Below are positions 1 through 64,000 of a DNA stretch of 64,000 bases, in pieces. The position numbers were made by a program, and so were the translations under genes. The notes beneath the pieces are model-generated. The model was not told where the DNA came from and did not search any database. It worked only from the letters and a program-made list of their open reading frames with translations. The DNA is from Nitrospirota bacterium. Its GTDB lineage: Bacteria; JACPQY01. Each line of letters starts with the position of its first letter. The first letter of the stretch is position 1. The stretch is from positions 44,490 through 108,489 of the forward strand of contig JACPAV010000010.1 of assembly GCA_016180645.1 (NCBI GenBank), in the 5' to 3' direction.

Positions 1-523
1 GTTGGGGTTGGTCGTCTCCGACAAGAAGGACAGCCAGGAGCTTTGCTTCGTTTCCTCCGGCCACTACTCCGAAGTCATTGCGCCTCACGCCTCACGCCTC
101 ACGCCTCACGCCGCCGGAGAGATTGTGGATGTCTCCGGCGCCGTCCTCGGCACTCACGACGGCTTCTTCAAATTCACCGTGGGGCAGCGGCGGGGTCTCG
201 GACTGAACGGCGGACCTTACTACGTGAAATCCATCGATTCCGCCACGAGGAAGGTCGTGGTCGGCAACGCGGATTCCACATTGACCGACAGCCTGACGGC
301 TCGTGATCCCAATCTGATCGGCTACGAGTCTTGGGAGTCAGTGGGGAGGGTTCGCGCCCGAGTTCGATACCGGCACAAAGGCGAATGGGGTTCGGTGCGA
401 TGGGACGGCCAAAGACTGAAGGTGGAGTTTGAAAATCCGGTTCGAGCCGTTGCGCCGGGGCAAGCCGTGGTCTTCTACCGCGAGGATGAAATCGTGGGCG
501 GAGCGTGGATCACACCGGGATGA
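1..523 (+). CDS. mnmA: tRNA-specific 2-thiouridylase MnmA, C-terminal part (5' end outside window)
   Basis: This is the C-terminal third of the enzyme that thiolates U34 of tRNA Lys, Glu and Gln using ATP and a persulfide sulfur carrier. The frame is open from the left edge (codons in phase with base 2). The motif KKDSQELCFV carries the second catalytic cysteine, and it is followed by the family signature FTVGQRRGLG and the terminal beta-barrel domain. Between these the protein contains APHASRLTPHAA, encoded by four CGCCTCA heptamers (81-108). This stretch is about four residues longer than the corresponding loop of E. coli MnmA as I recall it, so the repeat seems to have replaced or expanded a surface loop without breaking the frame. 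Family assignment is firm; the start lies upstream. Confidence 0.93.
   Translation, partial: LGLVVSDKKDSQELCFVSSGHYSEVIAPHASRLTPHAAGEIVDVSGAVLGTHDGFFKFTVGQRRGLGLNGGPYYVKSIDSATRKVVVGNADSTLTDSLTARDPNLIGYESWESVGRVRARVRYRHKGEWGSVRWDGQRLKVEFENPVRAVAPGQAVVFYREDEIVGGAWITPG
81..112. repeat. Heptamer tandem repeat CGCCTCA x4 inside mnmA
   Basis: Four exact CGCCTCA units (81-87, 88-94, 95-101, 102-108) plus a partial unit CGCC. The same unit occurs again inside recO at 2672-2685. The repeat is translated in the mnmA frame as a loop before the GEIVDVSG strand. Confidence 0.95.
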
Positions 524-528
524 GCGTT

Positions 529-624
529 CAGCAGTCAGCGGTCAGCCTTCAGCCCGAAGTCATCTGGAATAGCCACGTGACTATAGTCCTAGAGCTGAAA
601 GCTGATTGCTGATGGCTGAAAGCT
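529..624. repeat. Two opposed heptamer arrays between mnmA and mtaB
   Basis: Left array: four units of CAGCnnn (CAGCAGT, CAGCGGT, CAGCCTT, CAGCCCG) at 529-556. Right array: four units of GCTGAnn (GCTGAAA, GCTGATT, GCTGATG, GCTGAAA) at 594-621. CAGC and GCTG are reverse complements, so the arrays face each other as a loose inverted repeat around the 10-bp palindrome GACTATAGTC. The mtaB start codon (612-614) is the ATG inside the third right-hand unit, so the start depends on the repeat. Confidence 0.9.
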
Positions 625-2018
625 CAAACACAACGTTCACCGTCATCTCCATGGGCTGCCGCACGAATTATTCCGATTCCCAGGCGCTCAAGCAGAAACT
701 GGCGGCCGAAGGGTTGCGATACGTTCCCTTCGCGCCGGGGATCCCTGCCGATCTGTATGTAATCAATACCTGCACCGTGACCTCCCGCGCAGACTTCGAT
801 TCGCGGTCATGGGTTCGCAAGGCGAAGCAGTGGAATCCCGACTCAACTGTTGTGGCCACGGGATGCTATGCGCAAATTCAGAGCGCCAAGCTTCTTGGGG
901 CAGGTGCGGACTTGGTGCTCGGCAATCTGGAGAAGGATAGGATTGGAGAGGTTCTGCGCCTCGCTCTGGAGGACAGGCGCCCGGTCGTGAGCGAGAAAAT
1001 CAGGCGAAAGGGTATTCCCTTCGCAACGGGGACGTCCGACGACCAGGATCGAACCCGGCCCGTCCTCAAACTCCAGGATGGCTGCGATCAGTGTTGCAGT
1101 TTCTGCATCATTCCCACCACGCGCGGGCACTCCCGAAGCCTCCCTCCGGACGCGGCGGTCGAGCAGTACAGGAGACTCGTCGGACTGGGCGCCCGGGAAG
1201 TGGTTCTCTCGGGTATCAATCTCTCTTCATATGGAGAGGACCTCGTGCCCCGAACAACGCTCGCGGACCTCCTGAACCGCTTCGAGGGGGAAAAAGATGG
1301 CGCCTGGATCCGCATCAGTTCGATCGAGCCGAGCGGATTGACCGAAGACCTTCTGGCGGTCATCCGGTCGAGCCGAAAAATTTGCCCCCATTTCCACGTG
1401 CCGCTTCAGAGCGGCGATTCGGAAGTGCTCGAGCGAATGAATCGGCCATATTCGATTGAAAAATATGAGGAGAAGATCCGCGCCCTGGCCAATGTCCGGA
1501 TTGCGGCCCGGCGGGATGCCGGCCGTACTCTCGACGTTTCCGGTGGACAGGAAGTCCATGATAGCGGTGAGAGTGAAATGTGCATCGGCACGGATGTGAT
1601 GGTGGGCTTTCCTGGGGAGTCGGAGGCGCAATTCGAAAACACCCTGCGCGCGGTCGAGGGCCTGCCTTTCGCCTACCTGCACGTGTTTCCCTATTCCGTA
1701 CGTTCGGGTACCAAGGCAGCGAAAATGAAGGGCCTCGTCGACCGGAAAACGCGCCAACGCCGGTCCACAACGATGTCCCGTCTCGGAGATCGGAAGAGAA
1801 CGGAATTCCTCCAACGGCAAGTGGGTTTCGTCCATGAAGCATTGGTCGAATCTCGCGGGAAACGGCCAGCAGAGTGGCGGGCCACGACGCGGAACTATAT
1901 CCGGATGTCCTTCTCCGGTTCGGGCGATCTGCGAAATCGGATTGTGAAACTTCGGGGGTTGTCCGTTGAGGGCGTGCGTTTGCATGCAGCTATGGTTCAT
2001 GAGGAATCTGGCCACTGA
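612..2018 (+). CDS. mtaB: Threonylcarbamoyladenosine tRNA methylthiotransferase (MtaB/MiaB family)
   Basis: A radical SAM enzyme that adds a methylthio group to t6A37 of tRNA. The N-terminal UPF0004 domain has cluster-ligand cysteines C16 (GCRTN), C54 (INTCTVT) and C85 (GCYAQ). The radical SAM motif CxxxCxxC is at C158, C162 and C165 (CDQCCSFC), followed by IIPTTRG. GCRTN and the QDGCD context favour MtaB over MiaB or RimO. About 28 extra residues sit between IRALANV and IGTDVMVGFPGES (DNA about 1498-1580), where related proteins as I recall them run straight on; the insert is in frame. The ATG at 612 was chosen because the first beta strand (FTVISMGC) begins just after it; TTG at 606 is also in frame. 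The 3' end overlaps recO. Confidence 0.9.
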   Translation: MAESSNTTFTVISMGCRTNYSDSQALKQKLAAEGLRYVPFAPGIPADLYVINTCTVTSRADFDSRSWVRKAKQWNPDSTVVATGCYAQIQSAKLLGAGADLVLGNLEKDRIGEVLRLALEDRRPVVSEKIRRKGIPFATGTSDDQDRTRPVLKLQDGCDQCCSFCIIPTTRGHSRSLPPDAAVEQYRRLVGLGAREVVLSGINLSSYGEDLVPRTTLADLLNRFEGEKDGAWIRISSIEPSGLTEDLLAVIRSSRKICPHFHVPLQSGDSEVLERMNRPYSIEKYEEKIRALANVRIAARRDAGRTLDVSGGQEVHDSGESEMCIGTDVMVGFPGESEAQFENTLRAVEGLPFAYLHVFPYSVRSGTKAAKMKGLVDRKTRQRRSTTMSRLGDRKRTEFLQRQVGFVHEALVESRGKRPAEWRATTRNYIRMSFSGSGDLRNRIVKLRGLSVEGVRLHAAMVHEESGH

Positions 2019-2832
2019 AGCGATTGTCCTCAAAGCGACTCCTTTCGGCGAGTCGGACCGTCTGGTCACTCTATTCACGCGCGAGGCCGGTCTTCTTTCG
2101 GCCATGGCCAAGGGTGCGCAACGGAGCCGGAAGCGTTTCGGTGGTACGCTGGACTCTCTCTCGAAAGTGCAGGCGATGGTCCAGTGGCGGAAATCGAATG
2201 CGATGCCGCTCCTCGCGGCGGCATCCCTCGTCGATTTTGGATTGGGCATTCGATCGGATCTGCGGCGTGTGGCCCAGGCTTCCTATATGGGCGAGCTCAT
2301 TTGGCGTGGTTCGAAGCCGGGCGTGAGGATGATGGACCTCTACGATGCCTGTTGCCTCGTCCTCGGCCGACTGGCGGCGGAGGGACCGGAGCCGGATACT
2401 CTCGCGTGGTTTCTGCTGAAACTTCAGACCGCCCACGGCTATCGGCCCAAACTCGATGTCTGCTCGATCTGTCAGGGTCCCATCGGGGCGCCCAACGGAA
2501 ATCGAGGGCCACGAACCACGAGCCACGATGAAGTGCCCATGAGCTACAAAAGCGGCGGCGTCGTTTGCTCCCGCTGTGCGGATCGTGCGGAAATCAATAT
2601 GCAACTCCCCGTTGGCGCTCTCTCCTGGCTCCAGTCTCTTTCCAATCCCGCCGTCGCTGCTTGTCTCCCGTCGCCTCACGCCTCACCCTTCACGGCTAAC
2701 GACTTGCGACTCACGGCTCACGAGCAGCGTGCTGCTCAGCAATTCCTCCACCGTTTCATTCTCTTTCATCTTGAGTTCCAACCCGCCTCATGGCGCTGGT
2801 GGCATCGGATCGTTGAAAGAACCGAGGCCTGA
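1999..2832 (+). CDS. recO: DNA repair protein RecO
   Basis: RecO loads RecA with RecR on gapped DNA in the RecFOR pathway. The N-terminal OB-fold is clear (TEAIVLKATPFGESDRLVTL). A zinc finger of type CxxC...CxxC (CSIC ... CSRC) follows about 150 residues later. ATG 1999 gives the usual N-terminus and overlaps the mtaB stop by 20 bases, implying translational coupling. Two heptamer arrays are translated within the protein: one in the loop between the two CxxC pairs (2509-2529) and one near the C-terminus (2672-2720, SPHASPFTANDLRLTAHE). The core is otherwise normal for the family at 277 residues. Confidence 0.88.
   Translation: MRNLATEAIVLKATPFGESDRLVTLFTREAGLLSAMAKGAQRSRKRFGGTLDSLSKVQAMVQWRKSNAMPLLAAASLVDFGLGIRSDLRRVAQASYMGELIWRGSKPGVRMMDLYDACCLVLGRLAAEGPEPDTLAWFLLKLQTAHGYRPKLDVCSICQGPIGAPNGNRGPRTTSHDEVPMSYKSGGVVCSRCADRAEINMQLPVGALSWLQSLSNPAVAACLPSPHASPFTANDLRLTAHEQRAAQQFLHRFILFHLEFQPASWRWWHRIVERTEA
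2509..2529. repeat. Heptamer repeat CCACGAN x3 inside recO zinc-finger loop
   Basis: Units CCACGAA, CCACGAG and CCACGAT lie end to end. They add seven codons (21 bp) between the two CxxC pairs of RecO, so the frame is kept. Confidence 0.85.
2672..2720. repeat. Seven-unit degenerate heptamer array near recO 3' end
   Basis: Units of exactly 7 bp: CGCCTCA, CGCCTCA, CCCTTCA, CGGCTAA, CGACTTG, CGACTCA, CGGCTCA. The total of 49 bp is translated as a low-complexity linker in RecO. The first units are identical to those in mnmA. Confidence 0.9.
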
Positions 2833-2883
2833 GGTATGAGGGCCGATGTGGATTCCTGCACTCAGTCCTCAGTCCTCGGTCCT
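2824..2883. repeat. Heptamer arrays spanning recO stop and the recO-argS gap
   Basis: Three units GAGGCCT, GAGGTAT, GAGGGCC at 2824-2844 cover the recO stop codon. Three units CAGTCCT, CAGTCCT, CGGTCCT follow at 2863-2883. No promoter was recognised in this 62-bp gap. Confidence 0.8.
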
Positions 2884-2894
2884 GGGGGCTGGAT

Positions 2895-4592
<1,698 letters not shown>

Positions 4593-4607
4593 CCCCCCGA
4601 ATGAAGT

Positions 4608-4638
4608 CATCCTGAGCGAAGCGAAGGATCTCTCGGAT
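4608..4638. repeat. Dispersed intergenic repeat of the CCTGAGCGAAGCGAAGGATCT type
   Basis: The core TCCTGAGCGAAGCGAAGGA lies just after argS. I recognise this word as a short interspersed element seen in many unrelated uncultured bacterial genomes. TCCT and AGGA form a small stem. Only one copy was noticed in this window. Confidence 0.7.
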
Positions 4639-4647
4639 GAACCGAAA

Positions 4648-4914
4648 ATGCGGTTTTCTATCGGGATAGCTTGTGATAAGATCATACCCGTGGGTATTAA
4701 TATCGACGAAGTGATCGAGAAGGCATTGGAGTCGGCCTTCTCCCGTGCCCTCCAGCAGACCATTGAAGGCAAGGCGGAAATCCTCTTCAAGCGGGCATTC
4801 GAGAATGGTTCTCCTGTAGCCAGGAAGCTCGAACAGAAGATCGAAGAAGGATTTCAGAAGTTCTTCGAGAAAGGTATTCAGTGGGAGAAGAAGAAAACCG
4901 GTTTCAAGAAATGA
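4648..4914 (+). CDS. Small hypothetical protein, charged and helical
   Basis: An 88-residue frame rich in Glu, Lys and Phe, with a pattern suggesting two or three amphipathic helices (ALESAFSRALQQTIEGKAE, LEQKIEEGFQKFF). I recognise no domain. ATG 4648 is the longest start, but GTG 4690 is more likely: the box TGTGATAAG (extended -10, 4672-4680) ends ten bases before it, which would give a nearly leaderless 74-residue product starting MGINIDEV. It lies between argS and the SPOR gene, with a dispersed repeat upstream and heptamer repeats downstream. It could be spurious, but codon use and composition look protein-like. Confidence 0.5.
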   Translation: MRFSIGIACDKIIPVGINIDEVIEKALESAFSRALQQTIEGKAEILFKRAFENGSPVARKLEQKIEEGFQKFFEKGIQWEKKKTGFKK

Positions 4915-4923
4915 GATCCTTCA

Positions 4924-4944
4924 ATTCACGATTGACGATTCACG
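4924..4944. repeat. Heptamer repeat ATTnACG x3 upstream of the SPOR gene
   Basis: Units ATTCACG, ATTGACG, ATTCACG. A further TTCACGATTCA occurs at about 4997-5007, directly before the ATG of the SPOR gene. Confidence 0.8.
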
Positions 4945-5007
4945 ACCCCCAGGAAGGGGGAAGTGCCGCGGGAGGGCAGGAGCCCGGAGCGGCCGGTTCA
5001 CGATTCA

Positions 5008-5727
5008 ATGGCTGACAACATCGGTCGAACCAGTTCGCGTTACGAATTCAGCGCCGATCCGAAGCAATTCGCGCTCCTGCTTGGAGTCGCGGGCCTTTTC
5101 GTGGTCGTTGTTTTCTTTTCCGGAGTTCTTGTCGGGAACATCGTGGCGAAACGACAGGCCAGGCCAACGCTGGCATCGGCGACCGTGCCGGGTGAGGCGG
5201 GCGACAAGAAAAGCGGGGCGATCGACGAAGAGCGGATTTTGAAGGAGTTGGATGCCTCCGCGGCTCCGGAGCCGGGAATGGCGACTCCTCCCGTTGAGTC
5301 CGCGCCGCTCCCCATGGCCGAGCCTGAGCCACCCACCCGGGAGGCAGCTCCACCGCAGATCAAACGGGAGGTTGTGGAACTCACGCCTCCGCCGCCGGTC
5401 CGGAAACCGAAACCAACATTCGTCCCCTCCGTGAAACCCAAACCAGCTCCCTCACTTGCCACTCGCCACTCGCCACTCGCCACCGGCTCAAGCTACTACT
5501 CCGTCCAAGTCGCCGCCTTCCGGGAGCGGCCGCTGGCGGACCGATTCGCGAACAATTTGAAATCGAAAGCCTACGAAGCGTACGTTGTAAAGGCCAACCT
5601 GCCGAGCGGATTGTGGTACCGTGTTCGCGTCGGCAAGGTTACTTCCGAGGCGCAAGCCCAGTCCCTCCACTCCAAGCTCGTCAACCGCGAAAAACTCGCC
5701 GGCATCATCGTCCACGAAGGCCGGTAG
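5008..5727 (+). CDS. SPOR-domain cell-division-type membrane protein (FtsN/DedD-like)
   Basis: A bitopic inner-membrane protein expected to bind denuded septal peptidoglycan. A short cytoplasmic N-terminus is followed by one membrane segment (residues about 21-46), a Pro-rich periplasmic linker (about 90-160) and a C-terminal SPOR domain (about 162-238) beginning YYSVQVAAF and including WYRVRVGK. ATG 5008 was preferred over an upstream in-frame start because it places a short charged N-terminus before the membrane helix. Four CTYGCCA heptamers (5455-5482) encode part of the linker (LATRHSPLAT). The position downstream of argS is typical of deltaproteobacteria-like genomes. Whether it is a true FtsN is not shown. 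Confidence 0.85.
   Translation: MADNIGRTSSRYEFSADPKQFALLLGVAGLFVVVVFFSGVLVGNIVAKRQARPTLASATVPGEAGDKKSGAIDEERILKELDASAAPEPGMATPPVESAPLPMAEPEPPTREAAPPQIKREVVELTPPPPVRKPKPTFVPSVKPKPAPSLATRHSPLATGSSYYSVQVAAFRERPLADRFANNLKSKAYEAYVVKANLPSGLWYRVRVGKVTSEAQAQSLHSKLVNREKLAGIIVHEGR
5455..5482. repeat. Heptamer repeat CTYGCCA x4 inside the SPOR gene
   Basis: One CTTGCCA and three CTCGCCA units. They are translated in the disordered linker just before the SPOR domain. Confidence 0.9.
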
Positions 5728-5799
5728 CCCGCCTGCGGCCTTCACCAGGCTTGCTCGTGCCTGTTTGAAGCGTCCGGGTCTTCATGTCAGGATGAAAGG

Positions 5800-6321
5800 G
5801 TGAGCCGTCAAGATCCGAACCGGAGAGAACACAGCGCAAGACTGGAGGAACTGGCGCGGGCGTTCGCTGAAGCCTTGGTTCGGGACTGGAAAGATCGCCT
5901 CCTGTCCGTTGTGCTCTACGGCTCGGTCGCGCGTGGCGAAGCCGAGAAGCACTCGGACATCGATGTCTTGGTCACGGGTGATCCCATTCCGACGCCGTAT
6001 GACCAGAGACTCCACCTGATCCGTTCCGCTGAAGCTTCCGTCGAGCCTCTGAAGTCCCGCCTCGTGGGCCAAGGTTACTTCGCCGAATTGGCCGTGCTGA
6101 TCAAGCGAAAGGAGGACATCGACTGGCACACGCCGATCCTTCTTGACATCACGGAGGACGGCAGGATCCTCTACGACCGTGGTGACTACATGAAAATGAC
6201 ACTGGACGTGATCCGGTCCCGGCTGAAAGCACTCGGCTCGAAGCGAATTCACCTTCCGGACGGGACATGGTTCTGGGATCTGAAACCTGACTACAAGCCG
6301 GGCGACATCATCGAGATATGA
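5800..6321 (+). CDS. Nucleotidyltransferase-domain protein (MNT type) of an MNT/HEPN pair
   Basis: Minimal nucleotidyltransferase fold: VVLYGSVARG followed by SDIDVLV gives the GS-x(n)-DxD catalytic signature. MNT antitoxins of this kind adenylylate or otherwise silence a partner HEPN RNase. The C-terminal 35 residues carry a motif, LKxLGSKR...PDG-W-F-W..KPD.K.G, that recurs in the second MNT of this window (33912-34415), so both belong to one subfamily. The start is GTG 5800: a candidate -35 TTGAAG (5765-5770) and weak -10 CAGGAT (5788-5793) would place transcription start at or beside the GTG. It overlaps the HEPN gene by four bases (ATGA). Confidence 0.82.
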   Translation: MSRQDPNRREHSARLEELARAFAEALVRDWKDRLLSVVLYGSVARGEAEKHSDIDVLVTGDPIPTPYDQRLHLIRSAEASVEPLKSRLVGQGYFAELAVLIKRKEDIDWHTPILLDITEDGRILYDRGDYMKMTLDVIRSRLKALGSKRIHLPDGTWFWDLKPDYKPGDIIEI

Positions 6322-6743
6322 CCAATCACGAGATCTGGCGAAATCTCTTCTCACACGGCGAAGACATGATCCGAACGGTGGAGACGGCGCATGCGGACGC
6401 AAAATGGGCTCTTGCCGTCCGCTGGGCGCAGGAATCTTTGGAGTTGCTATTGAAGGGCGTCCTGCGATTCCTGGGGATCGAGACACCGAAAACGCATGAT
6501 CCGGGCAAGGTCATTCGGTCGTGTCCCGCGCGGTTCTCCGGGTGGAGCCGGGAAGAGATGGACTTTGTGTGCGATCTGTCGGCGTTCCTGCGAGAGTATC
6601 GCGAACTGAGTTTCTGTGGTGACGAAGACAGGCATCTTCCACCCCAGGAGATCATCACCAGGGAAATGGCGAGGCGGGCCGTGGACGGGCTGAAGCGCGC
6701 CCATGCCCTTTGCCTTCGCATCCTGCCCTCCCGACCGGCGTGA
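6318..6743 (+). CDS. HEPN-domain protein, partner of the upstream MNT
   Basis: A 141-residue all-helical protein. The helix RWAQESLELLLKGVLRFLGI and the following PKTHDPG match the second HEPN of the window (QETVELTLKAALHFLGI, PKRHDVG), which supports the HEPN (PF05168-like) call. HEPN proteins are often RNases with a catalytic R-x4-6-H motif; I cannot place that motif with confidence here (REYRELSFCGDEDRH is only loosely similar). ATG 6318 overlaps the MNT stop, so the pair is co-translated. Role as toxin is inferred from the pairing. Confidence 0.8.
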   Translation: MTNHEIWRNLFSHGEDMIRTVETAHADAKWALAVRWAQESLELLLKGVLRFLGIETPKTHDPGKVIRSCPARFSGWSREEMDFVCDLSAFLREYRELSFCGDEDRHLPPQEIITREMARRAVDGLKRAHALCLRILPSRPA

Positions 6744-6898
6744 TCGCCGCGTCCGCGTGAACTGAAGCGCGAGGGCCGGCATCCGGTGGGGAACGCAGCC
6801 TCCTTGAGCCGGAGACGGACGGGAGCGAGGCGCAGAGGATCGACAAGATGGCCCGCGCTTTCCATTTGAGCCGTGACCGCACCGGGGAACGAAGCCGC

Positions 6899-6933
6899 TT
6901 GACCAATCAGACTAGACCTGTAGACTAGTAGGT
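6899..6933 (+). promoter_or_regulatory. Promoter and likely autoregulatory operator of the Phd/VapC pair
   Basis: TTGACC (6899-6904), 16-base spacer, TAGACT (6921-6926), then ATG seven bases later, so the mRNA should be almost leaderless. The direct repeat AGACTAG occurs at 6909-6915 and 6922-6928, 13 bp apart, overlapping the spacer and -10 box, as expected for a Phd-type repressor site. The remaining gap 6744-6898 shows no gene. Confidence 0.55.
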
Positions 6934-7167
6934 ATGAAAGCAAGAGAGATCGGAGCCTTTGAAGCCAAGACGCATCTCTCGGAGGTCTTGGAGGAGGTCC
7001 GAAAAGGCCGCGCGTACGTGATTACGAAACGAGGACGTCCCGTGGCCGAATTGCGCCCACCCACGCTGCCCGACCGCCGGCTCCGGTTCGGTTGCGACAA
7101 GGGACGGGTGGTTCTCGGCTCGGACTTCGATGCGCCCCTTGACGACATGAAGGAGTATTCAAAGTGA
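6934..7167 (+). CDS. Type II antitoxin, Phd/YefM family
   Basis: A 77-residue protein beginning MKAREIGAFEAKTHLSEVLE, the Phd/YefM DNA-binding fold, with ITKRGRPVAEL, the conserved second half. The C-terminal tail (LDDMKEYSK) is the toxin-binding part. It should neutralise the PIN toxin encoded immediately downstream and repress its own promoter, where a direct repeat AGACTAG overlaps the -10 region. The stop overlaps the toxin start. Confidence 0.92.
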   Translation: MKAREIGAFEAKTHLSEVLEEVRKGRAYVITKRGRPVAELRPPTLPDRRLRFGCDKGRVVLGSDFDAPLDDMKEYSK

Positions 7168-7547
7168 GAGTGCTCTTGGACACGCATGCCTTTCTATGGT
7201 TTGTAACCGGGGACAGGCGATTGAGCCGTCCGGCGCTCCGCGCCTTGGAGAAGAAGGGGGACGAGATCTTTCTCAGCGCGGCGAGCGTGTGGGAAATTGC
7301 CATCAAAGCGAGCTTGGCTCGGCTCGTGCTGCCGGCGCCCGTCCGAGAGTATGTCGCCGAGAAGATGGAGCAGGGTCTCCGTCTCCTGCCGGTGGAGTGG
7401 TCCCATGCTGCCGCCGTGGAGAAACTGCCGTTCCATCACCGCGACCCGTTCGACCGATTGTTGGTGGCGCAGGCCTTGGCCGAAAGCATGCCGATGGTGA
7501 CGGGCGACCGGACCTTCCGCGCGTACGGTGTCGAAGTGATCTGGTGA
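7164..7547 (+). CDS. vapC: PIN-domain ribonuclease toxin (VapC family)
   Basis: A 127-residue PIN protein. Acidic active-site residues are visible in order: D6 in LLDTHAFLW, E in SVWEIAIK, and D in HRDPFDRLLVAQA, with TGD near the end. VapC toxins are Mg-dependent endoribonucleases acting on tRNA or rRNA. The DTHAFLW start is typical of the subfamily that pairs with Phd-type antitoxins, consistent with the upstream gene. GTG 7164 overlaps the antitoxin stop (GTGA). Confidence 0.92.
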   Translation: MRVLLDTHAFLWFVTGDRRLSRPALRALEKKGDEIFLSAASVWEIAIKASLARLVLPAPVREYVAEKMEQGLRLLPVEWSHAAAVEKLPFHHRDPFDRLLVAQALAESMPMVTGDRTFRAYGVEVIW

Positions 7548-7624
7548 GAGAGCCGCATCCCAAGCTGCTGGATTTCGCTTCCCACCGGTCATCCGCCGTC
7601 CCGATGGCGGCCTCCGATTGGCGC

Positions 7625-7653
7625 TTGACACACATGTGGGTTTTTGCCAGTAT
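7625..7653 (+). promoter_or_regulatory. Sigma-70-like promoter of the pilin operon
   Basis: TTGACA (7625-7630), 17-base spacer, CAGTAT (7648-7653). A Shine-Dalgarno GGAGG lies at 7665-7669, eight bases before ATG 7677, so unlike the leaderless genes of this window this one has a conventional leader. Confidence 0.5.
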
Positions 7654-7676
7654 TGCCCTGAATGGGAGGAAATTCT

Positions 7677-8219
7677 ATGGTGAGATCGCGAATGAGCCGC
7701 AATTCAATCATGACCGGTGTTAGTATTTCCAAAGGGAGCCGAAGTGGTTTCACCCTGATCGAGCTCCTCGTCGTCATCGCCATCATGGGAGTCCTCTCCG
7801 CAATCGCCATTCCGCAGTACCTCGGATATCGCGAAAGAGCGAAATCCGGTTCGCTGTTGCTGTCTGGGAATCAGGCGCAAAAGTGGGTTCAGGGCTGCAT
7901 GGATGCTTTTGCGGCAGGTCAGGTTCCAAAGACGCAGACGGGGGCAGCCGCCGGAATTCTGAATGCGGCGGCGTGCTGTGCCGCCTATGGCACGGCGACG
8001 TACTGGGATAGTGGCGCTCCACTACCTCTTTCGCCCTTCTCGGGCAGTTCGGTTTCCGGCGCTTGCCCGGCAGTAGCCGCAAACACAGCGCTGTTTGGAG
8101 TGGCCGCGGCTCAAGGCAAAGTTGCACTGATTCCCGCGCCACCCGCATGCGCGGTCACGGTCACGAACTGTGTGAATGGTGTGGTTGCGGTCCAGACTTT
8201 TATCGCCTCCAGCGATTGA
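7677..8219 (+). CDS. Type IV pilin-like protein (major or minor pilin)
   Basis: A 180-residue prepilin with a 24-residue basic leader, cleavage expected after G24 (SRSG|FTLIELLVV), E5 of the mature form present, and the standard hydrophobic helix ending IPQYLGYRERAK. The C-terminal head has paired cysteines (CC and C...C) that could form a disulfide loop. ATG 7677 has a good Shine-Dalgarno; an internal ATG (7710) would give a shorter leader. It is first of a run of pilin-like genes on the same strand, so it may be the major subunit. Confidence 0.88.
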   Translation: MVRSRMSRNSIMTGVSISKGSRSGFTLIELLVVIAIMGVLSAIAIPQYLGYRERAKSGSLLLSGNQAQKWVQGCMDAFAAGQVPKTQTGAAAGILNAAACCAAYGTATYWDSGAPLPLSPFSGSSVSGACPAVAANTALFGVAAAQGKVALIPAPPACAVTVTNCVNGVVAVQTFIASSD

Positions 8220-8253
8220 TCCGAACATCAGGTAAGTTCCATCCAATCGGTCA

Positions 8254-8775
8254 ATGATTGGCTGGGTCGAGGGATTCCGGCTGATTCCAAGTCGTAGTTT
8301 CAGTTCGTTTCTCCCGCTGCCTGGGTTTCTCATCGCTCTCACGATCCTCGCCTCATGCATGTTGCTCGGTTTCCCAAGCTATCGGGCGTATGCGGTCCGC
8401 AGCCGCGATGCAAGCGCCCAAGTCGATGCTCGGGAACTCAGGGTGGCAGAGGAACGGTTCTTCGTCGATCACGGCGTCTACACGAGCGACTGTGCCGCGC
8501 TTTGCGATAATTCCTTTGGATTATCAAAAGCGGGTACTCAGTGGTTGAGTCTTGAAATCGAGCCTTCAGAGACGGGTAGGCCTACTTACACTGCGAAGAT
8601 TTCTCATCCTCGCGGCACCCGGATCTACACGGCCACCCCGGAAGGAATTTCAGAACAGCCCTGCGGGCCGGATGCCGCGCCGGGCTGTCTGTCGGGTCCC
8701 GGAAAATGCGTGCCGGTGAACGCCCCCTGCTCATGTGGCTCCTCCCTCCCAGACCGGCCCGCTTGCAAGTTCTAG
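8254..8775 (+). CDS. Atypical pilin-like protein lacking the canonical prepilin motif
   Basis: A 173-residue protein between two clear pilins. Its hydrophobic segment PGFLIALTILASCMLLGFPS, followed by YRAYAVRSRDA, matches the pilin N-terminal helix and the YxxY/R tail of its neighbours, but the FTLIE signature is absent: after the likely G|F site there is no Glu at position 5. The distal half is Cys-rich (CAALC, CGPDAAPGC, CVPVNAPCSC). It may be a minor pilin processed in an unusual way, or a decayed one. ATG 8254 is the only reasonable start; the ribosome site is weak. Confidence 0.65.
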   Translation: MIGWVEGFRLIPSRSFSSFLPLPGFLIALTILASCMLLGFPSYRAYAVRSRDASAQVDARELRVAEERFFVDHGVYTSDCAALCDNSFGLSKAGTQWLSLEIEPSETGRPTYTAKISHPRGTRIYTATPEGISEQPCGPDAAPGCLSGPGKCVPVNAPCSCGSSLPDRPACKF

Positions 8776-8798
8776 AGGCATGGAGTAAGGTGGGCAAG

Positions 8799-9284
8799 AT
8801 GAAGCGGCTCCTGCTTGGGTTCACTCTCATCGAGCTCCTCGTCGTCATTGCGATCATCGGGGTGCTGTCTGCCATCGCCACTTCCTCGTATGTAGGCTAT
8901 CGTGCGCAGTCCAGAAATGTTGGTTGCAATGCCGATGCCATCAAGTTCGGCGTGGCGAATGAACAGTACTTCAGCTTGAACATGAAGTACATCCCTACTG
9001 TGGGTCAGTGCAATCTTCTGTGCACAAACTCATTCCTGGCCTCCAAGATCCAGGGCACGAGCTGCGCAATAACCTACGTTCCCGCCCCGGCGGCCAACCC
9101 CGCCACGTACACGGCAACCCTCTGGCATCCCAACGGAAATACAAAATACGGGATTTCATCAGGCTCCTCCAACATAACGGCAACGGCGTGTGGAGGCGCG
9201 AATTGCGGCGGAGCGGGCATATGTCCGAACCTCGCAGGGTGCTGCTGCCCAGGCCAACCCCCGGGCTGCCCCGCCTGCTATTAG
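8799..9284 (+). CDS. Type IV pilin-like protein, Cys-rich head
   Basis: A 161-residue prepilin with a short leader MKRLLLG and mature start FTLIELLVVIAIIGVLSAIA. The globular part contains many cysteines, including a terminal cluster (CGGANCGGAGICPNLAGCCC). ATG 8799 was chosen over upstream in-frame starts because it leaves the classic seven-residue leader. The head resembles that of the preceding atypical pilin (both have NSF near paired Cys and a late Cys cluster), suggesting duplication. Confidence 0.88.
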   Translation: MKRLLLGFTLIELLVVIAIIGVLSAIATSSYVGYRAQSRNVGCNADAIKFGVANEQYFSLNMKYIPTVGQCNLLCTNSFLASKIQGTSCAITYVPAPAANPATYTATLWHPNGNTKYGISSGSSNITATACGGANCGGAGICPNLAGCCCPGQPPGCPACY

Positions 9285-9393
9285 TCCAAGATCCGTCTTT
9301 TTTTTCAATACCACGGTTCCAAGCAACGAATGCTGTCCTCTGCCATCGTAACCTACTGTAATTCCATAAGTTCCTGGACCTTGCGAGACGGGC

Positions 9394-9409
9394 TGGCACG
9401 GTTCTTGTT
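9394..9409 (+). promoter_or_regulatory. Candidate sigma-54 promoter upstream of the pilV-like gene
   Basis: TGGCAC (9394-9399), five bases, TTGTT (9405-9409). This fits the -24/-12 consensus except that GC at -12 is GT. The predicted start near 9420 is about five bases before GTG 9425. The 140-bp gap 9285-9424 holds no gene; a run of T at about 9297-9305 has no clear stem before it. Confidence 0.4.
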
Positions 9410-9424
9410 ATCTCTCATGGCATT

Positions 9425-10129
9425 GTGAAGGTTGAGACTGTTCCTAATATCGGACCCAAGGGCGGTTTTTCGCTCGTCGAACTCCTCGTTTCCATGGTGA
9501 TCCTTGCCGTGGGCCTCACCGCCACGGCAACGGCGCTCCTTCGTATCCAGCAGAGCGTGCAGATTGCGTTCCATCAGTCTCAGGGCCTGCACATCCTCAA
9601 TGAATTGCTCATGCAGGTCTCTACCGTCAACTCTGCCAATAACCCCGGTATCGGTTTCTCGGTGACTCAGAACGTGCCGCTGGTGGACAATTTCTTCAAT
9701 AGGGCCGGTGCCGGTACGTTCACAACCAATCCCCGGATGGATGCAGGGAGCGGTGGCCTGACATGCACAAGCGCCAACACGACCGTCCAGAATTGCCTGT
9801 TCAAGTTCTTCAATACACAAACGAACCAGTCGGAGAATATCATCAATGGCAACAACGCACTCGGAACCTGCCCGGTCGGTGGGCCTATCAATACAACCTG
9901 TTATGACCCTGACCGGCTGGACCAAGACACCACCCGCTATAGGATTTCCTGGGCGATTACCAACAGGGCCGATAGCGCCGGCATCGGCGGCAATGTGCAG
10001 ACCTATAACGCTTGCGAAGGGGCTACTCCGGGGCAGAATATTCTCGCCCGGCAAGTGACGCTAACGGTGCAGTGGCAAGAGCGGGGGCAAACCTACACCA
10101 AGTCTCAACCGCTTTTCCTGGGCTGCTGA
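9425..10129 (+). CDS. Minor pilin, PilV-like
   Basis: A 234-residue prepilin-like protein with KGG|FSLVELLVSMVILAVGL, the PilV form of the class III signal (FSLVE, then MVILAVGL). The long head has scattered Cys residues. PilV-type minor pilins, with PilW and PilX, prime pilus assembly and sit at the tip. Start GTG 9425 is five bases after the transcription start predicted from a sigma-54-like box. The stop overlaps the next ATG (TGATG), so it is coupled to the PilW-like gene. Confidence 0.82.
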   Translation: MKVETVPNIGPKGGFSLVELLVSMVILAVGLTATATALLRIQQSVQIAFHQSQGLHILNELLMQVSTVNSANNPGIGFSVTQNVPLVDNFFNRAGAGTFTTNPRMDAGSGGLTCTSANTTVQNCLFKFFNTQTNQSENIINGNNALGTCPVGGPINTTCYDPDRLDQDTTRYRISWAITNRADSAGIGGNVQTYNACEGATPGQNILARQVTLTVQWQERGQTYTKSQPLFLGC

Positions 10130-10941
10130 TGGGAAACAACTTGAAGCAGGACCGCGAGCCACGGATGGGATTCACGCTCTTGGAACTCCTGGTGGTGATG
10201 GCCATTACGGGAATCATAGCGGCCGCCAGCATGGCCATGTTTGCCGCCTTCAACCGCACCTACCGGATGCAGGCCAACATTCGCCGCGCCCAGCAAACCA
10301 TGGCCATCGTGGGAAACCAGGTCATCGAGACCATCGCCAAGGCCAGTGGGGGGTTTCAGGGGTCGATGACGGTCGTAAATACGTCGAACTGTGGCGGCAA
10401 CCCCTGCAGGCGGATGGGATTCGAATACTCGGTCAGCAAGACGGCGGGGGAGATGGGGGTGGCCAACACCACTGCCCATGTGGTCCAAGCGAAGGGAACC
10501 GTGAACTTCGGCGCGCTGACGACTGGAACAGGCTATTGGTGCCTCGCAAGGACGGCGACCGGGAATTGGGCGGGAAATTGCAACATGGATGGGAATGGCA
10601 GTTGTCAGACGTCCGATCCCGCCGCAGATTACTTCTGCCGCGGCAACGGCAGGGTGGGAGGGGCGCCGCTCCCCTCCGGAACACTCCAGTTCCGGAATAT
10701 CCAATTCAATTGCTACACGAACGACAACCTTCCCGTCGCTTGCAATGCCGGCACGCCCAAGCGAATTGAGCTGGTCGTCCAGGCGAGGGTCTGCGTGGAA
10801 ACCGGCTGCGCCTCCGCTTTCGTCGCGCTTCCCACCCCATCCCCGGCCGGGAGCGGCTGGCTGGATCAAACGTGGGCGTCCTCGCAGGTTATCCTCAATG
10901 ATTTCCAAACCCCTGGCGGCGGGAACCGGAGGCCCTTCTGA
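10129..10941 (+). CDS. Minor pilin, PilW-like
   Basis: A 270-residue prepilin-like protein: leader MGNNLKQDREPRMG, then FTLLELLVVMAITGIIAAAS. The order PilV-like, PilW-like, PilX-like matches minor-pilin operons of other bacteria. ATG 10129 was chosen because it overlaps the upstream stop and gives a normal leader; the frame is open further upstream but inside pilV. The head contains several Cys pairs and a long beta-rich C-terminus. The stop overlaps the next ATG (TGATG). Confidence 0.82.
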   Translation: MGNNLKQDREPRMGFTLLELLVVMAITGIIAAASMAMFAAFNRTYRMQANIRRAQQTMAIVGNQVIETIAKASGGFQGSMTVVNTSNCGGNPCRRMGFEYSVSKTAGEMGVANTTAHVVQAKGTVNFGALTTGTGYWCLARTATGNWAGNCNMDGNGSCQTSDPAADYFCRGNGRVGGAPLPSGTLQFRNIQFNCYTNDNLPVACNAGTPKRIELVVQARVCVETGCASAFVALPTPSPAGSGWLDQTWASSQVILNDFQTPGGGNRRPF

Positions 10942-13900
10942 TGTCGGCGAGAGACACCCTCGGGAATCAGAAAGGCTTTGTACTCATCCTTGTGCTCATG
11001 ATGCTGGCCGTGACCACCGTCATGATGACCGCCGCCGGAGGGGAAGCCGTTCACTGGCACAAAACCATTAATGCAGAGCAGGACAAGATGTTCGGCAAGA
11101 GCAACCGGCTCTCCAAGATGGCCGCGATTTCCATGATCTATAGTCGCCTGATGGGGTCCCACAAGTATGCGAGTGGGGAAACGCAGACCGGATTTCAATC
11201 GGCGGTCAATTACATCCAAGGCAAGCCCAAGAGCGAGTATGCAAGTAACCTCGTTGCCAGCGGAAACGGTCAGACGTTCACCGATCTTACAGTCGGTGTC
11301 AATCTGAGCGGGACGACCAAGAACTTGGGGAATGGATTCCTGATCAAGTGCGACCAAGACGTCGAGAATTGGAGGAACTCGGAGGGGGGGAACGTGAGCG
11401 CATCCTACCGGGTCCGAAATTCAGTCGATATCCGGAAACCGGCCGACCCGACGCTTAATCCGGATCCGGATGCCGGGACCATCATGCGTACGCTGCTGGG
11501 AATAGGTCTCACCGTGGAGATCTGCCGCCAGGACGGGTGCAGCGAATCCTTGACCGCTCAATCCTGCGACGTCGTGTTCACCATGGCTTTCCTTTCCCCT
11601 TTCGATTACCCGATCTTTATCGAAGAAACATTGACATGGGGGTCGCCGGCGGGCGCCACGATCAGTTGGGGTGATTTCACGGTGGACCGCGGGATGGCCT
11701 ACTTCGGCGCAGGCGCCGAGGATCCGAACGATCTGATTGCTCTCGGGGAAGTGTTCCACACTCCCAAAGAAAAGGACAGAATCGCTTGCGATCCTGATAC
11801 AACTTCCAACTGCGTGTTCGACAACAACAGCGCCACCGTCCACGGCGGGGACTGGCCCCGTGTTCTCAACGGGTCTCAGGAGCACGACATCGACAACCAC
11901 GTGATGAAGATTCCCTTCCCGGAAGCCTGCAAGAAACCGCCCGACAGCGTCGGCTCCATCGGTAAGGAATGCTACAAGCCTTTTACCGACCTGATGAATT
12001 GCATCGATAACTGCAAGAACCCTCCCGGTTGCGGGACCCGGTTCGACAACGGCGGAATCGACGGGATGATTTCCTGCAAATGGGACGACAACAGTAACGG
12101 GACGATCGAATACAGCGAGCCTTACACGGACGATACGACGGTGGCTTCCATCGGCGCCGGCTGGGCGTGGACCGCCGCCCTTCCCACCTTCAATGGCAAC
12201 GTCTCCGACTCCAATGCGGGCTCCGTGCCCAACATCAGTCTCGGGTGCTCGTCCAACACGACTTGGGCGACGATTTTCGATCCGCTCTGCCTGACGGGCG
12301 ACGGCGTTATCAGCGGGAGCAACACGATCCAAAACTTGATCATCAACGGCAACTTGGACGTGACGGGCAGCGCGAACCCCTGCACCTGCCCGATCCTCGG
12401 GACCACCACGTGCAACGGTCAGTGCAAGTGCAACCCCTGCTCAAGCTGCAACGGTTCGTGCGGCCTCGCCGACCTCTTCGGAACCGGCTGCAACCTGACC
12501 AATCCGACGTGTTGTATCCCGTGCATCCCCGGCTGCATCCGGGATGTCCACTGTGGTTACAATGTAGGGGGCACCGTGGTGGTGAAGGGCAACGCGCGGT
12601 TCCGGAACCATTTCAAGTTGAACCCGGGCAGCCGGCTCTACGTTTTGGGAAATCTCGAAGTGTACGACGCGAACCTTTCAGATGAGATCCGCCTCTGCAC
12701 GATTCTGCCATGCTTGGAAGGGCAGCTCATGTCCCTGGGCGTGGGGAAATACGACTTCCATGTTTGGACCAAGGAAAATAGCATGATCTATGTGCGGGGG
12801 GATGCCTTCATCAAGGGCGCCGATGTTGGCCCGCTGACGGAAGCGACCCTCATGGGCTATCAACTGATCTGCTCGATCCTCAATCCGATCCTCGGCCTGT
12901 TCGGGATTTCGTGTCCGACCTCGTCGCCCTATATGCTCCTCGGCCCGAGGCCCAATTTCGGGGGAGAAACCAACCTGGCGAACACGATCAAGGATGATTC
13001 GCTCATCTTGGTGCGCGGGCTAACCCCCACCGTGCGCGACACCAACGCCAATGGCAACCTGGCGGATGAGAACCCCCAGACTCCGGAGGGGAATAATCTT
13101 GGAGATCCGGGTATCTGGGCCCCCAACAACTTCACACCGGCCAACTCCGCCTGGCACTCCGTCGGCCATTACAAGTGGAAGACACGGGACCTGCATGATC
13201 TGGTCCTCAAGGCCGGCGGGCGGACCAGGATGGACCTTCACCCCGGAAGAGTCTCCGATGCATCCGTGGCCTACAACAATAACACCCTGGCCGCACGGGG
13301 AGACCTCTGTTGCCACGCCCCATGCAGCAAAGGGTCGGGGACCACCGATCCCATCGATTTTGCGCTGGACATCAGCGAATCGAGGAAGCAGGCGATTCAA
13401 ATGACTCCCATCGGATCGCACGTGCACCGGCACGCCTTTGACAGCAATGCGGCCAACACCAGTGACAACGATTCCAACATGTGCGCGGCTTTGTCGTTCC
13501 CCGCGGCCCCCAACAACTGCCTGGCCTGGCAGCAGGACCACGAAGCCGAACAGTATTTCGGCCAACCGAATAACAACAACTTCACGTACTGGAACGGTGG
13601 TGGCTGGGCCGCCTCGGCGCCGATCGGAGGCGGTTGCTCAACGAATACGCTTAACGCCAATTACTGGGGTTACTCCCAGCCGGTGTTCAAAGGTCACGCC
13701 GATCTCGAACTGTGGTCCTACGGAAGCCCCTGCATCATCGGTCTCCCATACCAGAACATGGCCGTGTACGGCACGATTTTCTCCATGGGAAGCATCGCCA
13801 CCAACCAGACCTTGGTGGGGCTGGGAAACATGGTGTCCATGGGCCCGCAAGTTTACCCGGAGCACATGAGCTCCATGCTGGTGAATGACAACAATGTGTG

Positions 13901-14402
13901 CGACGACGGTTACAGTTTTGCGAAAGACAAGGACCACAGCCTGATCGTGGTGGCCGGCGGCGACCTGTTTACCGCCCAAGGGTTGGGCATGGAGAGCTTC
14001 GTGTGCAGTGGAGTTGATTTCAACTCCATTTGCGCCTTCCTCCTGAACATCGGTTGCTTCAACACCGGCATGTTCGACGGCAAGGCCAACTACGGCGTGA
14101 TCTATTCCAACGGGAAGGCCGGGTACGAAGAATCTTCGATCTTCAACGCCAATGCGATCCGGTCGAACGGAAACCTGATGGTTCGGCATATGGTCTCTCC
14201 CACCGACGTGTTCGACAGCCTTGAGGGATTCTGCAATTTCTTCGGGTTCAGTTGCACCGTCTACAACGAGCCGTGCATCAAGATCAACGAACAGCTCTGC
14301 GGCGGCGCGGACTGCCGGTACGACGAGAAGCTCCAGCAGTTGGGATTCCCGATCCAACAACTCGTTCAACTCGTTCAAGTCATCTCGAATTCGCCCCTAT
14401 AG
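10941..14402 (+). CDS. Very large PilX-like surface protein with EF-hand-type loops and a Cys-rich module
   Basis: 1153 residues. The N-terminus QKGFVLILVLMMLAVTTVMM is a PilX-type class III signal/hydrophobic helix without Glu at +5; ordinary PilX is only about 150-200 residues. Visible modules: a perfect EF-hand-like loop DDNSNGTIEYSE (residues 382-393) and a second looser one (DTNANGNLADEN, about 699-710); a segment at about 480-538 with roughly 17 Cys; and a beta-repeat region (LIINGNLDV, VVVKGNARF, LYVLGNLEV) like a right-handed beta helix. These suggest a calcium-stabilised, disulfide-rich tip adhesin analogous to PilY1, fused to a PilX-like anchor. I know no exact family. Confidence 0.72.
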   Translation: MSARDTLGNQKGFVLILVLMMLAVTTVMMTAAGGEAVHWHKTINAEQDKMFGKSNRLSKMAAISMIYSRLMGSHKYASGETQTGFQSAVNYIQGKPKSEYASNLVASGNGQTFTDLTVGVNLSGTTKNLGNGFLIKCDQDVENWRNSEGGNVSASYRVRNSVDIRKPADPTLNPDPDAGTIMRTLLGIGLTVEICRQDGCSESLTAQSCDVVFTMAFLSPFDYPIFIEETLTWGSPAGATISWGDFTVDRGMAYFGAGAEDPNDLIALGEVFHTPKEKDRIACDPDTTSNCVFDNNSATVHGGDWPRVLNGSQEHDIDNHVMKIPFPEACKKPPDSVGSIGKECYKPFTDLMNCIDNCKNPPGCGTRFDNGGIDGMISCKWDDNSNGTIEYSEPYTDDTTVASIGAGWAWTAALPTFNGNVSDSNAGSVPNISLGCSSNTTWATIFDPLCLTGDGVISGSNTIQNLIINGNLDVTGSANPCTCPILGTTTCNGQCKCNPCSSCNGSCGLADLFGTGCNLTNPTCCIPCIPGCIRDVHCGYNVGGTVVVKGNARFRNHFKLNPGSRLYVLGNLEVYDANLSDEIRLCTILPCLEGQLMSLGVGKYDFHVWTKENSMIYVRGDAFIKGADVGPLTEATLMGYQLICSILNPILGLFGISCPTSSPYMLLGPRPNFGGETNLANTIKDDSLILVRGLTPTVRDTNANGNLADENPQTPEGNNLGDPGIWAPNNFTPANSAWHSVGHYKWKTRDLHDLVLKAGGRTRMDLHPGRVSDASVAYNNNTLAARGDLCCHAPCSKGSGTTDPIDFALDISESRKQAIQMTPIGSHVHRHAFDSNAANTSDNDSNMCAALSFPAAPNNCLAWQQDHEAEQYFGQPNNNNFTYWNGGGWAASAPIGGGCSTNTLNANYWGYSQPVFKGHADLELWSYGSPCIIGLPYQNMAVYGTIFSMGSIATNQTLVGLGNMVSMGPQVYPEHMSSMLVNDNNVCDDGYSFAKDKDHSLIVVAGGDLFTAQGLGMESFVCSGVDFNSICAFLLNIGCFNTGMFDGKANYGVIYSNGKAGYEESSIFNANAIRSNGNLMVRHMVSPTDVFDSLEGFCNFFGFSCTVYNEPCIKINEQLCGGADCRYDEKLQQLGFPIQQLVQLVQVISNSPL

Positions 14403-14406
14403 AAGT

Positions 14407-14970
14407 TTGAAACGCAGCCGTCTGATTCTGGGGGTGGTCGCGGCCGCGGTGGTGGTCGCCATCGGCATCTATCTCGCCCAGCGGGCCGTTCGCGAAAGGG
14501 GGGAAGCGCCGCCGGTGGCCCAAGCTCCCGCGAAGCCGGCAGGGGAGCCGTCGGCCGTCCCGCCGATGACCCCCATCCCGACGCCGCCTAGACTCCCCGC
14601 GGGCGGAGGAGAGGCAGTGAAAAAACTCATGGAGCGCCCCTTCCCGGAGAATCTGGATCAGGCGTCTCGGGACGTGGAGAGAGACATCCGGGAGGCGTAC
14701 AAGCAGACGACCGGAATGCTGCCGCAGCAGGTGGCCGCCTCCATGGGCGAGAGGGACCCGGAATCACGCCGAAAGATGCTGGAGACATGCAAAGAACTGG
14801 AACGGCAAAATCGGGAAGTCCCACAGCGATACGCCGATTCCCTGGCAGAGTGGAAGCGGATGGAGAAGACTGCGCCGGAGGAAGCCCAGAAGGCCAAGGG
14901 CGGACTCTACATGAGTCTCTATCTGAATCGGCTGAACCATGAATACTGCAAGGGGATTCTCAGGCAATAG
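14407..14970 (+). CDS. Membrane-anchored hypothetical protein with Pro-rich linker
   Basis: About 187 residues starting at TTG 14407, four bases after the PilX-like stop. One N-terminal hydrophobic segment (LILGVVAAAVVVAIGIYLA) is followed by a Pro/Ala-rich stretch and a charged helical domain with two Cys (ETCKELERQNRE ... EYCKGIL). The frame is open upstream, but that part only shadows the PilX-like gene. It shares its layout (single anchor, Pro-rich linker, helical domain) with 16804-17559 on the other side of the DUF2723 gene. Function not recognised. Confidence 0.65.
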   Translation: MKRSRLILGVVAAAVVVAIGIYLAQRAVRERGEAPPVAQAPAKPAGEPSAVPPMTPIPTPPRLPAGGGEAVKKLMERPFPENLDQASRDVERDIREAYKQTTGMLPQQVAASMGERDPESRRKMLETCKELERQNREVPQRYADSLAEWKRMEKTAPEEAQKAKGGLYMSLYLNRLNHEYCKGILRQ

Positions 14971-16807
14971 AGCCGTTGGAGGTTTCTGCGCGGCTGCCTA
15001 CGGGGTGTACTTGGTCCTGCTGCACCCCGATGTGGATTGGGGCGATTCGGGTGAGTTGATATCCGCCGCGCATCTCCTGGCGCCGGCGCACTTCCTGGGC
15101 TATCCCCTCTATGTGATCCCCGCCAAGTTCTTTGCGCTCATGCCCCTGGGCTCCGCGGCCCTCCGTGTCAGCTGGTTTTCGGCACTCCTGGGAACCGCCA
15201 CCTTGGGGGTGCTGATGATGGCGCTGATGCGATCGATCGGAAATCGAGAGTCCGGCTTGGCCGGGCGGATGAAACCGATGGTGCTCTGGGCGGTGGTCGG
15301 CCTGCTGGCGGCCGTGGGTCTCTCCCATGCCTTCATGGGCCAATCAATCCAGGCGGAGAACACACTGCCTGCCTTGCTCCTCTTGGCCTTGGGCCTCTGG
15401 TGCCTGCATGGGTCTGCCGGCGCCCACAGAGTGGGTTACGCCGTTTTCTCGTTCCTGGCCGCGTACCACCCGGCGCTCCTCCCCATTTCGCTCCTGGGCG
15501 GAGGCGTTCTGGCGTCCGGTTTCCCCAATGGCCGGCGACTCAGGGAGTTCGGCTTGTACATGGCCGTTCAAGCGGCCGCCATGAGCGTGAATCTGTTCCT
15601 CCTCGTCCGGTCCCAAGCCTCCGTGCCGCTCTCCTATGCCTTCGCGCGAACTCCCGCCGATTGGCTCTCTACTCTCCAGACCGGTTTTCGGAAATACTAC
15701 GGCTCGGACCTTGTCCCCGTCCTGGCGGTCGATCGCGCCTCGGACTCCATCCAGGTCTTCCTCCCGCAGTTCGCCGCTGTGGTCACACCGCTGGCGCTCT
15801 ACGGACTCTATCGATTGATTCGTCGCTATTTTCGACTCTCCGCCCTGATGATTCCCATGCTCATTCTTTTTTCCGCGTTGGCGCTTCTCAATCCTTCCCA
15901 AGAACGCGAGGGGTACTCGCTGCTGATCGTCGTGGCGCTCCTGTGGCTGACGGGAGCGGGGCTGGTGGGAATCGCCTCCCTCCGGTGGAGACGTCCGGCC
16001 CTCGCCGCCGTACTGCTCATCGGGGCGGGCGGCTGGCTCGCAGCCGCCTTCAACGTGTACGATCTTGCGAGAAAGGGAGTCTCCCAGAGTGAGATCGCCC
16101 GGCGGCTGGGGGAGGAGATTCTTGCGGAACTGGAAGGACGCGCCCTGTATGTCGCCGCAAATGAAAGGCTCGCCCTCGTGACGGAGTACATCCAGTTTGT
16201 CGAATTGCGCCGGCCGGACGTGGTGCTGGCCTATCTCCCGATGTTTTTCACCGAGGGCGGGGCCCGACGGGTGGAGGAGCGGCACCCGGATCTCCTGCCG
16301 CCTTTGGTCCGCCTTCCGGCGGGCCAGTTCTCCTGCGCCCTTCCCCTGTGGGACGTATACGTCTCGCAGCTCGTCGCCCGAAATATCGCTCGATTTCCCA
16401 TTTACACGGAGACCCATGCCGCATGGAGCTTCCCATCGCAGGTGGACGCACGGACGATGTCTGCATTCGTGAGGACGGGGGTTCGTGATTTCCGGGAGTA
16501 CATCTACCTGGCGGCGGACGGTCTGACGGAGCAAAACCTTCCTTATCGATTCCTCCCCTCCAACCCAGTCGGAGGAAAGGAGTTTTCCAGGCGCGGGTTC
16601 CTGTACGCTTTTGGCGGGCCGGTGGCGCCGATTACGAAACGGAAGCTGCTTCGGATTTGGGAGACCGACCGCACCACACCCATCGACGAAGAGGTCTTGA
16701 CTCAGACGCTCTACCAGTGGGCCGCCTATGACTTTGCCAAGGGGCGTTTGAGGGAGGCGGTGGACGGCTATCGCCTGGCGGGCTCCTCCTATCGAAGGAC
16801 CACTTGA
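14939..16807 (+). CDS. DUF2723-family membrane protein (TMEM260-like, putative protein O-glycosyltransferase)
   Basis: A 622-residue polytopic membrane protein. The segment DSGELISAAHLLAPAHFLGYPLYV is close to the DUF2723 signature D-S-G-E-L...H-P-P-G-Y-P-L-Y (here FLGYP). Human TMEM260, of this family, is a protein O-mannosyltransferase with a GT-C fold, so glycosyl transfer from a lipid carrier to an exported protein is a reasonable hypothesis. A soluble C-terminal part follows the last hydrophobic segments. ATG 14939 overlaps the preceding gene by 32 bases. It lies directly between the pilin operon and the GT-C paralogues. Confidence 0.8.
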   Translation: MNTARGFSGNRAVGGFCAAAYGVYLVLLHPDVDWGDSGELISAAHLLAPAHFLGYPLYVIPAKFFALMPLGSAALRVSWFSALLGTATLGVLMMALMRSIGNRESGLAGRMKPMVLWAVVGLLAAVGLSHAFMGQSIQAENTLPALLLLALGLWCLHGSAGAHRVGYAVFSFLAAYHPALLPISLLGGGVLASGFPNGRRLREFGLYMAVQAAAMSVNLFLLVRSQASVPLSYAFARTPADWLSTLQTGFRKYYGSDLVPVLAVDRASDSIQVFLPQFAAVVTPLALYGLYRLIRRYFRLSALMIPMLILFSALALLNPSQEREGYSLLIVVALLWLTGAGLVGIASLRWRRPALAAVLLIGAGGWLAAAFNVYDLARKGVSQSEIARRLGEEILAELEGRALYVAANERLALVTEYIQFVELRRPDVVLAYLPMFFTEGGARRVEERHPDLLPPLVRLPAGQFSCALPLWDVYVSQLVARNIARFPIYTETHAAWSFPSQVDARTMSAFVRTGVRDFREYIYLAADGLTEQNLPYRFLPSNPVGGKEFSRRGFLYAFGGPVAPITKRKLLRIWETDRTTPIDEEVLTQTLYQWAAYDFAKGRLREAVDGYRLAGSSYRRTT

Positions 16808-17559
16808 AAGGCTACCGTACCCTCGTCCTGCTCATAGTGCTCACCACCGTGGTCCTCATCGCGGCGGTGGCCCTCGGCATCCGGTCCCGAAGGGCGCTGC
16901 AGTCACTTCTCCCGGCAGCCACCCCTTCAATTCCGGCGGAAGCCCCCCGTCTGCCCAGTGCGCGGGCGCCCTCGGCTTCAACCCCTCAGGCGGATTCGAC
17001 CCGGCGGACCTGGCCCGTGAGTGAGCCGGAGCCCGAGGGGCGAACGCAGGCGCCCGTCCCCGCGGAAGGCCCGGCCCCGGGGTCGGCCCCTCGCTGGGTC
17101 GTTCCGGGCCCCCCGGCCCCCTTCAGTCTCCCCACGGTGGACTGGGAGGCGCTCATGAACTTTATCGAACGCAGGATCGGCGAAACGGACCTGCGCTCCA
17201 TGCCGCCGCCCGAACCCACGGATGCGGCACTGACGCAGCTCGGGGGACGCCTTGAAGCCGTGGCCAAGAAGGTGGTGGATTCGGACACGGGTCGGGACTT
17301 GGTTGAGTATTACAAGAGCCTGGTCACCCTCGGCAGCATGCCGAGGGCATCCAATTTCACGGCCACCTTGAAAAAATCTCATGAAAAGTTCTTGGAGGAG
17401 GAGGCGGGTAACTACATCAATGTCTCCCAGTACTACAAGCAGATCGGCAAGAACATCGGGCCGGATTGGGAAAGACTCAAAGAGGCCAAGCTGAAGCTCT
17501 GGGTGAACGCCTACGTCCATCTGCTGGCCGCGGACCTCGCGGCTTCACAAGGACAGTAA
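16804..17559 (+). CDS. Membrane-anchored Pro-rich hypothetical protein
   Basis: 251 residues: one N-terminal hydrophobic helix (LVLLIVLTTVVLIAAVALG), then about 90 residues dominated by Pro, Ala, Ser and Glu, then a helical globular domain. TTG 16804 overlaps the DUF2723 stop. No known domain was recognised. The same architecture at 14407-14970 suggests the two could be periplasmic partners of the membrane enzyme encoded between them. Confidence 0.65.
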   Translation: MKGYRTLVLLIVLTTVVLIAAVALGIRSRRALQSLLPAATPSIPAEAPRLPSARAPSASTPQADSTRRTWPVSEPEPEGRTQAPVPAEGPAPGSAPRWVVPGPPAPFSLPTVDWEALMNFIERRIGETDLRSMPPPEPTDAALTQLGGRLEAVAKKVVDSDTGRDLVEYYKSLVTLGSMPRASNFTATLKKSHEKFLEEEAGNYINVSQYYKQIGKNIGPDWERLKEAKLKLWVNAYVHLLAADLAASQGQ

Positions 17560-17575
17560 TCCTCTCCCGGGTACC

Positions 17576-19117
17576 TTGATCCTTCCGTTCTGGATCGTGC
17601 TGGGCGTGGTCTTGCGCCTCCTCGTCGTGCCTCCTGAACCCGGCTTCGATGAGGTGTGGAGGCTTCTTTCGGCCGAAGCACCATGGCCGGATCTCTGGAA
17701 ACGATCGTTGCTCCTGCTCGGAGGCAACCCGGCCTACCCGGCCTTCTTGAAACTGTTTGGAATTGTCGACGAGGTCTCCCCCTGGAGTCGCTGGCCTGGA
17801 ATCCTCGCCTTCATGATGGGCATGTGGATGGCTTGGAGGATTTTTCGCCGTTGGTTCGGAAGTCGCATCGCCCAATGGACACTGGTGGCCCTCGCGCTAA
17901 GTCCCTTCCAAGTGTTCCACGGTGTTTCGTTGAAGGAGTATTCGATCCTTCTGCCGGTCACTCTCTTGGGGACCTGGCTGGGATGGGAAGCCGCGCAGCC
18001 CGGCGGCAGGCGAGGGTGGACGTGGTGCGCGCTTGCCGCGACGGAGGTGCTTGGAGTCCTTCTCGCGTTGCCCACGGCGTGGTTCTGGCTGGCCCTCGGA
18101 ATCGCTCAGGTGATCGTGCATGGCGTGCGCGGATTCCGATGGAGAAGCTGGATGGCGGCCCATGCCCCGGCCGCCCTGCTGGCGGGATGGACCATTGCTA
18201 CGTGGAGCCAGGGCTACCTGCCAGGTTTCCTCCATTTCGGCGGAACCGTCCGAAACGACGTCCTCAAATGGGCGACAGACCTCGTGGTGTACGTGCAGGT
18301 GTGGGTGTGGGATCCGCCGGCCCGCGTTCAACTGGGGCTCAGGGGAACCCCGCTCCCCGGAGGAGTGTTCACGGCCTATCACCTCCTTTGGTTCCTCAAA
18401 CACATCCTGCCATGGCTGCTCGGACTTCCCATCCTTCTCCTCGGCTTCTTCGGCTGGCGGCGCGGCGCGCCCGTGCAACGGAGCAGCGGAGTTCTTGGAT
18501 GGTGCTTCATGCTTGCCGTGGGCCCCGTTCTCGCCTACGGGATCTTTTTCGCGATCCTCGGACATCCCCATCTCATGTACGCTCGGGTATTTTACGGCTC
18601 ATCCCCTTGCTTGTATGTGCTTCTTTCAATCGGCGCTGCCCGGTTGAGTGGAGGCGCGAGGTGGGTGATGGCGCCCATCTTGGGCGCCGCCGGAATATCT
18701 CTGATTCTGATGAGCTTGGGGAGACATCCGGACCAGGAAAGGCCGCTCGGACCGACTCTTCGAAAGTGGGCGTCGGAGCTCGGGAATGGCGAGGTCGCCG
18801 CCGTTTTCCCCTCGGAGGCCTTTCCGTATGTGCGAAAACTCCTCCCGGAACCGGCTCGAGACAGGATCCGTCCGACGGAGATGAGGGCCGCGCGAGCGGA
18901 CCTCTCCTGGGGGCCGACGTTGGTCGACCCCCGATACATCGAGGACTTGTCCTCCTGGAGGGATCCGGATGTTCGTTGGCTCCTGGTTGTCCCGTGGGCG
19001 CTCCATTGGAAGGATCCGGAATTGTCGAGCCTGCAAGACGGGCCGGTCGAATGGGATCTCACCGTCGAGAGACCCAACCTTCGCATCTACCGCCGTCGAC
19101 AGCTGGGGATGCCATGA
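17576..19117 (+). CDS. GT-C-type membrane glycosyltransferase paralogue 1
   Basis: 513 residues with about ten hydrophobic helices. The first luminal loop carries PGFDEVWRL (D25-E26), in the position of the catalytic acidic pair of GT-C enzymes such as ArnT. Family landmarks follow: LLGGNPAYPAFLKLF, ALSPFQVFHGVSLKEYS, PHLMYARVFYG, and a soluble tail with HWKDPEL...PNLRIYRRR. These recur in five more genes up to 30202. GT-C enzymes use polyprenyl-phosphate sugars. TTG 17576 is the apparent start, with no clear Shine-Dalgarno. Stop and next ATG overlap (ATGA). Closest relative in the window by eye: the next gene. Confidence 0.75.
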   Translation: MILPFWIVLGVVLRLLVVPPEPGFDEVWRLLSAEAPWPDLWKRSLLLLGGNPAYPAFLKLFGIVDEVSPWSRWPGILAFMMGMWMAWRIFRRWFGSRIAQWTLVALALSPFQVFHGVSLKEYSILLPVTLLGTWLGWEAAQPGGRRGWTWCALAATEVLGVLLALPTAWFWLALGIAQVIVHGVRGFRWRSWMAAHAPAALLAGWTIATWSQGYLPGFLHFGGTVRNDVLKWATDLVVYVQVWVWDPPARVQLGLRGTPLPGGVFTAYHLLWFLKHILPWLLGLPILLLGFFGWRRGAPVQRSSGVLGWCFMLAVGPVLAYGIFFAILGHPHLMYARVFYGSSPCLYVLLSIGAARLSGGARWVMAPILGAAGISLILMSLGRHPDQERPLGPTLRKWASELGNGEVAAVFPSEAFPYVRKLLPEPARDRIRPTEMRAARADLSWGPTLVDPRYIEDLSSWRDPDVRWLLVVPWALHWKDPELSSLQDGPVEWDLTVERPNLRIYRRRQLGMP

Positions 19118-20676
19118 AGCGCGCGGCCCTGCTCGTGGTTCTCTTCATGTTGGGAGCCGGCGCGCGCGCGTTGTGGCTCCGGAGGGAGCCGACATTCGAT
19201 GAGGTGTGGCGGCTTGAGGCGGCGAAAGCAAATGGGAGCGCCCTGTGGGGCGCCTCGGAGAAGCTGTTGGGTGGGAACGTCTTGTACCCGGCGGCCCTGA
19301 AGCTGTTTGGGATCAGGTCCAAGGAAGGAGTGCGCCCCACACTCGTCATGCTGGCCGCCTTGAGCGCATCGATGGTCATGAGCTACCTCGTCTTCCAATC
19401 CATGTTCGGACGGAGGGTGGCCACGGGGACGACGGCGCTGGTGGCCCTAAGCCCATTCCAGGTTGTCCATGGCGGTGAGCTGAAGGAGTATTCCCTCTTG
19501 CTCCCCTTCGCGCTCATGGCGGTCTGGGCGGGTTGGGGGTCATGCAGACCCAACGTGCGCCATCGGACATGGGTGCTCCTGTCCCTCTCAGAGACCGCGT
19601 GTGTGGGGTTGGCACTGCCCTCCGCCTATTTCTGCGCTGGATTGGGGCTGACTCAAGCGGTACTGGGCGGACGGGGTCTGTCGTGGACGAAATGGTTTCT
19701 GGCCCATCTCCCCCCCGCGCTTCTGTGCTTGAGCCAAGTCTGGGGCTGGCCCCCCGGCTATGAACGAGGTTTCCTGAACTTTGCCGTGAGCATGGACAAT
19801 GGCCCGTTGAAGCTCGCTTCCGACGTGCTCTTCAACGTTGAGTTCTGGCTTTGGTCTCCCACCGTCGTCGAATGGCAACGGCTCTCGCATGAGCCGATGT
19901 TCGGAGGACTCGTGAATGCCGGTGCCTTCGTCCGGTTCCTCAGGGATGTCCTTCCGTGGTTCTTGGGACCTCCGGTGATCTTTGGAGCGATCGCTGGGGT
20001 CGTCCACTCTGGTCGCGGCCATGAACGGGAGGGGGGGAGGGCCGCGCTGTATTGCGGTCTCGTATCATTCATGCCGATCATCGCATACTTCGCCATCTTC
20101 GCGATTCGCGGCGCCCCACACCTGTTCCACCCTAGATCCTTCATGGCGGTAACTCCGGCGCTATACGCACTTCTTGTTCTTGGACTTCTCTCGCTCTCCG
20201 GATTAATGAGAGGGATCGCTCTTGGTGCCCTTGTGTGCGGACTGTTTCTGTCCTTGGCTCTCTTGCTGACGGGGAAGCATCCATCGCTTCTTCCCGATGC
20301 ACGCCCCCTTCTCAACCGGGCGTACGAGGGGATGGGAGAGGGGAATGACGTGTGGGTGTACCCAAGCGAAGCCTATCCCTACGTGCTGCATCTTTCTCCC
20401 CCACCCGTACGCCCCCGGTTGCATCCCCTCAACCTCGATCCCAGACGGACGCGACCGGGTTGGGTCCCGACGCTCTTTAACGGCGCGTATCAGGAGGATT
20501 TTACCTTACTGGAGGGGGTGGCGGGGAACCCAGGGCTTATGGTAGTCACTTGGGCCCTGTACTGGCGAGATCGGGACTTGAAGCGGCTCGAGACGACACT
20601 CCACGGATGGGATCTCGTGGAGTCCCAACCCAACCTCAGATTCTACCGGCGCCTCAGCTCGCCCCGGGGGAGCTAG
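19114..20676 (+). CDS. GT-C-type membrane glycosyltransferase paralogue 2
   Basis: 520 residues, overlapping paralogue 1 by four bases. Landmarks: PTFDEVWRL (D29-E30), LLGGNVLYPAALKLFG, ALSPFQVVHGGELKEYS, PHLFHPRSFMA, and the tail YWRDRDL...PNLRFYRRL. EVWRL, KLFG and SPFQV are shared with paralogue 1, so this pair looks like the product of a recent tandem duplication. The last 171 bases overlap the minus-strand radical SAM gene; the conserved tail shows that this frame is real up to its stop. Confidence 0.75.
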   Translation: MKRAALLVVLFMLGAGARALWLRREPTFDEVWRLEAAKANGSALWGASEKLLGGNVLYPAALKLFGIRSKEGVRPTLVMLAALSASMVMSYLVFQSMFGRRVATGTTALVALSPFQVVHGGELKEYSLLLPFALMAVWAGWGSCRPNVRHRTWVLLSLSETACVGLALPSAYFCAGLGLTQAVLGGRGLSWTKWFLAHLPPALLCLSQVWGWPPGYERGFLNFAVSMDNGPLKLASDVLFNVEFWLWSPTVVEWQRLSHEPMFGGLVNAGAFVRFLRDVLPWFLGPPVIFGAIAGVVHSGRGHEREGGRAALYCGLVSFMPIIAYFAIFAIRGAPHLFHPRSFMAVTPALYALLVLGLLSLSGLMRGIALGALVCGLFLSLALLLTGKHPSLLPDARPLLNRAYEGMGEGNDVWVYPSEAYPYVLHLSPPPVRPRLHPLNLDPRRTRPGWVPTLFNGAYQEDFTLLEGVAGNPGLMVVTWALYWRDRDLKRLETTLHGWDLVESQPNLRFYRRLSSPRGS

Positions 20677-22170
20677 GTCGGGAGGGGAGTGCGGTGGGGC
20701 CTGAAGGATCCTCAGCGCGGCGGGATTGAGGTTTCCGCGGTCTTTCAGAAGCATGAGCTTCAAAGTGGTCCAAGCCAGTTCGGGGAGGTGGGATTTCCGT
20801 GGATGATGGCGGACGATTCCCAGGAGTCGGCGGGCGTCCAGGTAGAATTCCCGGTAGGCCTCGGCCTGAAGCCGGTACAACCGATCCGTCGAAATCGCGC
20901 TCAGATTGAATCGTGAATGAAAGTACTCGAAATCCCTGAACGAAGGCTTCTGTGCGCCGGGCTGGATTCGATACCAGTCCCCGAGCGCCGTTCCCGCAAA
21001 GGGGGTGACGATGAAAAACATGGCCTGGGTGAGCGGCGACCGGACGGCGAAGTCAATCGTCGATCGGATCTCATCCTCGGTCTCGGACGGGAAACCCAGC
21101 ATGAAGAAACCGTTCGTGAAAATACCGAGTCTCACCGATTCCTCGATCGTCCACTTCACGCGGTCCAGCTTGAGGTTTTTCTTGATCATGAGTTGCAATC
21201 GGGGCGTGACCGTTTCCACGGCCACGCAGAGGTACTGACAGCCGGCCTCCTTCGACTTTTCGAGGAACTCACGGTCCATCCGATCGCAGCGGAGGCCGTT
21301 GGGAAAGTGAATCGCCGTCCCAGGACCGCGGGAAGCGATCCCGTCCAGAATGGTCTTGCCTCGACTCAGATCCCAGTTGAAAATATCGTCGACGATTTCA
21401 AAGTCCTTGATGCCGTAGCGTCCGATGATCTCATCCACTTCGGCGAGCACGTTGTCCGGAGATCGGGGGCGGAAGTCCTTCCCGAAGTTCTCGTGGCAAT
21501 ACGTGCATCGGTACGGACACCCGCGCGAGGTGAAGAGGGCCATGTAGGGGCGACGGCCCATGGTGCTCATGCTCTTGAGGCTCCCATAGGCATGCACGTC
21601 AACCAGATCCCACGCCGGGAAGGGAAGGGCATCTAGGTTCTCAATGGCATTCCGGCGCTTGGAGAAGAATACTCCTTTATCCCGTCGGAAGGCGATTCCA
21701 TCCGTATCTTCCGGTCGCCCTCCTCCGAACCACTGCTCGACGAATTCGTGGAAGGTTTTCTCGCCCTCACCGATGCACAGGTAGTCGATCCGAGGGTCGG
21801 ACAGGACTTCCCTGGGGTAGGACGAGGCGTGCGGACCCCCGACGATCACGGGAGTATCCGGGCAGCAGGCTTTGACTTGCGCCGCCGCCCAGTGCATCGC
21901 CGTAGCCTCGGCCGTCAGGGCACTCAACCCAACCAAGTCCGGTCTGAAGTCACGCAAAGTGTCGACCAATTCGCCGTACGGATGCTGATCGTAGCCAACA
22001 TCGACAATTCGTACTTCGTGATGCGAATGCAGCCTCAAATAGGAAGCGAGATACATGAGCCCGAGAGGGGGCGTCATTCCGAAATTGTTGGGCGTGAGAT
22101 AGCGCGCCTTGGCAAGTAGAATTTTCCCCACTTCAGGAATCAAAGTACCAGATCGACGCAATGTTGACAA
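20506..22170 (-). CDS. B12-binding-domain radical SAM protein
   Basis: 554 residues. An N-terminal cobalamin-binding Rossmann domain (GLMYLASYLR ... PDLVGLSALT ... VIVGGPHAS ... LCIGEGE) is followed by a radical SAM core with CPYRCTYC (CxxxCxxC) preceded by TSRG. This class includes methylases of lipids and natural products (for example HpnP-like) and BchE-like enzymes; the substrate is unknown here. The longest start is TTG 22170; GTG 22131, just before KILLAKARYL, is a strong alternative. The last about 57 residues run antisense into GT-C paralogue 2 and have a low-complexity Pro-rich look, so the natural stop may have been lost. Confidence 0.82.
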   Translation of the reverse strand: MSTLRRSGTLIPEVGKILLAKARYLTPNNFGMTPPLGLMYLASYLRLHSHHEVRIVDVGYDQHPYGELVDTLRDFRPDLVGLSALTAEATAMHWAAAQVKACCPDTPVIVGGPHASSYPREVLSDPRIDYLCIGEGEKTFHEFVEQWFGGGRPEDTDGIAFRRDKGVFFSKRRNAIENLDALPFPAWDLVDVHAYGSLKSMSTMGRRPYMALFTSRGCPYRCTYCHENFGKDFRPRSPDNVLAEVDEIIGRYGIKDFEIVDDIFNWDLSRGKTILDGIASRGPGTAIHFPNGLRCDRMDREFLEKSKEAGCQYLCVAVETVTPRLQLMIKKNLKLDRVKWTIEESVRLGIFTNGFFMLGFPSETEDEIRSTIDFAVRSPLTQAMFFIVTPFAGTALGDWYRIQPGAQKPSFRDFEYFHSRFNLSAISTDRLYRLQAEAYREFYLDARRLLGIVRHHPRKSHLPELAWTTLKLMLLKDRGNLNPAALRILQAPPHSPPDLAPPGRAEAPVESEVGLGLHEIPSVECRLEPLQVPISPVQGPSDYHKPWVPRHPLQ

Positions 22171-22225
22171 GGCCGTGTTCCAATGCCTGCTTGACGATGA
22201 TAGGCGTCTATGATGTGATCTAAGG

Positions 22226-23857
22226 GTGCGCGTTCTCTTCGTTTTTCGGAATTCGGAGTGGCTTGGAATCGAGTATCTTTCGGCGGTCTTGAAACGTGCG
22301 GGCCACGAAACGGCCCTGCTTTACCACCCAGGGTGCGGCGAGGTGGAACGTGAAATCCCCTGGCTGGACAAGCTCCAATCCAGGCTGGGGATCGAACGGC
22401 TCATGTTGCGGCGAGCCGACCGTTTTGAACCCGACTTGATCGCCTTCTCATCCACAACCACCTTGTTCCCATGGGTGAAAAAGATGTCCAAGTACCTTAG
22501 GGATCGGCTCCAGGTACCCGTCTTGGTGGGTGGAATCCATCCTACCGTGGCCCCGGAGCACGTCCTGAAACATGACGGTATTGACATGCTGTGTCTGGGT
22601 GAAGGTGAGAATGCCATCGGCGAACTAGTGGACAGCATGTCCAGAGGTGAGTCTCGGACCGACATTCCCAACCTGTGGTTCAAGCGCGGGGAAACCATCA
22701 TACGCAATGAGATCGGTCCACTGATCCAAGACATGGACAGCCTGCCCTATCCGGACAAGGACATCTATCTGCCCTATGGAATCATCCAGAATCGACTCCA
22801 TGTGATGACATCCAGGGGGTGCCCCTACTCGTGCTCGTACTGCTTCCACAGCTACTATCACGATCTCCACAAGGGGAAGGGGAAGTACTATCGCCGCCAT
22901 AGCGTTGGCCGTGTCATCGAAGAGATTCTCCACTTCAGGCGGAAGCTCCGGTTCACTGAGATCTACTTCTATGACGACATCTTCACGATCCATGAACGCT
23001 GGGTGCAGGAGTTCGCGCGGGCCTACAAGAAAGAGGTGGGAGTCCCTTTCAAGATGTTGGTCTACCCCGAGTGGGTCCGAAGGGACACGATGCAGCTCCT
23101 CAAGGAGGCAGGCTGCTACTACGTTGATCTGGGCGTGGAATCCGGGAGCCGGAGGGTCCGGGAGGAGCTGATGAACCGACCGGTTCAGGATGAGAGCATG
23201 CACCGCGCGGCCGCCATCCTCCACGAACTGGGAATCAAGTTTGCGAGCCTCAACATTTTCGGGACTCCGGGAGAGACGGAAGCGGACATGCGCGCAACCT
23301 ACGAACTGAACATGGAAATGAAACCGACGGGCGCGATCGGGAGCATCCTGTATCCCTTCCCCAGGACGACTTCGTACGATTACGCAAAGGCGAATGGGTT
23401 CCTGGATGCGGAGGGCGATGCGAAAGTGATCGAGGGACTCGGGTCGTACAAGGGATTTCCGGTTACGAAAATTCCTCACGCCGGCGCAGCCCTGAGATAC
23501 ATGCGTCTCCTTCCGTTGCTGGTCAAAGTGCCACGGGTGTTGCATCCGCTGTTGTTCCGCATGCCGTATTGGAGAGTGTTCGATTTCATCCTCCTGCCGT
23601 TCGTTTCGATTTGGAGGAACTTCTACATTAGGTCCAGGGAATTCGCCGGTGGTTTGTTGGGAAGTTGGCATCTCTACTTGGGTGAGATCTTCCGACGACC
23701 TCCACGGAGCCGGCCGAAGGTTGGGTGGGCAAGCTCTGGGAGGCGTGCGCATGTTGAATTCTCCCCATCCCTCACGGCCCCGCCGCCGATCAGGCTTCTC
23801 ACGGACGTCGCGGCACCCGCGGTCACGGATCAATCGGTCGCCCCACCTGCGGCCTGA
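22226..23857 (+). CDS. B12-binding-domain radical SAM protein
   Basis: 543 residues, divergent from the preceding radical SAM gene across 55 bp. A B12-binding fold (FEPDLIAFSSTT ... VLVGGIHPTVAPE ... LCLGEGE) precedes TSRGCPYSCSYC with C199, C203 and C206 as [4Fe-4S] ligands, and GTPGETEADM later in the barrel. The C-terminal part has Arg/Lys-rich helices that may touch the membrane. Substrate unknown; placement within a glycosyltransferase island suggests action on a lipid or glycan. GTG 22226 coincides with a predicted transcription start (TTGACG 22191-22196, TGTGAT 22214-22219), so it may be leaderless. The gap 23858-24013 holds no recognised feature. Confidence 0.82.
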   Translation: MRVLFVFRNSEWLGIEYLSAVLKRAGHETALLYHPGCGEVEREIPWLDKLQSRLGIERLMLRRADRFEPDLIAFSSTTTLFPWVKKMSKYLRDRLQVPVLVGGIHPTVAPEHVLKHDGIDMLCLGEGENAIGELVDSMSRGESRTDIPNLWFKRGETIIRNEIGPLIQDMDSLPYPDKDIYLPYGIIQNRLHVMTSRGCPYSCSYCFHSYYHDLHKGKGKYYRRHSVGRVIEEILHFRRKLRFTEIYFYDDIFTIHERWVQEFARAYKKEVGVPFKMLVYPEWVRRDTMQLLKEAGCYYVDLGVESGSRRVREELMNRPVQDESMHRAAAILHELGIKFASLNIFGTPGETEADMRATYELNMEMKPTGAIGSILYPFPRTTSYDYAKANGFLDAEGDAKVIEGLGSYKGFPVTKIPHAGAALRYMRLLPLLVKVPRVLHPLLFRMPYWRVFDFILLPFVSIWRNFYIRSREFAGGLLGSWHLYLGEIFRRPPRSRPKVGWASSGRRAHVEFSPSLTAPPPIRLLTDVAAPAVTDQSVAPPAA

Positions 23858-24013
23858 GCGTGGAGTGGGGGGATCCGCCCCGCAGGCTGTGTTTCAAGAA
23901 CGTCCGTGTGATACAACGCGTGGGTGAGGCGGTCTCGCGCATCGTTCCGAAGGCCTCGGGTGGAAGAAGAGTTGCGAAGTTTCCCCCGCCCTGCTGAATT
24001 CTGAGAGAGTCTG

Positions 24014-25555
24014 ATGTCCCTCCCACCTGCCGTCCGAGCGTTGCTGATCTGGATGCTGGGCATGAGTCTCCGCCTCCCCCTTCTAGGGCGGGAACTGAAC
24101 CTCGATGAGATAAAAAGATGGCAATCGGCGACGGGTCCGCTGGGGGAGCTGTGGGATCGGTCGATCATCCTGCTGGGGGGGAATCCACTCTATTCGCTGT
24201 TTCTTAGACCGTTTTCGGGACTGGAACCGACCGTGTGGATCCGGCTACCCGGATTATTGGCTGGGGCCATGGTTGCGCCGTTGGCCTACGCGATTCTGAG
24301 GAAGAATTTCGGCGAACGGATTGCATTGGGTTCGGCTGCGATACTGGCCTGCTCGCCGTTCCAGGTCGAGCAGGGCGCCCTCCTGAAAGAGTATCCTCTG
24401 GCCCTTGTCCCCGAGACCCTGACGTTGTGGTTTGCGGCAAGACTGGTGGCCGTAGGAGGCGGCCCCGGGCTTTGGGCGGCCATCGCCGCGGCCGAAACGG
24501 TTTCCGTTTGGTTGTCGCTCCCCTCGATCTTCGTTTGGGGTGGGCTGGCGGCGGCCTTGCCCCTGGCGTGGCATCGAACCAAGAAGTTCCCCTGGGGCCA
24601 TTGGCTTTGCAGTCAAACCCCTGTGCTTGCGTCTGGGATCGTGACCGCCTTGAGTTGGCCGCATGGAAACGAAGCAGGTTTTCAGCAGGTCGTCGGGCGG
24701 CTGCACCTCGATCCTCTTTCGCTCGCGGCGCAAGAATTGACCGGCCTGGCCGCGTGGTATCCGAATCTGGATGTACGCTTACAAGACTTTCTGACCGCAA
24801 TGAATTGGGCGGATGCCTACGGGCATTTCGAGGGGATCATCAAGATTGTCTATTTTCTTGCCAAGATTGGCCTCGGGGGAGGAGTCGTCATTCTTGTTCT
24901 GAGGGCCTGGACTCGATATAGCGATAGCGCGCCGCTGAAGCTTTTCGCATGGACGGTGGGGTTGGCCCCCTTCCTCTATTACATCGCGTTCCTCGCGCGT
25001 GGCTACGGCCATCTTTACTTGCCTCAGGCGTTCCTCGCTTCATCCATGGGGCTGACCACGCTTCTCGCCGCCGGGTTCGAGGCGCTATCGTCCCCATGGA
25101 AGAGGATTATCGGATTGGGGTTGGGGGCGGCCTCCGTGCTGTCGCTGTTGACGCTCTTGGCTGGCGTGTGGCCCCACCCCTACCGCCCCGTCCGGCCCCT
25201 CCTGAGCCGACTGCCGCACGGTACGCCTGCATGGATTTACCCTGCCGACGCGGTGCACTACATCCGTTACAACGCGCCCCCGCCTAGGAGGAAATCCATC
25301 CGTTCTCTCGGGCCGACCGCGCTGGAGAGGCCGGACACGTGGAAACCGATTTTTGAAATCGCCTCACGGCAAGTCGCGAGGGAAGCGCTTCGAAAACTGC
25401 CGAGGGGGGAGGCCGCGCTTGTGGCCGTGAGGTCCTACCTGCAATGGAGCGATCCGGACCTCGCTGCGGTGGATCCATGCAGATGGGCGCTCGACGCGCA
25501 AGATGGGGACGTGTGGATCTTCAAATCCACGCCACCCAAGGAGAAGTGCCCATGA
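24014..25555 (+). CDS. GT-C-type membrane glycosyltransferase paralogue 3
   Basis: 513 residues. The acidic pair is in ELNLDEIKRW (D31-E32). Other landmarks: LLGGNPLYSLFLRPF, ACSPFQVEQGALLKEYP, GHLYLPQAFLA, and a tail with QWSDPDL. It is first of four head-to-tail GT-C genes after the radical SAM pair. It is intermediate between pair 1-2 (SPFQV) and pair 4-5 in its motifs. ATG 24014 lies 156 bp from the previous stop, so it may start a transcription unit running to 30930. Stop overlaps the next ATG. Confidence 0.75.
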   Translation: MSLPPAVRALLIWMLGMSLRLPLLGRELNLDEIKRWQSATGPLGELWDRSIILLGGNPLYSLFLRPFSGLEPTVWIRLPGLLAGAMVAPLAYAILRKNFGERIALGSAAILACSPFQVEQGALLKEYPLALVPETLTLWFAARLVAVGGGPGLWAAIAAAETVSVWLSLPSIFVWGGLAAALPLAWHRTKKFPWGHWLCSQTPVLASGIVTALSWPHGNEAGFQQVVGRLHLDPLSLAAQELTGLAAWYPNLDVRLQDFLTAMNWADAYGHFEGIIKIVYFLAKIGLGGGVVILVLRAWTRYSDSAPLKLFAWTVGLAPFLYYIAFLARGYGHLYLPQAFLASSMGLTTLLAAGFEALSSPWKRIIGLGLGAASVLSLLTLLAGVWPHPYRPVRPLLSRLPHGTPAWIYPADAVHYIRYNAPPPRRKSIRSLGPTALERPDTWKPIFEIASRQVAREALRKLPRGEAALVAVRSYLQWSDPDLAAVDPCRWALDAQDGDVWIFKSTPPKEKCP

Positions 25556-27099
25556 CCCGTGAGGGCGGTCCGCACTCCCCCGGCGTACCCGCTTGGGTGT
25601 GGGGCGCTGCCGCTGCGAGCGGTCTCGTGGCAGTCTACCTGGCTACCACACAGGACCTTTCATTTGACGAGGCGAACCGCTGGTTTCTTTCGCAAAGACC
25701 TCCGGCGGAAATCGTCCGCCTCAACGTCAATATCACTCAGGGGAACGAGCTGTTCCTTCTCTTCCTCCACGGGGCGGGTGCGGTCGTGTCGTCTCCCCGC
25801 TTCTGGAGGCTTGTCAGCCTCCTGGCCCACGTCGCGGCGGTGACTCTGTCCTGGCGGATTTTCAGTGAACATTCCGTCCGGACCGCCGGCTTCGTTGCCC
25901 TCTGGATCGCCGCCTCGCCCCTACACCTCTCGGAAGCCTATGATCTGAAGGAATACAGCCTTGGCGTCCTCCTGGGATTGGGGATCGTGCATTTCTCGGC
26001 GCCGGGGCGCACAACCTCGCTGACGAAGGTTGCGCTGCTGGGTTTGGTGGAGGCGGCCGGGACCGGTGTTACACTTGCGATGTCTCCGTTCTGGGGTGCG
26101 GTCGCCCTTGGCCAAATATGGCTCCAGCCGGGAAAATGGGGTCGGAAAGGGTTGGTTCTCCTGCTCCAGCATCTACCCATGGCCCTCCTCACGGCCTTCA
26201 CGCTTTGGAGATGGGACCCACGATACAAGCCGCTTTTCCGGGTGATGAATGGTGAAATCGTCCGGAACGACCCCTTGAGAATCATTGGTGATTTCTTTGC
26301 CCACGTCTACGTCTGGTCGGGCCTTCCGGGTACGCCGGATGTGAGTCCGTGCGGCTCTCCACCACCGGAATGGTTCTGGCCGGTTTTGGGGATGGGTGCC
26401 TGGGTGGTCGGTGGATCCCTCTTTGTCCTGATCGGGGCCGGCATGGCGGGGCGGGGTGGGAACGACGGTCGGCGACTTGTCCTCTGGTGGGGGTGGCTCG
26501 GTCTGGCTCCCCTCGGTATCTATTATCTTGGATCGCTCCTGCTTGGCTCCCCGCATGTGTACCCGAGTCGAATGTATCTGGCGGCTTCGCCGTTCGTCTT
26601 CGGGGCGGTGGGCGTGGGGATAAGCGCGCTGCCAAAGGCTCTCGGGGCGATCCTGTTCGCGCCGGCCGCCGTCAGTGCCGTTCTCATGATGGGCCTGCTG
26701 ATTTTCGGGCATCATGCCGCTCAGCCCGACCGATTGAAGCGACTTCTCTCGCCATATTCCTCATCCCTCGAACCCCGCGATCCAGTCTACGTCTACCCTG
26801 GCGTGGCCTTTCATCAGGTATTGAGCAATGCGCCCGGGGTGTGGAGGGAACATCTGCGGGCGGTCGGGAACAACATTCTTGAAGAGCCGCTGGGTGACGG
26901 CTCCCTGGTGGCACCCGCCCATGAGAATGAGTTGTCGGTTTGGGCGGACCAACTCTCGTCTCCGGAACAGGGATGGTTGATCCTGTATCCCCAGTTCCTG
27001 ATCGTGCGGGATCCCGCCCGGAGTGTCTTGCGCCGCTCGGGAAAAGAGTGGAGATTGGCGGGGTGCAACCGAACGGCCGCTCTCTACCGGACGCCGTGA
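25552..27099 (+). CDS. GT-C-type membrane glycosyltransferase paralogue 4
   Basis: 515 residues; ATG 25552 overlaps the previous stop and has AAGGAGA about six bases upstream. Landmarks: DLSFDEANRW (D39-E40), ITQGNELFLLFLHGAG, ASPLHLSEAYDLKEYS, PHVYPSRMYLAASPFVF, tail VRDPARSVLRRSGKEW. The NELFLL, SPLH, EAYDLKEYS and ASPFVF words are shared only with paralogue 5, marking a second young tandem pair. Donor and acceptor unknown. Confidence 0.75.
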   Translation: MTREGGPHSPGVPAWVWGAAAASGLVAVYLATTQDLSFDEANRWFLSQRPPAEIVRLNVNITQGNELFLLFLHGAGAVVSSPRFWRLVSLLAHVAAVTLSWRIFSEHSVRTAGFVALWIAASPLHLSEAYDLKEYSLGVLLGLGIVHFSAPGRTTSLTKVALLGLVEAAGTGVTLAMSPFWGAVALGQIWLQPGKWGRKGLVLLLQHLPMALLTAFTLWRWDPRYKPLFRVMNGEIVRNDPLRIIGDFFAHVYVWSGLPGTPDVSPCGSPPPEWFWPVLGMGAWVVGGSLFVLIGAGMAGRGGNDGRRLVLWWGWLGLAPLGIYYLGSLLLGSPHVYPSRMYLAASPFVFGAVGVGISALPKALGAILFAPAAVSAVLMMGLLIFGHHAAQPDRLKRLLSPYSSSLEPRDPVYVYPGVAFHQVLSNAPGVWREHLRAVGNNILEEPLGDGSLVAPAHENELSVWADQLSSPEQGWLILYPQFLIVRDPARSVLRRSGKEWRLAGCNRTAALYRTP

Positions 27100-28634
27100 A
27101 GCCCTCGGGCACTATCCCGAAGGTGGTGATGGCCGCGGCTGTCTTGTCCTGCCTGCTCGCGTGCAGATTGGCATTCCGCGAAGAACTCAGCCCGGACGAA
27201 ATCCACCGCTGGCTGCTCGCCCAACTTCATCCGAGGGACATGTTTCAAATGGCGCGGAGCATCACCGGCGGCAACGAGCTCTTCCTCCTCATGACGAGGG
27301 TATTCGTGGCGATCCACTGGTCCCCCCTCGCGGTGCGGGTTGCCAATGTGCTGATCCATGGCCTGACGGTTCTCCTGGCGTACCGTTGGTTCAGTGCATG
27401 GTTGGGCCGGCGCGTGGCGGGATTCGTGGCCATCTGGATCGCAGGGTCGCCCCTTCATGTCTATGAAGCATACGACCTCAAGGAATACAGCGGTGCGGTG
27501 TTGATCGGTCTGTGGGCGGTCCGGCTGGGCCTGGAGTCCCCGGAGCCGGCTCTGAAGCGGTCCATCCAACTCGGCTTGATCCAGATGGCCGGCACGGCCT
27601 TTACGCTGACGTTGGGACCGTTTTGGGGGGCATACGCGGTGACGCAATGTCTCACGGCGCAAAAGCGTTCAAGAAGATGGATGGCCCTGATGGTCCTTCA
27701 GCACGCTCCTTGGATCCTCATCGGGCTTCTGACCCTCCATCGGTGGGATGCGGCATATCGGCCCATCTACTTCAGCCTCCATGCGCAGGCGCTGAGCAGC
27801 AATCCCCTCAAGATCGTGGCCGACTTCTTTTCCCACGTCTACTTGTGGGTGTGGCTGCCTTGGGCCCAGCAGCCTGTCGAATGCGTCCCTCCGATGGCTC
27901 ACTGGCTGTCGAACGGTTTCGCGATTGGACAGTGGGTGATTGGAGGGCCGCTCCTTCTGGCCTTTTTTTGGCCCTCGAACACCCATCGGCAGGAGAAGGA
28001 TTTGCCTGCGGCGAAGTGGTGCTACCACTTGCCTATCTGGCACCTGGCCCTGTATCTTGCCGCTACGGGCATCATGGGAAGTCCGCATTGGTACATTCCC
28101 CGTGTGTACCTCGCCAGTTCCCCATTCGTATTCGCCCGCATCGCGGCAACCCTCGGAGAGCGGAAAGTCGGGTGGAGAATCGTCATGCTTGTGCCGGCGG
28201 CGCTCGCTGCCTTGGTTTCCATGATTGGGCTTGTCCGAGGGACCCACCCGTCACAGCTTCCCTCGCTACGCAAGTCTCTCCAGTCCGCGCAGGGGGAACT
28301 TCAAGGCGTGGGGCCGATCTACATTTATCCCGGCACGGGATTCCACTATGTTCAGACCTACGCGCCTCCTGATGTTCGCAGCCGCCTTCGACCGGTGTGG
28401 AAGGACGTGATCGAGGACCCCTCAGGGTGGGGCACGATCCTGGCACCGATCTCCCCGGAGGAAAAAGCCCGATTCAAGGCTGAACTTACCGGCCAAGAGG
28501 ACGCTTGGCTCATAGGGCTGCCGGACCTTCTCTCCTTCCGGGATCCGCACCTCAGCATCATGCAGTCGAGCGGGAGACAATGGAAAACGCTCTCATGTTC
28601 TTCGCACCTGCTGCTGTACCGCAGTCTGCCATAG
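27096..28634 (+). CDS. GT-C-type membrane glycosyltransferase paralogue 5
   Basis: 512 residues from GTG 27096, which overlaps the previous stop (GTGA); a longer in-frame upstream extension only shadows paralogue 4. Landmarks: ELSPDEIHRW (D34-E35), ITGGNELFLLMTRVF, GSPLHVYEAYDLKEYS, PHWYIPRVYLASSPFVF, tail FRDPHLSIMQSSGRQW. Very similar in layout to paralogue 4. Confidence 0.75.
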   Translation: MKPSGTIPKVVMAAAVLSCLLACRLAFREELSPDEIHRWLLAQLHPRDMFQMARSITGGNELFLLMTRVFVAIHWSPLAVRVANVLIHGLTVLLAYRWFSAWLGRRVAGFVAIWIAGSPLHVYEAYDLKEYSGAVLIGLWAVRLGLESPEPALKRSIQLGLIQMAGTAFTLTLGPFWGAYAVTQCLTAQKRSRRWMALMVLQHAPWILIGLLTLHRWDAAYRPIYFSLHAQALSSNPLKIVADFFSHVYLWVWLPWAQQPVECVPPMAHWLSNGFAIGQWVIGGPLLLAFFWPSNTHRQEKDLPAAKWCYHLPIWHLALYLAATGIMGSPHWYIPRVYLASSPFVFARIAATLGERKVGWRIVMLVPAALAALVSMIGLVRGTHPSQLPSLRKSLQSAQGELQGVGPIYIYPGTGFHYVQTYAPPDVRSRLRPVWKDVIEDPSGWGTILAPISPEEKARFKAELTGQEDAWLIGLPDLLSFRDPHLSIMQSSGRQWKTLSCSSHLLLYRSLP

Positions 28635-30202
28635 CCCGCCCGGTGGTGGGTTCAGCGGATCGGCGTTTTCTCCTCGGGCTTGTGCTGCTCTCTTCAACCG
28701 TCGGCGGTGTGCTTGCGTTCAAGATGGATCTAAGTGTGGACGAATTGCATCGTTGGGAACTGGCGGGTGGCAATTGGGGGGACCTTTGGGACGGGAGCAG
28801 GAGAATCCTTGGCGGCAACGTTCTCTATGTGGCATGGCTGAAGATCCTCCGGGGTTTTTCCATTTCCCCCCAAGCGGCTCGTTTGATTGGATTACTGGCG
28901 CATGCGGCGGCCATCCCGCTGTGGTTCACCTGGGTTCTCGCGCGGCTTGGCCGGATGCCGGCGCTTCTATCTTCGGCATGGATGGCGGCATCTCCTCTAC
29001 ATGTCTTTGAATCCTACCCCTTGAAAGAAACATCTCTTGTATTCCCCTTCGTGCTTTGGACGCTCACGGTGGGGCTGGGTAAACGCTTGCGCTGGAGTCG
29101 CGTGGCGCTTCTCGCCCTGGCCGAGGCATTGATCGTAGGCTTCTCGTTGACGGCAGCGCCGGTTTTCGCGGCCGCGTTCATGGCCAGGTTCCTCTCGACA
29201 AGGCGTCTCGATGTTCGATCGATTCTCCAACCTCTGCCGATGCTCGTGGTGGGAGCGCTCACGGTGTTCACGTGGGATCCGACATTTCGAGAATCTTTCA
29301 CCCTCTTCGCCTCCCGAATGTCACACGACCCGATCGCGCTGTTGATCGACCTGGTGGCCGATGTCGAGGCTTGGCGGTGGGTGGAGTTGGCCCGATCGAA
29401 TCCATTTCCGTGCTCCGCGCCTCCAAGTGAAACGGCCTTGTGGGTCATGCGCGGGGTGGAGGTTTCGACCGGAGGGTGCCTCCTTGCCCTGCTCGCGCGA
29501 GGTCTGGGCGGCGGTACCGCCGGGTTTGGACGGGGGCCGGTTCTTCCTTTTGCCTGCCTCGCCTTCCTACCCTTGCTCTTCGAAGGCGCCGCTTCCGCCT
29601 TGAGAGGGCATTTCGTTCTCTACCAGGCGCGGGGGTTTCTCTATGCCACTCCCTTCCTCTATGCGATCCTTGCACAAGGGGTGACGAGAGGACCGGCGGA
29701 TGGGTGGAGAAGATGGAGCGTCTTGGCGGCGCCGTTGCTGCTCCTATCGCTGGGAGCGTACGCCATGGCCCTGGCCGGGTTTCACCCGCACACCCTGCGC
29801 CCCTTGGGAGCATGGGATCGCAAAGTGAAGGAGTCCATCGGCGACCAAGGTCGAATCTTCGTTCACCCGTCCATCTACGCGCGCTACATTGCGATGAATG
29901 GGGGCGCTGCGCTACGCAGGAGAAGCCTGCCCTTGGGGCCGGAACCGCTCGCCAGCCCCCAGGGTTGGCTGACTTTGATGTCTCCGCTTGATGAAATGGA
30001 GTGGCGTTCGATCACAAGCCCTTTGACTCGAAATGACCACGTCCTGGTTCTCGCCGCGGGTCTGCCTTGGCGGGATCCCCATTTCCAACTGGGCAGGGAT
30101 TCATGCCGCGAATGGAGCCTGGAATGGTGCGATTCGAGAATGGCCATCTACGGGATCGTGGCGGAGACGCCGAGTTGCACACGTCAGCCGGCCGACCGGT
30201 GA
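28580..30202 (+). CDS. GT-C-type membrane glycosyltransferase paralogue 6
   Basis: 540 residues from ATG 28580, which has GGGAG just upstream but overlaps paralogue 5 by 55 bases. GTG 28643 or 28646, just past the previous stop, would place the acidic pair about 33 residues from the N-terminus, as in the other paralogues, and is a serious alternative. Landmarks: DLSVDELHRW, ILGGNVLYVAWLKIL, ASPLHVFESYPLKETS, GHFVLYQARGFLYATPF, tail WRDPHFQLGRDSCREW. LKEYS has become LKETS, the largest departure in the family. It runs into the GT2 gene without a gap. Confidence 0.72.
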   Translation: MENALMFFAPAAVPQSAIARPVVGSADRRFLLGLVLLSSTVGGVLAFKMDLSVDELHRWELAGGNWGDLWDGSRRILGGNVLYVAWLKILRGFSISPQAARLIGLLAHAAAIPLWFTWVLARLGRMPALLSSAWMAASPLHVFESYPLKETSLVFPFVLWTLTVGLGKRLRWSRVALLALAEALIVGFSLTAAPVFAAAFMARFLSTRRLDVRSILQPLPMLVVGALTVFTWDPTFRESFTLFASRMSHDPIALLIDLVADVEAWRWVELARSNPFPCSAPPSETALWVMRGVEVSTGGCLLALLARGLGGGTAGFGRGPVLPFACLAFLPLLFEGAASALRGHFVLYQARGFLYATPFLYAILAQGVTRGPADGWRRWSVLAAPLLLLSLGAYAMALAGFHPHTLRPLGAWDRKVKESIGDQGRIFVHPSIYARYIAMNGGAALRRRSLPLGPEPLASPQGWLTLMSPLDEMEWRSITSPLTRNDHVLVLAAGLPWRDPHFQLGRDSCREWSLEWCDSRMAIYGIVAETPSCTRQPADR

Positions 30203-30930
30203 GCAGGACCATGCCGCGCACCCTCTCGATTATCATCCCTGCGTTCAATGAGGAATCCAGTATCGAAGAGGTAATCCGAAGGGTGGAACGGGTGGATATT
30301 GCATTCCTGGGCGTTGAAAAGCAGATCGTCGTGGTCGACGACGGCTCCACGGATGGCACCGTCTCGAAGGTGAGGTGTTCCGGAAGGGTCTCAGTCGTTC
30401 GGCATCCGCATCGCCGAGGAAAGGGAAGCGCCATCCGGACCGGGCTGGCGCATGCAACGGGTGATCTTGTCCTCATTCAAGACGCGGACCTGGAGTACGA
30501 TCCTTCCGACTACCCATGCCTTCTGGATCCCATGCTGAAGGGTGCCGCCCGCGTGGTATATGGCTCCCGATTTCTGCTGAGGCGACGTCCGGAGGGAATG
30601 CGGCTCGCGTTCCTGGGGGCCAATCGTATCCTGACCCTTCTCGCGAATGTTCTCTATGGCGGCCGCCTTACGGACATGACCACGTGTTACAAGCTGTTTC
30701 GTACGGAGGATCTGCGCGCGATGGACATCGAGGCTGAAGGATTCGAGTTCTGTCCCGAGGCCACGGCGAAATTGAAAAGAGCGGGGGTAGACATCATGGA
30801 AGTACCAGTCTCGTACCAAGCCAGGCAGTCGAAGGGAGGGAAAAAGCTCAGGTGGTGGGATGGTCTCGCCGTTGTCAAGTCGCTTTTCGAGTGGCGCTTC
30901 CGAAGGGTCGCGTCAATTGCACGCGCCTGA
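30199..30930 (+). CDS. GT2 glycosyltransferase, dolichyl/polyprenyl-phosphate sugar synthase-like
   Basis: 243 residues (GTG 30199 overlapping the previous stop; ATG 30211 also possible). GT-A fold with LSIIIPAFNEE, VVVDDGSTDGT, the DxD-like QDADLEYDPSDY, and VYGSRF, the DPM1/GtrB pattern. There is no C-terminal membrane segment, as in soluble DPM1-type enzymes. Such enzymes make polyprenyl-phosphate sugars, the donors used by GT-C enzymes. Being last in the same operon as four GT-C genes, it is the natural donor-maker for them; the sugar is unknown. Its 3' end overlaps the opposing glycosyltransferase gene by 56 bases. Confidence 0.85.
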   Translation: MSRTMPRTLSIIIPAFNEESSIEEVIRRVERVDIAFLGVEKQIVVVDDGSTDGTVSKVRCSGRVSVVRHPHRRGKGSAIRTGLAHATGDLVLIQDADLEYDPSDYPCLLDPMLKGAARVVYGSRFLLRRRPEGMRLAFLGANRILTLLANVLYGGRLTDMTTCYKLFRTEDLRAMDIEAEGFEFCPEATAKLKRAGVDIMEVPVSYQARQSKGGKKLRWWDGLAVVKSLFEWRFRRVASIARA

Positions 30931-32008
30931 ATTCCAGTTCGTACGCGTCGGCCACGGCTTCCCAACAATAGAGGCGAAGGGCGCGGTCACGGGCGACCGC
31001 ACGGCGGCGAACGGACGACTGCCCATCGCGGATGGCCTCCTGAATTACACCGAGGAGGCTCCTGGAGGTTTTCTGATAGTAGAGTCCATCCTCGCCCAGG
31101 ACTTCTCGGTTAAATGGATTGTCGAGAGCGGCGACCTCGCATCCGGAGGCCATGGCTTGGATGAGGGCCGGATTTGTCCCCCCGACCTCGCATCCGTGAA
31201 TATAGATCCTAGAGTTGCACCGCAATTCCTGAAGTACTCCCGGATCGTATATGGGGCCGAGGAAGTGGATTCTACCATTGGCATACCGATGTAGCTGCGT
31301 CACGTATCGGCTCCGATAGGATGCCCACCCTACCACCGCAAGTTGGAGAGGCGAGGGGGCAGAGGCCCACGCTTCACACGCCAGGAGCACATTGTTTTCC
31401 GGCTCGAGCCGCGTGACGATCAGGCCATAGCTTTGCGGAGTAAGGTGGAAATGGTTCGCCAGCAAGGCCGCATTGCGGGACGACTCCGGAACCGCTCCGT
31501 ACGGGATGTAGGAGGAATCGGCAAAGTATGTGGATCGATAATAGTCGGCCAATACCTTGGAATCGCAGACAAGGACCTGGCTCCACTTGGCGCATGATCG
31601 GGCGCTCCACCGGTAGTAAGCCTTGGAAGTCGGCCCCCATTTGGCCCTAAGCCAATCCATCCCCCCCACGTTTGTAACAACGGGTATGCCAAAGGCATTC
31701 AAGAGAAGAATAAGCGGTGCATGCGCCACGTTGAAAAGAAGGACCGCGTCCGGCTTCTCGCGAACTACATGTGGGAGGGCGAGAACGGTTGCGGATAAGA
31801 TGTGGAGGTGCTTGGTCGGTATGCTGGGCATGTGCCGAAGCCGAACTCCGAGGTGCTCCTGGGGACGATCCGGGTACAGGCTCCTGTCACAGAATACAGT
31901 TACTTCATGCCCCCGGGCCACCAGCCTGGCAGATACTTCCTGGGCACACATCTCCATCCCGCCGTACCGGCAAGGGATGCCTTTTGTGCCGAGAATGGCA
32001 ATCTTCAT
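30875..32008 (-). CDS. GT4-family glycosyltransferase with DUF1972 N-terminal domain
   Basis: 377 residues. The N-terminus MKIAILGTKGIPCRYGGMEM fits the DUF1972 type often annotated as rhamnosyltransferase. The C-terminal GT-B half has GLIVTRLEPENN, VVGWASY and the donor-site motif HGCEVGGTNPALIQAMASG. Predicted cytosolic enzyme for polysaccharide or glycolipid building. ATG 32008 is eight bases from the stop of the upstream GT2 gene on the same strand (32016-32783), so the two form an operon. Convergent overlap with the plus-strand GT2. Confidence 0.87.
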   Translation of the reverse strand: MKIAILGTKGIPCRYGGMEMCAQEVSARLVARGHEVTVFCDRSLYPDRPQEHLGVRLRHMPSIPTKHLHILSATVLALPHVVREKPDAVLLFNVAHAPLILLLNAFGIPVVTNVGGMDWLRAKWGPTSKAYYRWSARSCAKWSQVLVCDSKVLADYYRSTYFADSSYIPYGAVPESSRNAALLANHFHLTPQSYGLIVTRLEPENNVLLACEAWASAPSPLQLAVVGWASYRSRYVTQLHRYANGRIHFLGPIYDPGVLQELRCNSRIYIHGCEVGGTNPALIQAMASGCEVAALDNPFNREVLGEDGLYYQKTSRSLLGVIQEAIRDGQSSVRRRAVARDRALRLYCWEAVADAYELEFRRVQLTRPFGSATRKAT

Positions 32009-32015
32009 GCCGGTC

Positions 32016-32783
32016 TCAGCGCTCGGAGGTCAGCGGTCGAGCCGGGAAGGTCCTGCTCAACGCGCGCAGGGATCCAACGGCCCTATATTCTCGAACAATG
32101 GTGAGCAGAAACCTGGCGCCTTGGGTCGGGATATGAAGCTTGGAACGACCGATCCGGGCGCGTGCCTGAATGTGCATTTCGCCTATTCTGATTCCTCGTG
32201 CGACGGCCCGGAGTGTCATCGCGAGGCCGTAGTCAAAACCGTCCGGCAACGTGCCCACCTCTTCCAAGAACCCCCGCCTGAAGGACCTCATCCCGGAAGT
32301 GGGATCAATCAGGCGATGGTCGTACAGCAACGTGATGGCGGCTCTAAACAAGCGGTTCCCCAATTTTCGAATAGGGTCCAGATGACCGGAAAAGTCTCCA
32401 TAGCGGGCACCGATTACCAGTTCGGCATCTGAACTCAGGGTTTCTTGGACAAGAGCAGAGAGCGCCCCAGGTGGGTAGGAGTGGTCGCCGTCCAGCATGG
32501 CCAAGACGGTTCCTCGAGCGGCCGCAAATCCAGTCCGCAGAGCAGCGCCGTATCCCCGTCGGTGCGGGTGCCGAAGGACGCCGACCCCCGTGAGGCTGGA
32601 AAGGACATCGGCGGTCCCGTCGTCCGACCCGTCATCGATAAGCAGTACTTCCGTTGAACGGATCTTGGGTAAAGACCGAAGAATGATCTCGCATGCCGCA
32701 AGAGTTTCCTCAACGACAAAGTGTATGGCTCTTGCTTCATTGAAGACCGGGATGACGATGGATAGCTGATCCCTACCTTTCAC
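32016..32783 (-). CDS. GT2 glycosyltransferase (polyprenyl-phosphate sugar transferase type)
   Basis: 255 residues with LSIVIPVFNEAR, LLIDDGSDDGTADV, LAMLDGDHSYPP (DxD region) and VIGARYGDFSG, a second DPM1-like enzyme. HPHRRGYGAALRTGF parallels HPHRRGKGSAIRTGL of the enzyme at 30199-30930, so the two are related but oriented oppositely. No membrane helix was seen. It is the first gene of a two-gene minus-strand unit with the GT4 enzyme. Confidence 0.85.
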   Translation of the reverse strand: MKGRDQLSIVIPVFNEARAIHFVVEETLAACEIILRSLPKIRSTEVLLIDDGSDDGTADVLSSLTGVGVLRHPHRRGYGAALRTGFAAARGTVLAMLDGDHSYPPGALSALVQETLSSDAELVIGARYGDFSGHLDPIRKLGNRLFRAAITLLYDHRLIDPTSGMRSFRRGFLEEVGTLPDGFDYGLAMTLRAVARGIRIGEMHIQARARIGRSKLHIPTQGARFLLTIVREYRAVGSLRALSRTFPARPLTSER

Positions 32784-33247
32784 CCTGCACCAATCCTCTC
32801 ATCTGACTGTGGCTGGGCGAGAGTCTGAGCAGATAGGCGGCTTCTCCATCCCTACGATGAGCTTCGTGACGCACAGGGCGGGAGTTGGTGCGGGGCCATT
32901 GTCCAAGTATAGGTTTCGTGGGGCTGTGATTCAAGCTGCCCTGGCGGACCAGCGAAAAATCACCCCCCTCTGGGATCTCGGTTGCGGCGCCGTCCCCAAG
33001 ACTCTTGGGGGACGAATCTGGTCTTGGCATGCCACTACCGCCCGTGTCCGGGCTGGGGGGGGAACGAAGGGCGGCGAGGACGTGCTCCAAACGGTGGACC
33101 AATGCGCGGTTGTGGAGTTGAGAATCTGCCCGTTCGGGTGAAGACGTATGTCAAAGAGGCCAAGGAACCGGAAATTCCGAAGCGGTATCCCTGATCTTGC
33201 GCGCTTCGTGGCAGGAACAAGGTGGATGGGACAACCTGCGGGCCGAT
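32784..33247. other. 464-bp stretch without a supported gene
   Basis: Between the GT2 start (minus strand) and the duplicated lpxH fragment. Frames of about 110 codons are open on both strands here, but their products are low in family-like motifs and I recognise none. It may be decayed DNA left by rearrangement next to the duplication that follows. Confidence 0.4.
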
Positions 33248-33464
33248 GGCGTTTCCAAGAGAGGCCGCCGTTTGGTAGAATAGCATTGTTGGGTGATCTG
33301 ATCCTGTCCGACGTTCACTTGAGGGGTAAAGGTGATCCCCGCCAGTCCCAGTTTGTCCGTTTCATGGAAGCCAAGGCCCCCGAAGTGGAAAACCTTTTCA
33401 TCGCGGGCGACCTGCTCGACCTGTGGTTCGGAATGAAGCCCATCCTCGTGCGGGAGTACTATCC
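33248..33464 (+). pseudogene. Truncated duplicate of the 5' end of the lpxH-like gene
   Basis: 217 bp nearly identical (9 mismatches by eye, about 96 percent) to 34994-35210. It encodes the first about 60 residues of the metallophosphatase, including SDVH and AGDLLD, then diverges after REYYP and stops at 33519. It lacks GNHD and the downstream metal ligands, so it cannot be active. Together with the intact copy it forms a direct repeat around 1.5 kb of foreign-looking DNA. Confidence 0.9.
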
Positions 33465-33505
33465 GGAACGATGGGGTCGCCATTGCAACTTGAATTACGC
33501 GGGGG

Positions 33506-33910
33506 TCACTGTTCCGTAGAGAAGCACCACGCCCGGATCCTGTCGACCGCGAAACGCGCGTGCTCCAACGCCTCCAATGCGTCGGCCTCGGTGTACTCTT
33601 GATCACGGTAGAAGGCCAAGGTCCGGCGGGCATCCAACCAGTCCGATCCCTTTTCAACTTTCCTCAGCTCCTCCGCCGTGGCTTGTGGAATTCGCTTCCG
33701 CGCGGCGCTTGCAAATGTGCTTCCCACATCGTGCCTCTTCGGGTAGTCGATGCCGAGAAAATGCAGCGCCGCCTTGAGCGTCAACTCCACGGTCTCCTGC
33801 CCGCGGCGAATGGTCTGGTTCCAATTGGCCTCTTGGAAAAGGGCTTCCGCTTCTTTCAGGGTCCGTTCCGCGTCCCGCATGATCGCGCGGGCCTTCTGGT
33901 GGTTGGTCAC
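33506..33910 (-). CDS. HEPN-domain protein, partner of the adjacent MNT
   Basis: 134 residues, helical, with QETVELTLKAALHFLGI and YPKRHDVG, matching the HEPN at 6318-6743. GTG 33910 follows the MNT stop by one base on the minus strand, the same MNT-then-HEPN order as in the first module. It sits inside the duplicated lpxH region and points against the flanking genes, consistent with acquisition by transfer. RNase toxin activity is inferred only from the family. Confidence 0.8.
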   Translation of the reverse strand: MTNHQKARAIMRDAERTLKEAEALFQEANWNQTIRRGQETVELTLKAALHFLGIDYPKRHDVGSTFASAARKRIPQATAEELRKVEKGSDWLDARRTLAFYRDQEYTEADALEALEHARFAVDRIRAWCFSTEQ

Positions 33911-33911
33911 A

Positions 33912-34415
33912 CTACAGCTCGAATTCTTCGCCGAACTTCAGGTCGGGTTTGATCTCCCAGTACCAGGAGCCGTCCGGCTGCCACACGCGGCGAGATCCGA
34001 GTTCCTTGAGGCGTTTCCTCATTTCTTCGAGCTTGCCTGCAAAAAAGCCATTGCGATCAAACAGGATGACGGCTTCCTCGGTCATGTCGAGATAGAGATG
34101 GCGGTTCTTCCGGGCCTGCTCCGTGGACAAGGTGAAATGACGGACCCGTGTCGTGCCCGGCAGGTCTTCGTCCAACCTTCCCTCCGGGCAGGTCTGGGCG
34201 AGCTTTTCAAGGAGCGCGCGCTGGGACCACCAGATTTCATTCGACTCCGGCCGTGTCAGCACGATGAGGATGTCAATGTCGCTCTCCGGACTTGCGGTCC
34301 CGCGGGCGACGGAGCCAAACAGCACGACCGAAACCAGATCATCCTGGTGTTGCTCCTGGAGCCCATGAGTGAAGGCCTCAAGGAACCTGCGGTAGTGATC
34401 GAATCCAAGTCCCAT
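33912..34415 (-). CDS. Nucleotidyltransferase-domain protein (MNT type), second copy
   Basis: 167 residues. VVLFGSVARG and SDIDILIVL give the catalytic GS...DxD. The C-terminal motif LKELGSRR...PDGSWYWEIKPDLK.G matches the MNT at 5800-6321. I chose ATG 34415 rather than the ATG at 34433: a perfect -10 box TATAAT (34427-34422, minus strand) lies six bases before it and overlaps the longer start. The mRNA is therefore probably leaderless. Likely antitoxin for the downstream HEPN. Confidence 0.8.
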   Translation of the reverse strand: MGLGFDHYRRFLEAFTHGLQEQHQDDLVSVVLFGSVARGTASPESDIDILIVLTRPESNEIWWSQRALLEKLAQTCPEGRLDEDLPGTTRVRHFTLSTEQARKNRHLYLDMTEEAVILFDRNGFFAGKLEEMRKRLKELGSRRVWQPDGSWYWEIKPDLKFGEEFEL

Positions 34416-34421
34416 TCGAGG

Positions 34422-34427
34422 ATTATA
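34422..34427 (-). promoter_or_regulatory. -10 box of the second MNT/HEPN module
   Basis: TATAAT on the minus strand, six bases before ATG 34415. No good -35 at 17 bp was seen. Confidence 0.55.
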
Positions 34428-34465
34428 TACCAAGCGCGGTCACAACTTGCGTTTTTCCTGACGAT

Positions 34466-34524
34466 GGTAGCCGCACCCTTTACGGGTGCGTTTTCGGACG
34501 CGGGCATAAAAGCCCGCGGCTACC
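34466..34524. repeat. Palindromic REP-like element with GGTAGCCGC...GCGGCTACC ends
   Basis: Perfect 9-bp terminal inverted repeats (34466-34474 and 34516-34524) enclose two smaller hairpins, GCACCC-TTTA-CGGGTGC and GCGGGC-ATAAAA-GCCCGC. A related element lies inside the gene at 49009-50220. It is placed about 50 bp before a RAYT-type transposase remnant, as expected for palindromes mobilised by such enzymes. Confidence 0.75.
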
Positions 34525-34570
34525 AGCCAATGCCATCTCGGGCACCGGGTGCAAGATTCCAGATTCCAGT

Positions 34571-34943
34571 ATTTTGAACGGGTCCGGACGCTCGTTCGGG
34601 AGCGGTTCCGAGGCCGAGATCGGGTTTGCGGGAGTTGCCATCGGCCCGGGAGATCCTTGCGCCTGTGGAGGACTTGAACCGCCTGGTCCGGCAGGAGGCG
34701 GGGGTCACGGGTACGAAGGCGGAGGCGTTGCACGGGCGCGTGGGGCCGGAACTGGCGCGGTCGATTGCTTTGGTCCTTGCGGTTCGGCATAGCCAGAAAA
34801 CATATGACGAGTTGGGGCGGTTTTTTGGATGGGTTCACCCGACGACGATTGCGAACAGAGCCAAACGATTGGAGCGGCGCCTCCGACCCGACGAACGGCT
34901 GCGGATGATCCTTGACCGTTGCGAAAAAGCTTGCCTGTCATGA
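34571..34943 (+). pseudogene. 3' remnant of a REP-associated (RAYT/Y1) transposase
   Basis: The frame from about 34626 reads RELPSAREILAPVEDLNRLV and ends in a DnaA-like helix-turn-helix (KTYDELGRFFGWVHPTTIANR), the C-terminal layout of many IS200-like REP-associated transposases. Upstream, ERVRTLVRERF lies in another frame, implying a frameshift. The catalytic N-terminal half is missing. Shortly after the stop, GTCTGACCC (34950-34958) is the exact reverse complement of GGGTCAGAC found before the transposase at the right edge of the window (63868-63876), so it is probably the right end of the element. Confidence 0.65.
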
Positions 34944-34993
34944 ATCGAGGTCTGACCCCAAAGCCACTCGGCGCGGACGAGGGGACCTCTCTC

Positions 34994-35210
34994 GGCGTTT
35001 CCAAGAGAGGCCGCCGTTTGGTAGAATATGATTGTTGGGTGATCTGATCCTGTCCGACGTTCACTTGAGGGGTGAAGGTGATCCCCGGCAGTCCCAGTTT
35101 GTCCGTTTCATGGAAGCCAAGGCCCCCGAAGTGGAAAACCTTTTCATCGCGGGCGACCTGCTCGACCTATGGTTCGGCATGAAGCCCATCCTAGTCCGGG
35201 AGTATTATCC
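34994..35210. repeat. Right copy of a 217-bp direct repeat (5' end of lpxH-like gene)
   Basis: Partner of 33248-33464, same length with no gaps. It covers the upstream sequence from GGCGTTTCC, the start region and the first about 59 codons. The DNA between the copies (33465-34993) holds the MNT/HEPN pair, a REP-like palindrome and the transposase remnant. Confidence 0.92.
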
Positions 35211-35793
35211 TGTGCTGCGTCTCCTGCGGAGGCTTTCGCAGTCGGGGATGAAAATTCACTACCTGGAAGGCAACCATGATTTCAACCTGCATCCCTACGT
35301 GGAGGATGCTTTGGGATCGGAGGTGAGCCAGGAACTCGAATGGTCGTTCGGGGGTCGCCGGGCGCTGCTGACCCACGGCGACGGACTGGACCCCGGCGAT
35401 GTGAAGTATCGCATCCTGAAGCGGATCGTGCGGTCGCCCTTCTTCAGGTTCCTGACGGCCTGCCTGCCCGGTTCCGCCATGTGGCGATTGGGGCTGCAAT
35501 TCTCCACGGTGAGCCGGAGTTACCTCGGCCGGGACCGCCCCCAATTAGAGGCCCAAACGGCTTTTGCGCAGGACCGCGTTCGCGCGGGTTACGACGTCGT
35601 GATTCTGGGCCACGCGCATGTGCCCGGAATCGTGCCCGTGGAATCCAACGGGCGAAAAGGACTGTATGTCAATGTGGGCGACTGGCTCACGAATTTCACC
35701 TACGTGGACGTCCAGGATGGGCGTTTCACGATCAAAACGATGGACGGGCGTCCCCTGGATGCCCGGGTGTCTGCGAACGAGGAGGTCGTATGA
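35032..35793 (+). CDS. lpxH: UDP-2,3-diacylglucosamine diphosphatase-like metallophosphoesterase (LpxH-like)
   Basis: 253 residues. Metal ligands of the calcineurin-like fold appear in order: SDVH (D9, H11), AGDLLD (D42), EGNHDF, LTHGDG and GHAH. LpxH cleaves UDP-2,3-diacylglucosamine to lipid X in lipid A synthesis at the inner membrane; the SDVHL / GDLLDLW / EGNHDFNL pattern fits this family, though related YbbF-like phosphatases cannot be excluded. TTG 35032 (or TTG 35035) is the start; an in-frame TGA directly precedes it. The upstream 217 bp are duplicated at 33248. The stop overlaps the next gene. Confidence 0.82.
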   Translation: MLGDLILSDVHLRGEGDPRQSQFVRFMEAKAPEVENLFIAGDLLDLWFGMKPILVREYYPVLRLLRRLSQSGMKIHYLEGNHDFNLHPYVEDALGSEVSQELEWSFGGRRALLTHGDGLDPGDVKYRILKRIVRSPFFRFLTACLPGSAMWRLGLQFSTVSRSYLGRDRPQLEAQTAFAQDRVRAGYDVVILGHAHVPGIVPVESNGRKGLYVNVGDWLTNFTYVDVQDGRFTIKTMDGRPLDARVSANEEVV

Positions 35794-36332
35794 TATCCAA
35801 AAGGCTGATCCCGCATCCCAAGCTGAAACAAATCTTCGGCTGGTTCGTAAAGAAGACCTTCCACGATTTGGAAATCCGGAATGGCGGCGAGTCGTCCTAC
35901 CTGACAGACCTGCTCTCGGAATTCGCCCGGTCGGAGCGTGTGTTCAAGGTGCTGGACGCCCAGGGTCGGCCGCTCCGGACCATCGTGGAGCTGCTCGAAG
36001 CTCGTCAGAAGACCGAAGACCGGCAGGGGATCGAGCTGGATCAGCACATCGGGGACTATTCCCTGTTCATGACGGGCTTCTTTGTCGAGTTTCTTCGCCG
36101 CGGCGGTTTTGTTAATCTGTATCGAGAGGAAGGCATGAGAGCATACTGGCGGCTATCCAATGAAATCCGGTTCTCCGGCATGGAGGGATCCCGTCTGTTC
36201 GGCGACCTCGCGGCCGATTTCGACCGTCTGTCCGCCGCTCTCCATTATCTTCGGAACACTTACATCGGAAAGAAATGGGTGGACGATCCGTCCAAGGACG
36301 TGGCCGAGGTGATTCCGCTCCATCGCGCATGA
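35790..36332 (+). CDS. Hypothetical protein between lpxH-like and coaBC genes
   Basis: 180 residues, soluble, mixed alpha/beta, no motif I recognise. ATG 35790 overlaps the previous stop and has GGAGG at 35781-35785, a good ribosome site. It ends overlapping coaBC by four bases, so it lies in a tight three-gene operon. The sequence (HDLEIRNGGESSYLTDLLSE, YSLFMTGFFVEFLRR) suggests a helical protein; function not inferred. Confidence 0.75.
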   Translation: MISKRLIPHPKLKQIFGWFVKKTFHDLEIRNGGESSYLTDLLSEFARSERVFKVLDAQGRPLRTIVELLEARQKTEDRQGIELDQHIGDYSLFMTGFFVEFLRRGGFVNLYREEGMRAYWRLSNEIRFSGMEGSRLFGDLAADFDRLSAALHYLRNTYIGKKWVDDPSKDVAEVIPLHRA

Positions 36333-37546
36333 GCTACCTCAAGGGCCGGACGATCGTTGTAGGCGTTTCCGGAGGGATCGCCGCCTACAAAGTCTGTGAG
36401 TTGGTCCGGCTCTACGCCGATGCGGGCGCGAGCGTTCACGTGGTGATGACGCGCGGGGCGCAGGAGTTCGTGCGGCCGCTGACGTTTGAAACCCTGACGG
36501 AGAACCCTGTTATGACCGACGTGTTCGCGCTCCAGCAATCGAAGATCTGGCATATCGATCTCCCGGGGAAGGCGGACGCGGTAGTGGTGGCCCCCGCCAC
36601 GGCCAACATCGTGGCGAGAATGGCTCAGGGGCTCGCGGACGATCCGGTTACGACGTTCCTGCTCGCCACCAAGGCGCCGGTGTTGGTGGCGCCTGCCATG
36701 AACACCAACATGCTCGAACACCCGGCCTACCGGCAGAACGAAGCCCGAATCCGCGAGTTCGGTTATGAGGTGATCGAGCCGGGGGAGGGATTTCTGGCCT
36801 GCGGGTTTGTGGGCAAGGGGCGCATGGCGGAGCCGGAGGTCATTCTGAAAGCCACCGAGAAGCGACTGGCGCCCCAAAGCCTGAAGGGCAAGACGGTGCT
36901 GGTGACGGCCGGGCCGACGCGCGAGTATTGGGATTCGGCGCGATTCATTTCGAACCCTTCCTCCGGCCGAATGGGGTATGCGATTGCCCAGGAGGCGTGG
37001 TTGCGGGGGGGGGTGGTCACCCTGGTGGCCGGCCCGGTCGAGCGCGAGAACCCCGTGGGCGTTCGGACGATCCACGTCGAGACCGCCGAGCAGATGATGA
37101 GGGAGACTCTGACCGCCGGCCGGAAAGCGGATCTCGTGGTCATGGCGGCGGCGGTCGGCGATTTCATTCCGGAGAAGCCGGTGGCGGGAAAGATCAAGAA
37201 ACGCGAGGCGGCGGCAAACGGAACCGTTTCGCTGACGCTCCGGACGAATGTGGATATTCTGGAGACTTTGGGCCGAGAGAAAAACGGGACCTTGCTCGTG
37301 GGATTTGCCGCGGAGCCGGCGGGCCTCGTGTCCGCCGCCGGGTCCAAGCTGAAGGAGAAGAACTTGGATCTGCTCGTGGCCAATCCCATCGATGGAGCGG
37401 AGAGGGCCTTTGAATCGGAGGATAACCACGTTACGTTGTTCTGGCGCGACGGACGAACCGAGGATTGGCCGAGGCTGCCGAAGGACGAGGTGGCCAGACG
37501 GCTTCTCGAACGCGTGAGCGCCATGCTTCTTGACTCTCGTCGCTAG
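36329..37546 (+). CDS. coaBC: Bifunctional phosphopantothenoylcysteine decarboxylase/phosphopantothenate-cysteine ligase
   Basis: 405 residues carrying out two steps of coenzyme A synthesis. The CoaC flavodoxin-like half shows VVGVSGGIAAYK, the PxMN motif as PAMNTNML, and the catalytic Cys in LACGFVGKGRMAEP. The CoaB half starts VLVTAGPTREYWDSARFISN with the NPSSGRMGYAIA nucleotide-binding loop. Length and domain order are normal. ATG 36329 overlaps the upstream stop. Confidence 0.95.
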   Translation: MSYLKGRTIVVGVSGGIAAYKVCELVRLYADAGASVHVVMTRGAQEFVRPLTFETLTENPVMTDVFALQQSKIWHIDLPGKADAVVVAPATANIVARMAQGLADDPVTTFLLATKAPVLVAPAMNTNMLEHPAYRQNEARIREFGYEVIEPGEGFLACGFVGKGRMAEPEVILKATEKRLAPQSLKGKTVLVTAGPTREYWDSARFISNPSSGRMGYAIAQEAWLRGGVVTLVAGPVERENPVGVRTIHVETAEQMMRETLTAGRKADLVVMAAAVGDFIPEKPVAGKIKKREAAANGTVSLTLRTNVDILETLGREKNGTLLVGFAAEPAGLVSAAGSKLKEKNLDLLVANPIDGAERAFESEDNHVTLFWRDGRTEDWPRLPKDEVARRLLERVSAMLLDSRR

Positions 37547-37564
37547 TGGGCGAACAATAGGACT

Positions 37565-37759
37565 ATGGCAGATCGAATTGAAGGTTTCGATACGGGCGGG
37601 GGCCTGAGGTCCAGTGCTCGAGTGCAGCAGGGGGACGAGGATCGTCAGCGCAGGGCGGCGGAGGCTGAGGATCGTCGCCGGAGAGAAGACCAGGCCGAAG
37701 CGCTAAGGCAAGCGGAGCAGTCTCGTGGCCGCGGCCGGCAGCTCGACACCCTCGCCTAA
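37565..37759 (+). CDS. Small charged hypothetical protein
   Basis: 64 residues, one-third Arg/Glu/Asp/Gln, probably one long helix (DRQRRAAEAEDRRRREDQAE). ATG 37565 is 18 bp after coaBC. It converges on the lipid kinase gene, overlapping it by four bases. No family was recognised; composition is consistent with a real small protein but chance cannot be excluded. Confidence 0.45.
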   Translation: MADRIEGFDTGGGLRSSARVQQGDEDRQRRAAEAEDRRRREDQAEALRQAEQSRGRGRQLDTLA

Positions 37760-38697
37760 CTTCGACTCTTTCGAATCACCTTCAGGGCCCCCGGCACAAT
37801 CTCAAACGTGGCCGGGAGTGTTCCGGGCTGTTCGCCATCCAAATCGATCAGCACTCGTTCGTCCGATTCGACGTCCATCCGCGTCGTTCGGTAGAAGTGA
37901 ATCGCAGGGTTCGGGAGCACCTCGGTGGTTTCGTAGAGTTTCGACAGATTGCGAACGATCGTCAGCGGAGACATGGCATCGAGGACGATGACGTCGAAGA
38001 GGCCGTCGTCCAGGATGGCCTTCGGCGCCCCACGCATCCCTCCGCCAAAGTACTGTCCGTTGCCTATGATCACGGCGGTGATCTTCTGATCGAAGGAATG
38101 GCCGTCGAATTTCATCCGGATGGATTTTGGACGGTAGGAAAAAAGCGAGACGAGGGTGTTGATGTAGAAGGTAAAGAAACTTCCGAGCCATTTCGGCGAC
38201 CGATTCGCGCGGTCCACCACTTCGCCGCCGAGGCCGAAATCGGCGATGTTGATAAAAGCGCGCGAGGTGGGCCGACCTTCATGATTCCTCAGGCGCGCCA
38301 CGCCGAGGTCGGTGGGGAGGGGAGGAGCGGAGGCCAAGAAGGCGAGGGCCGCCTGAGGTTCCCGTGGGACTCCGATGGATCGGATAAAGTCCGAGCCGGT
38401 GCCGAGCGGAACGACTCCCATGGCGGTGTCGGACTTGCCCGCGAGGTAAAACCCATGGGCGACCTCGTTGATCGTTCCATCCCCTCCAACGGCCACTACG
38501 ACGGTGAAACCTTGCTTGACCGCCTCAGCGGTGAGGTCCGGAATGTCGCCGCGCGTACGGGAGGTCCTCAGCTCGAAGGATGAGAAGCGCTGATCGAGTT
38601 CTTTCTGGAGGTGCGGCAACTGTTTTCCGAGGCGACCGGCCCCGGCCGAGGGATTGGCAATGAAGCAGAACGACCTGGCCGGAGCTTCGGGGGTCAT
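37756..38697 (-). CDS. Diacylglycerol/lipid kinase (YegS/DgkB-like)
   Basis: 313 residues. The N-terminal ATP-binding fold has IANPSAGAGR and VVVAVGGDGTINEVAHG (GGDGT motif), then PLGTGSDFIRSIG. The C-terminal beta-sandwich follows (FGLGGEVVDRANR, GNGQYFGGGM). These enzymes phosphorylate lipids such as diacylglycerol or related prenols; the substrate is not determined. It is the last gene of a minus-strand unit with the RodZ-like and TPR lipoprotein genes. Confidence 0.88.
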   Translation of the reverse strand: MTPEAPARSFCFIANPSAGAGRLGKQLPHLQKELDQRFSSFELRTSRTRGDIPDLTAEAVKQGFTVVVAVGGDGTINEVAHGFYLAGKSDTAMGVVPLGTGSDFIRSIGVPREPQAALAFLASAPPLPTDLGVARLRNHEGRPTSRAFINIADFGLGGEVVDRANRSPKWLGSFFTFYINTLVSLFSYRPKSIRMKFDGHSFDQKITAVIIGNGQYFGGGMRGAPKAILDDGLFDVIVLDAMSPLTIVRNLSKLYETTEVLPNPAIHFYRTTRMDVESDERVLIDLDGEQPGTLPATFEIVPGALKVIRKSRS

Positions 38698-38711
38698 CCC
38701 ACCATCCGTCT

Positions 38712-38732
38712 GAGATTTGACATTTGAGATTT
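38712..38732. repeat. Heptamer repeat GAnATTT x3 between yegS-like and rodZ-like genes
   Basis: GAGATTT, GACATTT, GAGATTT, flanked by CCCACCATC on one side and GGTGGTGGG on the other. The same layout (CCACC, GATTTGA-type units, GGTGG) recurs at 59485-59555 before rodA. Confidence 0.8.
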
Positions 38733-38746
38733 CAGAGGTGGTGGGA

Positions 38747-39496
38747 TCACGGAAAAGTCATCCTGGCCGCCGATCCCAGCCATTCCATCTGATCCACCTT
38801 CTTGCCTTCGTAGTAGACATCCAAGGCCCTGGGTTTGAAAAGGATCAATCGAATCTTTCTCCGGCCGGAGAGCCGTTTCCTTTCGCCTTCCCGGAGAAAC
38901 AGTTTCTGCGGCTCCTCGCCATCCACTTGGTATTCCACCGAGGTGAATTCGCGGCATACCAGTTCGACGGAAACCTTTCCCTGCGCCTCGCCGTTGCCGC
39001 CCAGGGCGGTCACGGTAACGGCGGATTTGCGAGGGGCAAGTCCCCAGACGGCCAATCCGAGAATGATGAACAGGATACCCCCCACGAGAAGCAGTCTGCG
39101 CCGATCCATGGCCCAGGGGGAGGGGCCGGCGTCGGACGTGTTTCTCCGGAACGTCATGAAAAGGGCGATGACTTCGGCCCAGGACTGCGGGTCTTCGCCA
39201 AGAACCGTGAGGATCTCTCTGAGATGCGCGCGGAAGTAGATTTCGGGAAGGGTGACCGGTGCGTCGTCATTCTCGATCGCCTGAAGGGTGGCGGATGAGA
39301 TCTTGGTCCGGACGGAAAGATCGTTCAGGGTGATCCCCGCGGCCTCGCGCTTCTCCCTCAGTCGCGCGCCCAGCGGGGGGGGGGGCGAGGCATGGGGGGG
39401 TCGGCCCGGGAGGTTCCGGGAGGGTCCACGGGAGGTCGCCTTTTCGACCCGGCCGAGGAGGTGGAGCGGGCTCCGGGATTCCGTGGTGACGGTCAC
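38747..39496 (-). CDS. RodZ-like helix-turn-helix membrane protein
   Basis: 249 residues. An N-terminal Cro/RodZ-type HTH (LGARLREKREAAGITLNDL ... ISSATLQAIEN, residues about 42-75), a middle charged segment, one membrane helix (LLLVGGILFIILGLAVWGL, about 135-153) and a C-terminal beta domain (EYQVDGEEPQKLFLREGE) like DUF4115. RodZ links MreB filaments to the cell-wall machine; mreB lies 16 kb away in this window. The first about 40 residues are Pro/Arg-rich. GTG 39496 overlaps the upstream gene's stop. Confidence 0.8.
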   Translation of the reverse strand: MTVTTESRSPLHLLGRVEKATSRGPSRNLPGRPPHASPPPPLGARLREKREAAGITLNDLSVRTKISSATLQAIENDDAPVTLPEIYFRAHLREILTVLGEDPQSWAEVIALFMTFRRNTSDAGPSPWAMDRRRLLLVGGILFIILGLAVWGLAPRKSAVTVTALGGNGEAQGKVSVELVCREFTSVEYQVDGEEPQKLFLREGERKRLSGRRKIRLILFKPRALDVYYEGKKVDQMEWLGSAARMTFP

Positions 39497-40248
39497 TTCA
39501 ACAGTTCGAGTTTGCTACGCGCTTGGCGGGCGAAATCGCTGTAGGGCGCGAGACGGATCACTTCCTGGTATTCGACCTTGGCCGATTCCTTCCGGCCGGT
39601 CTCGGCGAGGAGATCCCCCATGTTGAAGTGGGCCTCCACATAGTCGGGGTTCAACTTGAGCGATTGCCGGAAGGCGTCCTCGGCATCCGCGTTTTTCTTC
39701 ACGCATCGCAGGGCAAGTCCCATGCTGTTGAGCAGGAACGAATGTTCCGGACGGAATCTCAGGCCGTTTCGAGCCGCGGCCAGCGCCTGGTCGCAATCGT
39801 GTTTCAAGTAGTACGTGTAGCTCAGGTTCTGGTAGACATTTTCGGGAGCGGGATAGAGGACGTTCGAGAGCGCCGCCTGGAATTCTTGAATGGCGCTGTC
39901 GTGCCGGCCGAGGCCGGCATAGATCACACCCAGTCTGTTGTGGGCCTCGGCGTAGTCTTTCTTCAGTTCGACGGCCCGCTTGAGATGCTCGATGGCCTCA
40001 CCCGTCCGCCCGATGCCCTGGTAGGCGATGCCCATATCGAACTGGATGACCGCATCCTTGGGATTCAGTTTCTCCGCCTTCATCAATTCCTCAAGGGCGG
40101 GGGTATAGTTGCGCTCGGAAAGGTAGGATTCGGCCACACGCTGGTGGACGAGTGCCTTCTGGTTCGAACCGCAGCCGGACGCGGCGACACCGACCCACAC
40201 AACGGCGGCCAAGCCACGGCTTGACAAGGTTCGGAACGCGTCTATCAT
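39493..40248 (-). CDS. TPR lipoprotein (PilF/PilW-like pilotin type)
   Basis: About 251 residues from ATG 40248 (ATG 40266 and one further upstream start are possible). Signal peptide with lipobox VAASGC, then six or so TPR units (for example AIEHLKRAVELKKDYAEAHNRLGVIY and AFRQSLKLNPDYVEAHFNMG). The size and lipoprotein-plus-TPR plan match PilF, the pilotin that helps assemble the PilQ secretin; a general TPR lipoprotein is the alternative. The start region overlaps the divergent fur start at CATG. Confidence 0.78.
   Translation of the reverse strand: MIDAFRTLSSRGLAAVVWVGVAASGCGSNQKALVHQRVAESYLSERNYTPALEELMKAEKLNPKDAVIQFDMGIAYQGIGRTGEAIEHLKRAVELKKDYAEAHNRLGVIYAGLGRHDSAIQEFQAALSNVLYPAPENVYQNLSYTYYLKHDCDQALAAARNGLRFRPEHSFLLNSMGLALRCVKKNADAEDAFRQSLKLNPDYVEAHFNMGDLLAETGRKESAKVEYQEVIRLAPYSDFARQARSKLELLK
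40221..40248 (+). promoter_or_regulatory. Promoter of fur-family gene
   Basis: TTGACA (40221-40226), 16-base spacer, TATCAT (40243-40248). The predicted start near 40255 supports ATG 40265 rather than ATG 40247 as the fur start. The promoter lies inside the first codons of the divergent lipoprotein gene. Confidence 0.55.
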
Positions 40249-40264
40249 GGTTTTCGATATCTCC

Positions 40265-40687
40265 ATGATCCCCAACAATCAGGTCGGAAGCCTTTTTCGA
40301 CAGAACGGACTTCGGCTGACCAAGCAGCGCCAGGCCATCATCAACATCTTCCTTCGTTCACGCAAGCACCTCAGTGTGGAGGAACTCTACCAGCGGGTGA
40401 AAAAACTGTCGCCCTCCATCGGGTATGCCACCGTGTATCGCACGGTCAAGGTCCTTACCCGGGCCAATCTGGCCGAGGAGCGGCAATTTGGGGATGGCCG
40501 CTCCCGCTTCGAGAGCGCGATGGAGAAGAAGCATCATGACCACCTCATCTGCGTGAAGTGTGGAAAGATCGTCGAGTTTGAAAACGACCAGATCGAGCAG
40601 TTGCAAGAGGCGGCGGCGCGGCACCGCGGCTTCAAAGTGCTCAGCCACAAGCTCGAACTCTACGGCCACTGCCCCTCCTGCCAGTAG
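40265..40687 (+). CDS. fur: Fur-family metal-responsive repressor (Fur/PerR type)
   Basis: 140 residues. A winged-helix DNA-binding domain (LRLTKQRQAIINIFL, YATVYRTVKVL) is followed by the metal-binding core KKHHDHLICVKCGKIVEF and a structural zinc site of two CxxC pairs (CVKC, CPSC). It represses iron- or peroxide-responsive genes; Fur versus PerR cannot be told from the sequence alone. ATG 40265 was chosen over ATG 40247 because of the promoter position and family length. Confidence 0.9.
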   Translation: MIPNNQVGSLFRQNGLRLTKQRQAIINIFLRSRKHLSVEELYQRVKKLSPSIGYATVYRTVKVLTRANLAEERQFGDGRSRFESAMEKKHHDHLICVKCGKIVEFENDQIEQLQEAAARHRGFKVLSHKLELYGHCPSCQ

Positions 40688-40717
40688 CTCCGGCCCCCCT
40701 CCAATCCTCCACCCGCA

Positions 40718-41269
40718 CTAGATCCGCGGCAGCGTGATGCCGACCTGCGACTGGTACTTGCCTTTTCGATCTTTATAGGTGGTCTCGGGCGCCTCGGAGC
40801 CTTCAAAGAAGATCACTTGGGCCAGGCCCTCGTTGGCATAAATTCGCGCGGGGAGGGGGGTGGTGTTCGAAATTTCAAGAGTCACATATCCTTCCCATCC
40901 GGGTTCCAGGGGTGTGACGTTGGTGATGATTCCGCACCGGGCATAGGTGGACTTGCCGACGCAAATGGTCATCGTGTTCTGAGGGATCTTGAAGAACTCG
41001 ACGCTCCGGGCGAGGGCGAAGGAATTCGGAGGAACGATGCAGCAGGCGCCCTTGAAGTCGATGAACGAGGCCGGGTCGAAGTGCTTGGGATCGACAATGG
41101 TGGTGTTGATATTGGTGAAGATCTTGAATTCATCGGCGACGCGGAGATCGTAGCCGTAGGAGGACAGGCCGTAGGAAATGACGTCGGTTCGGACCTGTTT
41201 TTCGACGAAGGGATGGATCATGTCCTTCTCGCGCGCCATTTTCCGGATCCATCGATCGTTGCAGATCAT
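40718..41269 (-). CDS. dcd: dCTP deaminase
   Basis: 183 residues, trimeric enzyme converting dCTP to dUTP for thymidylate synthesis. NDRWIRKMA at the start, [16 protein letters not shown], the catalytic core [24 protein letters not shown] and the C-terminal [12 protein letters not shown] are all typical. ATG 41269 has AAGGAAGAG upstream, while the frame is open further 5' without family resemblance. It is last in the minus-strand operon that starts with cca. Confidence 0.94.
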
Positions 41270-41303
41270 GATCTCTTCCTTGAACCGGGGAGGGTATGAC
41301 AAT

Positions 41304-42056
41304 TCATCTATGTGGCCGTTTCTGTTTCGCGAATTCGTATAGCATGATCGCTGCGGCAACGGAAACGTTCATCGAATCGAGTCGCGGGTCTTGAGCAATG
41401 GACACCAGGGCGTCGCAGCGCTTCTTGGTGAGTTCGCGAAGCCCCTCGCCTTCCTCCCCCACCACCAGAGCCAGCGGTTCTCCCGCATCGATGGGTGAGG
41501 CATCCACGGGGGCGCCACCGGGATCCGCCCCGAGCACCCTGAACCCGGCCGATTGGAGCGCGGTGATGGTCTGGGCCATGTTGGCCACGAGAACGATGGG
41601 GATGTGCCAGGCGGTCCCGGCGGACGTGCGGATGACCGTCTCCGTAATCTGCGCCGCGCGATCTTTGGGAAGGACCACGGCGGCACAGCCCAGGGCAAAA
41701 GCCGTTCGAATGATGGCGCCTACGTTACGGGGATCGAGCAGGTGGTCGAGCAACACCCAAAGATCCTGAAGTCCCGCTTTCTCAAGGCATTGATCAAGAG
41801 TTTGGTACGGGAACGATTCCGCAAGAGCCACGATTCCCTGGGCATGTCGGTCGGGGTAGCGGCGGTGGAACTCGCGGGGGTCGAGCACCAGGATGCGGAC
41901 TCCCGCCCGTCCCGCGTCTTCCAGCAGAGTTTCGAGGCGCCGCTCCTGAACTCCCTGCCGGATCTGAATCTCTCTCAGGCGAGTCCGCTTGGAGGAGAGG
42001 GCCTCCGCCACCGTGTGGGGACCGAACAGAATCAAGTCCGAGTGGGGAGGTCTCAA
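41304..42056 (-). CDS. rlmB: 23S rRNA 2'-O-methyltransferase of the TrmH/RlmB family
   Basis: 250 residues: an N-terminal substrate-binding domain ([11 protein letters not shown] ... [10 protein letters not shown]) and a SPOUT knot with [28 protein letters not shown] and [10 protein letters not shown], the three SPOUT motifs. HAQGI and DPRNVGA point to RlmB-type 2'-O-methylation of 23S rRNA G2251. TTG 42056 overlaps the pyrF stop (TTGA); upstream in-frame sequence belongs to pyrF. Confidence 0.88.
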
Positions 42057-42766
42057 TTTGCGGGGAGGGAGCCGAGGATCGATTCGAGCGTTCGGACCGG
42101 GTCCGGAGAACTCCAGACCGGCCGGCCGATCACGAGGTAGTCTGCGCCCCATTCGACGGCCTGCTGGGGCGTGGCTTTCCGCTTCTGATCGTCGGCTGGG
42201 GAATCCGGCAATCGAATGCCGGGAGTGACGAGGAGGAACTCCTTGCCGCAACCTCGTCGAACCACCGGGATTTCGTGCGGAGAGCACACCGCTCCGTCCA
42301 AGCCGCACCGATGGGCCAGCTTGGCGAGGCGCTCGACGATTTGGGTGAGGGGATGCGCGACGCCAAGATGTTCCAGGTCGAGCTGACTGAGGGAGGTGAG
42401 GAGGGTTACGGCAATCAGGCGCGGTCTCGCCACGCCGATCTTCCCGGCTTCATCCGTGACCGCTTCCGCGGCCGCCCGCATCATCGGTTCACCCCCCTGG
42501 GCGTGAACGTTCACGATGTCCACCTGCATCCGGACAACCTCGCGCAAGGCACGGGAGACGGTGACCGGCACATCGTGGAATTTCAGATCAAGAAAAACCC
42601 GAAGTCCCTGCCGCTTGAGCTCCGCCACGGCGCGTGAGCCTTCGGTGGTGAAGAGTTCACTCCCGATCTTGAAAAAATCGACCAGCCCTTTCACGGCCTT
42701 CACCCACTCCATGGCTTCGTGGAGAGAAGCGGTGTCGAGCGCGAGAATAATCCTGTTAGTGGGCAA
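42053..42766 (-). CDS. pyrF: Orotidine 5'-phosphate decarboxylase
   Basis: 237 residues of the TIM-barrel enzyme making UMP. IILALDT at strand 1, the catalytic tetrad region [10 protein letters not shown] (DxKxxD), VTPGIR and the terminal YLVIGRPVW phosphate-binding loop are all present. TTG 42766 overlaps the proS stop by 11 bases, while the pyrF stop overlaps rlmB, so translation is coupled along the operon. Confidence 0.93.
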
Positions 42767-44036
42767 GAGCCTCCCGAACCTTCTGCACGGTCTCCTCGGG
42801 CGTGATCTCCTGACTCGGCCCGCCGCGACGGAGTTTGAGTTCCAGCCGGCCTTTCTCGATGAGCCGTTTTCCGACCACCAGTTTCACGGGAATGCCGGTG
42901 AGATCGCCGTCTTTGAACTTCACGCCGGCCCGCTCGTTGCGATCGTCGAATAGGATCTCCAGCCCGGTGTCCGTCAGTGCCCGTTCGATTTCCGCCGCCT
43001 TTTCGACGGGCGCACCCTCCGGAACGGCCGTCGTGATCAGCACGTCATAGGGAGCGATCGCTCGCGGGAAGTACGGTCCGTCCGCGTCGTGGTTTTGTTC
43101 GATCGCGGCGGCCAATGTGCGACCGATCCCGATGCCATAGCATCCCATGACGATGACGCGCTCCGAGCCGGTTTCATCCAAGTAGACCGCCTTCATGGAT
43201 TTGGAATACTTCTCCCCGAGCTTGAAGACGTGGCCGACTTCGATGCCCCGCGTCAGCCGCGCTTGCTTCCCGCATTTGGGGCATGGACCCGCCGAAGCGA
43301 CCGGGGCTGATTCCGCCTTTGTCCCCGCCGTTAATTCCACATTCGCGGCAAAAGGGCACGCATCGCAGACGATCATTTGATCCTCTCCCGTGTCGGCGAG
43401 GACCATGAATTCGTGCGAGAAACTTCCACCGATGTTTCCCGTCGCCGCCTCGACCATCTGAAAACGCAGGCCGCAGCGCTGGAAAATCCGGTGGTAGGCC
43501 TCTGACATTCGCTGATAAGTGCCCTCGGCATCTTTTTCAGTGCGGTCGAAGCTGTAGGCATCCTTCATGACGAATTCGCGCCCGCGCATCAGGCCGAATC
43601 GGGGCCGCACTTCGTCTCTGAACTTGGTCTGAATCTGATAGAGAGTCACCGGCAACTGGCGGTGCGAGCGTACGTCGCGGCGGACCAGATCGGTGATGAC
43701 CTCTTCATGCGTGGGGCCGAGGCAGAACCAGCGTTCGTGACGGTCCTGGAAGCGCAAAAGTTCCTTTCCGTAGACGTCCCAGCGTCCCGTTTCCTGCCAG
43801 AGTTCGGCGGGGATGACCATCGGCATGACCACCTCCTGCGCGCCTGTGCGGTTCATCTCTTCACGCACGATGTTTTCGATCTTGCGGATGCTTCGCAGTC
43901 CGAGGGGCAGCAGATTGTAGACCCCGGCCGCCACCTTCCGGATCATGCCCGCCTTGAGCATGATTCGATGACTGACCACCTCGGCATCCGAGGGGTCCTC
44001 CCGAAGTGTCGGTATGTAGGCTTGGCTCCAGCGCAT
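42756..44036 (-). CDS. proS: Prolyl-tRNA synthetase lacking the INS editing domain
   Basis: 426 residues, against about 570 for usual bacterial ProRS. Class II motifs are intact: motif 2 ([27 protein letters not shown]), the [13 protein letters not shown] segment, and motif 3 ([17 protein letters not shown]). The roughly 180-residue INS editing domain that normally sits between these is replaced by a short stretch with two CxxC pairs (CDAC, CPKC) resembling a zinc ribbon. Editing of Ala-tRNA-Pro must then depend on another protein or be dispensable. ATG 44036 is standard ([13 protein letters not shown]). Confidence 0.93.
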
Positions 44037-44061
44037 GATTAGGAAATGGGTCTAGTGCACA

Positions 44062-44130
44062 AGGGGTCGAGTGGTCAAGTGGATTCTACATCCGGGCGCA
44101 GACGTCATGGAGTACTCGATCACTTGATCA
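44062..44130. repeat. Octamer/heptamer repeats around the ispG stop
   Basis: GTCGAGTGGTCAAGTG at about 44068-44083, and opposed CACTTGAT, CACTCGTT, CACTTCTC at about 44120-44143. On the minus strand the second block encodes the end of IspG and supplies its TGA stop. Unit length here is 8 bp, unlike the 7-bp arrays elsewhere. Confidence 0.65.
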
Positions 44131-45271
44131 CTCGTTCACTTCTCCGAGCGGCGGCGATCTTTTCGACCTCATCCACAAGGACGTCCACCATCTCCTCTTC
44201 CTTGATCTTGCGGACGAACTTGCCGTCTTTGACCAGCATGCCGACGCCCTTGCCTCCGGCGATGCCGACATCCGCCTCGCGCGCTTCACCCGGGCCGTTC
44301 ACCACGCACCCGAGCACCGCCACGTTGACCGGCTCCTGGATGTGGGCGAGGCGTTCTTCGAGTTCTTCCGAGAGCTTGAACAGGTCGATCTCGATGCGGC
44401 CGCACGTGGGGCAGGTAATGAGGTTGATGCCCCGCTCGCGAATCTTGAGCGCCTTCAGGATTTCGTAGGCCGCCTTCACTTCATGAACCGGGTCTTCCGT
44501 TAGCGAAACGCGGATGGTGTCTCCGATGCCTTCGAGAAGGAGGACGCCCATCGCGATGGCGGATTTGATGTGTCCCGCTTGTCCACGGCCGGCCTCCGTC
44601 AGCCCGAGGTGCAACGGGTAGTCGAGTGCGCTGGAAAGCTGCCTGTAGGCGTCGATCATCGTGAGCACGTCGGTGGATTTCACCGAAATCTTGATGTCCT
44701 GAAAACCGACGTCCTCAAGGATCCGAACGTTTCGGATCGCGCTTTCGACGAGGGCGGGGGCCGTCACTTTGAATTGATACTTTTGTAGGATGTCCTCCTC
44801 GAGCGAACCCGAGTTCACGCCGACCCGAATCGGCACGTGCGCCTCTTGGGCCGCCCGCACCACTTGCTTGAGCCGGTCGATCCCGCCGATGTTGCCCGGA
44901 TTAATCCGAATGCACTCCATCCCCTGCTCGATGGCTTTCAAGGCGAGCTTGTAGTGGAAATGGATGTCCGCCACCATTGGAATGCCGATTTCCTTCCGGA
45001 TGGAGCCGAGAACGTTGGCGGAATCCTCGTCCGGCACCGCCACCCGAACAATTTCGCAGCCGGCCTTTTCCAGCCGGTGAATTTGTTCGACGGTGGCCTT
45101 GACATCGGACGTATTTGTGGAGGTCATGGACTGCACGATGACCGGCGCGCCGCCGCCGATGAGGACGTTTCCAACCCGGATCTGCCGCGTTGCCCGGCGT
45201 GACCCCGCACTTGCGGCCGGCGGAGAAGCGGCGGGAACCATGGCTGGAGTCGGCTGTGGCCGTCCCATCAC
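44120..45271 (-). CDS. ispG: (E)-4-hydroxy-3-methylbut-2-enyl diphosphate synthase
   Basis: 383 residues, the [4Fe-4S] enzyme of the MEP isoprenoid pathway. A TIM-barrel domain (VQSMTSTNTSD, ADIHFHYKLAL, RINPGNIGG) is followed by the cluster domain with CPTCGR and GCVVNGPGEA, giving the three Cys ligands. About 30 extra Pro/Ala-rich residues precede the usual RQIRVGNVLIGG start. ATG 45271 overlaps the cca stop. The final residues (SERVIK) come from a short tandem repeat. Confidence 0.95.
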   Translation of the reverse strand: MMGRPQPTPAMVPAASPPAASAGSRRATRQIRVGNVLIGGGAPVIVQSMTSTNTSDVKATVEQIHRLEKAGCEIVRVAVPDEDSANVLGSIRKEIGIPMVADIHFHYKLALKAIEQGMECIRINPGNIGGIDRLKQVVRAAQEAHVPIRVGVNSGSLEEDILQKYQFKVTAPALVESAIRNVRILEDVGFQDIKISVKSTDVLTMIDAYRQLSSALDYPLHLGLTEAGRGQAGHIKSAIAMGVLLLEGIGDTIRVSLTEDPVHEVKAAYEILKALKIRERGINLITCPTCGRIEIDLFKLSEELEERLAHIQEPVNVAVLGCVVNGPGEAREADVGIAGGKGVGMLVKDGKFVRKIKEEEMVDVLVDEVEKIAAARRSERVIK

Positions 45272-46605
45272 AGTCGGGGGAGCACCTGGGTTTTCAGATA
45301 GGTGAGGGCTTCATCCCGGGAGCGGAGGCGACCCTCGAGCTGGGCGGTCTCCACCTCTTCCAGAATGTCCTTGAAATTCGGCCCCGGCTCAAGGCCGATG
45401 GAGATGAGATCGTCGCCGGTGAGCAGCCGCGGCGGGCGGATTTCTTCTTCACCGAATTCCGCCAACTTCGCTTTGCAGAACTCGTGCATGGACAGGTCGC
45501 CATGACAAGCGAGGCAGTCGATCCGATGCAATTCGAGGTGTTCGGTGAAATTGTCCATTCGCAGGAAGCGTTTCAGAGTACTCTCGCGCATGTTCTTTGC
45601 ATCCTTGAACCGGAGGTGCTGGGCGACGAGATCGCAGATCTTCTCCCGCTCGTCGTTGGGAAACTTGAGTCGCCTCAGGATCTGGTCGGCCATTCGAGCG
45701 CCCACCTCCGTATGCCCGTCGAACCGAATTCGTTCCTTCACCTTGAAGGTGGGGGGTTTGCCCACGTCGTGCAGCAGGGCCCCGAAGGCGAGCGTTGCCG
45801 ACGGCTCCTTCAGTTGTCGAAGGAGGAGGAGCGTGTGGGTGTAGACATCCCCTTCAGGATGAAATTCCGGAGGCTGTTCGACGCCGATCATGGTTTCCAC
45901 TTCGGGCAGAACATAGTGTAGCACGCCGAAGTCCCGCATCAATTCGACGGCGGTCGCCGCCGGACCGTGCGTCATCATCTTGACGAGTTCGTCGCGGAGG
46001 CGCTCGGCGCTGACGTCCACACTGAGAGCCGCAAGCTCGCGCACGGCGGCGGCCGTTTCAGGATGAATGTCGAATCCCAGCCGGGCGGCGAACCGGAGAG
46101 CCCGCATGATCCGGAGGCGGTCCTCACGGAGACGCCCGCGCGCATCACCGATGGCGCGGATACATTTTGTATGGAGGTCCTTCTCGCCGCCGACAAAATC
46201 GTGAATCTTCTTCCCAATCGGATCGTAAAAAAGCCCGTTGATGGTGAAGTCCCGGCGGGAGGCATCCTCGCGGGGGTCCTGGGAGTAGTTCACGGCGTCC
46301 GGATGCCGTCCGTCCGCATAGGCTTCGTCTTTTCGGAACGTGGCGACCTCGTATTCGCCGTCCTCCTGGAGAACGAGGATGACGCCGAACTGTGCGCCGA
46401 CCGGCACGGTGCGTTCAAACAGCTTCATGATCTCATCCGGCGTGGCCGACGTGGCGATGTCGTACTGCTTGGGTTCGGTGATCGGAAGACCGAGGAGTTG
46501 GTCGCGGACGCATCCTCCCACGAGCAGGGCTTGATGCCCCTTTTCGCGCAATCGGCGGAGGATGCGGGAGGCGCCCTCGGGTATGCGATCAAGCATGGTC
46601 GGCAT
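45268..46605 (-). CDS. tRNA nucleotidyltransferase / poly(A) polymerase family protein with HD domain
   Basis: 445 residues from ATG 46605 (ATG 46596 also possible; the frame is open upstream but overlaps the divergent gene). Pol-beta head: VGGCVRDQLLG, then RRDFTINGLFYD and LREDRLRIMRALRFAARLGF, as in CCA-adding enzymes. An HD domain follows (LLHDVGKP). The catalytic DxD expected as PKDxDIAT reads PKQYDIAT, with Q47 in place of the first Asp (D49 kept). This could affect activity or mark a different specificity. It heads the minus-strand operon and overlaps ispG. Confidence 0.85.
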   Translation of the reverse strand: MPTMLDRIPEGASRILRRLREKGHQALLVGGCVRDQLLGLPITEPKQYDIATSATPDEIMKLFERTVPVGAQFGVILVLQEDGEYEVATFRKDEAYADGRHPDAVNYSQDPREDASRRDFTINGLFYDPIGKKIHDFVGGEKDLHTKCIRAIGDARGRLREDRLRIMRALRFAARLGFDIHPETAAAVRELAALSVDVSAERLRDELVKMMTHGPAATAVELMRDFGVLHYVLPEVETMIGVEQPPEFHPEGDVYTHTLLLLRQLKEPSATLAFGALLHDVGKPPTFKVKERIRFDGHTEVGARMADQILRRLKFPNDEREKICDLVAQHLRFKDAKNMRESTLKRFLRMDNFTEHLELHRIDCLACHGDLSMHEFCKAKLAEFGEEEIRPPRLLTGDDLISIGLEPGPNFKDILEEVETAQLEGRLRSRDEALTYLKTQVLPRL

Positions 46606-46662
46606 GGTATCAAATGGCCGCGGGGCACTCAAACTGGACTTCGTGTCACGCACGGAAACGGT

Positions 46663-46691
46663 TTGACGGGATGGAATCGGGGACGTAATCT
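46663..46691 (+). promoter_or_regulatory. Promoter of the wax ester synthase gene, leaderless type
   Basis: TTGACG (46663-46668), 17 bases, TAATCT (46686-46691). ATG 46700 follows eight bases after the -10 box. Confidence 0.5.
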
Positions 46692-46699
46692 CCCCCTTC

Positions 46700-48139
46700 A
46701 TGGCGGACTACGACCGGCTCTCGGGAATGGACTTTTCGTTTCTCAAGCTGGAAACGGCCAACACCCACATGCACGTCGGGGCGTGTTCCGTCTTCGCGGC
46801 CGGTCCGCTTCGCAAGAAACGGGGAGGCTTGGATGAGGGGCGCCTGACCCGGGCGGTGGAATCGCGACTTCACATGGTCCCTCGATTTCGGCAGAAGCTG
46901 GCCTGGATTCCGGTGGAAGGGCGCCCGGTTTGGGTGGACGACCGCAACTTCAACATTCACTACCACATCCGTTTCACGGCCCTGCCCGCGCCCGGCACCG
47001 ATGAGCAGTTGAAGACGCTGGCCGGACGGGTCATGTCCCAGGCCCTCGACCGTTCCAAACCGCTCTGGGAAATGTGGTTCGTGGACGGGCTGAAAGGAAA
47101 CCGCCTTGCGGTTATCAACAAGGCCCATCACTGCATGGTGGATGGTATCTCGGGGATCGACCTCGCCTCTGTGCTGATGGAAACTTCGCCGGAACCGGCG
47201 CCCGTGCCCGACCCCGAGCCGTGGACGCCCCGCACAGAGCCTCGACCGATGAAGCTTCTCGCCGATTACGTGAAAAGGCGCGCGCTGACGCCTGTGGAGA
47301 CGGCTCGAGGCCTCAGATCCTTTGTGCGGCAACCGGTCCAAACCATCGAACGCACCCGGAAGAATCTTCGCGCGTTGGGAGCGGCTCTTGCGCCCGGACT
47401 CCACCTCCCGCCCCGGACCCCTTTCAATGCGGCGATCGGTCCGCATCGGAGAATCGAATGGGTCCAAACCGATCTCAACGATTTCAAGGCCATCAAGAAC
47501 GCTCTGGGTGGAACGGTCAACGATGCGGTGCTCGGGGTGGTCAGCGGGGCGCTCCGGGGATTCCTGGCCCATCGCGGCGAAAAAATCTCCGGAATTCAGT
47601 TGCGGGCGATGGTCCCGGTGAGCGTTCGTGATGAAAGCGAGCGAGGCACCATGGGGAACCACGTGGCCTCCATGCTCGCGGAACTCCCCGTGGGCGATCC
47701 GGATCCGCGCAAGCGATTGGAGACCGTTCAGCAGGCCATGGGGAAGCAAAAGGAGTCCAAGAATGCGCTGGGGGCGAAAACGATCAGCCGCCTGGCCGAA
47801 TGGGCATTTCCCAACCTGGCCGCACAGGCTGCCCGACTGCAGATCGAGAGGCTTCCGTTCAACCTCGTCGTCACCAACGTGCCGGGGCCGCAGTTTCCCC
47901 TCTACTTTCAGGGGGCGGAGCTGAAAGGGGTTTACCCGCTCATGCCGCTCGCCCAGGGGTTGGGTCTCGGTGTGGCGCTGGTCAGCTATAACGGATCGCT
48001 ATTCTTCGGACTCACCGCCGATTGGGACGTCATGCCCGATCTCGCGGTCCTTGCCGATTGCATTCAAGACTCAACGCAGGAACTGCTCGCGGTCGCAACG
48101 GGGAAAGCCGGGTCCACCGAGCGGCATAAGCACCGCTGA
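46700..48139 (+). CDS. Wax ester synthase/diacylglycerol acyltransferase (WS/DGAT)
   Basis: 479 residues. The catalytic motif HHxxxDG is present as KAHHCMVDGISG; the N-terminus LSGMDFSFLKLE, the NDAVLGVVSGALR segment and LVVTNVPGP are typical. These enzymes join acyl-CoA to long alcohols or diacylglycerol, making neutral storage lipids. Single-copy here with no neighbouring lipid storage genes. ATG 46700 is close to the predicted transcription start, so probably leaderless. The stop abuts the next ATG. Confidence 0.92.
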   Translation: MADYDRLSGMDFSFLKLETANTHMHVGACSVFAAGPLRKKRGGLDEGRLTRAVESRLHMVPRFRQKLAWIPVEGRPVWVDDRNFNIHYHIRFTALPAPGTDEQLKTLAGRVMSQALDRSKPLWEMWFVDGLKGNRLAVINKAHHCMVDGISGIDLASVLMETSPEPAPVPDPEPWTPRTEPRPMKLLADYVKRRALTPVETARGLRSFVRQPVQTIERTRKNLRALGAALAPGLHLPPRTPFNAAIGPHRRIEWVQTDLNDFKAIKNALGGTVNDAVLGVVSGALRGFLAHRGEKISGIQLRAMVPVSVRDESERGTMGNHVASMLAELPVGDPDPRKRLETVQQAMGKQKESKNALGAKTISRLAEWAFPNLAAQAARLQIERLPFNLVVTNVPGPQFPLYFQGAELKGVYPLMPLAQGLGLGVALVSYNGSLFFGLTADWDVMPDLAVLADCIQDSTQELLAVATGKAGSTERHKHR

Positions 48140-49018
48140 ATGAGGGTCCTCATTCTGGGCGGGCGCGGCCAGCTCGGCACCGCGCTGACCGATCTTCTGA
48201 AAGAGCGGGAAAATGGAAACTGCCACTCCGCGACTTCCGCCGAAGCCGATCTCCGAAAACCTGAAACCCTAAGGGACACGGTTGGCCGGTTCAGACCGGA
48301 CGTCGTGATCAACACGGCGGCGTACAATTTTGTGGATCGCGCGGAGCAGGAGGTCAGGGAGGCTTTCATGACGAATGCCGTGGGCGTGCGCGAACTGGCG
48401 GTTGTATGCCGCGACGCGGGCGCCGTATTGATCCATTGCAGTACCAATTACGTCTTCGACGGACGCAAAAAAACGCCCTACGGAGAGTCGGACGCTCCGA
48501 ACCCTTTATGCGTCTACGGGCTCTCCAAACTGGCGGGCGAAGTCATGGTGGCGCGGACGTGGGAAAAGCATTTCATCGTTCGATCAAGCGGGTTGTACGG
48601 CACGGCCCGCTCCGACCGCATCAAGAAGAACTTTGTCGAACAAATGTTGGCCCGGACCGGGGAGCAGGCCGAAGTACGGGTTGTGCGGGACCAACGGTGC
48701 ACCCCCACCTACTGCCGTGATCTGGCGGGGGCGTTGCTCCGCCTGGCTGCATCCCGCCGATACGGGCTCTATCACATTACGAACGGTGGTGCTTGCTCGT
48801 GGGCCGAATTTGCCCGGGAAATCTTCCGGCAATCGGGAAAAAAGATTCGCGTGAAGGGAGTTCTGACCGCTGCTTTCCCGACCGCGGCTGAACGGCCCCG
48901 CAATACGGTTCTCGCCAATAGAAATTTCAGACGAGCGGGGTTCACGCCCTTGAGGGATTGGCAGGCGGCGCTGGCGGACTATCTGAAAAATCGTCCGAGC
49001 GGGTCCACTCAGACGTAG
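48140..49018 (+). CDS. rfbD: dTDP-4-dehydrorhamnose reductase-like (RfbD/RmlD family)
   Basis: 292 residues, NAD(P)-dependent extended SDR. LILGGRGQLGTAL gives the dinucleotide-binding loop, VINTAAYNFVDRAE and CSTNYVFDG follow, and the active-site YxxxK is YGLSKLAGE. RmlD makes dTDP-L-rhamnose, which would suit the DUF1972-type glycosyltransferase at 30875-32008, but rmlA, B and C are not in this window. ATG 48140 directly follows the WS/DGAT stop. Its end overlaps the convergent gene by ten bases. Confidence 0.88.
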   Translation: MRVLILGGRGQLGTALTDLLKERENGNCHSATSAEADLRKPETLRDTVGRFRPDVVINTAAYNFVDRAEQEVREAFMTNAVGVRELAVVCRDAGAVLIHCSTNYVFDGRKKTPYGESDAPNPLCVYGLSKLAGEVMVARTWEKHFIVRSSGLYGTARSDRIKKNFVEQMLARTGEQAEVRVVRDQRCTPTYCRDLAGALLRLAASRRYGLYHITNGGACSWAEFAREIFRQSGKKIRVKGVLTAAFPTAAERPRNTVLANRNFRRAGFTPLRDWQAALADYLKNRPSGSTQT

Positions 49019-50220
49019 CCAATTCGGGTCACGAACCGCATCGGGCAGAATTCAAAGCAGCCTTCGGGATCGAGCGCCTTCAGGGCAAGCGAGAAATCCA
49101 ATTTTCGGCGCATCCCGCGCGTGCGCTTCTCCCGGCCGCAGACCACAAATACCGGAATCCCACGGGCGCGTGCCCGTCGTGCGATGGCGAGGGTTCCGAC
49201 CTTGTTCACGATTCCTTGTCCGGGCACGACGGCATCTGCCCCAACAAGGACCACATCCACTTTGCGGAGAGCGGCATCGACGTCCGTATCCGCAACACGG
49301 TGGACCTCGATTGCTTCTGCGTGGAGCATCGCTTGTGTTCGACGCCCCTCGCCCAGGGGATACGAATCCGTGGCGAAGACGTGCGATGGCCGGAGATAGC
49401 GGAGGGCGGAGAGAACGGTCGACGAGTAACTGTGAGTCAGGATGGCGCCGGCTCGGGCGAGACCAGGGGGGAACCCAATTGCGGCGCGACTTGGAGCTTC
49501 GAGCGAAATCGGTACCCGACGCCTGTCATTCGCAGGCCTAAAGCCTGCGCCTACCGCGGATTCAGTTTCTAGGTAGCCGCGGGCTTTAGCCCGCGCCGCT
49601 CGGTGGGCAGCCGCTCCGATTCCGGGCATGAGCGGCCGGGCCGCAGCGAGGGTGACCGCAGCCATTTGCCGACATGCCAGGTGCTTTCCTGGAATCCCGC
49701 CGATGAGCGTGCTTGCCTCGTGCGCCAATTCCGCCGCGCCGTGGCTCCGATCATGGGCCAGCCGTCGAACCCCACGGAAGATCTTCCGGTCCAGACCACG
49801 GGGAACGCCGGAGTAGGGCGGAAAGACTCGCCTGAATCCATCCACGAATCGAGGTGGAGTCCTGAGTGACTCCAATTCACGAGGCCGCACCCATCGGTAC
49901 CCGATGTTCTCTGAATTCAGTCGAACGCGACGGGTGCTCGTCCGGAACAAGTAGGGCGTGATGACCCAATTCACTCCAAAGGAATTGTCTCGCGCCGTCA
50001 TGGGCCGTCCCTTTTGCACGAGAGTCAAATCGTCCGCTGTCAGCCCGGTTTCCTCGTAGATCTCCACGTAGACTTGGACGTCCTCCGGGAATTCGACCGT
50101 TCCGCTGACGCCCGCCCAATAGCCCGGGTACGTTCCGATCCGGCGGCTTCGTTGGAGAACAAGGATCCTCCCCCGGTTCTCCAGGAAGGCGGTTACCACG
50201 CGCTGGTTCCGGAATTTCAT
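49009..50220 (-). CDS. Fusion of a degenerate NUDIX domain with an eIF2B-alpha/ribose-1,5-bisphosphate isomerase-like domain
   Basis: 403 residues. Residues 1-135 form a NUDIX fold (AFLENRGRILVLQRS, SGTVEFPED ... EIYEETGL), but the Nudix box is two residues short and has Val where REuxEE has Arg. Residues about 150-400 are an eIF2B alpha/beta/delta-like domain (ILTHSYSSTVLSAL, VLVGADAVVPGQGIVNKVGT, FVVCGREKR), the family of MtnA and ribose-1,5-bisphosphate isomerase. I recall similar fusions in haloarchaea. A palindromic repeat (49531-49594) is translated in frame inside the second domain (ARAKARGYLETESAVGAGFR). Confidence 0.8.
   Translation of the reverse strand: MKFRNQRVVTAFLENRGRILVLQRSRRIGTYPGYWAGVSGTVEFPEDVQVYVEIYEETGLTADDLTLVQKGRPMTARDNSFGVNWVITPYLFRTSTRRVRLNSENIGYRWVRPRELESLRTPPRFVDGFRRVFPPYSGVPRGLDRKIFRGVRRLAHDRSHGAAELAHEASTLIGGIPGKHLACRQMAAVTLAAARPLMPGIGAAAHRAARAKARGYLETESAVGAGFRPANDRRRVPISLEAPSRAAIGFPPGLARAGAILTHSYSSTVLSALRYLRPSHVFATDSYPLGEGRRTQAMLHAEAIEVHRVADTDVDAALRKVDVVLVGADAVVPGQGIVNKVGTLAIARRARARGIPVFVVCGREKRTRGMRRKLDFSLALKALDPEGCFEFCPMRFVTRIGYV
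49531..49594. repeat. Palindromic REP-like element inserted in frame in a coding region
   Basis: Two hairpins, CGCAGGC-CTAAA-GCCTGCG (49531-49549) and GCGGGC-TTTA-GCCCGC (49579-49594), with GGTAGCCGC (49572-49580) identical to the end of the element at 34466-34524 and an opposed CCTACCGCGG. It is translated on the minus strand as part of the NUDIX-eIF2B fusion. Confidence 0.75.
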
Positions 50221-50253
50221 CGGTGATTCGTGTCCAAATGACGGCCCCTACTG

Positions 50254-50259
50254 TACAAT
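50254..50259 (+). promoter_or_regulatory. -10 box of the mlaE-like gene, leaderless type
   Basis: TACAAT ends seven bases before ATG 50266. A weak -35 TGTCCA lies at 50231-50236. Confidence 0.45.
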
Positions 50260-50265
50260 GCCCCG

Positions 50266-51066
50266 ATGGCTTCGGGAAACGGCGTTCTCCCTTCCATGGT
50301 CCGCACGAGGCTGATCAGGCCTCTCAATGAGAATCTCGCCGGTCTGGGTGGGTACGTGATGCTTCTCTCCAGCGTTCTCCGCCTGACCGTCAAGCGACCG
50401 TTCCGGTTTCGCCTCCTCCTCCAGCACATGGAATTCATCGGCGTGCAATCCTGGTTCATCATTCTCCTCACGGGAACGTTTACCGGAATGGTGTTCGCCC
50501 TCCAAACCTACAAGGGATTCGCAAAGTTCGGGAGCGAGGCGCTGGTCGGCGCGATTTCCATGCTGGCCATGACGCGCGAGCTGTCGCCGGTGTTCACGGC
50601 GGTCATGATCACCGCGCGGGCCGGCTCGGCGATGGCGGCGGAACTGGGGACGATGCGTGTGACCGAGCAGATCGACGCCCTCCACACGATGGCGGTCAAT
50701 CCCGTCCACTACCTGCTCGTCCCGCGCATTCTGGCCACCACCCTCATGGCCCCCTTTCTGACCGTCCTGTTCGATTTTGTCGGAGCGATCGGATGTTATT
50801 TTGTCGCCGTCATGCTGTTGGGGATCGATCCGGGCGACTTCACGGGACGCATTCTCGAAGTGGTGAAAGTCGGCGACGTGTTTCAAGGTCTTTTCAAAGG
50901 GCTCATCTTTGGATTCCTCCTGAGCTCGATCGGATGCTACAAGGGGTTTCATTCGGAGGGGGGAGCGAAGGGCGTGGGCAATGCGACCGTGCAAGGGGTC
51001 GTGCTCGCCTGCATTACGATCCTTGTCGGCGACTACTTTCTGACTGCGCTCATGTTCAGGGCGTGA
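50266..51066 (+). CDS. mlaE: MlaE-like ABC transporter permease (lipid transport)
   Basis: 266 residues with five to six membrane helices and the MlaE/TGD1 domain: FTGMVFALQTYKGFAKFGSE, MTRELSPVFTAVMITARAGSAMAAELG and TMRVTEQIDAL are signature blocks. It forms the inner-membrane channel for phospholipid movement across the envelope with MlaF and MlaD encoded next. ATG 50266 coincides with the predicted transcription start. A 103-bp gap separates it from mlaF. Confidence 0.93.
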   Translation: MASGNGVLPSMVRTRLIRPLNENLAGLGGYVMLLSSVLRLTVKRPFRFRLLLQHMEFIGVQSWFIILLTGTFTGMVFALQTYKGFAKFGSEALVGAISMLAMTRELSPVFTAVMITARAGSAMAAELGTMRVTEQIDALHTMAVNPVHYLLVPRILATTLMAPFLTVLFDFVGAIGCYFVAVMLLGIDPGDFTGRILEVVKVGDVFQGLFKGLIFGFLLSSIGCYKGFHSEGGAKGVGNATVQGVVLACITILVGDYFLTALMFRA

Positions 51067-51156
51067 TACTATGCGGTCGGCAATTGGGAGTGCATGCTAT
51101 TGAGGCGACCGCAAGTACTACGAGGATGAAGAATAGAACAACAAGGAGCTCGTTAG

Positions 51157-51162
51157 TAAAAT
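51157..51162 (+). promoter_or_regulatory. -10 box before mlaF
   Basis: TAAAAT ends seven bases before ATG 51170, suggesting that mlaF has its own leaderless transcript. The -35 is poor (TAGAAC, 51134-51139). Confidence 0.4.
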
Positions 51163-51169
51163 CACACGA

Positions 51170-51922
51170 ATGGCCTTCGTCGAAATCCGCGACCTGACCA
51201 AGAGTTTTCACGCTCACACCGTGCTGAAGGGCGTCAACCTGGACATTGAGAAAGGGAAGACGACGGTGATCCTCGGCCAGAGCGGATGCGGCAAGAGCGT
51301 ATTGGTCAAGCACATCATCGGACTGCTCAAACCGGAGCGTGGAAAGGTTCGCGTGGATGGCCACGATGTGACCACCTGTTCGGAAAAAGAAATGACCGAG
51401 GTGCTCAAGCGGTTTGGAATGCTGTTCCAATTCGCAGCCCTCTTCGACTCCCTTACGGTGGCGGAAAACGTCGGCTTTGCACTCAAGGAGCACACGACCA
51501 TGGGAGTCGAAGAGATCGAAAAGATCGTGGCAAAGAAGCTGGCCCAAGTGGGGCTCAAGGGCGTTGAAGATCTGTTTCCGGCGGAACTTTCGGGCGGCAT
51601 GCGCAAGCGGGTGGGGTTGGCCCGGGCGCTCTCCATGGACCCGGACATCGTGATTTTCGACGAGCCGACATCGGGTCTCGATCCCATCACGTCGGCCAAC
51701 ATCGATGAGCTGATCCGCTCCGTGCAGAAGGAGCTTGGGCTGACGGCGATTGTGATCACCCACGACGTGGCTTCGAGCTACGGCATCGGCGACCACATAG
51801 CGCTCCTGCATGAAGGCCGGGTCGTTGAACAAGGCACACCCAAAGATATTCAGCATTCGCCGAACCCCATCGTGCAGCAGTTCATTCATCGGCGCGTCGA
51901 GGGTCCCATCCAGATCCACTGA
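51170..51922 (+). CDS. mlaF: MlaF-like ABC transporter ATP-binding protein
   Basis: 250 residues. Walker A GQSGCGKS near residue 36, Q-loop region FQFAALFDSLTV, signature LSGGMRKRVGLARAL, Walker B VIFDEPTSGLDP and the H-loop VITHDV are all present. Energises the MlaE permease. FQFAALFDSLTV and GMRKRVG distinguish the MlaF/Mkl group from other ABC ATPases. The stop is six bases before the mlaD start. Confidence 0.95.
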   Translation: MAFVEIRDLTKSFHAHTVLKGVNLDIEKGKTTVILGQSGCGKSVLVKHIIGLLKPERGKVRVDGHDVTTCSEKEMTEVLKRFGMLFQFAALFDSLTVAENVGFALKEHTTMGVEEIEKIVAKKLAQVGLKGVEDLFPAELSGGMRKRVGLARALSMDPDIVIFDEPTSGLDPITSANIDELIRSVQKELGLTAIVITHDVASSYGIGDHIALLHEGRVVEQGTPKDIQHSPNPIVQQFIHRRVEGPIQIH

Positions 51923-51928
51923 TCCATC

Positions 51929-53446
51929 ATGAGCACACCCGTTCGAGTCGGAATCTTCGTCGCTCTCCTCCTTGGGGTGCTTCTGTGGGGGACACTCAAA
52001 CTGACCGGCGAGCGCGGGATCATGGGCGGGGGCTATCGGGTAAGCTTGGTTCTCGAGTCCGCCGAGGGACTGAGAGCGGGTGGTTTCGTCCGGATGGCGG
52101 GTGTTCCGATCGGGCAGGTGGAGTCCATCGAACTGGAGGGGACGAGCGCGCGAATCCACGTCCGAATCAAGGGCGACGTGCGACTCAGGGAAGATTGCCA
52201 GGTGACGGCGAAGACGACGGGAATCCTGGGCGATCGATTTCTCGACATCAGGGGGTGTACCGATGCAGCTCCCGAAATTCAGGACGGAGGGGAGATCAAA
52301 CGCATCGGGGTGTCTACGAGCCTCGATGAGATCACGTCCAAGCTGTCCGGGATTGCGGAGAACATCAAGTCGGTCACCGACGCCCTGAGCAGCGTTCTCG
52401 GTGGCAAGAAGGGGGAGGAGCAGTTCGGCGCCATGGTGGAGGACCTCCGTGGCACGATCCACAGCGTGCGACAGATTGTGGAGGAGAACCGCGGCGATTT
52501 CAGCCGGAGCATGGCCAATTTCAGGAAGATTTCGGAAAGCCTCGGGGAGTCGGCCCCGGTGATTGCCGACAAGCTTGAGCATGCGGCAGAGGATATTCAG
52601 GAGTTTGTGAAGAACAACCGTGGCCGCCTGGAAAAGGACCTGGAACAGTTCGACAAGATGGTGGCGGAATTGTCCGAGTCGGCCAAGAGCCTGAGAAACA
52701 TCACGGAAAAGATTGACAAGGGAGAGGGGACGCTCGGAAAGCTGGTGAATGACCCGGCACTGGCGGATTCGCTGACGAAGACCATCGGGGATGTGCAGGG
52801 CGCCGTGGAAAAGATCGGCCAACTCAAGATCGGCGTGGAATATCGCGGCGAGGTGATGATGGCGGACAGGCAGGGGGGGGGATCGGACACGGGCATGAAG
52901 AACTACCTTTCCGTTCGCGCCCAGCCGAGGCCGGACAAATACTTTCGATTCGGCGTGGTGGTGGACCCGCTCGCCGCCGAGATCGATCGGAGCCGGGAGT
53001 ACGATGCGACCGGCGCCGTCCGATTGGATGACAAGGGGAACCGCGTGGAGGCCGTAACGGCGTCCTCCAAAGACATCAGATTCTCGGTGGAAATCGCCAA
53101 GCGATACAGTTTCCTCACTCTTCGTGGAGGGCTTCTTGAGAGCACGGCCGGAGTGGGCATGGACATGCAGTTCTTCCGGGACGCCCTCATGTTTTCAGCC
53201 GAAGGATTCGACTTTGCCCGCGATGCCCGTCCACATCTCAAAGTACGAGCGGAATACACCTTTCTCCGGTACATCACGGCCAACGTGGGGTACGACGACC
53301 CCCTCTACCGGCCGGACACGCAGGAGAGAAACATATTGTTTGAGGAGTTCGGCGCGCGCCGGAGGCCGAGTGTGTTCTTTGGTGGGGGCATGCGATTTAC
53401 AGATGAGGATCTGAAAACTCTCCTGCCCTTCATTCCAGGCTTGTAG
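51929..53446 (+). CDS. MlaD-like MCE-domain protein with long C-terminal extension
   Basis: 505 residues. One N-terminal membrane helix (VGIFVALLLGVLLWGTLKL), an MCE domain (residues about 35-110: GLRAGGFVRMAGVPIGQVESI, TTGILGDRFLDI), then a long helical coiled-coil-like region (about 130-290), then a beta-rich C-terminal segment (YLSVRAQPRPDKYFRFGVVV ... LKVRAEYTFLRYITANVGYD). Classical MlaD is about 180 residues; this longer form resembles MCE proteins that bridge the periplasm. The C-terminal part could be an outer-membrane anchor. ATG 51929 follows mlaF closely. Confidence 0.88.
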   Translation: MSTPVRVGIFVALLLGVLLWGTLKLTGERGIMGGGYRVSLVLESAEGLRAGGFVRMAGVPIGQVESIELEGTSARIHVRIKGDVRLREDCQVTAKTTGILGDRFLDIRGCTDAAPEIQDGGEIKRIGVSTSLDEITSKLSGIAENIKSVTDALSSVLGGKKGEEQFGAMVEDLRGTIHSVRQIVEENRGDFSRSMANFRKISESLGESAPVIADKLEHAAEDIQEFVKNNRGRLEKDLEQFDKMVAELSESAKSLRNITEKIDKGEGTLGKLVNDPALADSLTKTIGDVQGAVEKIGQLKIGVEYRGEVMMADRQGGGSDTGMKNYLSVRAQPRPDKYFRFGVVVDPLAAEIDRSREYDATGAVRLDDKGNRVEAVTASSKDIRFSVEIAKRYSFLTLRGGLLESTAGVGMDMQFFRDALMFSAEGFDFARDARPHLKVRAEYTFLRYITANVGYDDPLYRPDTQERNILFEEFGARRRPSVFFGGGMRFTDEDLKTLLPFIPGL

Positions 53447-53449
53447 GAT

Positions 53450-55093
53450 ATGGTTATCTCCTGCGGGAAGTGCGCCAAGTCGTTCCTCTTGCCGGATGAC
53501 AAGATCAAGCCCACAGGCACGCGCGTTCGGTGCAAACAGTGCGGGCATGAATTTGTCGTGATGCCTCCCACGGCTCCCCCACCGGCAGCAGAGGAGCCTA
53601 TTCTTCTTTCGGATCCCGATCCCCTCACCGTCACGCCTGCATCCGGGCTCCAGCGTTCTGCACCGCCGGCCTCCCAAGGGGGCGATGTCGCCTCGTCCTA
53701 CGAAATCACATTCCAAGGGTTGGAATCGGGTGGTCCAGCCCCGTCGGGCGAAGAACCTCCTTCTTCGGGAGGAATGAGCGACGCGGACCTCGTGTCCGCT
53801 CTGCAATCCGACCCGCTTCTGGCGGCGCCCGAAGAAGCCGCTCCGCCGGCGGGTGGAGATGTTTCGATCGACTTCGGAGTGCTGGATCAGGTTCCGGAGG
53901 CGCCGCCCCCTGTTTCTCTTTCCGCCGGTGCTGAACCTCCGTCCCCGGAGATGGATGCGCTTTCCATGGCGGAACCGGAGGCTTCCGCGTCCGCGCAGGA
54001 CGTATCCTCCCTGCAACTCGACAATCTCAGCCTCGAGGAGCCGCCCCCGGAAGAGCACGCGCCCTCGCTGATGGCCGAACCCATGCGCGGTGGCGGAAGC
54101 GGTGGCGCGGAATCTTCCTCGGCCGGAGCAGACCCGTTGGCCGGTCTCGATCTGGATTTCACGCTGGATGAGAAAGCGATGGGAGGCGGACTTTCGGAGT
54201 CGCATCTCTCCTCACCGTCCCCACCACCTCCTCCTGCCCCGCCTACCCCCGAACCCTCGATTTTTGAACCGACCTCGGTGGAATCTGCGCCGACCCCTCC
54301 ACCTGCTGCGGTTACGCAAGAGAGCTTGAAAGCCGAGTTCGAGTCTTTGGGACGCGACAGCCTGATCAAGGGGAACCTGGACGAGATTCAGGCCCCTGAG
54401 GCACCGGCCTACCCGTCGCCACCCTCACCGAGGGAACAGGAGCCGGTTCGGGCGGCCGCGACACCGACGTCAGTGGCCGCCAAGGTCGCGGCGCGGGCGG
54501 CGGAGAAGGAAAAGAAAGTCGCCCATCTCCGCCGGTTGGAGCTCCGGAGTTCGGGTTGGCTGACGGCCCCTCTTTGGCTAATCCTCCTGGCCGGATTTGG
54601 CGCGGCAGTGTGGTGGTTTTCGCCGGTCCCCATGCCCGGCATGGGCGAGCCGCCTTCGCGGGTGACCGTGGAATCGCTGATTGCTTCCCGGATCGGATTG
54701 CGTCCTGTGACGGAGGATGTCAGTCCGTCGATCCGCCGGGTTCGAGGCCGATCGTATCAGAATGCGTACGGTGAGAGCTTTTATATCGTCACGGGAGTTG
54801 TGCAGAAAATTCAGGCCGAAACCCAGACCCTGCGCGCCACGTTCCTCGATGCGCAGGGCTGGAAGATGGGTGAGGAGCCTGCCTACTGGGTGAAGGAGAT
54901 CCCGCCTCGTGAATTCGCGTTGCTGAGCCTCGTGGAGCTTCGTCAGGCGTTGACGAATCTGGCGGTGGGATTCCAGGAAGCGGGCGCTGATATTTCTTTT
55001 GCGATTGTTTATCCGACGCCGCTGAAAATTCCGGACCGCACTATCCTCGAATGGACCGACGCCGGACCTCGATCCCCCACCGGCGGTTCGTGA
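53450..55093 (+). CDS. Zinc-ribbon (MJ0042-type) protein with Pro-rich linker and DUF3426-like C-terminus
   Basis: 547 residues. The N-terminus MVISCGKCAKSFLLPDDKI ... VRCKQCGHEF is the MJ0042-type finger (two CxxC). About 330 residues of Pro, Glu and Ala-rich low-complexity sequence follow, then one membrane helix (LTAPLWLILLAGFGAAVWWF, about 368-388), then a periplasmic domain resembling DUF3426 (YQNAYGESFYIVTGVVQ). ATG 53450 is three bases after the mlaD stop. Such proteins are common in proteobacteria; function unknown. Confidence 0.8.
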   Translation: MVISCGKCAKSFLLPDDKIKPTGTRVRCKQCGHEFVVMPPTAPPPAAEEPILLSDPDPLTVTPASGLQRSAPPASQGGDVASSYEITFQGLESGGPAPSGEEPPSSGGMSDADLVSALQSDPLLAAPEEAAPPAGGDVSIDFGVLDQVPEAPPPVSLSAGAEPPSPEMDALSMAEPEASASAQDVSSLQLDNLSLEEPPPEEHAPSLMAEPMRGGGSGGAESSSAGADPLAGLDLDFTLDEKAMGGGLSESHLSSPSPPPPPAPPTPEPSIFEPTSVESAPTPPPAAVTQESLKAEFESLGRDSLIKGNLDEIQAPEAPAYPSPPSPREQEPVRAAATPTSVAAKVAARAAEKEKKVAHLRRLELRSSGWLTAPLWLILLAGFGAAVWWFSPVPMPGMGEPPSRVTVESLIASRIGLRPVTEDVSPSIRRVRGRSYQNAYGESFYIVTGVVQKIQAETQTLRATFLDAQGWKMGEEPAYWVKEIPPREFALLSLVELRQALTNLAVGFQEAGADISFAIVYPTPLKIPDRTILEWTDAGPRSPTGGS

Positions 55094-55112
55094 GCTCGCT
55101 CCCCGAATTGGA

Positions 55113-55141
55113 TTGACAAGGGGGGGGCAGGCTCCTATAAG
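55113..55141 (+). promoter_or_regulatory. Promoter of mreB, leaderless type
   Basis: TTGACA (55113-55118), exact 17-base spacer, TATAAG (55136-55141). Predicted start at 55148-55149, one or two bases before GTG 55150. Confidence 0.7.
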
Positions 55142-55149
55142 TACCACCG

Positions 55150-56193
55150 GTGAGAATCGGTCTCGTCAACAGCATTCTGGGGCTTTTCTCCAACGATCTC
55201 GCGATCGATTTGGGAACGGCCACGACCCTTGTCTACTTGAAGGGGCAGGGGATCATCGCCCACGAGCCGTCCGTCGTCGCGGTCCACACCGATCCTCACG
55301 GCGTCAAGCGAGTCCTTGCCGTCGGCCTGGAAGCCAAGGAGATGCTGGGTAAGACGCCGGGAAACATCCAGGCGATTCGTCCGCTCAAGGATGGGGTCAT
55401 CGCCGATTTCGAAGTCACCGGTGAAATGCTGCGCTACTTTATCGCGAAGGCGCACAACCGCCGATCGCTCCTGAGGCCGCGCATTGTCATCTGCGTGCCC
55501 TACGGCATCACGGAAGTGGAGAAGCGGGCCGTGCGCGACTCCGCTGAAACGGCGGGGGCGCGCGAGGTGTACCTGATCGAAGAGCCCATGGCGGCGGCGA
55601 TCGGGGCCGGGCTTCCCATCACGGAACCCTCGGGCAACATGGTCGTAAGCATTGGCGGCGGCACGACCCAGGTGGCCGTGATTTCCCTGGCCGGGATCGT
55701 CACCAGCAAGTCCCTGCGCGTGGCGGGGGACAAGATGGACGAAGCGATCCTCCAATTCATCAAGAAAAAGTATAATCTGCTCATCGGTGAGCGGGCCGCC
55801 GAGAATATCAAGATCCAGATTGGGAACGCCTTTCCGATGAACGAAGTGCTCACCATGGAAGTCAAGGGGCTCGACCAAGTGTCCGGGTTGCCCAAGTCCA
55901 TCACCATCAATTCGGATGAAACGCGCGAAGCCCTTTCCGAACCGATCAACAACATTGTGGATACGCTGAAGGAGACCCTCGAACGGACACCGCCCGAACT
56001 GGCTGCCGATATTGTCGACCGCGGCGTCGTGCTCACCGGGGGGGGGTCGAAGCTCCACAATTTGGACCGTCTCCTTCGGGAAGAAACGGGTGTTCCGGTG
56101 GTGCTGGCCGACGAGCCCGATACGTGCGTCGTGCTCGGCTCGGGCAAGGTCCTCGACGAGATCGAGCTTCTCAAGCGGATCACCGTCGAGTAG
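55150..56193 (+). CDS. mreB: Rod shape-determining protein MreB
   Basis: 347 residues, bacterial actin. Phosphate-1 loop [19 protein letters not shown], phosphate-2 [29 protein letters not shown], the [13 protein letters not shown] helix and adenosine loop [17 protein letters not shown] are classic. It forms filaments that guide side-wall synthesis with the products of the next four genes. GTG 55150 sits at the predicted transcription start of a strong promoter. Confidence 0.97.
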
Positions 56194-56202
56194 CGCGTTC
56201 GT

Positions 56203-57060
56203 TTGTTCCGCTTCCGAATCCAGATCGTCCTCGTCCTGATCGTTTTCCTCGCCGCGGGAAACGCCGTCTATCAAGCCAATCGAACCGGCCATCCCTCCAC
56301 CATGGCAGGAGAGAAATGGATGGTGGAGCTTTCGCTCTGGCCCACCCGTTGGTTTGCATGGCCGTTTCGTCAGGCCGCGAAAGTGTGGGATCGGTACGTG
56401 GCCTTGGTGGGCGTTTCGAAGGAGAACGAGTCGCTCAGGCGGCGCCTGGCGGAGCTGGAAATGGAAACGACGCGGCTGAAAGAGGTGGAGCTTTCCCACG
56501 GCCGGATGAAATCGCTCATGGAGTTTCGCGAAACGCTGCCCCAGGCCATGGTGGGTGCCCAGGTGGTCGCGCGAACGGAGGACGGGACATCCGCGGCCCT
56601 GTTCATCTCGACGGGGGCCAAGAAGGGTGTTTCAGCGGACGCGGCGGTGGTCGGCCTGGGAGGGTTGGTGGGCAGGGTGGTCACAGCGTCGCGCGACTAC
56701 GCGAAAGTCTTGCCTATGACGGACGCATCGAGCGCCGCCGGAGCCGTGGTCCAACGATCGAGGGTCCAGGCGGTTGTGCGAGGGGCGGGTCGGAACCGAT
56801 GCCGCCTGGAGCACGTCCCCGTCAACAGCGATGTCGGCGTGGGCGATGCGGTTGTGACCTCGGGTCTGGACGGCCTTTTCCCCCCCGGCCTCATGATCGG
56901 ACTGGTCAGCCGGGTGGAGCGGCCCACGGGCGCTTTCTTCGCGGAAATTGAATTGGCCCCGGCGGTCCGGATCAGCCAGTTGGAGGAAGTTCTGGTGATT
57001 TCGCCCGGCCGGGCGGATGAAACAAACCCCTCCACCGATTTCCCGGCAGGATCGCCATGA
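56203..57060 (+). CDS. mreC: Rod shape-determining protein MreC
   Basis: 285 residues. One N-terminal membrane helix (IQIVLVLIVFLAAGNAVYQ), a coiled coil at about 65-105 (KENESLRRRLAELEMETTRL), then the two beta barrels (ARTEDGTSAALFISTGAKKG, VGLGGLVGRVV, VTSGLDGLFPPGLMIGLV). It couples MreB to the PBP2-RodA complex. TTG 56203 is ten bases after mreB; the stop overlaps mreD. Confidence 0.94.
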   Translation: MFRFRIQIVLVLIVFLAAGNAVYQANRTGHPSTMAGEKWMVELSLWPTRWFAWPFRQAAKVWDRYVALVGVSKENESLRRRLAELEMETTRLKEVELSHGRMKSLMEFRETLPQAMVGAQVVARTEDGTSAALFISTGAKKGVSADAAVVGLGGLVGRVVTASRDYAKVLPMTDASSAAGAVVQRSRVQAVVRGAGRNRCRLEHVPVNSDVGVGDAVVTSGLDGLFPPGLMIGLVSRVERPTGAFFAEIELAPAVRISQLEEVLVISPGRADETNPSTDFPAGSP

Positions 57061-57593
57061 GGATCCTTCAATCGCCCGGGGCGGCGCCCGAGGTCCGCAG
57101 GGTCCGAATCCACCTGTTCTGCGTTCTAGCCGCCATGCTTCTCTTGGGTCTGGGCCCCTACCTGCCTTCTCCCATCCAGCCGGTCCACCTGTGTCTGGCC
57201 ACGGTGGTCTTTCTAGCCCTCAGCCGGCCTTCGTGGTCGGACCTGGTCGCGGTCTTCTTGTATGGGATCTGGATGGACTCTCTTTATTCGTGGTTCAAGG
57301 GCTACGCTCTGAGCTGGGTGGTCGTATACCTTCTCATCCAGGGACTTCTTCGGATCGTCCGCGTCAATTCCGTGGCGACCCGAACCGCCGTGGGAGCGGG
57401 GACCTTCACCGCCGTCTGGGCCGTGCGATGGCTCCTCAGCGAAACCTTCGATTCGGAAGGGGCGTATTTCCGGTGGGGTTGGCTTTTGCTGCAGCCCCTG
57501 CTGGGAGCCGGGTGGACCCTCCTCTGTTTCGTCCTGTACGAAAGGCTGGAGCGGGTGGGCAAGGAGAAATCACTGGTCTTCCGCGCCCGGTAG
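57057..57593 (+). CDS. mreD: Rod shape-determining protein MreD
   Basis: 178 residues, five to six hydrophobic helices typical of MreD (LFCVLAAMLLLGLGPYLPSP, LVAVFLYGIWMDSLY, SWVVVYLLIQGLLR). The sequence of this family is poorly conserved; the call rests on size, topology and its place between mreC and mrdA. ATG 57057 overlaps the mreC stop. Confidence 0.87.
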   Translation: MRILQSPGAAPEVRRVRIHLFCVLAAMLLLGLGPYLPSPIQPVHLCLATVVFLALSRPSWSDLVAVFLYGIWMDSLYSWFKGYALSWVVVYLLIQGLLRIVRVNSVATRTAVGAGTFTAVWAVRWLLSETFDSEGAYFRWGWLLLQPLLGAGWTLLCFVLYERLERVGKEKSLVFRAR

Positions 57594-57600
57594 CCGAAAT

Positions 57601-57629
57601 TTGAACGGGTTGACTGACAGTGAGATAAT
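57601..57629 (+). promoter_or_regulatory. Promoter of mrdA, leaderless type
   Basis: TTGAAC (57601-57606), 17 bases, GATAAT (57624-57629); the GTG start at 57636 is at the predicted first transcribed base. This would give mrdA-rodA a transcript separate from mreBCD. Confidence 0.55.
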
Positions 57630-57635
57630 TCCCCG

Positions 57636-59483
57636 GTGAGCACCCGGTTTATCACCTCCGGTAAAGAAGAGCGGGACATCCGGCGCCGCCTGAAGATCTT
57701 TGTAATCGCCTGTTCGGCGCTCTTCGCGTTCATGCTGGTCCGACTGTGGACGCTCCAAGTGTTCAGCGGCGCGAAGTATCGGATTCAATCGGAGCGGAAC
57801 CGGATCCGCTTGGTGGAGGTGAAGGCGTTGCGCGGGGAGATTGTGGACCGCGCGGGACGGACCTTGGCCGAGAATCGCGCGGCGTTCGATCTTCTTGTGG
57901 TCAAGGAAGATGCTTCCAAAACGCTCGCTCGATCGCTGGGTTCGATTTCGCGCATCCTCGGCGTTCCCCGTGAAGATTTGGAATCGCGGATTGGATCGGC
58001 CCCCGCGGCGCCATTCGGCGAAATCCCGGTGGCCCGGGACCTCTCGTGGGAGCAAGTGGTGACCATCGAGGCGAAGGGCGCCGAGTTGCCCGGATTTCTC
58101 ATCCGACACGTCTTCGTGCGGCAGTATCCGTACAGTTCATTGGGGGCACACGTCCTCGGCCACTTGGGGGAGATTACGGAGCAGGAGGTGCGGCAGGAGC
58201 GTTACAAAGTGAAATACCGGCCGGGCGATTTGGTCGGCAAGCTGGGCGTGGAACGCAGCCAGGAGGAGTATCTCAAGGGCGTGGACGGAGGGGAGCTGGT
58301 CGAGGTGGACGCGTACGGTAGCCGGCAGACGGTTCTCGATCGGATCCCTTCAAATCCCGGCGCCAAGGTGTATCTCACTCTGGATCTGGATCTCCAGAAA
58401 GTGGCCGAGGCCGTGATGGAAGGAAAGGACGGTGCGGTGGTCGCCATGGACCCTCGGAATGGTGAGATCCTGGCCTTGGTGAGTCACCCCGCGTTCGATC
58501 CCAACGCGTTCAGCCGAGGCGTGGGCAGCGAGGCGTGGAGTTTGCTGGTCAACGCGCCGGCGAAACCCCTCCAGAACCGGGCCATCGCGGGAGGTTACTC
58601 ACCGGGGTCGACCTTCAAACTGGTTACGGCCCTCGCGGCGCTGGAGCAGGGGAGACTCGACCCCGACCATACGGTGAGATGCCGTGGGGAGTACCATTTT
58701 GGCGACCGGGCCTATCGGTGCTGGCGCGAGCACGGCCACGGGAGCGTCGCGCTCCACCGGGCGATCGTGGAGTCCTGCGATATTTTCTTCTATCTGGCCG
58801 GACTCACCGCCGGTATCGACGCGATTTCCGACACCGCGATGAAGCTGGGTCTCGGTCGGAAGACCGGGATCAACCTGTTGGGCGAGCAGCCCGGGCTCAT
58901 TCCCACCCGCGCATGGAAGCAGAAAGTCTACAAGCAGAAATGGATGGATGGGGAGACGCTGTCCGTTTCCATCGGGCAGAGTTTTGTGACCGTCACGCCG
59001 CTTCAACTGGCCACGGCCTACTCCACCTTCGCGAATGGAGGCAGCGTGTTCCGGCCGAGGGTGGTGTCCCGCGTGATCGGCCCGGAGGGGCAGTTCTACC
59101 AAGACTATCCGGTCCAAAAAGAGGGGGCCATTTCCTTCACGCCGGCGGCCTACAAAGAAGTTCTCGAGGGGTTGGAGGGTGTGGTCAGCGAGCCCACCGG
59201 GACCGGCTGGCGGGTCAAGATGAAGGACATCACGATTGCCGGGAAGACCGGTACGGCCCAGGTGGTCAAGATGAAGGAGCGGACCGAGGATAAGGACTTT
59301 GAAAAGATCCCCTACGAGTACCGTGACCACGCCTGGTTTGTGTGCTTCTTGCCTGCGGAGCAACCCCAGTTGGCCATCGCGGTGCTCGTTGAGCACGGCG
59401 GTCACGGCGCCTCCGCCGCCGCCCCCGTCGCACGCGCGATGATCGAGAGATATCTCGCCATTCGGAATCTCCCGAGCTTGTGA
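57636..59483 (+). CDS. mrdA: Penicillin-binding protein 2 (MrdA), elongation transpeptidase
   Basis: 615 residues. Short cytoplasmic tail, membrane helix (about 23-40), pedestal domain with LRGEIVDRAGRTLAENR, then the transpeptidase with S325-T-F-K328 (GGYSPGSTFK), SCD (VESCDIFFYLAG; PBP2s use SxD) and KTG (IAGKTGTAQ). It cross-links peptidoglycan during side-wall growth together with RodA. GTG 57636 lies at a predicted leaderless start. Confidence 0.96.
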   Translation: MSTRFITSGKEERDIRRRLKIFVIACSALFAFMLVRLWTLQVFSGAKYRIQSERNRIRLVEVKALRGEIVDRAGRTLAENRAAFDLLVVKEDASKTLARSLGSISRILGVPREDLESRIGSAPAAPFGEIPVARDLSWEQVVTIEAKGAELPGFLIRHVFVRQYPYSSLGAHVLGHLGEITEQEVRQERYKVKYRPGDLVGKLGVERSQEEYLKGVDGGELVEVDAYGSRQTVLDRIPSNPGAKVYLTLDLDLQKVAEAVMEGKDGAVVAMDPRNGEILALVSHPAFDPNAFSRGVGSEAWSLLVNAPAKPLQNRAIAGGYSPGSTFKLVTALAALEQGRLDPDHTVRCRGEYHFGDRAYRCWREHGHGSVALHRAIVESCDIFFYLAGLTAGIDAISDTAMKLGLGRKTGINLLGEQPGLIPTRAWKQKVYKQKWMDGETLSVSIGQSFVTVTPLQLATAYSTFANGGSVFRPRVVSRVIGPEGQFYQDYPVQKEGAISFTPAAYKEVLEGLEGVVSEPTGTGWRVKMKDITIAGKTGTAQVVKMKERTEDKDFEKIPYEYRDHAWFVCFLPAEQPQLAIAVLVEHGGHGASAAAPVARAMIERYLAIRNLPSL

Positions 59484-59506
59484 CCCCACCCTTCCCCCGC
59501 CGGTGC

Positions 59507-59534
59507 GATTTGAAATCTCAAATTTCAAATTTGA
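59507..59534. repeat. Heptamer repeats GATTTGA/AATyTCA before rodA
   Basis: Units GATTTGA, AATCTCA, AATTTCA, AATTTGA. They are flanked by CCCCACC (59484-59490) and GGAGGTGGGG (59544-59553), the same layout as at 38698-38746. A GTG just before the array is in frame with rodA, so the repeat may be translated as MRFEISNFKFEIRRRW if that start is used. Confidence 0.82.
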
Positions 59535-59553
59535 GATTCGGAGGAGGTGGGGG

Positions 59554-60654
59554 GTGATTGAGGCCCGCCGCGTGCCGCGAGTGGACCCCGTCTTGTTCGG
59601 GGTATTCCTGTTTCTCCTGCTCTTCGGCGCGCTGAATGTGTACAGCGCATCCCGTTCCTATGCCGTTTCAGGCACACCGCTCTACGTCAAGCAGTTGGCG
59701 TGGTGCACTCTGAGCGCGGGGGCCTTTCTCATCGCCGCGCGTGTCCAAGTCCAAATCCTCCACAGTCTTGCCTATGCGCTCTACGCGCTCTTCATTCTCC
59801 TGCTGGTGGTCACCCATTTCTTCGGCTTCAAGGCCCTGGGCGCCCAGCGATGGATCGCCGTCGGAGGGTTCACGTTCCAGCCCTCGGAGGTGATGAAACT
59901 TCTCATCCCGCTGGCCATTGCGCGCTACCTGCATGGCGTGAAGGCCCCTCGAGGTTTCGGCCTCCGGGATTTGGTGGTGCCGCTGCTCCTGATCCTCTTG
60001 CCTGTTCTGCTCATCTTCAAGCAGCCCGATTTGGGCACGGCCAGCCAGATCGCTATCGCGTCGCTCACCCTTCTCCTGATGACCGACATCAAGCGCGGTC
60101 TCCTCATGCGGGCGCTCCTCATCGCCGCCATATCCGGTCCTTTGGGGTGGTTTATTCTAAAGGACTACCAGAAGCAAAGAATCATCACCTTCCTGAACCC
60201 CGAGAAATACGAGATGAGCTCCGGGTACCAGGTGATCCAATCCAAAATCGCGGTCGGGTCCGGACAGCTCTTTGGGAAGGGCTTCGCGCAGGGGACCCAG
60301 GCCCGTCTTCGTTTTCTACCGCAGCGGCACAGCGACTTCATCTACTCCGTCATTGCCGAGGAGTGGGGATTCCTGGGCAGCGGGCTCGTCCTTCTCCTCC
60401 TGTTCATTTTGTTCTTCAAAGGGATTCGGGTCGCCTATCTCACGAACAACATCTTCCAAACGTATCTCGTTGTGGGAATCATCGCCCAATTTGCGTGGCA
60501 GGCGGCCTTGAATGCCTTGATGGTCCTCGGTCTGCTGCCGGTGGTCGGCATGCCGATGCCGCTCTTGAGCTATGGAGGAACGAACCTCGTGGTGATGGGG
60601 GCCATCTTCGGGATCCTCTCGAATATCCGCTCCGAAACCGGCGCGCAGGCCTAG
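59554..60654 (+). CDS. rodA: RodA, SEDS-family peptidoglycan glycosyltransferase
   Basis: 366 residues with ten hydrophobic helices. LNVYSASRSY near the N-terminus, the SEDS signature GFAQGTQARLRFLPQRHSDFIY, SVIAEEWGF and the terminal GMPMPLLSYGGTNL are standard. RodA polymerises lipid II and partners MrdA. I chose GTG 59554, which has GGAGG ten bases upstream, over GTG 59503, whose extra 17 residues are encoded by the heptamer array; the longer form cannot be excluded. No other gene follows for 86 bp. Confidence 0.93.
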   Translation: MIEARRVPRVDPVLFGVFLFLLLFGALNVYSASRSYAVSGTPLYVKQLAWCTLSAGAFLIAARVQVQILHSLAYALYALFILLLVVTHFFGFKALGAQRWIAVGGFTFQPSEVMKLLIPLAIARYLHGVKAPRGFGLRDLVVPLLLILLPVLLIFKQPDLGTASQIAIASLTLLLMTDIKRGLLMRALLIAAISGPLGWFILKDYQKQRIITFLNPEKYEMSSGYQVIQSKIAVGSGQLFGKGFAQGTQARLRFLPQRHSDFIYSVIAEEWGFLGSGLVLLLLFILFFKGIRVAYLTNNIFQTYLVVGIIAQFAWQAALNALMVLGLLPVVGMPMPLLSYGGTNLVVMGAIFGILSNIRSETGAQA

Positions 60655-60703
60655 CCCTCACGCCTCCGGCTTGTTCCCGAATGTCACCGCACCCGGGTGG
60701 CCC

Positions 60704-60740
60704 TTGACAAGAACACTAATTTGGGATAATTGTCCCAAAT
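60704..60740 (+). promoter_or_regulatory. Promoter plus palindromic operator of the DUF6502 gene
   Basis: TTGACA (60704-60709), 17 bases, TAATTG (60727-60732; GATAAT 60725-60730 is an alternative with 15). A perfect inverted repeat ATTTGGGA / TCCCAAAT (60719-60726 and 60733-60740, 6-bp gap) covers the -10 box and ends at the base before ATG 60741. The transcript should be leaderless and the palindrome looks like a repressor site, possibly for the encoded protein. Confidence 0.65.
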
Positions 60741-61574
60741 ATGACAAGCCCGGATCGGTCCTCACTCCTGGCCGCGGTGGCCAAGATGCTCCGACCCCTT
60801 GCGCGGATCCTGGTCCGCAATGGAGTCCCCTATGGCACCTTCGCCGATCTGGCCCGGCGGGCCTACGTCGGAGTCATGGCGGAGGAGTCCGGTGTCCACG
60901 GGCGGAAGCAGTCCATCTCCCGCATTTCGATCCTGACGGGACTCTCACGCAAGCAGGTAAGCCGGCTCCTGGCCGAGCCCGATCCTCACGAGAGCGGTGC
61001 GGCCGATCGGTACAATCGGGCGGCGAGAGTCATCAGCGGGTGGGTCCGCGACCGCCGATTCAGCGGAAACGGCGGCCGCCCAGCCGCGCTCCGATTGGAG
61101 GGACGAGGGCGAACGTTCGGCGCATTGGTCCGGCGCTACAGCGGAGACGTTCCCTCCCGGGCCGTGTTGGATGAACTCCTGCGCGTGGGAGCCGTGGAGA
61201 GGGTGGGGCGCGATGCGATCCGCCTGAAGCGCCCTGCGTATGTGCCTTCGACGGACGAGGCCGGCATGCTCGACATCCTGGGAACGGATGTGGGGGATTT
61301 GATTTCGACCATCGATCATAATGTGAGGACAAAGGGGCAGGCCCCCTTCTTCCAGCGAAAAGTTTCCTATGACAACTTGCCCGCGGAGGTGATCCAGGAT
61401 CTGCGGCAGCGCACCGCATCGAAAGCACAATCTTGGCTGGAGCAATCGGATCGATGGCTGGCCGGGAAGGATCGCGACCTCAACCCGTCGGTGCGGGGCA
61501 GCGGGCGGATGCGGGCCGGAATCGGAATTTACTATTTTGAGGAAGATGTAAGCGAAGGAGGTAAGGAGTCATGA
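60741..61574 (+). CDS. DUF6502-family protein, likely DNA-binding
   Basis: 277 residues. The N-terminal part (LLAAVAKMLRPLARILVRNGVPYGTFADL) and a following HTH-like segment (SISRISILTGLSRKQVSRLL, residues about 53-72) match what I know of DUF6502. The middle is Arg-rich (RRFSGNGGRPAALRLEGRG) like a winged helix; the C-terminal half has a long helix pair. Likely a transcription regulator of itself and the downstream lipoprotein: its start codon abuts a palindromic operator, and its stop overlaps the lipoprotein start (ATGA). Confidence 0.75.
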   Translation: MTSPDRSSLLAAVAKMLRPLARILVRNGVPYGTFADLARRAYVGVMAEESGVHGRKQSISRISILTGLSRKQVSRLLAEPDPHESGAADRYNRAARVISGWVRDRRFSGNGGRPAALRLEGRGRTFGALVRRYSGDVPSRAVLDELLRVGAVERVGRDAIRLKRPAYVPSTDEAGMLDILGTDVGDLISTIDHNVRTKGQAPFFQRKVSYDNLPAEVIQDLRQRTASKAQSWLEQSDRWLAGKDRDLNPSVRGSGRMRAGIGIYYFEEDVSEGGKES

Positions 61575-63607
61575 CGTACAGCAGGTTTCTGTTTCTCATC
61601 GCAGCGGTTTCCATGGCCGGGGGATTGGCCTCGTGCGCGGATACGAAGGACGGCGCCACGGATGGCGGCATCGGGGGGACCGGCATCAAGGAAGCCTCGG
61701 AATCGGGTTCCGGCGAGGTTCTCTCCAGCGCCGCGGCCGTGACCTCCGCAACCGAGGGGTTGAGGCTTTTCTCCGAACTCACTCACCCGCCCGCCGCGGG
61801 CACGATCGGGCAGACGGGAATTCGGGGAGGAACAGGAGGAACCCTACGTCTGGCTCCAGCGAGCCTTTCCGCCCTGCGAAGATCTCATTTTCAATTCGAT
61901 ACGACTCCGATTACCACGGCCAAGGGCTACTGGAAGTGCGACCACAACGCGGACGGAAGCTGGACGTTCACGGCGCACGACGCGCAATCGAACCCCGCCG
62001 AAACCACCGACTTCACGGACACGTATGCCCAGCAAGGCAAGGGGGGCGATTGCGAACTCAACTCGGACTATCTGGGAACGGACTACATTACGAAGGCTTC
62101 CTGCAAGCTGAACTTCGCCGAACTCATGGCGCTTGCGCAGAACAAGCCGACGTCCTCGTGCATCCCGCTCGGCCAGACCGCCGCGGGGGTGTCCTGCCAG
62201 TTGGGGCCGGCGGGGTGCGATGCAATGGAAGATCTCTCAAACAATGAATACGACGACCTCTTGGGAGTGACCGGCGCCACGTTCAAGTCCACCAAGTCGG
62301 GGGGCGCATCGGAGGAAGGCAAAGTGGCGATCAATCGCTCCGCCAAAACATGGACCATGGAGAAGACCGTGAAAGGATCGGTCCCGGGCATCACCTCCGT
62401 CGTCGAGAAGATCGAATATACCTACAGTGGCCGCGGCGAACCCGATGCCGAGATCTCGCTTTTCCAAGATTGGCTCAAGACCCCGGAAAAAGCCAAACTG
62501 GTCGACTACGCCACACAAACCTGCGGCGCCTTGACGCCCGCCGCTCTCTGCACACATCTGAAAGACCTCATCACGTTTGTGAAATCGGAGAGTTTCGAAC
62601 TCAACCCGTCGACCAAGGAAGACTTGGTGACGAAGTATACGAAGATCACGACCCAGGCCGATGGAACCGTGATCACGGAAATCGGAGTGCCAGATCAGCC
62701 CTTCTTTTGCCAGTACAACAAGGAGACCAACACCTGCGCCAAGGAACCGACCAAGGGCACCTCCTCCAAGACAACCCAGTATCCGGCGGGATCGACCGTG
62801 GCAAAGCTGGAAGAAAAGGCAAGCGTCCTGACGGATGCAGTCACGAACAAATCCGCCATCTCACTCGAAAAAACGACAACCCGGTCCGACGGCACGGTTG
62901 CCGCCGAGTCGATCAACCTCACCAAGGACGAATCGACGGGCGCCATCACCGGGACGGGAAAGACGAAGGATGGCCCGAGCGAATCGTGCATCCGATTCGA
63001 CGGGAACGAAGCCAAGGAAACCGGCAAGCTGGACAAGGTCGAAACGCATGCGGATGGATCGCTCGTCGAGGAGCACGTGGATGCTCCGACGAAAGGGAAG
63101 TTTGCCTACGGCAAGTCGATCTATGCTTCGGGCCAAGCCGATTGTGCGGCGTACACGGTTACGGGCGGCAAGCTCCTCGAGAGCACGGAAGCCACCGTGC
63201 AGGAGAACGCGGATGGGACCGGTTCCTTGTCCATCACCAATCCGGACGGCTCAAGCATCCACCTTGCATCAACGAAGGCATGTACAGGCTCGGTTTGCAC
63301 AGTGACGGCCACAGGCGAGGGAAAAGACAAGCGTGGGTCGTTCACAATAGCGAAAACGGACCTCCCGAGCGGTTCATCCACGCTCCAGATCGACTGGACT
63401 TCGGCGGATGGCAAGGAGAAAGCCAAACTCGATTTGACGCTCGCGGTGGACGGGACGTCGACGGGCACCCTCCAGCACAACGATGCCGTCTATGACGCGA
63501 CGATCCAACCGGATGGGAGCGCCAGGATCTGCCTCAAGAGCGGGTCGGCCCCCGGCGTGACTGCGGGCCAGTGCCTGACACTCTCCGCGGCTGATTTGGC
63601 TGGCTGA
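61571..63607 (+). CDS. Large lipoprotein of unknown function with GGIGGTG motif
   Basis: 678 residues. Signal peptide with lipobox LASC (C about 22), followed by DGGIGGTGIKE, a motif I associate with lipoproteins encoded beside DUF6502 genes (DUF5666 type). The rest is acidic, Thr/Ser/Lys-rich and probably beta-structured, with repeated ADGTV / DGSxS / TTRSDGTV words; I recognise no catalytic domain. A Cys-containing stretch lies near 150-230. Translation is coupled to the DUF6502 gene. Probably outer-membrane attached. Confidence 0.7.
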   Translation: MTYSRFLFLIAAVSMAGGLASCADTKDGATDGGIGGTGIKEASESGSGEVLSSAAAVTSATEGLRLFSELTHPPAAGTIGQTGIRGGTGGTLRLAPASLSALRRSHFQFDTTPITTAKGYWKCDHNADGSWTFTAHDAQSNPAETTDFTDTYAQQGKGGDCELNSDYLGTDYITKASCKLNFAELMALAQNKPTSSCIPLGQTAAGVSCQLGPAGCDAMEDLSNNEYDDLLGVTGATFKSTKSGGASEEGKVAINRSAKTWTMEKTVKGSVPGITSVVEKIEYTYSGRGEPDAEISLFQDWLKTPEKAKLVDYATQTCGALTPAALCTHLKDLITFVKSESFELNPSTKEDLVTKYTKITTQADGTVITEIGVPDQPFFCQYNKETNTCAKEPTKGTSSKTTQYPAGSTVAKLEEKASVLTDAVTNKSAISLEKTTTRSDGTVAAESINLTKDESTGAITGTGKTKDGPSESCIRFDGNEAKETGKLDKVETHADGSLVEEHVDAPTKGKFAYGKSIYASGQADCAAYTVTGGKLLESTEATVQENADGTGSLSITNPDGSSIHLASTKACTGSVCTVTATGEGKDKRGSFTIAKTDLPSGSSTLQIDWTSADGKEKAKLDLTLAVDGTSTGTLQHNDAVYDATIQPDGSARICLKSGSAPGVTAGQCLTLSAADLAG

Positions 63608-63656
63608 TTCCCGAGCTTCTCTCGGGTCCCGAGGTTAAGAGCCTCTAACAGAATGC

Positions 63657-63715
63657 GTAGGGGAGGGTCTTCAGACCCTCCCGACAAGAGGGAGCATCTG
63701 AAGATGCTCCCCTAC
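63657..63715. repeat. Palindromic element with GTAGGGGAG...CTCCCCTAC ends
   Basis: Outer inverted repeats (63657-63665 and 63707-63715) enclose two hairpins, GGAGGGTCT-TC-AGACCCTCC and GAGCATCT-GA-AGATGCTC. It has the same plan as the elements at 34466 and 49531 but a different sequence. It lies 150-200 bp upstream of a RAYT-type transposase. Confidence 0.8.
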
Positions 63716-63754
63716 GGAGGAGATGAGGGACGTTGGTAGGAAGATAGGTTTTCC

Positions 63755-63868
63755 ATGAGCCGCCTCATAGGCTCCCAAGATCCTCTCGGCAACATCGAAT
63801 TCTTCGAGTACGACAAGAACGGCAACTTAGTTCGCCGGGTGAACCGCAACCGGAGCAGGGGGCCATAG
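63755..63868 (+). pseudogene. Rhs/YD-repeat remnant
   Basis: A 37-codon frame whose product contains DPLGNIEFFEYDKNGNLVRR, a clear YD-type repeat of Rhs proteins. Nothing upstream continues it, and it ends at a TAG that shares its last base with GGGTCAGAC, the presumed left end of the transposase element. It is probably a scrap of an rhs gene interrupted by that element. Confidence 0.7.
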
Positions 63869-63876
63869 GGTCAGAC
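63868..63876. mobile_element. Presumed left end of a RAYT/IS200-like element
   Basis: GGGTCAGAC, exact reverse complement of GTCTGACCC at 34950-34958 after the transposase remnant. It precedes the transposase start by about 40 bp. Confidence 0.55.
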
Positions 63877-63912
63877 ATTTGTATCTTGACAATGTGGGGA
63901 CGAACATGCAGG

Positions 63913-64000
63913 GTGGCTGCCGTGGCTCGCCAACTCCGTCCGCTTGCGCCGGGACTCCTGTATCACGTGATTGCCCGAGGGAACCAGAGGCGCAAGGTGT
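63913..64000 (+). CDS. REP-associated tyrosine transposase (Y1/IS200-like), N-terminus only
   Basis: The frame reads ARQLRPLAPGLLYHVIARGN then QRRKV at the window edge, the start of the Y1_Tnp family of RAYT transposases (usual form ARxLRxxxPGxxYHVxxRGN). GTG 63922 or GTG 63913 is the start. The catalytic HUH and Tyr lie beyond the window. Such enzymes are linked to REP palindromes, of which three related ones are seen in this window. Confidence 0.85.
   Translation, partial: MAAVARQLRPLAPGLLYHVIARGNQRRKV

Follow-up and report, generated by a model that had tools for sequence, protein, structure and literature searches.

The 64,000-nucleotide stretch of DNA analysed here (the window) encodes what we read, with modest confidence, as two neighbouring modules: a minor-pilin operon with its own putative DUF2723 O-glycosyltransferase, and an array of predicted GT-C glycosyltransferases that may build a glycan. 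Activities, donors, acceptors and sites are predicted from sequence throughout. The DUF2723 protein probably coats pili with sugar, because a sister genus retains its pairing with pilins and similar pairs turn up in several distant lineages. The GT-C array forms a module of its own, recently expanded, and became part of the pilin operon only in this genome.

The minor-pilin operon, recognised in an earlier note on this DNA, is borne out by four pilins over the N_methyl cut-off and a large PilX-like protein. Its first gene (7662..8219, + strand) encodes a type IV pilin-like protein (GFTLIEL; N_methyl 6.7e-9), followed by a divergent pilin-like protein (8254..8775, +) that weakly matches a pilin of the sister-genus genome G001 by tblastn (26%) and in which a pattern search found no N_methyl motif. 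A type IV minor pilin (8706..9284, +; N_methyl 5.5e-6) precedes a PilV-like minor pilin (9425..10129, +; 2.8e-7) and a PilW-like minor pilin (10012..10941, +, true start near 10150; 1.5e-5), which have 46% and 34% orthologues in G001, respectively. The PilX-like exported protein (10941..14402, +) has 1153 amino acids and is Cys-rich (48 Cys). It matches no Pfam family and is 52% identical to its G001 orthologue over 1208 columns. PilM and the PilQ secretin are encoded upstream of the window.

The operon continues, after a gap of 4 bp, with two anchored Pro-rich proteins, anchor1 (14407..14970, +) and anchor2 (16804..17559, +). As previously noted, each carries one TM-like segment and about 10% proline; their orthologues (28% and 24%) occupy the same places in G001. 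Between them lies the gene for a DUF2723/TMEM260-like protein (14939..16807, +), an O-glycosyltransferase candidate with a DxGE motif at residues 36-39. Its family assignment stands, with a PF11028 score of 44.4 bits against a curated cut-off of 24.2. The DUF2723 gene overlaps anchor1 by about 30 bp and anchor2 by 4 bp. The first GT-C gene, GTC_A, begins 16 bp downstream of anchor2 and shares a 4-bp overlap with GTC_B, so this pair is probably co-transcribed with the pilin operon.

The idea that a single operon runs straight through the island holds only in part. The junctions are tight and many genes overlap, including the GT-C pairs C/D, D/E and E/F, but the minus strand carries three of the genes (rSAM1, GT4 and GT2b). 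Furthermore, rSAM1 is divergent from rSAM2 and convergent with GTC_B, which it overlaps by 171 bp. This arrangement implies at least four predicted transcription units: the pilins through GTC_A-GTC_B, rSAM1 alone, rSAM2-GTC_C-D-E-F-GT2a, and GT2b-GT4. Scans for promoters and terminators gave signals about at the level of shuffled sequence, little above it.

The array comprises six GT-C paralogues, all on the plus strand: GTC_A (17576..19117), GTC_B (19114..20676), GTC_C (24014..25555), GTC_D (25552..27099), GTC_E (27096..28634) and GTC_F (28580..30202). Only GTC_A exceeds the PMT_2 cut-off of 26.1 bits (28.9); GTC_C falls just under it (24.5), GTC_B is also under it, and D, E and F have no match. 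All six are nonetheless homologous to each other by alignment, and their tree places A with B and D with E as sisters. The paralogues evidently arose by tandem duplication. A structure model of GTC_A (pLDDT 75, pTM 0.79) folds as a GT-C, in line with the earlier call, and the other five are assigned by homology only. The model matches ArnT in Foldseek (1.2e-6), and VIA Z scores reach 21 for Pmt4 and 18.6 for ArnT (18-21 over Pmt4, OST and ArnT). The window proteins share with ArnT, Pmt4 and OST the fold and an acidic pair in the first extracytoplasmic loop, but sequence identity to them is only 8-14%. This pair, D25 E26, is invariant in the six paralogues and the G001 member; D25, E26, G50 and E121 are at least 90% conserved across all 11 members of the family. 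A search with GTC_A over a collection of 84,980 species found no related loci.

Two GT2 enzymes and one GT4 enzyme, also named earlier, are supported by Pfam domains. GT2a (30211..30930, +) and GT2b (32016..32783, -) resemble polyprenyl-phosphate sugar synthases (PF00535). Both have dolichol-P-mannose synthase 5mlz as best PDB match (1e-18 and 1e-11), a similarity-based assignment; GT2a is DPM1-like with no TM segment. The GT4 glycosyltransferase (30875..32008, -) carries Pfam GT4 domains and has a 49.6% homologue beside the GT-C of G001. The two B12-binding radical SAM proteins, rSAM1 (20506..22170, -) and rSAM2 (22226..23857, +), likewise hold up: both have the B12-binding (PF02310) and Radical_SAM (PF04055) domains and an intact CxxxCxxC motif. 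Against the NCBIfam equivalogs searched (HpnJ, ApyD and others), they stayed far below the cut-offs (rSAM1 scored at best 157 bits with a cut-off of 750, rSAM2 at best 123.5 with a cut-off of 577.6). That they methylate a lipid or sugar, as once suggested, is a guess. A 33% homologue of rSAM2 lies beside GT-Cs in a distant genome, G289. A general association of radical SAM genes with the GT-C family was not supported: only G289 is a clear case, G036 is looser, and these genomes contain many such genes.

The host is an uncultured groundwater-type bacterium. Within its phylum-level group, comparison rests on one other genome, G001. Here the order PilX-like protein–anchor1–DUF2723–anchor2 is identical although the DUF2723 proteins are only about 33-36% identical. 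After anchor2, G001 instead has a convergent gene for a 1905-aa exported protein and no GT-C of the window family. A GT-C island further downstream was considered and rejected, as only one distant GT-C-like ORF lies beyond the 1905-aa gene, among beta-propeller, cytochrome and other genes. The sole clear G001 member of the family is on a separate contig, beside a GT4 gene and another DUF2723 operon. Both genera thus place the GT-C family next to a DUF2723 operon, although not the same one, which makes a link between this family and DUF2723 glycosylation possible. In G289, the third genome with the family, a separate four-member expansion occupies short contigs that carry no pilins, and the genome yielded no DUF2723. 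Two of its four GT-Cs have a B12 radical-SAM gene and a methyltransferase as neighbours. Both other genomes available therefore have these GT-Cs without pilins, and the single island of GT-Cs, radical SAM proteins and pilins that had been proposed is not upheld. Because of these two contexts, decoration of pilin by the GT-C island is unproven. The broader proposal of a glycosylation system coupled to the pilin operon survives for the DUF2723 protein, whose candidate role in pilin glycosylation gains support, but not for the GT-Cs and radical SAM proteins.

These contexts make it a serious, if tentative, alternative that the GT-C array and the GT2, GT4 and radical SAM proteins build a glycan unrelated to pili, such as an envelope polysaccharide or lipoglycan, and came to lie beside the pilins by chance rearrangement. 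The independent G289 expansion fits this alternative, and GT-Cs are dense in the window's own genome anyway, with 17 PMT_2 matches compared with 2 in the sister genome. The nearest described set, moreover, consists of side-chain systems with a polyprenyl-P-sugar synthase, a flippase and a GT-C (PMC11127046). Like these three-component GtrA/GtrB/Gtr* (GT136) systems, the window pairs a cytoplasmic donor synthase, assigned by similarity only, with GT-C enzymes. Unlike them, it has six GT-C paralogues and radical SAM proteins, and no flippase gene was recognised in the island (the island proteins scanned included neither GtrA nor MATE). Beside its GT-C, the sister genus encodes a UbiA protein, not of the phosphoribosyl type; it was rejected as a maker of a polyprenyl-P-pentose donor, its nearest families being geranylgeranylglycerol-phosphate and chlorophyll synthases. 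What counts against an unrelated glycan is the probable co-transcription of GTC_A and GTC_B with the pilins, together with the position of the single sister-genus GT-C next to a DUF2723 operon.

The link between DUF2723 and pilins extends well beyond the two genera. Eight or more further GTDB families have pilin genes within about 2 kb of a DUF2723 gene. Among the 20 DUF2723 loci most like the one in the window, a pilin gene is found within 5 kb in eight, within 2.5 kb in seven and within 1 kb in six. In the controls, none of the 19 random regions has a pilin nearby, and of 20 PMT-like GT-C loci just one does, at a distance of about 8 kb (Fisher p = 4e-4). At least three more pairs were identified by coordinates in a second genome set (G058, G033 and G310), a low yield, though a lower bound, that speaks somewhat against the reading; the flanking sequence of other loci was short and contributed nothing further. 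In two of the paired loci, a gene for a PilR-type sigma-54 activator follows the pilin. DUF2723 is not a pilin-only family, because no pilin lies near any of 60 loci drawn from its highest-ranking Pfam matches.

This last result is also consistent with a DUF2723 enzyme that acts on many exported proteins and sits in a pilin operon through shared envelope expression rather than pilin specificity, an alternative we consider unlikely. The human member TMEM260 (GT117) is an O-mannosyltransferase that acts on Ig-like domains and mannosylates IPT domains of receptors (PMC11292533), and of the three DUF2723 genes in the window's own genome, one adjoins housekeeping-type genes. However, pilin-DUF2723 pairs are spread over two or more distinct regions of the family tree. 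Furthermore, each DUF2723 paralogue of the lineage keeps its own exported neighbours across genera, since a second paralogue closes an operon with three large exported proteins (41-48% identical) in both. These DUF2723 proteins are best read as O-glycosyltransferases encoded with, and dedicated to, exported targets. Gene linkage is not activity, and this counts against pilin glycosylation by DUF2723.

The earlier note's view that the whole island forms one pathway, placing a multi-sugar methylated glycan on pilins or PilX, is improbable. Contiguity and tight junctions in the window's own genome would suit it, as would catalytic acids kept in all six GT-Cs, two donor synthases by similarity, and the precedent of pilA-adjacent glycosyltransferases such as TfpW that modify pilin (PMC11841053). 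It is opposed by the four or more transcription units, an arrangement that is not conserved in the sister genus, and the GT-C/radical-SAM pair without pilins in G289. That DUF2723 and the anchors are pilus-assembly accessory proteins with no transferase activity is very improbable: TfpY beside pilA does help assembly rather than glycosylation (PMC11841053), and the window protein is divergent within PF11028 (44 bits compared with up to 243 for other members), but both genera retain the DxGE acids as well as the H-x-x-GYP-x-Y stretch.

That retained motif, DSGELI...HFLGYPLY at residues 36-58, includes D36, G38, E39, H51, G54-P56 and Y58, all invariant in both genera. A structure model of the protein, built from only two sequences, reached a pLDDT of 37. 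C-terminal TPRs that recruit substrate are an expected trait of the DUF2723/TMEM260-like family. A Pfam search found none in the window protein, and TPR matches are present in three pilin-linked relatives. The window protein resembles human TMEM260 in its PF11028 membership and N-terminal DxGE module, and differs from it in its presumed targets, pilins or PilX. DUF2723 is present in 169 of 386 sampled genomes; no plasmid match to the window protein was found, and the literature searched yielded no function for bacterial DUF2723 proteins.

In the two-module reading, the first module would be a type IV minor-pilin operon ending in a TMEM260-like O-glycosyltransferase (DUF2723, CAZy GT117-type) and its two membrane-anchored partners. 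The membrane-bound DUF2723 protein would transfer a sugar from a polyprenyl-phosphate donor to Ser/Thr of pilins or the PilX-like protein awaiting assembly in the periplasm. In the second module, GT2a and GT2b may make polyprenyl-phosphate sugars in the cytoplasm, which would then be flipped, and the six GT-Cs, with diverged specificity, could each contribute one residue of a surface glycan, part of which may be supplied or modified by GT4 and the B12 radical-SAM proteins. Since transcription of the pilin operon probably continues into GTC_A and GTC_B, these two may extend the glycan initiated by DUF2723; GT-Cs C-F and the radical SAM proteins could act on a different acceptor. The first module recalls Pseudomonas aeruginosa TfpW/TfpO, in which a membrane glycosyltransferase whose gene lies next to a pilin gene modifies that pilin (PMC11841053). 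The window similarly has a candidate membrane glycosyltransferase encoded with pilins. Unlike TfpW and TfpO, which belong to unrelated families and add Araf or O-antigen units, it is a DUF2723/TMEM260 relative that ends a minor-pilin operon; unlike TfpW, the window GT-C genes have no conserved pilin linkage.

More broadly, and somewhat more tentatively than the two-module reading itself, we propose that bacterial DUF2723 proteins include substrate-dedicated O-glycosyltransferases, each encoded with the exported proteins that it modifies (pilins in many lineages and giant Cys-rich proteins in this one), and that a GT-C array may elongate the sugar in this lineage. Pilin glycosylation shapes phage susceptibility. 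If the proposal is true, substrate-dedicated DUF2723 enzymes would add another type of pilin glycosylation and broaden it past the few enzyme families known. Broken human TMEM260 causes disease (PMC11043032), and the bacterial DUF2723 proteins would represent a possible bacterial ancestor state of this enzyme. The recurrent pilin-DUF2723 pair makes the function of bacterial DUF2723 directly addressable in any cultured carrier.

The window is part of C10, a contig in a draft genome of 4.7 Mb, and genes for PilM and the PilQ secretin are located upstream. Minor pilins are encoded before anchor1, the first of two single-TM, Pro-rich proteins, and the PilX-like protein is Cys-rich (1153 aa). Anchor1 starts 4 bp past the PilX-like gene and is followed by a DUF2723 gene (PF11028, TMEM260-like, a candidate O-glycosyltransferase), anchor2, GTC_A and GTC_B; all junctions from the PilX-like gene through GTC_B overlap or leave gaps of ≤16 bp. 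RSAM1 is on the minus strand and overlaps GTC_B. RSAM2, on the plus strand, precedes the overlapping GTC_C to GTC_F and then GT2a, beyond which GT4 and GT2b occupy the minus strand. The genes form about four transcription units, not one. Pfam assigned PMT_2 above the cut-off to GTC_A, B12-binding and Radical_SAM domains to each of rSAM1 and rSAM2, as well as GT2 and GT4 domains. Just upstream of the pilins, a nucleotidyltransferase and HEPN-like pair (window 5800-6743) and a PIN-domain-like ORF (7164-7547), both read by eye, probably represent toxin-antitoxin genes. Elsewhere in this genome, repeated SSPDPKAGRN peptide runs in ORFs of contig C53 (L021:17483-19283) suggest a CRISPR-like repeat array.

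Among 386 sampled genomes, only the sister-genus genome G001 belongs to the same family. Its contig C50 (JACPQY010000063.1, Nitrospirae bacterium isolate NC_groundwater_665) encodes PilV, PilW, PilX, anchor1, DUF2723 and anchor2 in the window's order. Beyond anchor2 on this contig the GT-C array is absent, and a convergent gene encodes a 1905-aa DUF11/SBBP-repeat protein. The single clear family GT-C of G001 is on contig C44 and has a C-terminal extension of ~370 aa (L018:9018-11633), which has no Pfam match and to us reads like an alpha/alpha-toroid. A UbiA prenyltransferase gene follows, then a convergent GT4 with 49.6% identity to the window GT4. GTC_F, GT2a and GT4 of the window fill the slots held by GT-C, UbiA and GT4 in G001. 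This comparison indicates that GT-C and GT4 are one conserved pairing and pilin and DUF2723 another, and the two come together in the window genome only. The earlier note correctly recognized the gene identities and general theme, but it merged these two modules into a single island decorating pilins or the PilX-like protein. Divergently upstream of the G001 minor pilins, just before two major-pilin-like genes, is a gene for a membrane protein of 786 aa that carries TPRs at its C-terminal end (L027:16270-18627) and may be another pilin-linked membrane glycosyltransferase.

DUF2723 loci of the 386 genomes were ranked by how closely they resembled the proteins of the window and of G001, and 20 on longer contigs were taken. 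Type IV pilin genes, called by sequence pattern with a Pfam check in one case and a coordinate check in another (G130), lie within 5 kb in 8/20, 2.5 kb in 7/20 and 1 kb in 6/20, often adjacent and on the same strand; two of the eight positive loci come from one family. Random regions of such genomes had a pilin in 0/19 cases and PMT-like GT-C loci in 1/20, ~8 kb off (Fisher p = 4e-4 against pooled controls). None of 60 DUF2723 loci from the top of a Pfam ranking had a pilin nearby. Coordinates place pairs in at least three further genomes (G058, G033, G310). In two loci the pilin gene is followed by one for a PilR-type, NtrC-like activator, and a T2SSF or TPR-GT-C (TMTC-like) gene is near others. 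In the DUF2723 tree, pilin linkage requires five changes and is spread over two or more distinct regions with good support. Given the locus counts and the tree, the association is real but limited to part of the family. In one distant genome, a TPR-containing GT-C (TMTC-like) gene is found between DUF2723 and two pilin genes (L111:11516-13228).

Both genera also conserve an operon whose three large, Cys-rich products are exported (48, 41 and 45% identity) and whose last gene is a second DUF2723 (32% identity), on the window genome's contig C3 (L022:8777-19267) and G001 C44 (18053-28374; L017/L018). The second-operon pair is sister to the pilin-operon pair in the family tree, so one duplication before the genus split produced the two DUF2723s. 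Each duplicate stayed with its own, different set of exported proteins. Since the G001 GT-C directly adjoins the second operon, the GT-C family occurs beside a DUF2723 operon in both genera, a different one in each. This shared neighborhood is the best hint of joint action; against it counts G289, a distant genome in which no DUF2723 was detected although family GT-Cs are present.

The six window GT-Cs are paralogues (GTC_B-F are 25-39% identical to GTC_A) that retain D25, E26, R29, G50, N51 and E121, and no further copies were found in the genome. The predicted GTC_A structure (pLDDT 75, pTM 0.79) resembles ArnT, OST, ALG12 and AftA in the PDB, and its matches to Pmt4, OST and ArnT reach Z 18-21. 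Chromosomal neighbors are nearest kin in an 11-member tree (A/B sisters, D/E sisters, F joining D/E), which argues for tandem duplication. The four G289 GT-Cs form a separate group and represent an independent expansion. PMT_2 matches number 17 in the window genome versus 2 in G001, a genome-wide rise in membrane glycosyltransferases. GT-Cs have therefore multiplied generally in this lineage, which makes it more likely that a few ended up close to pilin genes by coincidence.

Neither radical SAM protein reached the cut-off of any NCBIfam equivalog. A 33% homologue of rSAM2 in G289 adjoins two tandem GT-Cs and a methyltransferase; outside G289, the nearest homologues of rSAM2 lie away from family GT-Cs. 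The radical SAM proteins may modify a lipid-linked sugar. In G025, coordinates place a DUF2723 gene immediately next to a same-strand B12 radical-SAM gene (C115:61371-63517).

TMEM260 is CAZy GT117, an O-mannosyltransferase acting on IPT domains (PMC11292533), pilins are glycosylated by TfpO and TfpW, which belong to unrelated families and are encoded next to pilA (PMC11841053), and polyprenyl-P-sugar/flippase/GT-C systems have been described (PMC11127046). The part of the literature searched does not mention DUF2723 by name. We infer every enzymatic assignment here from family and genomic context. Evolutionary support attaches to the pilin-DUF2723 coupling, and the GT-C array is an expanding module that moves separately from it.
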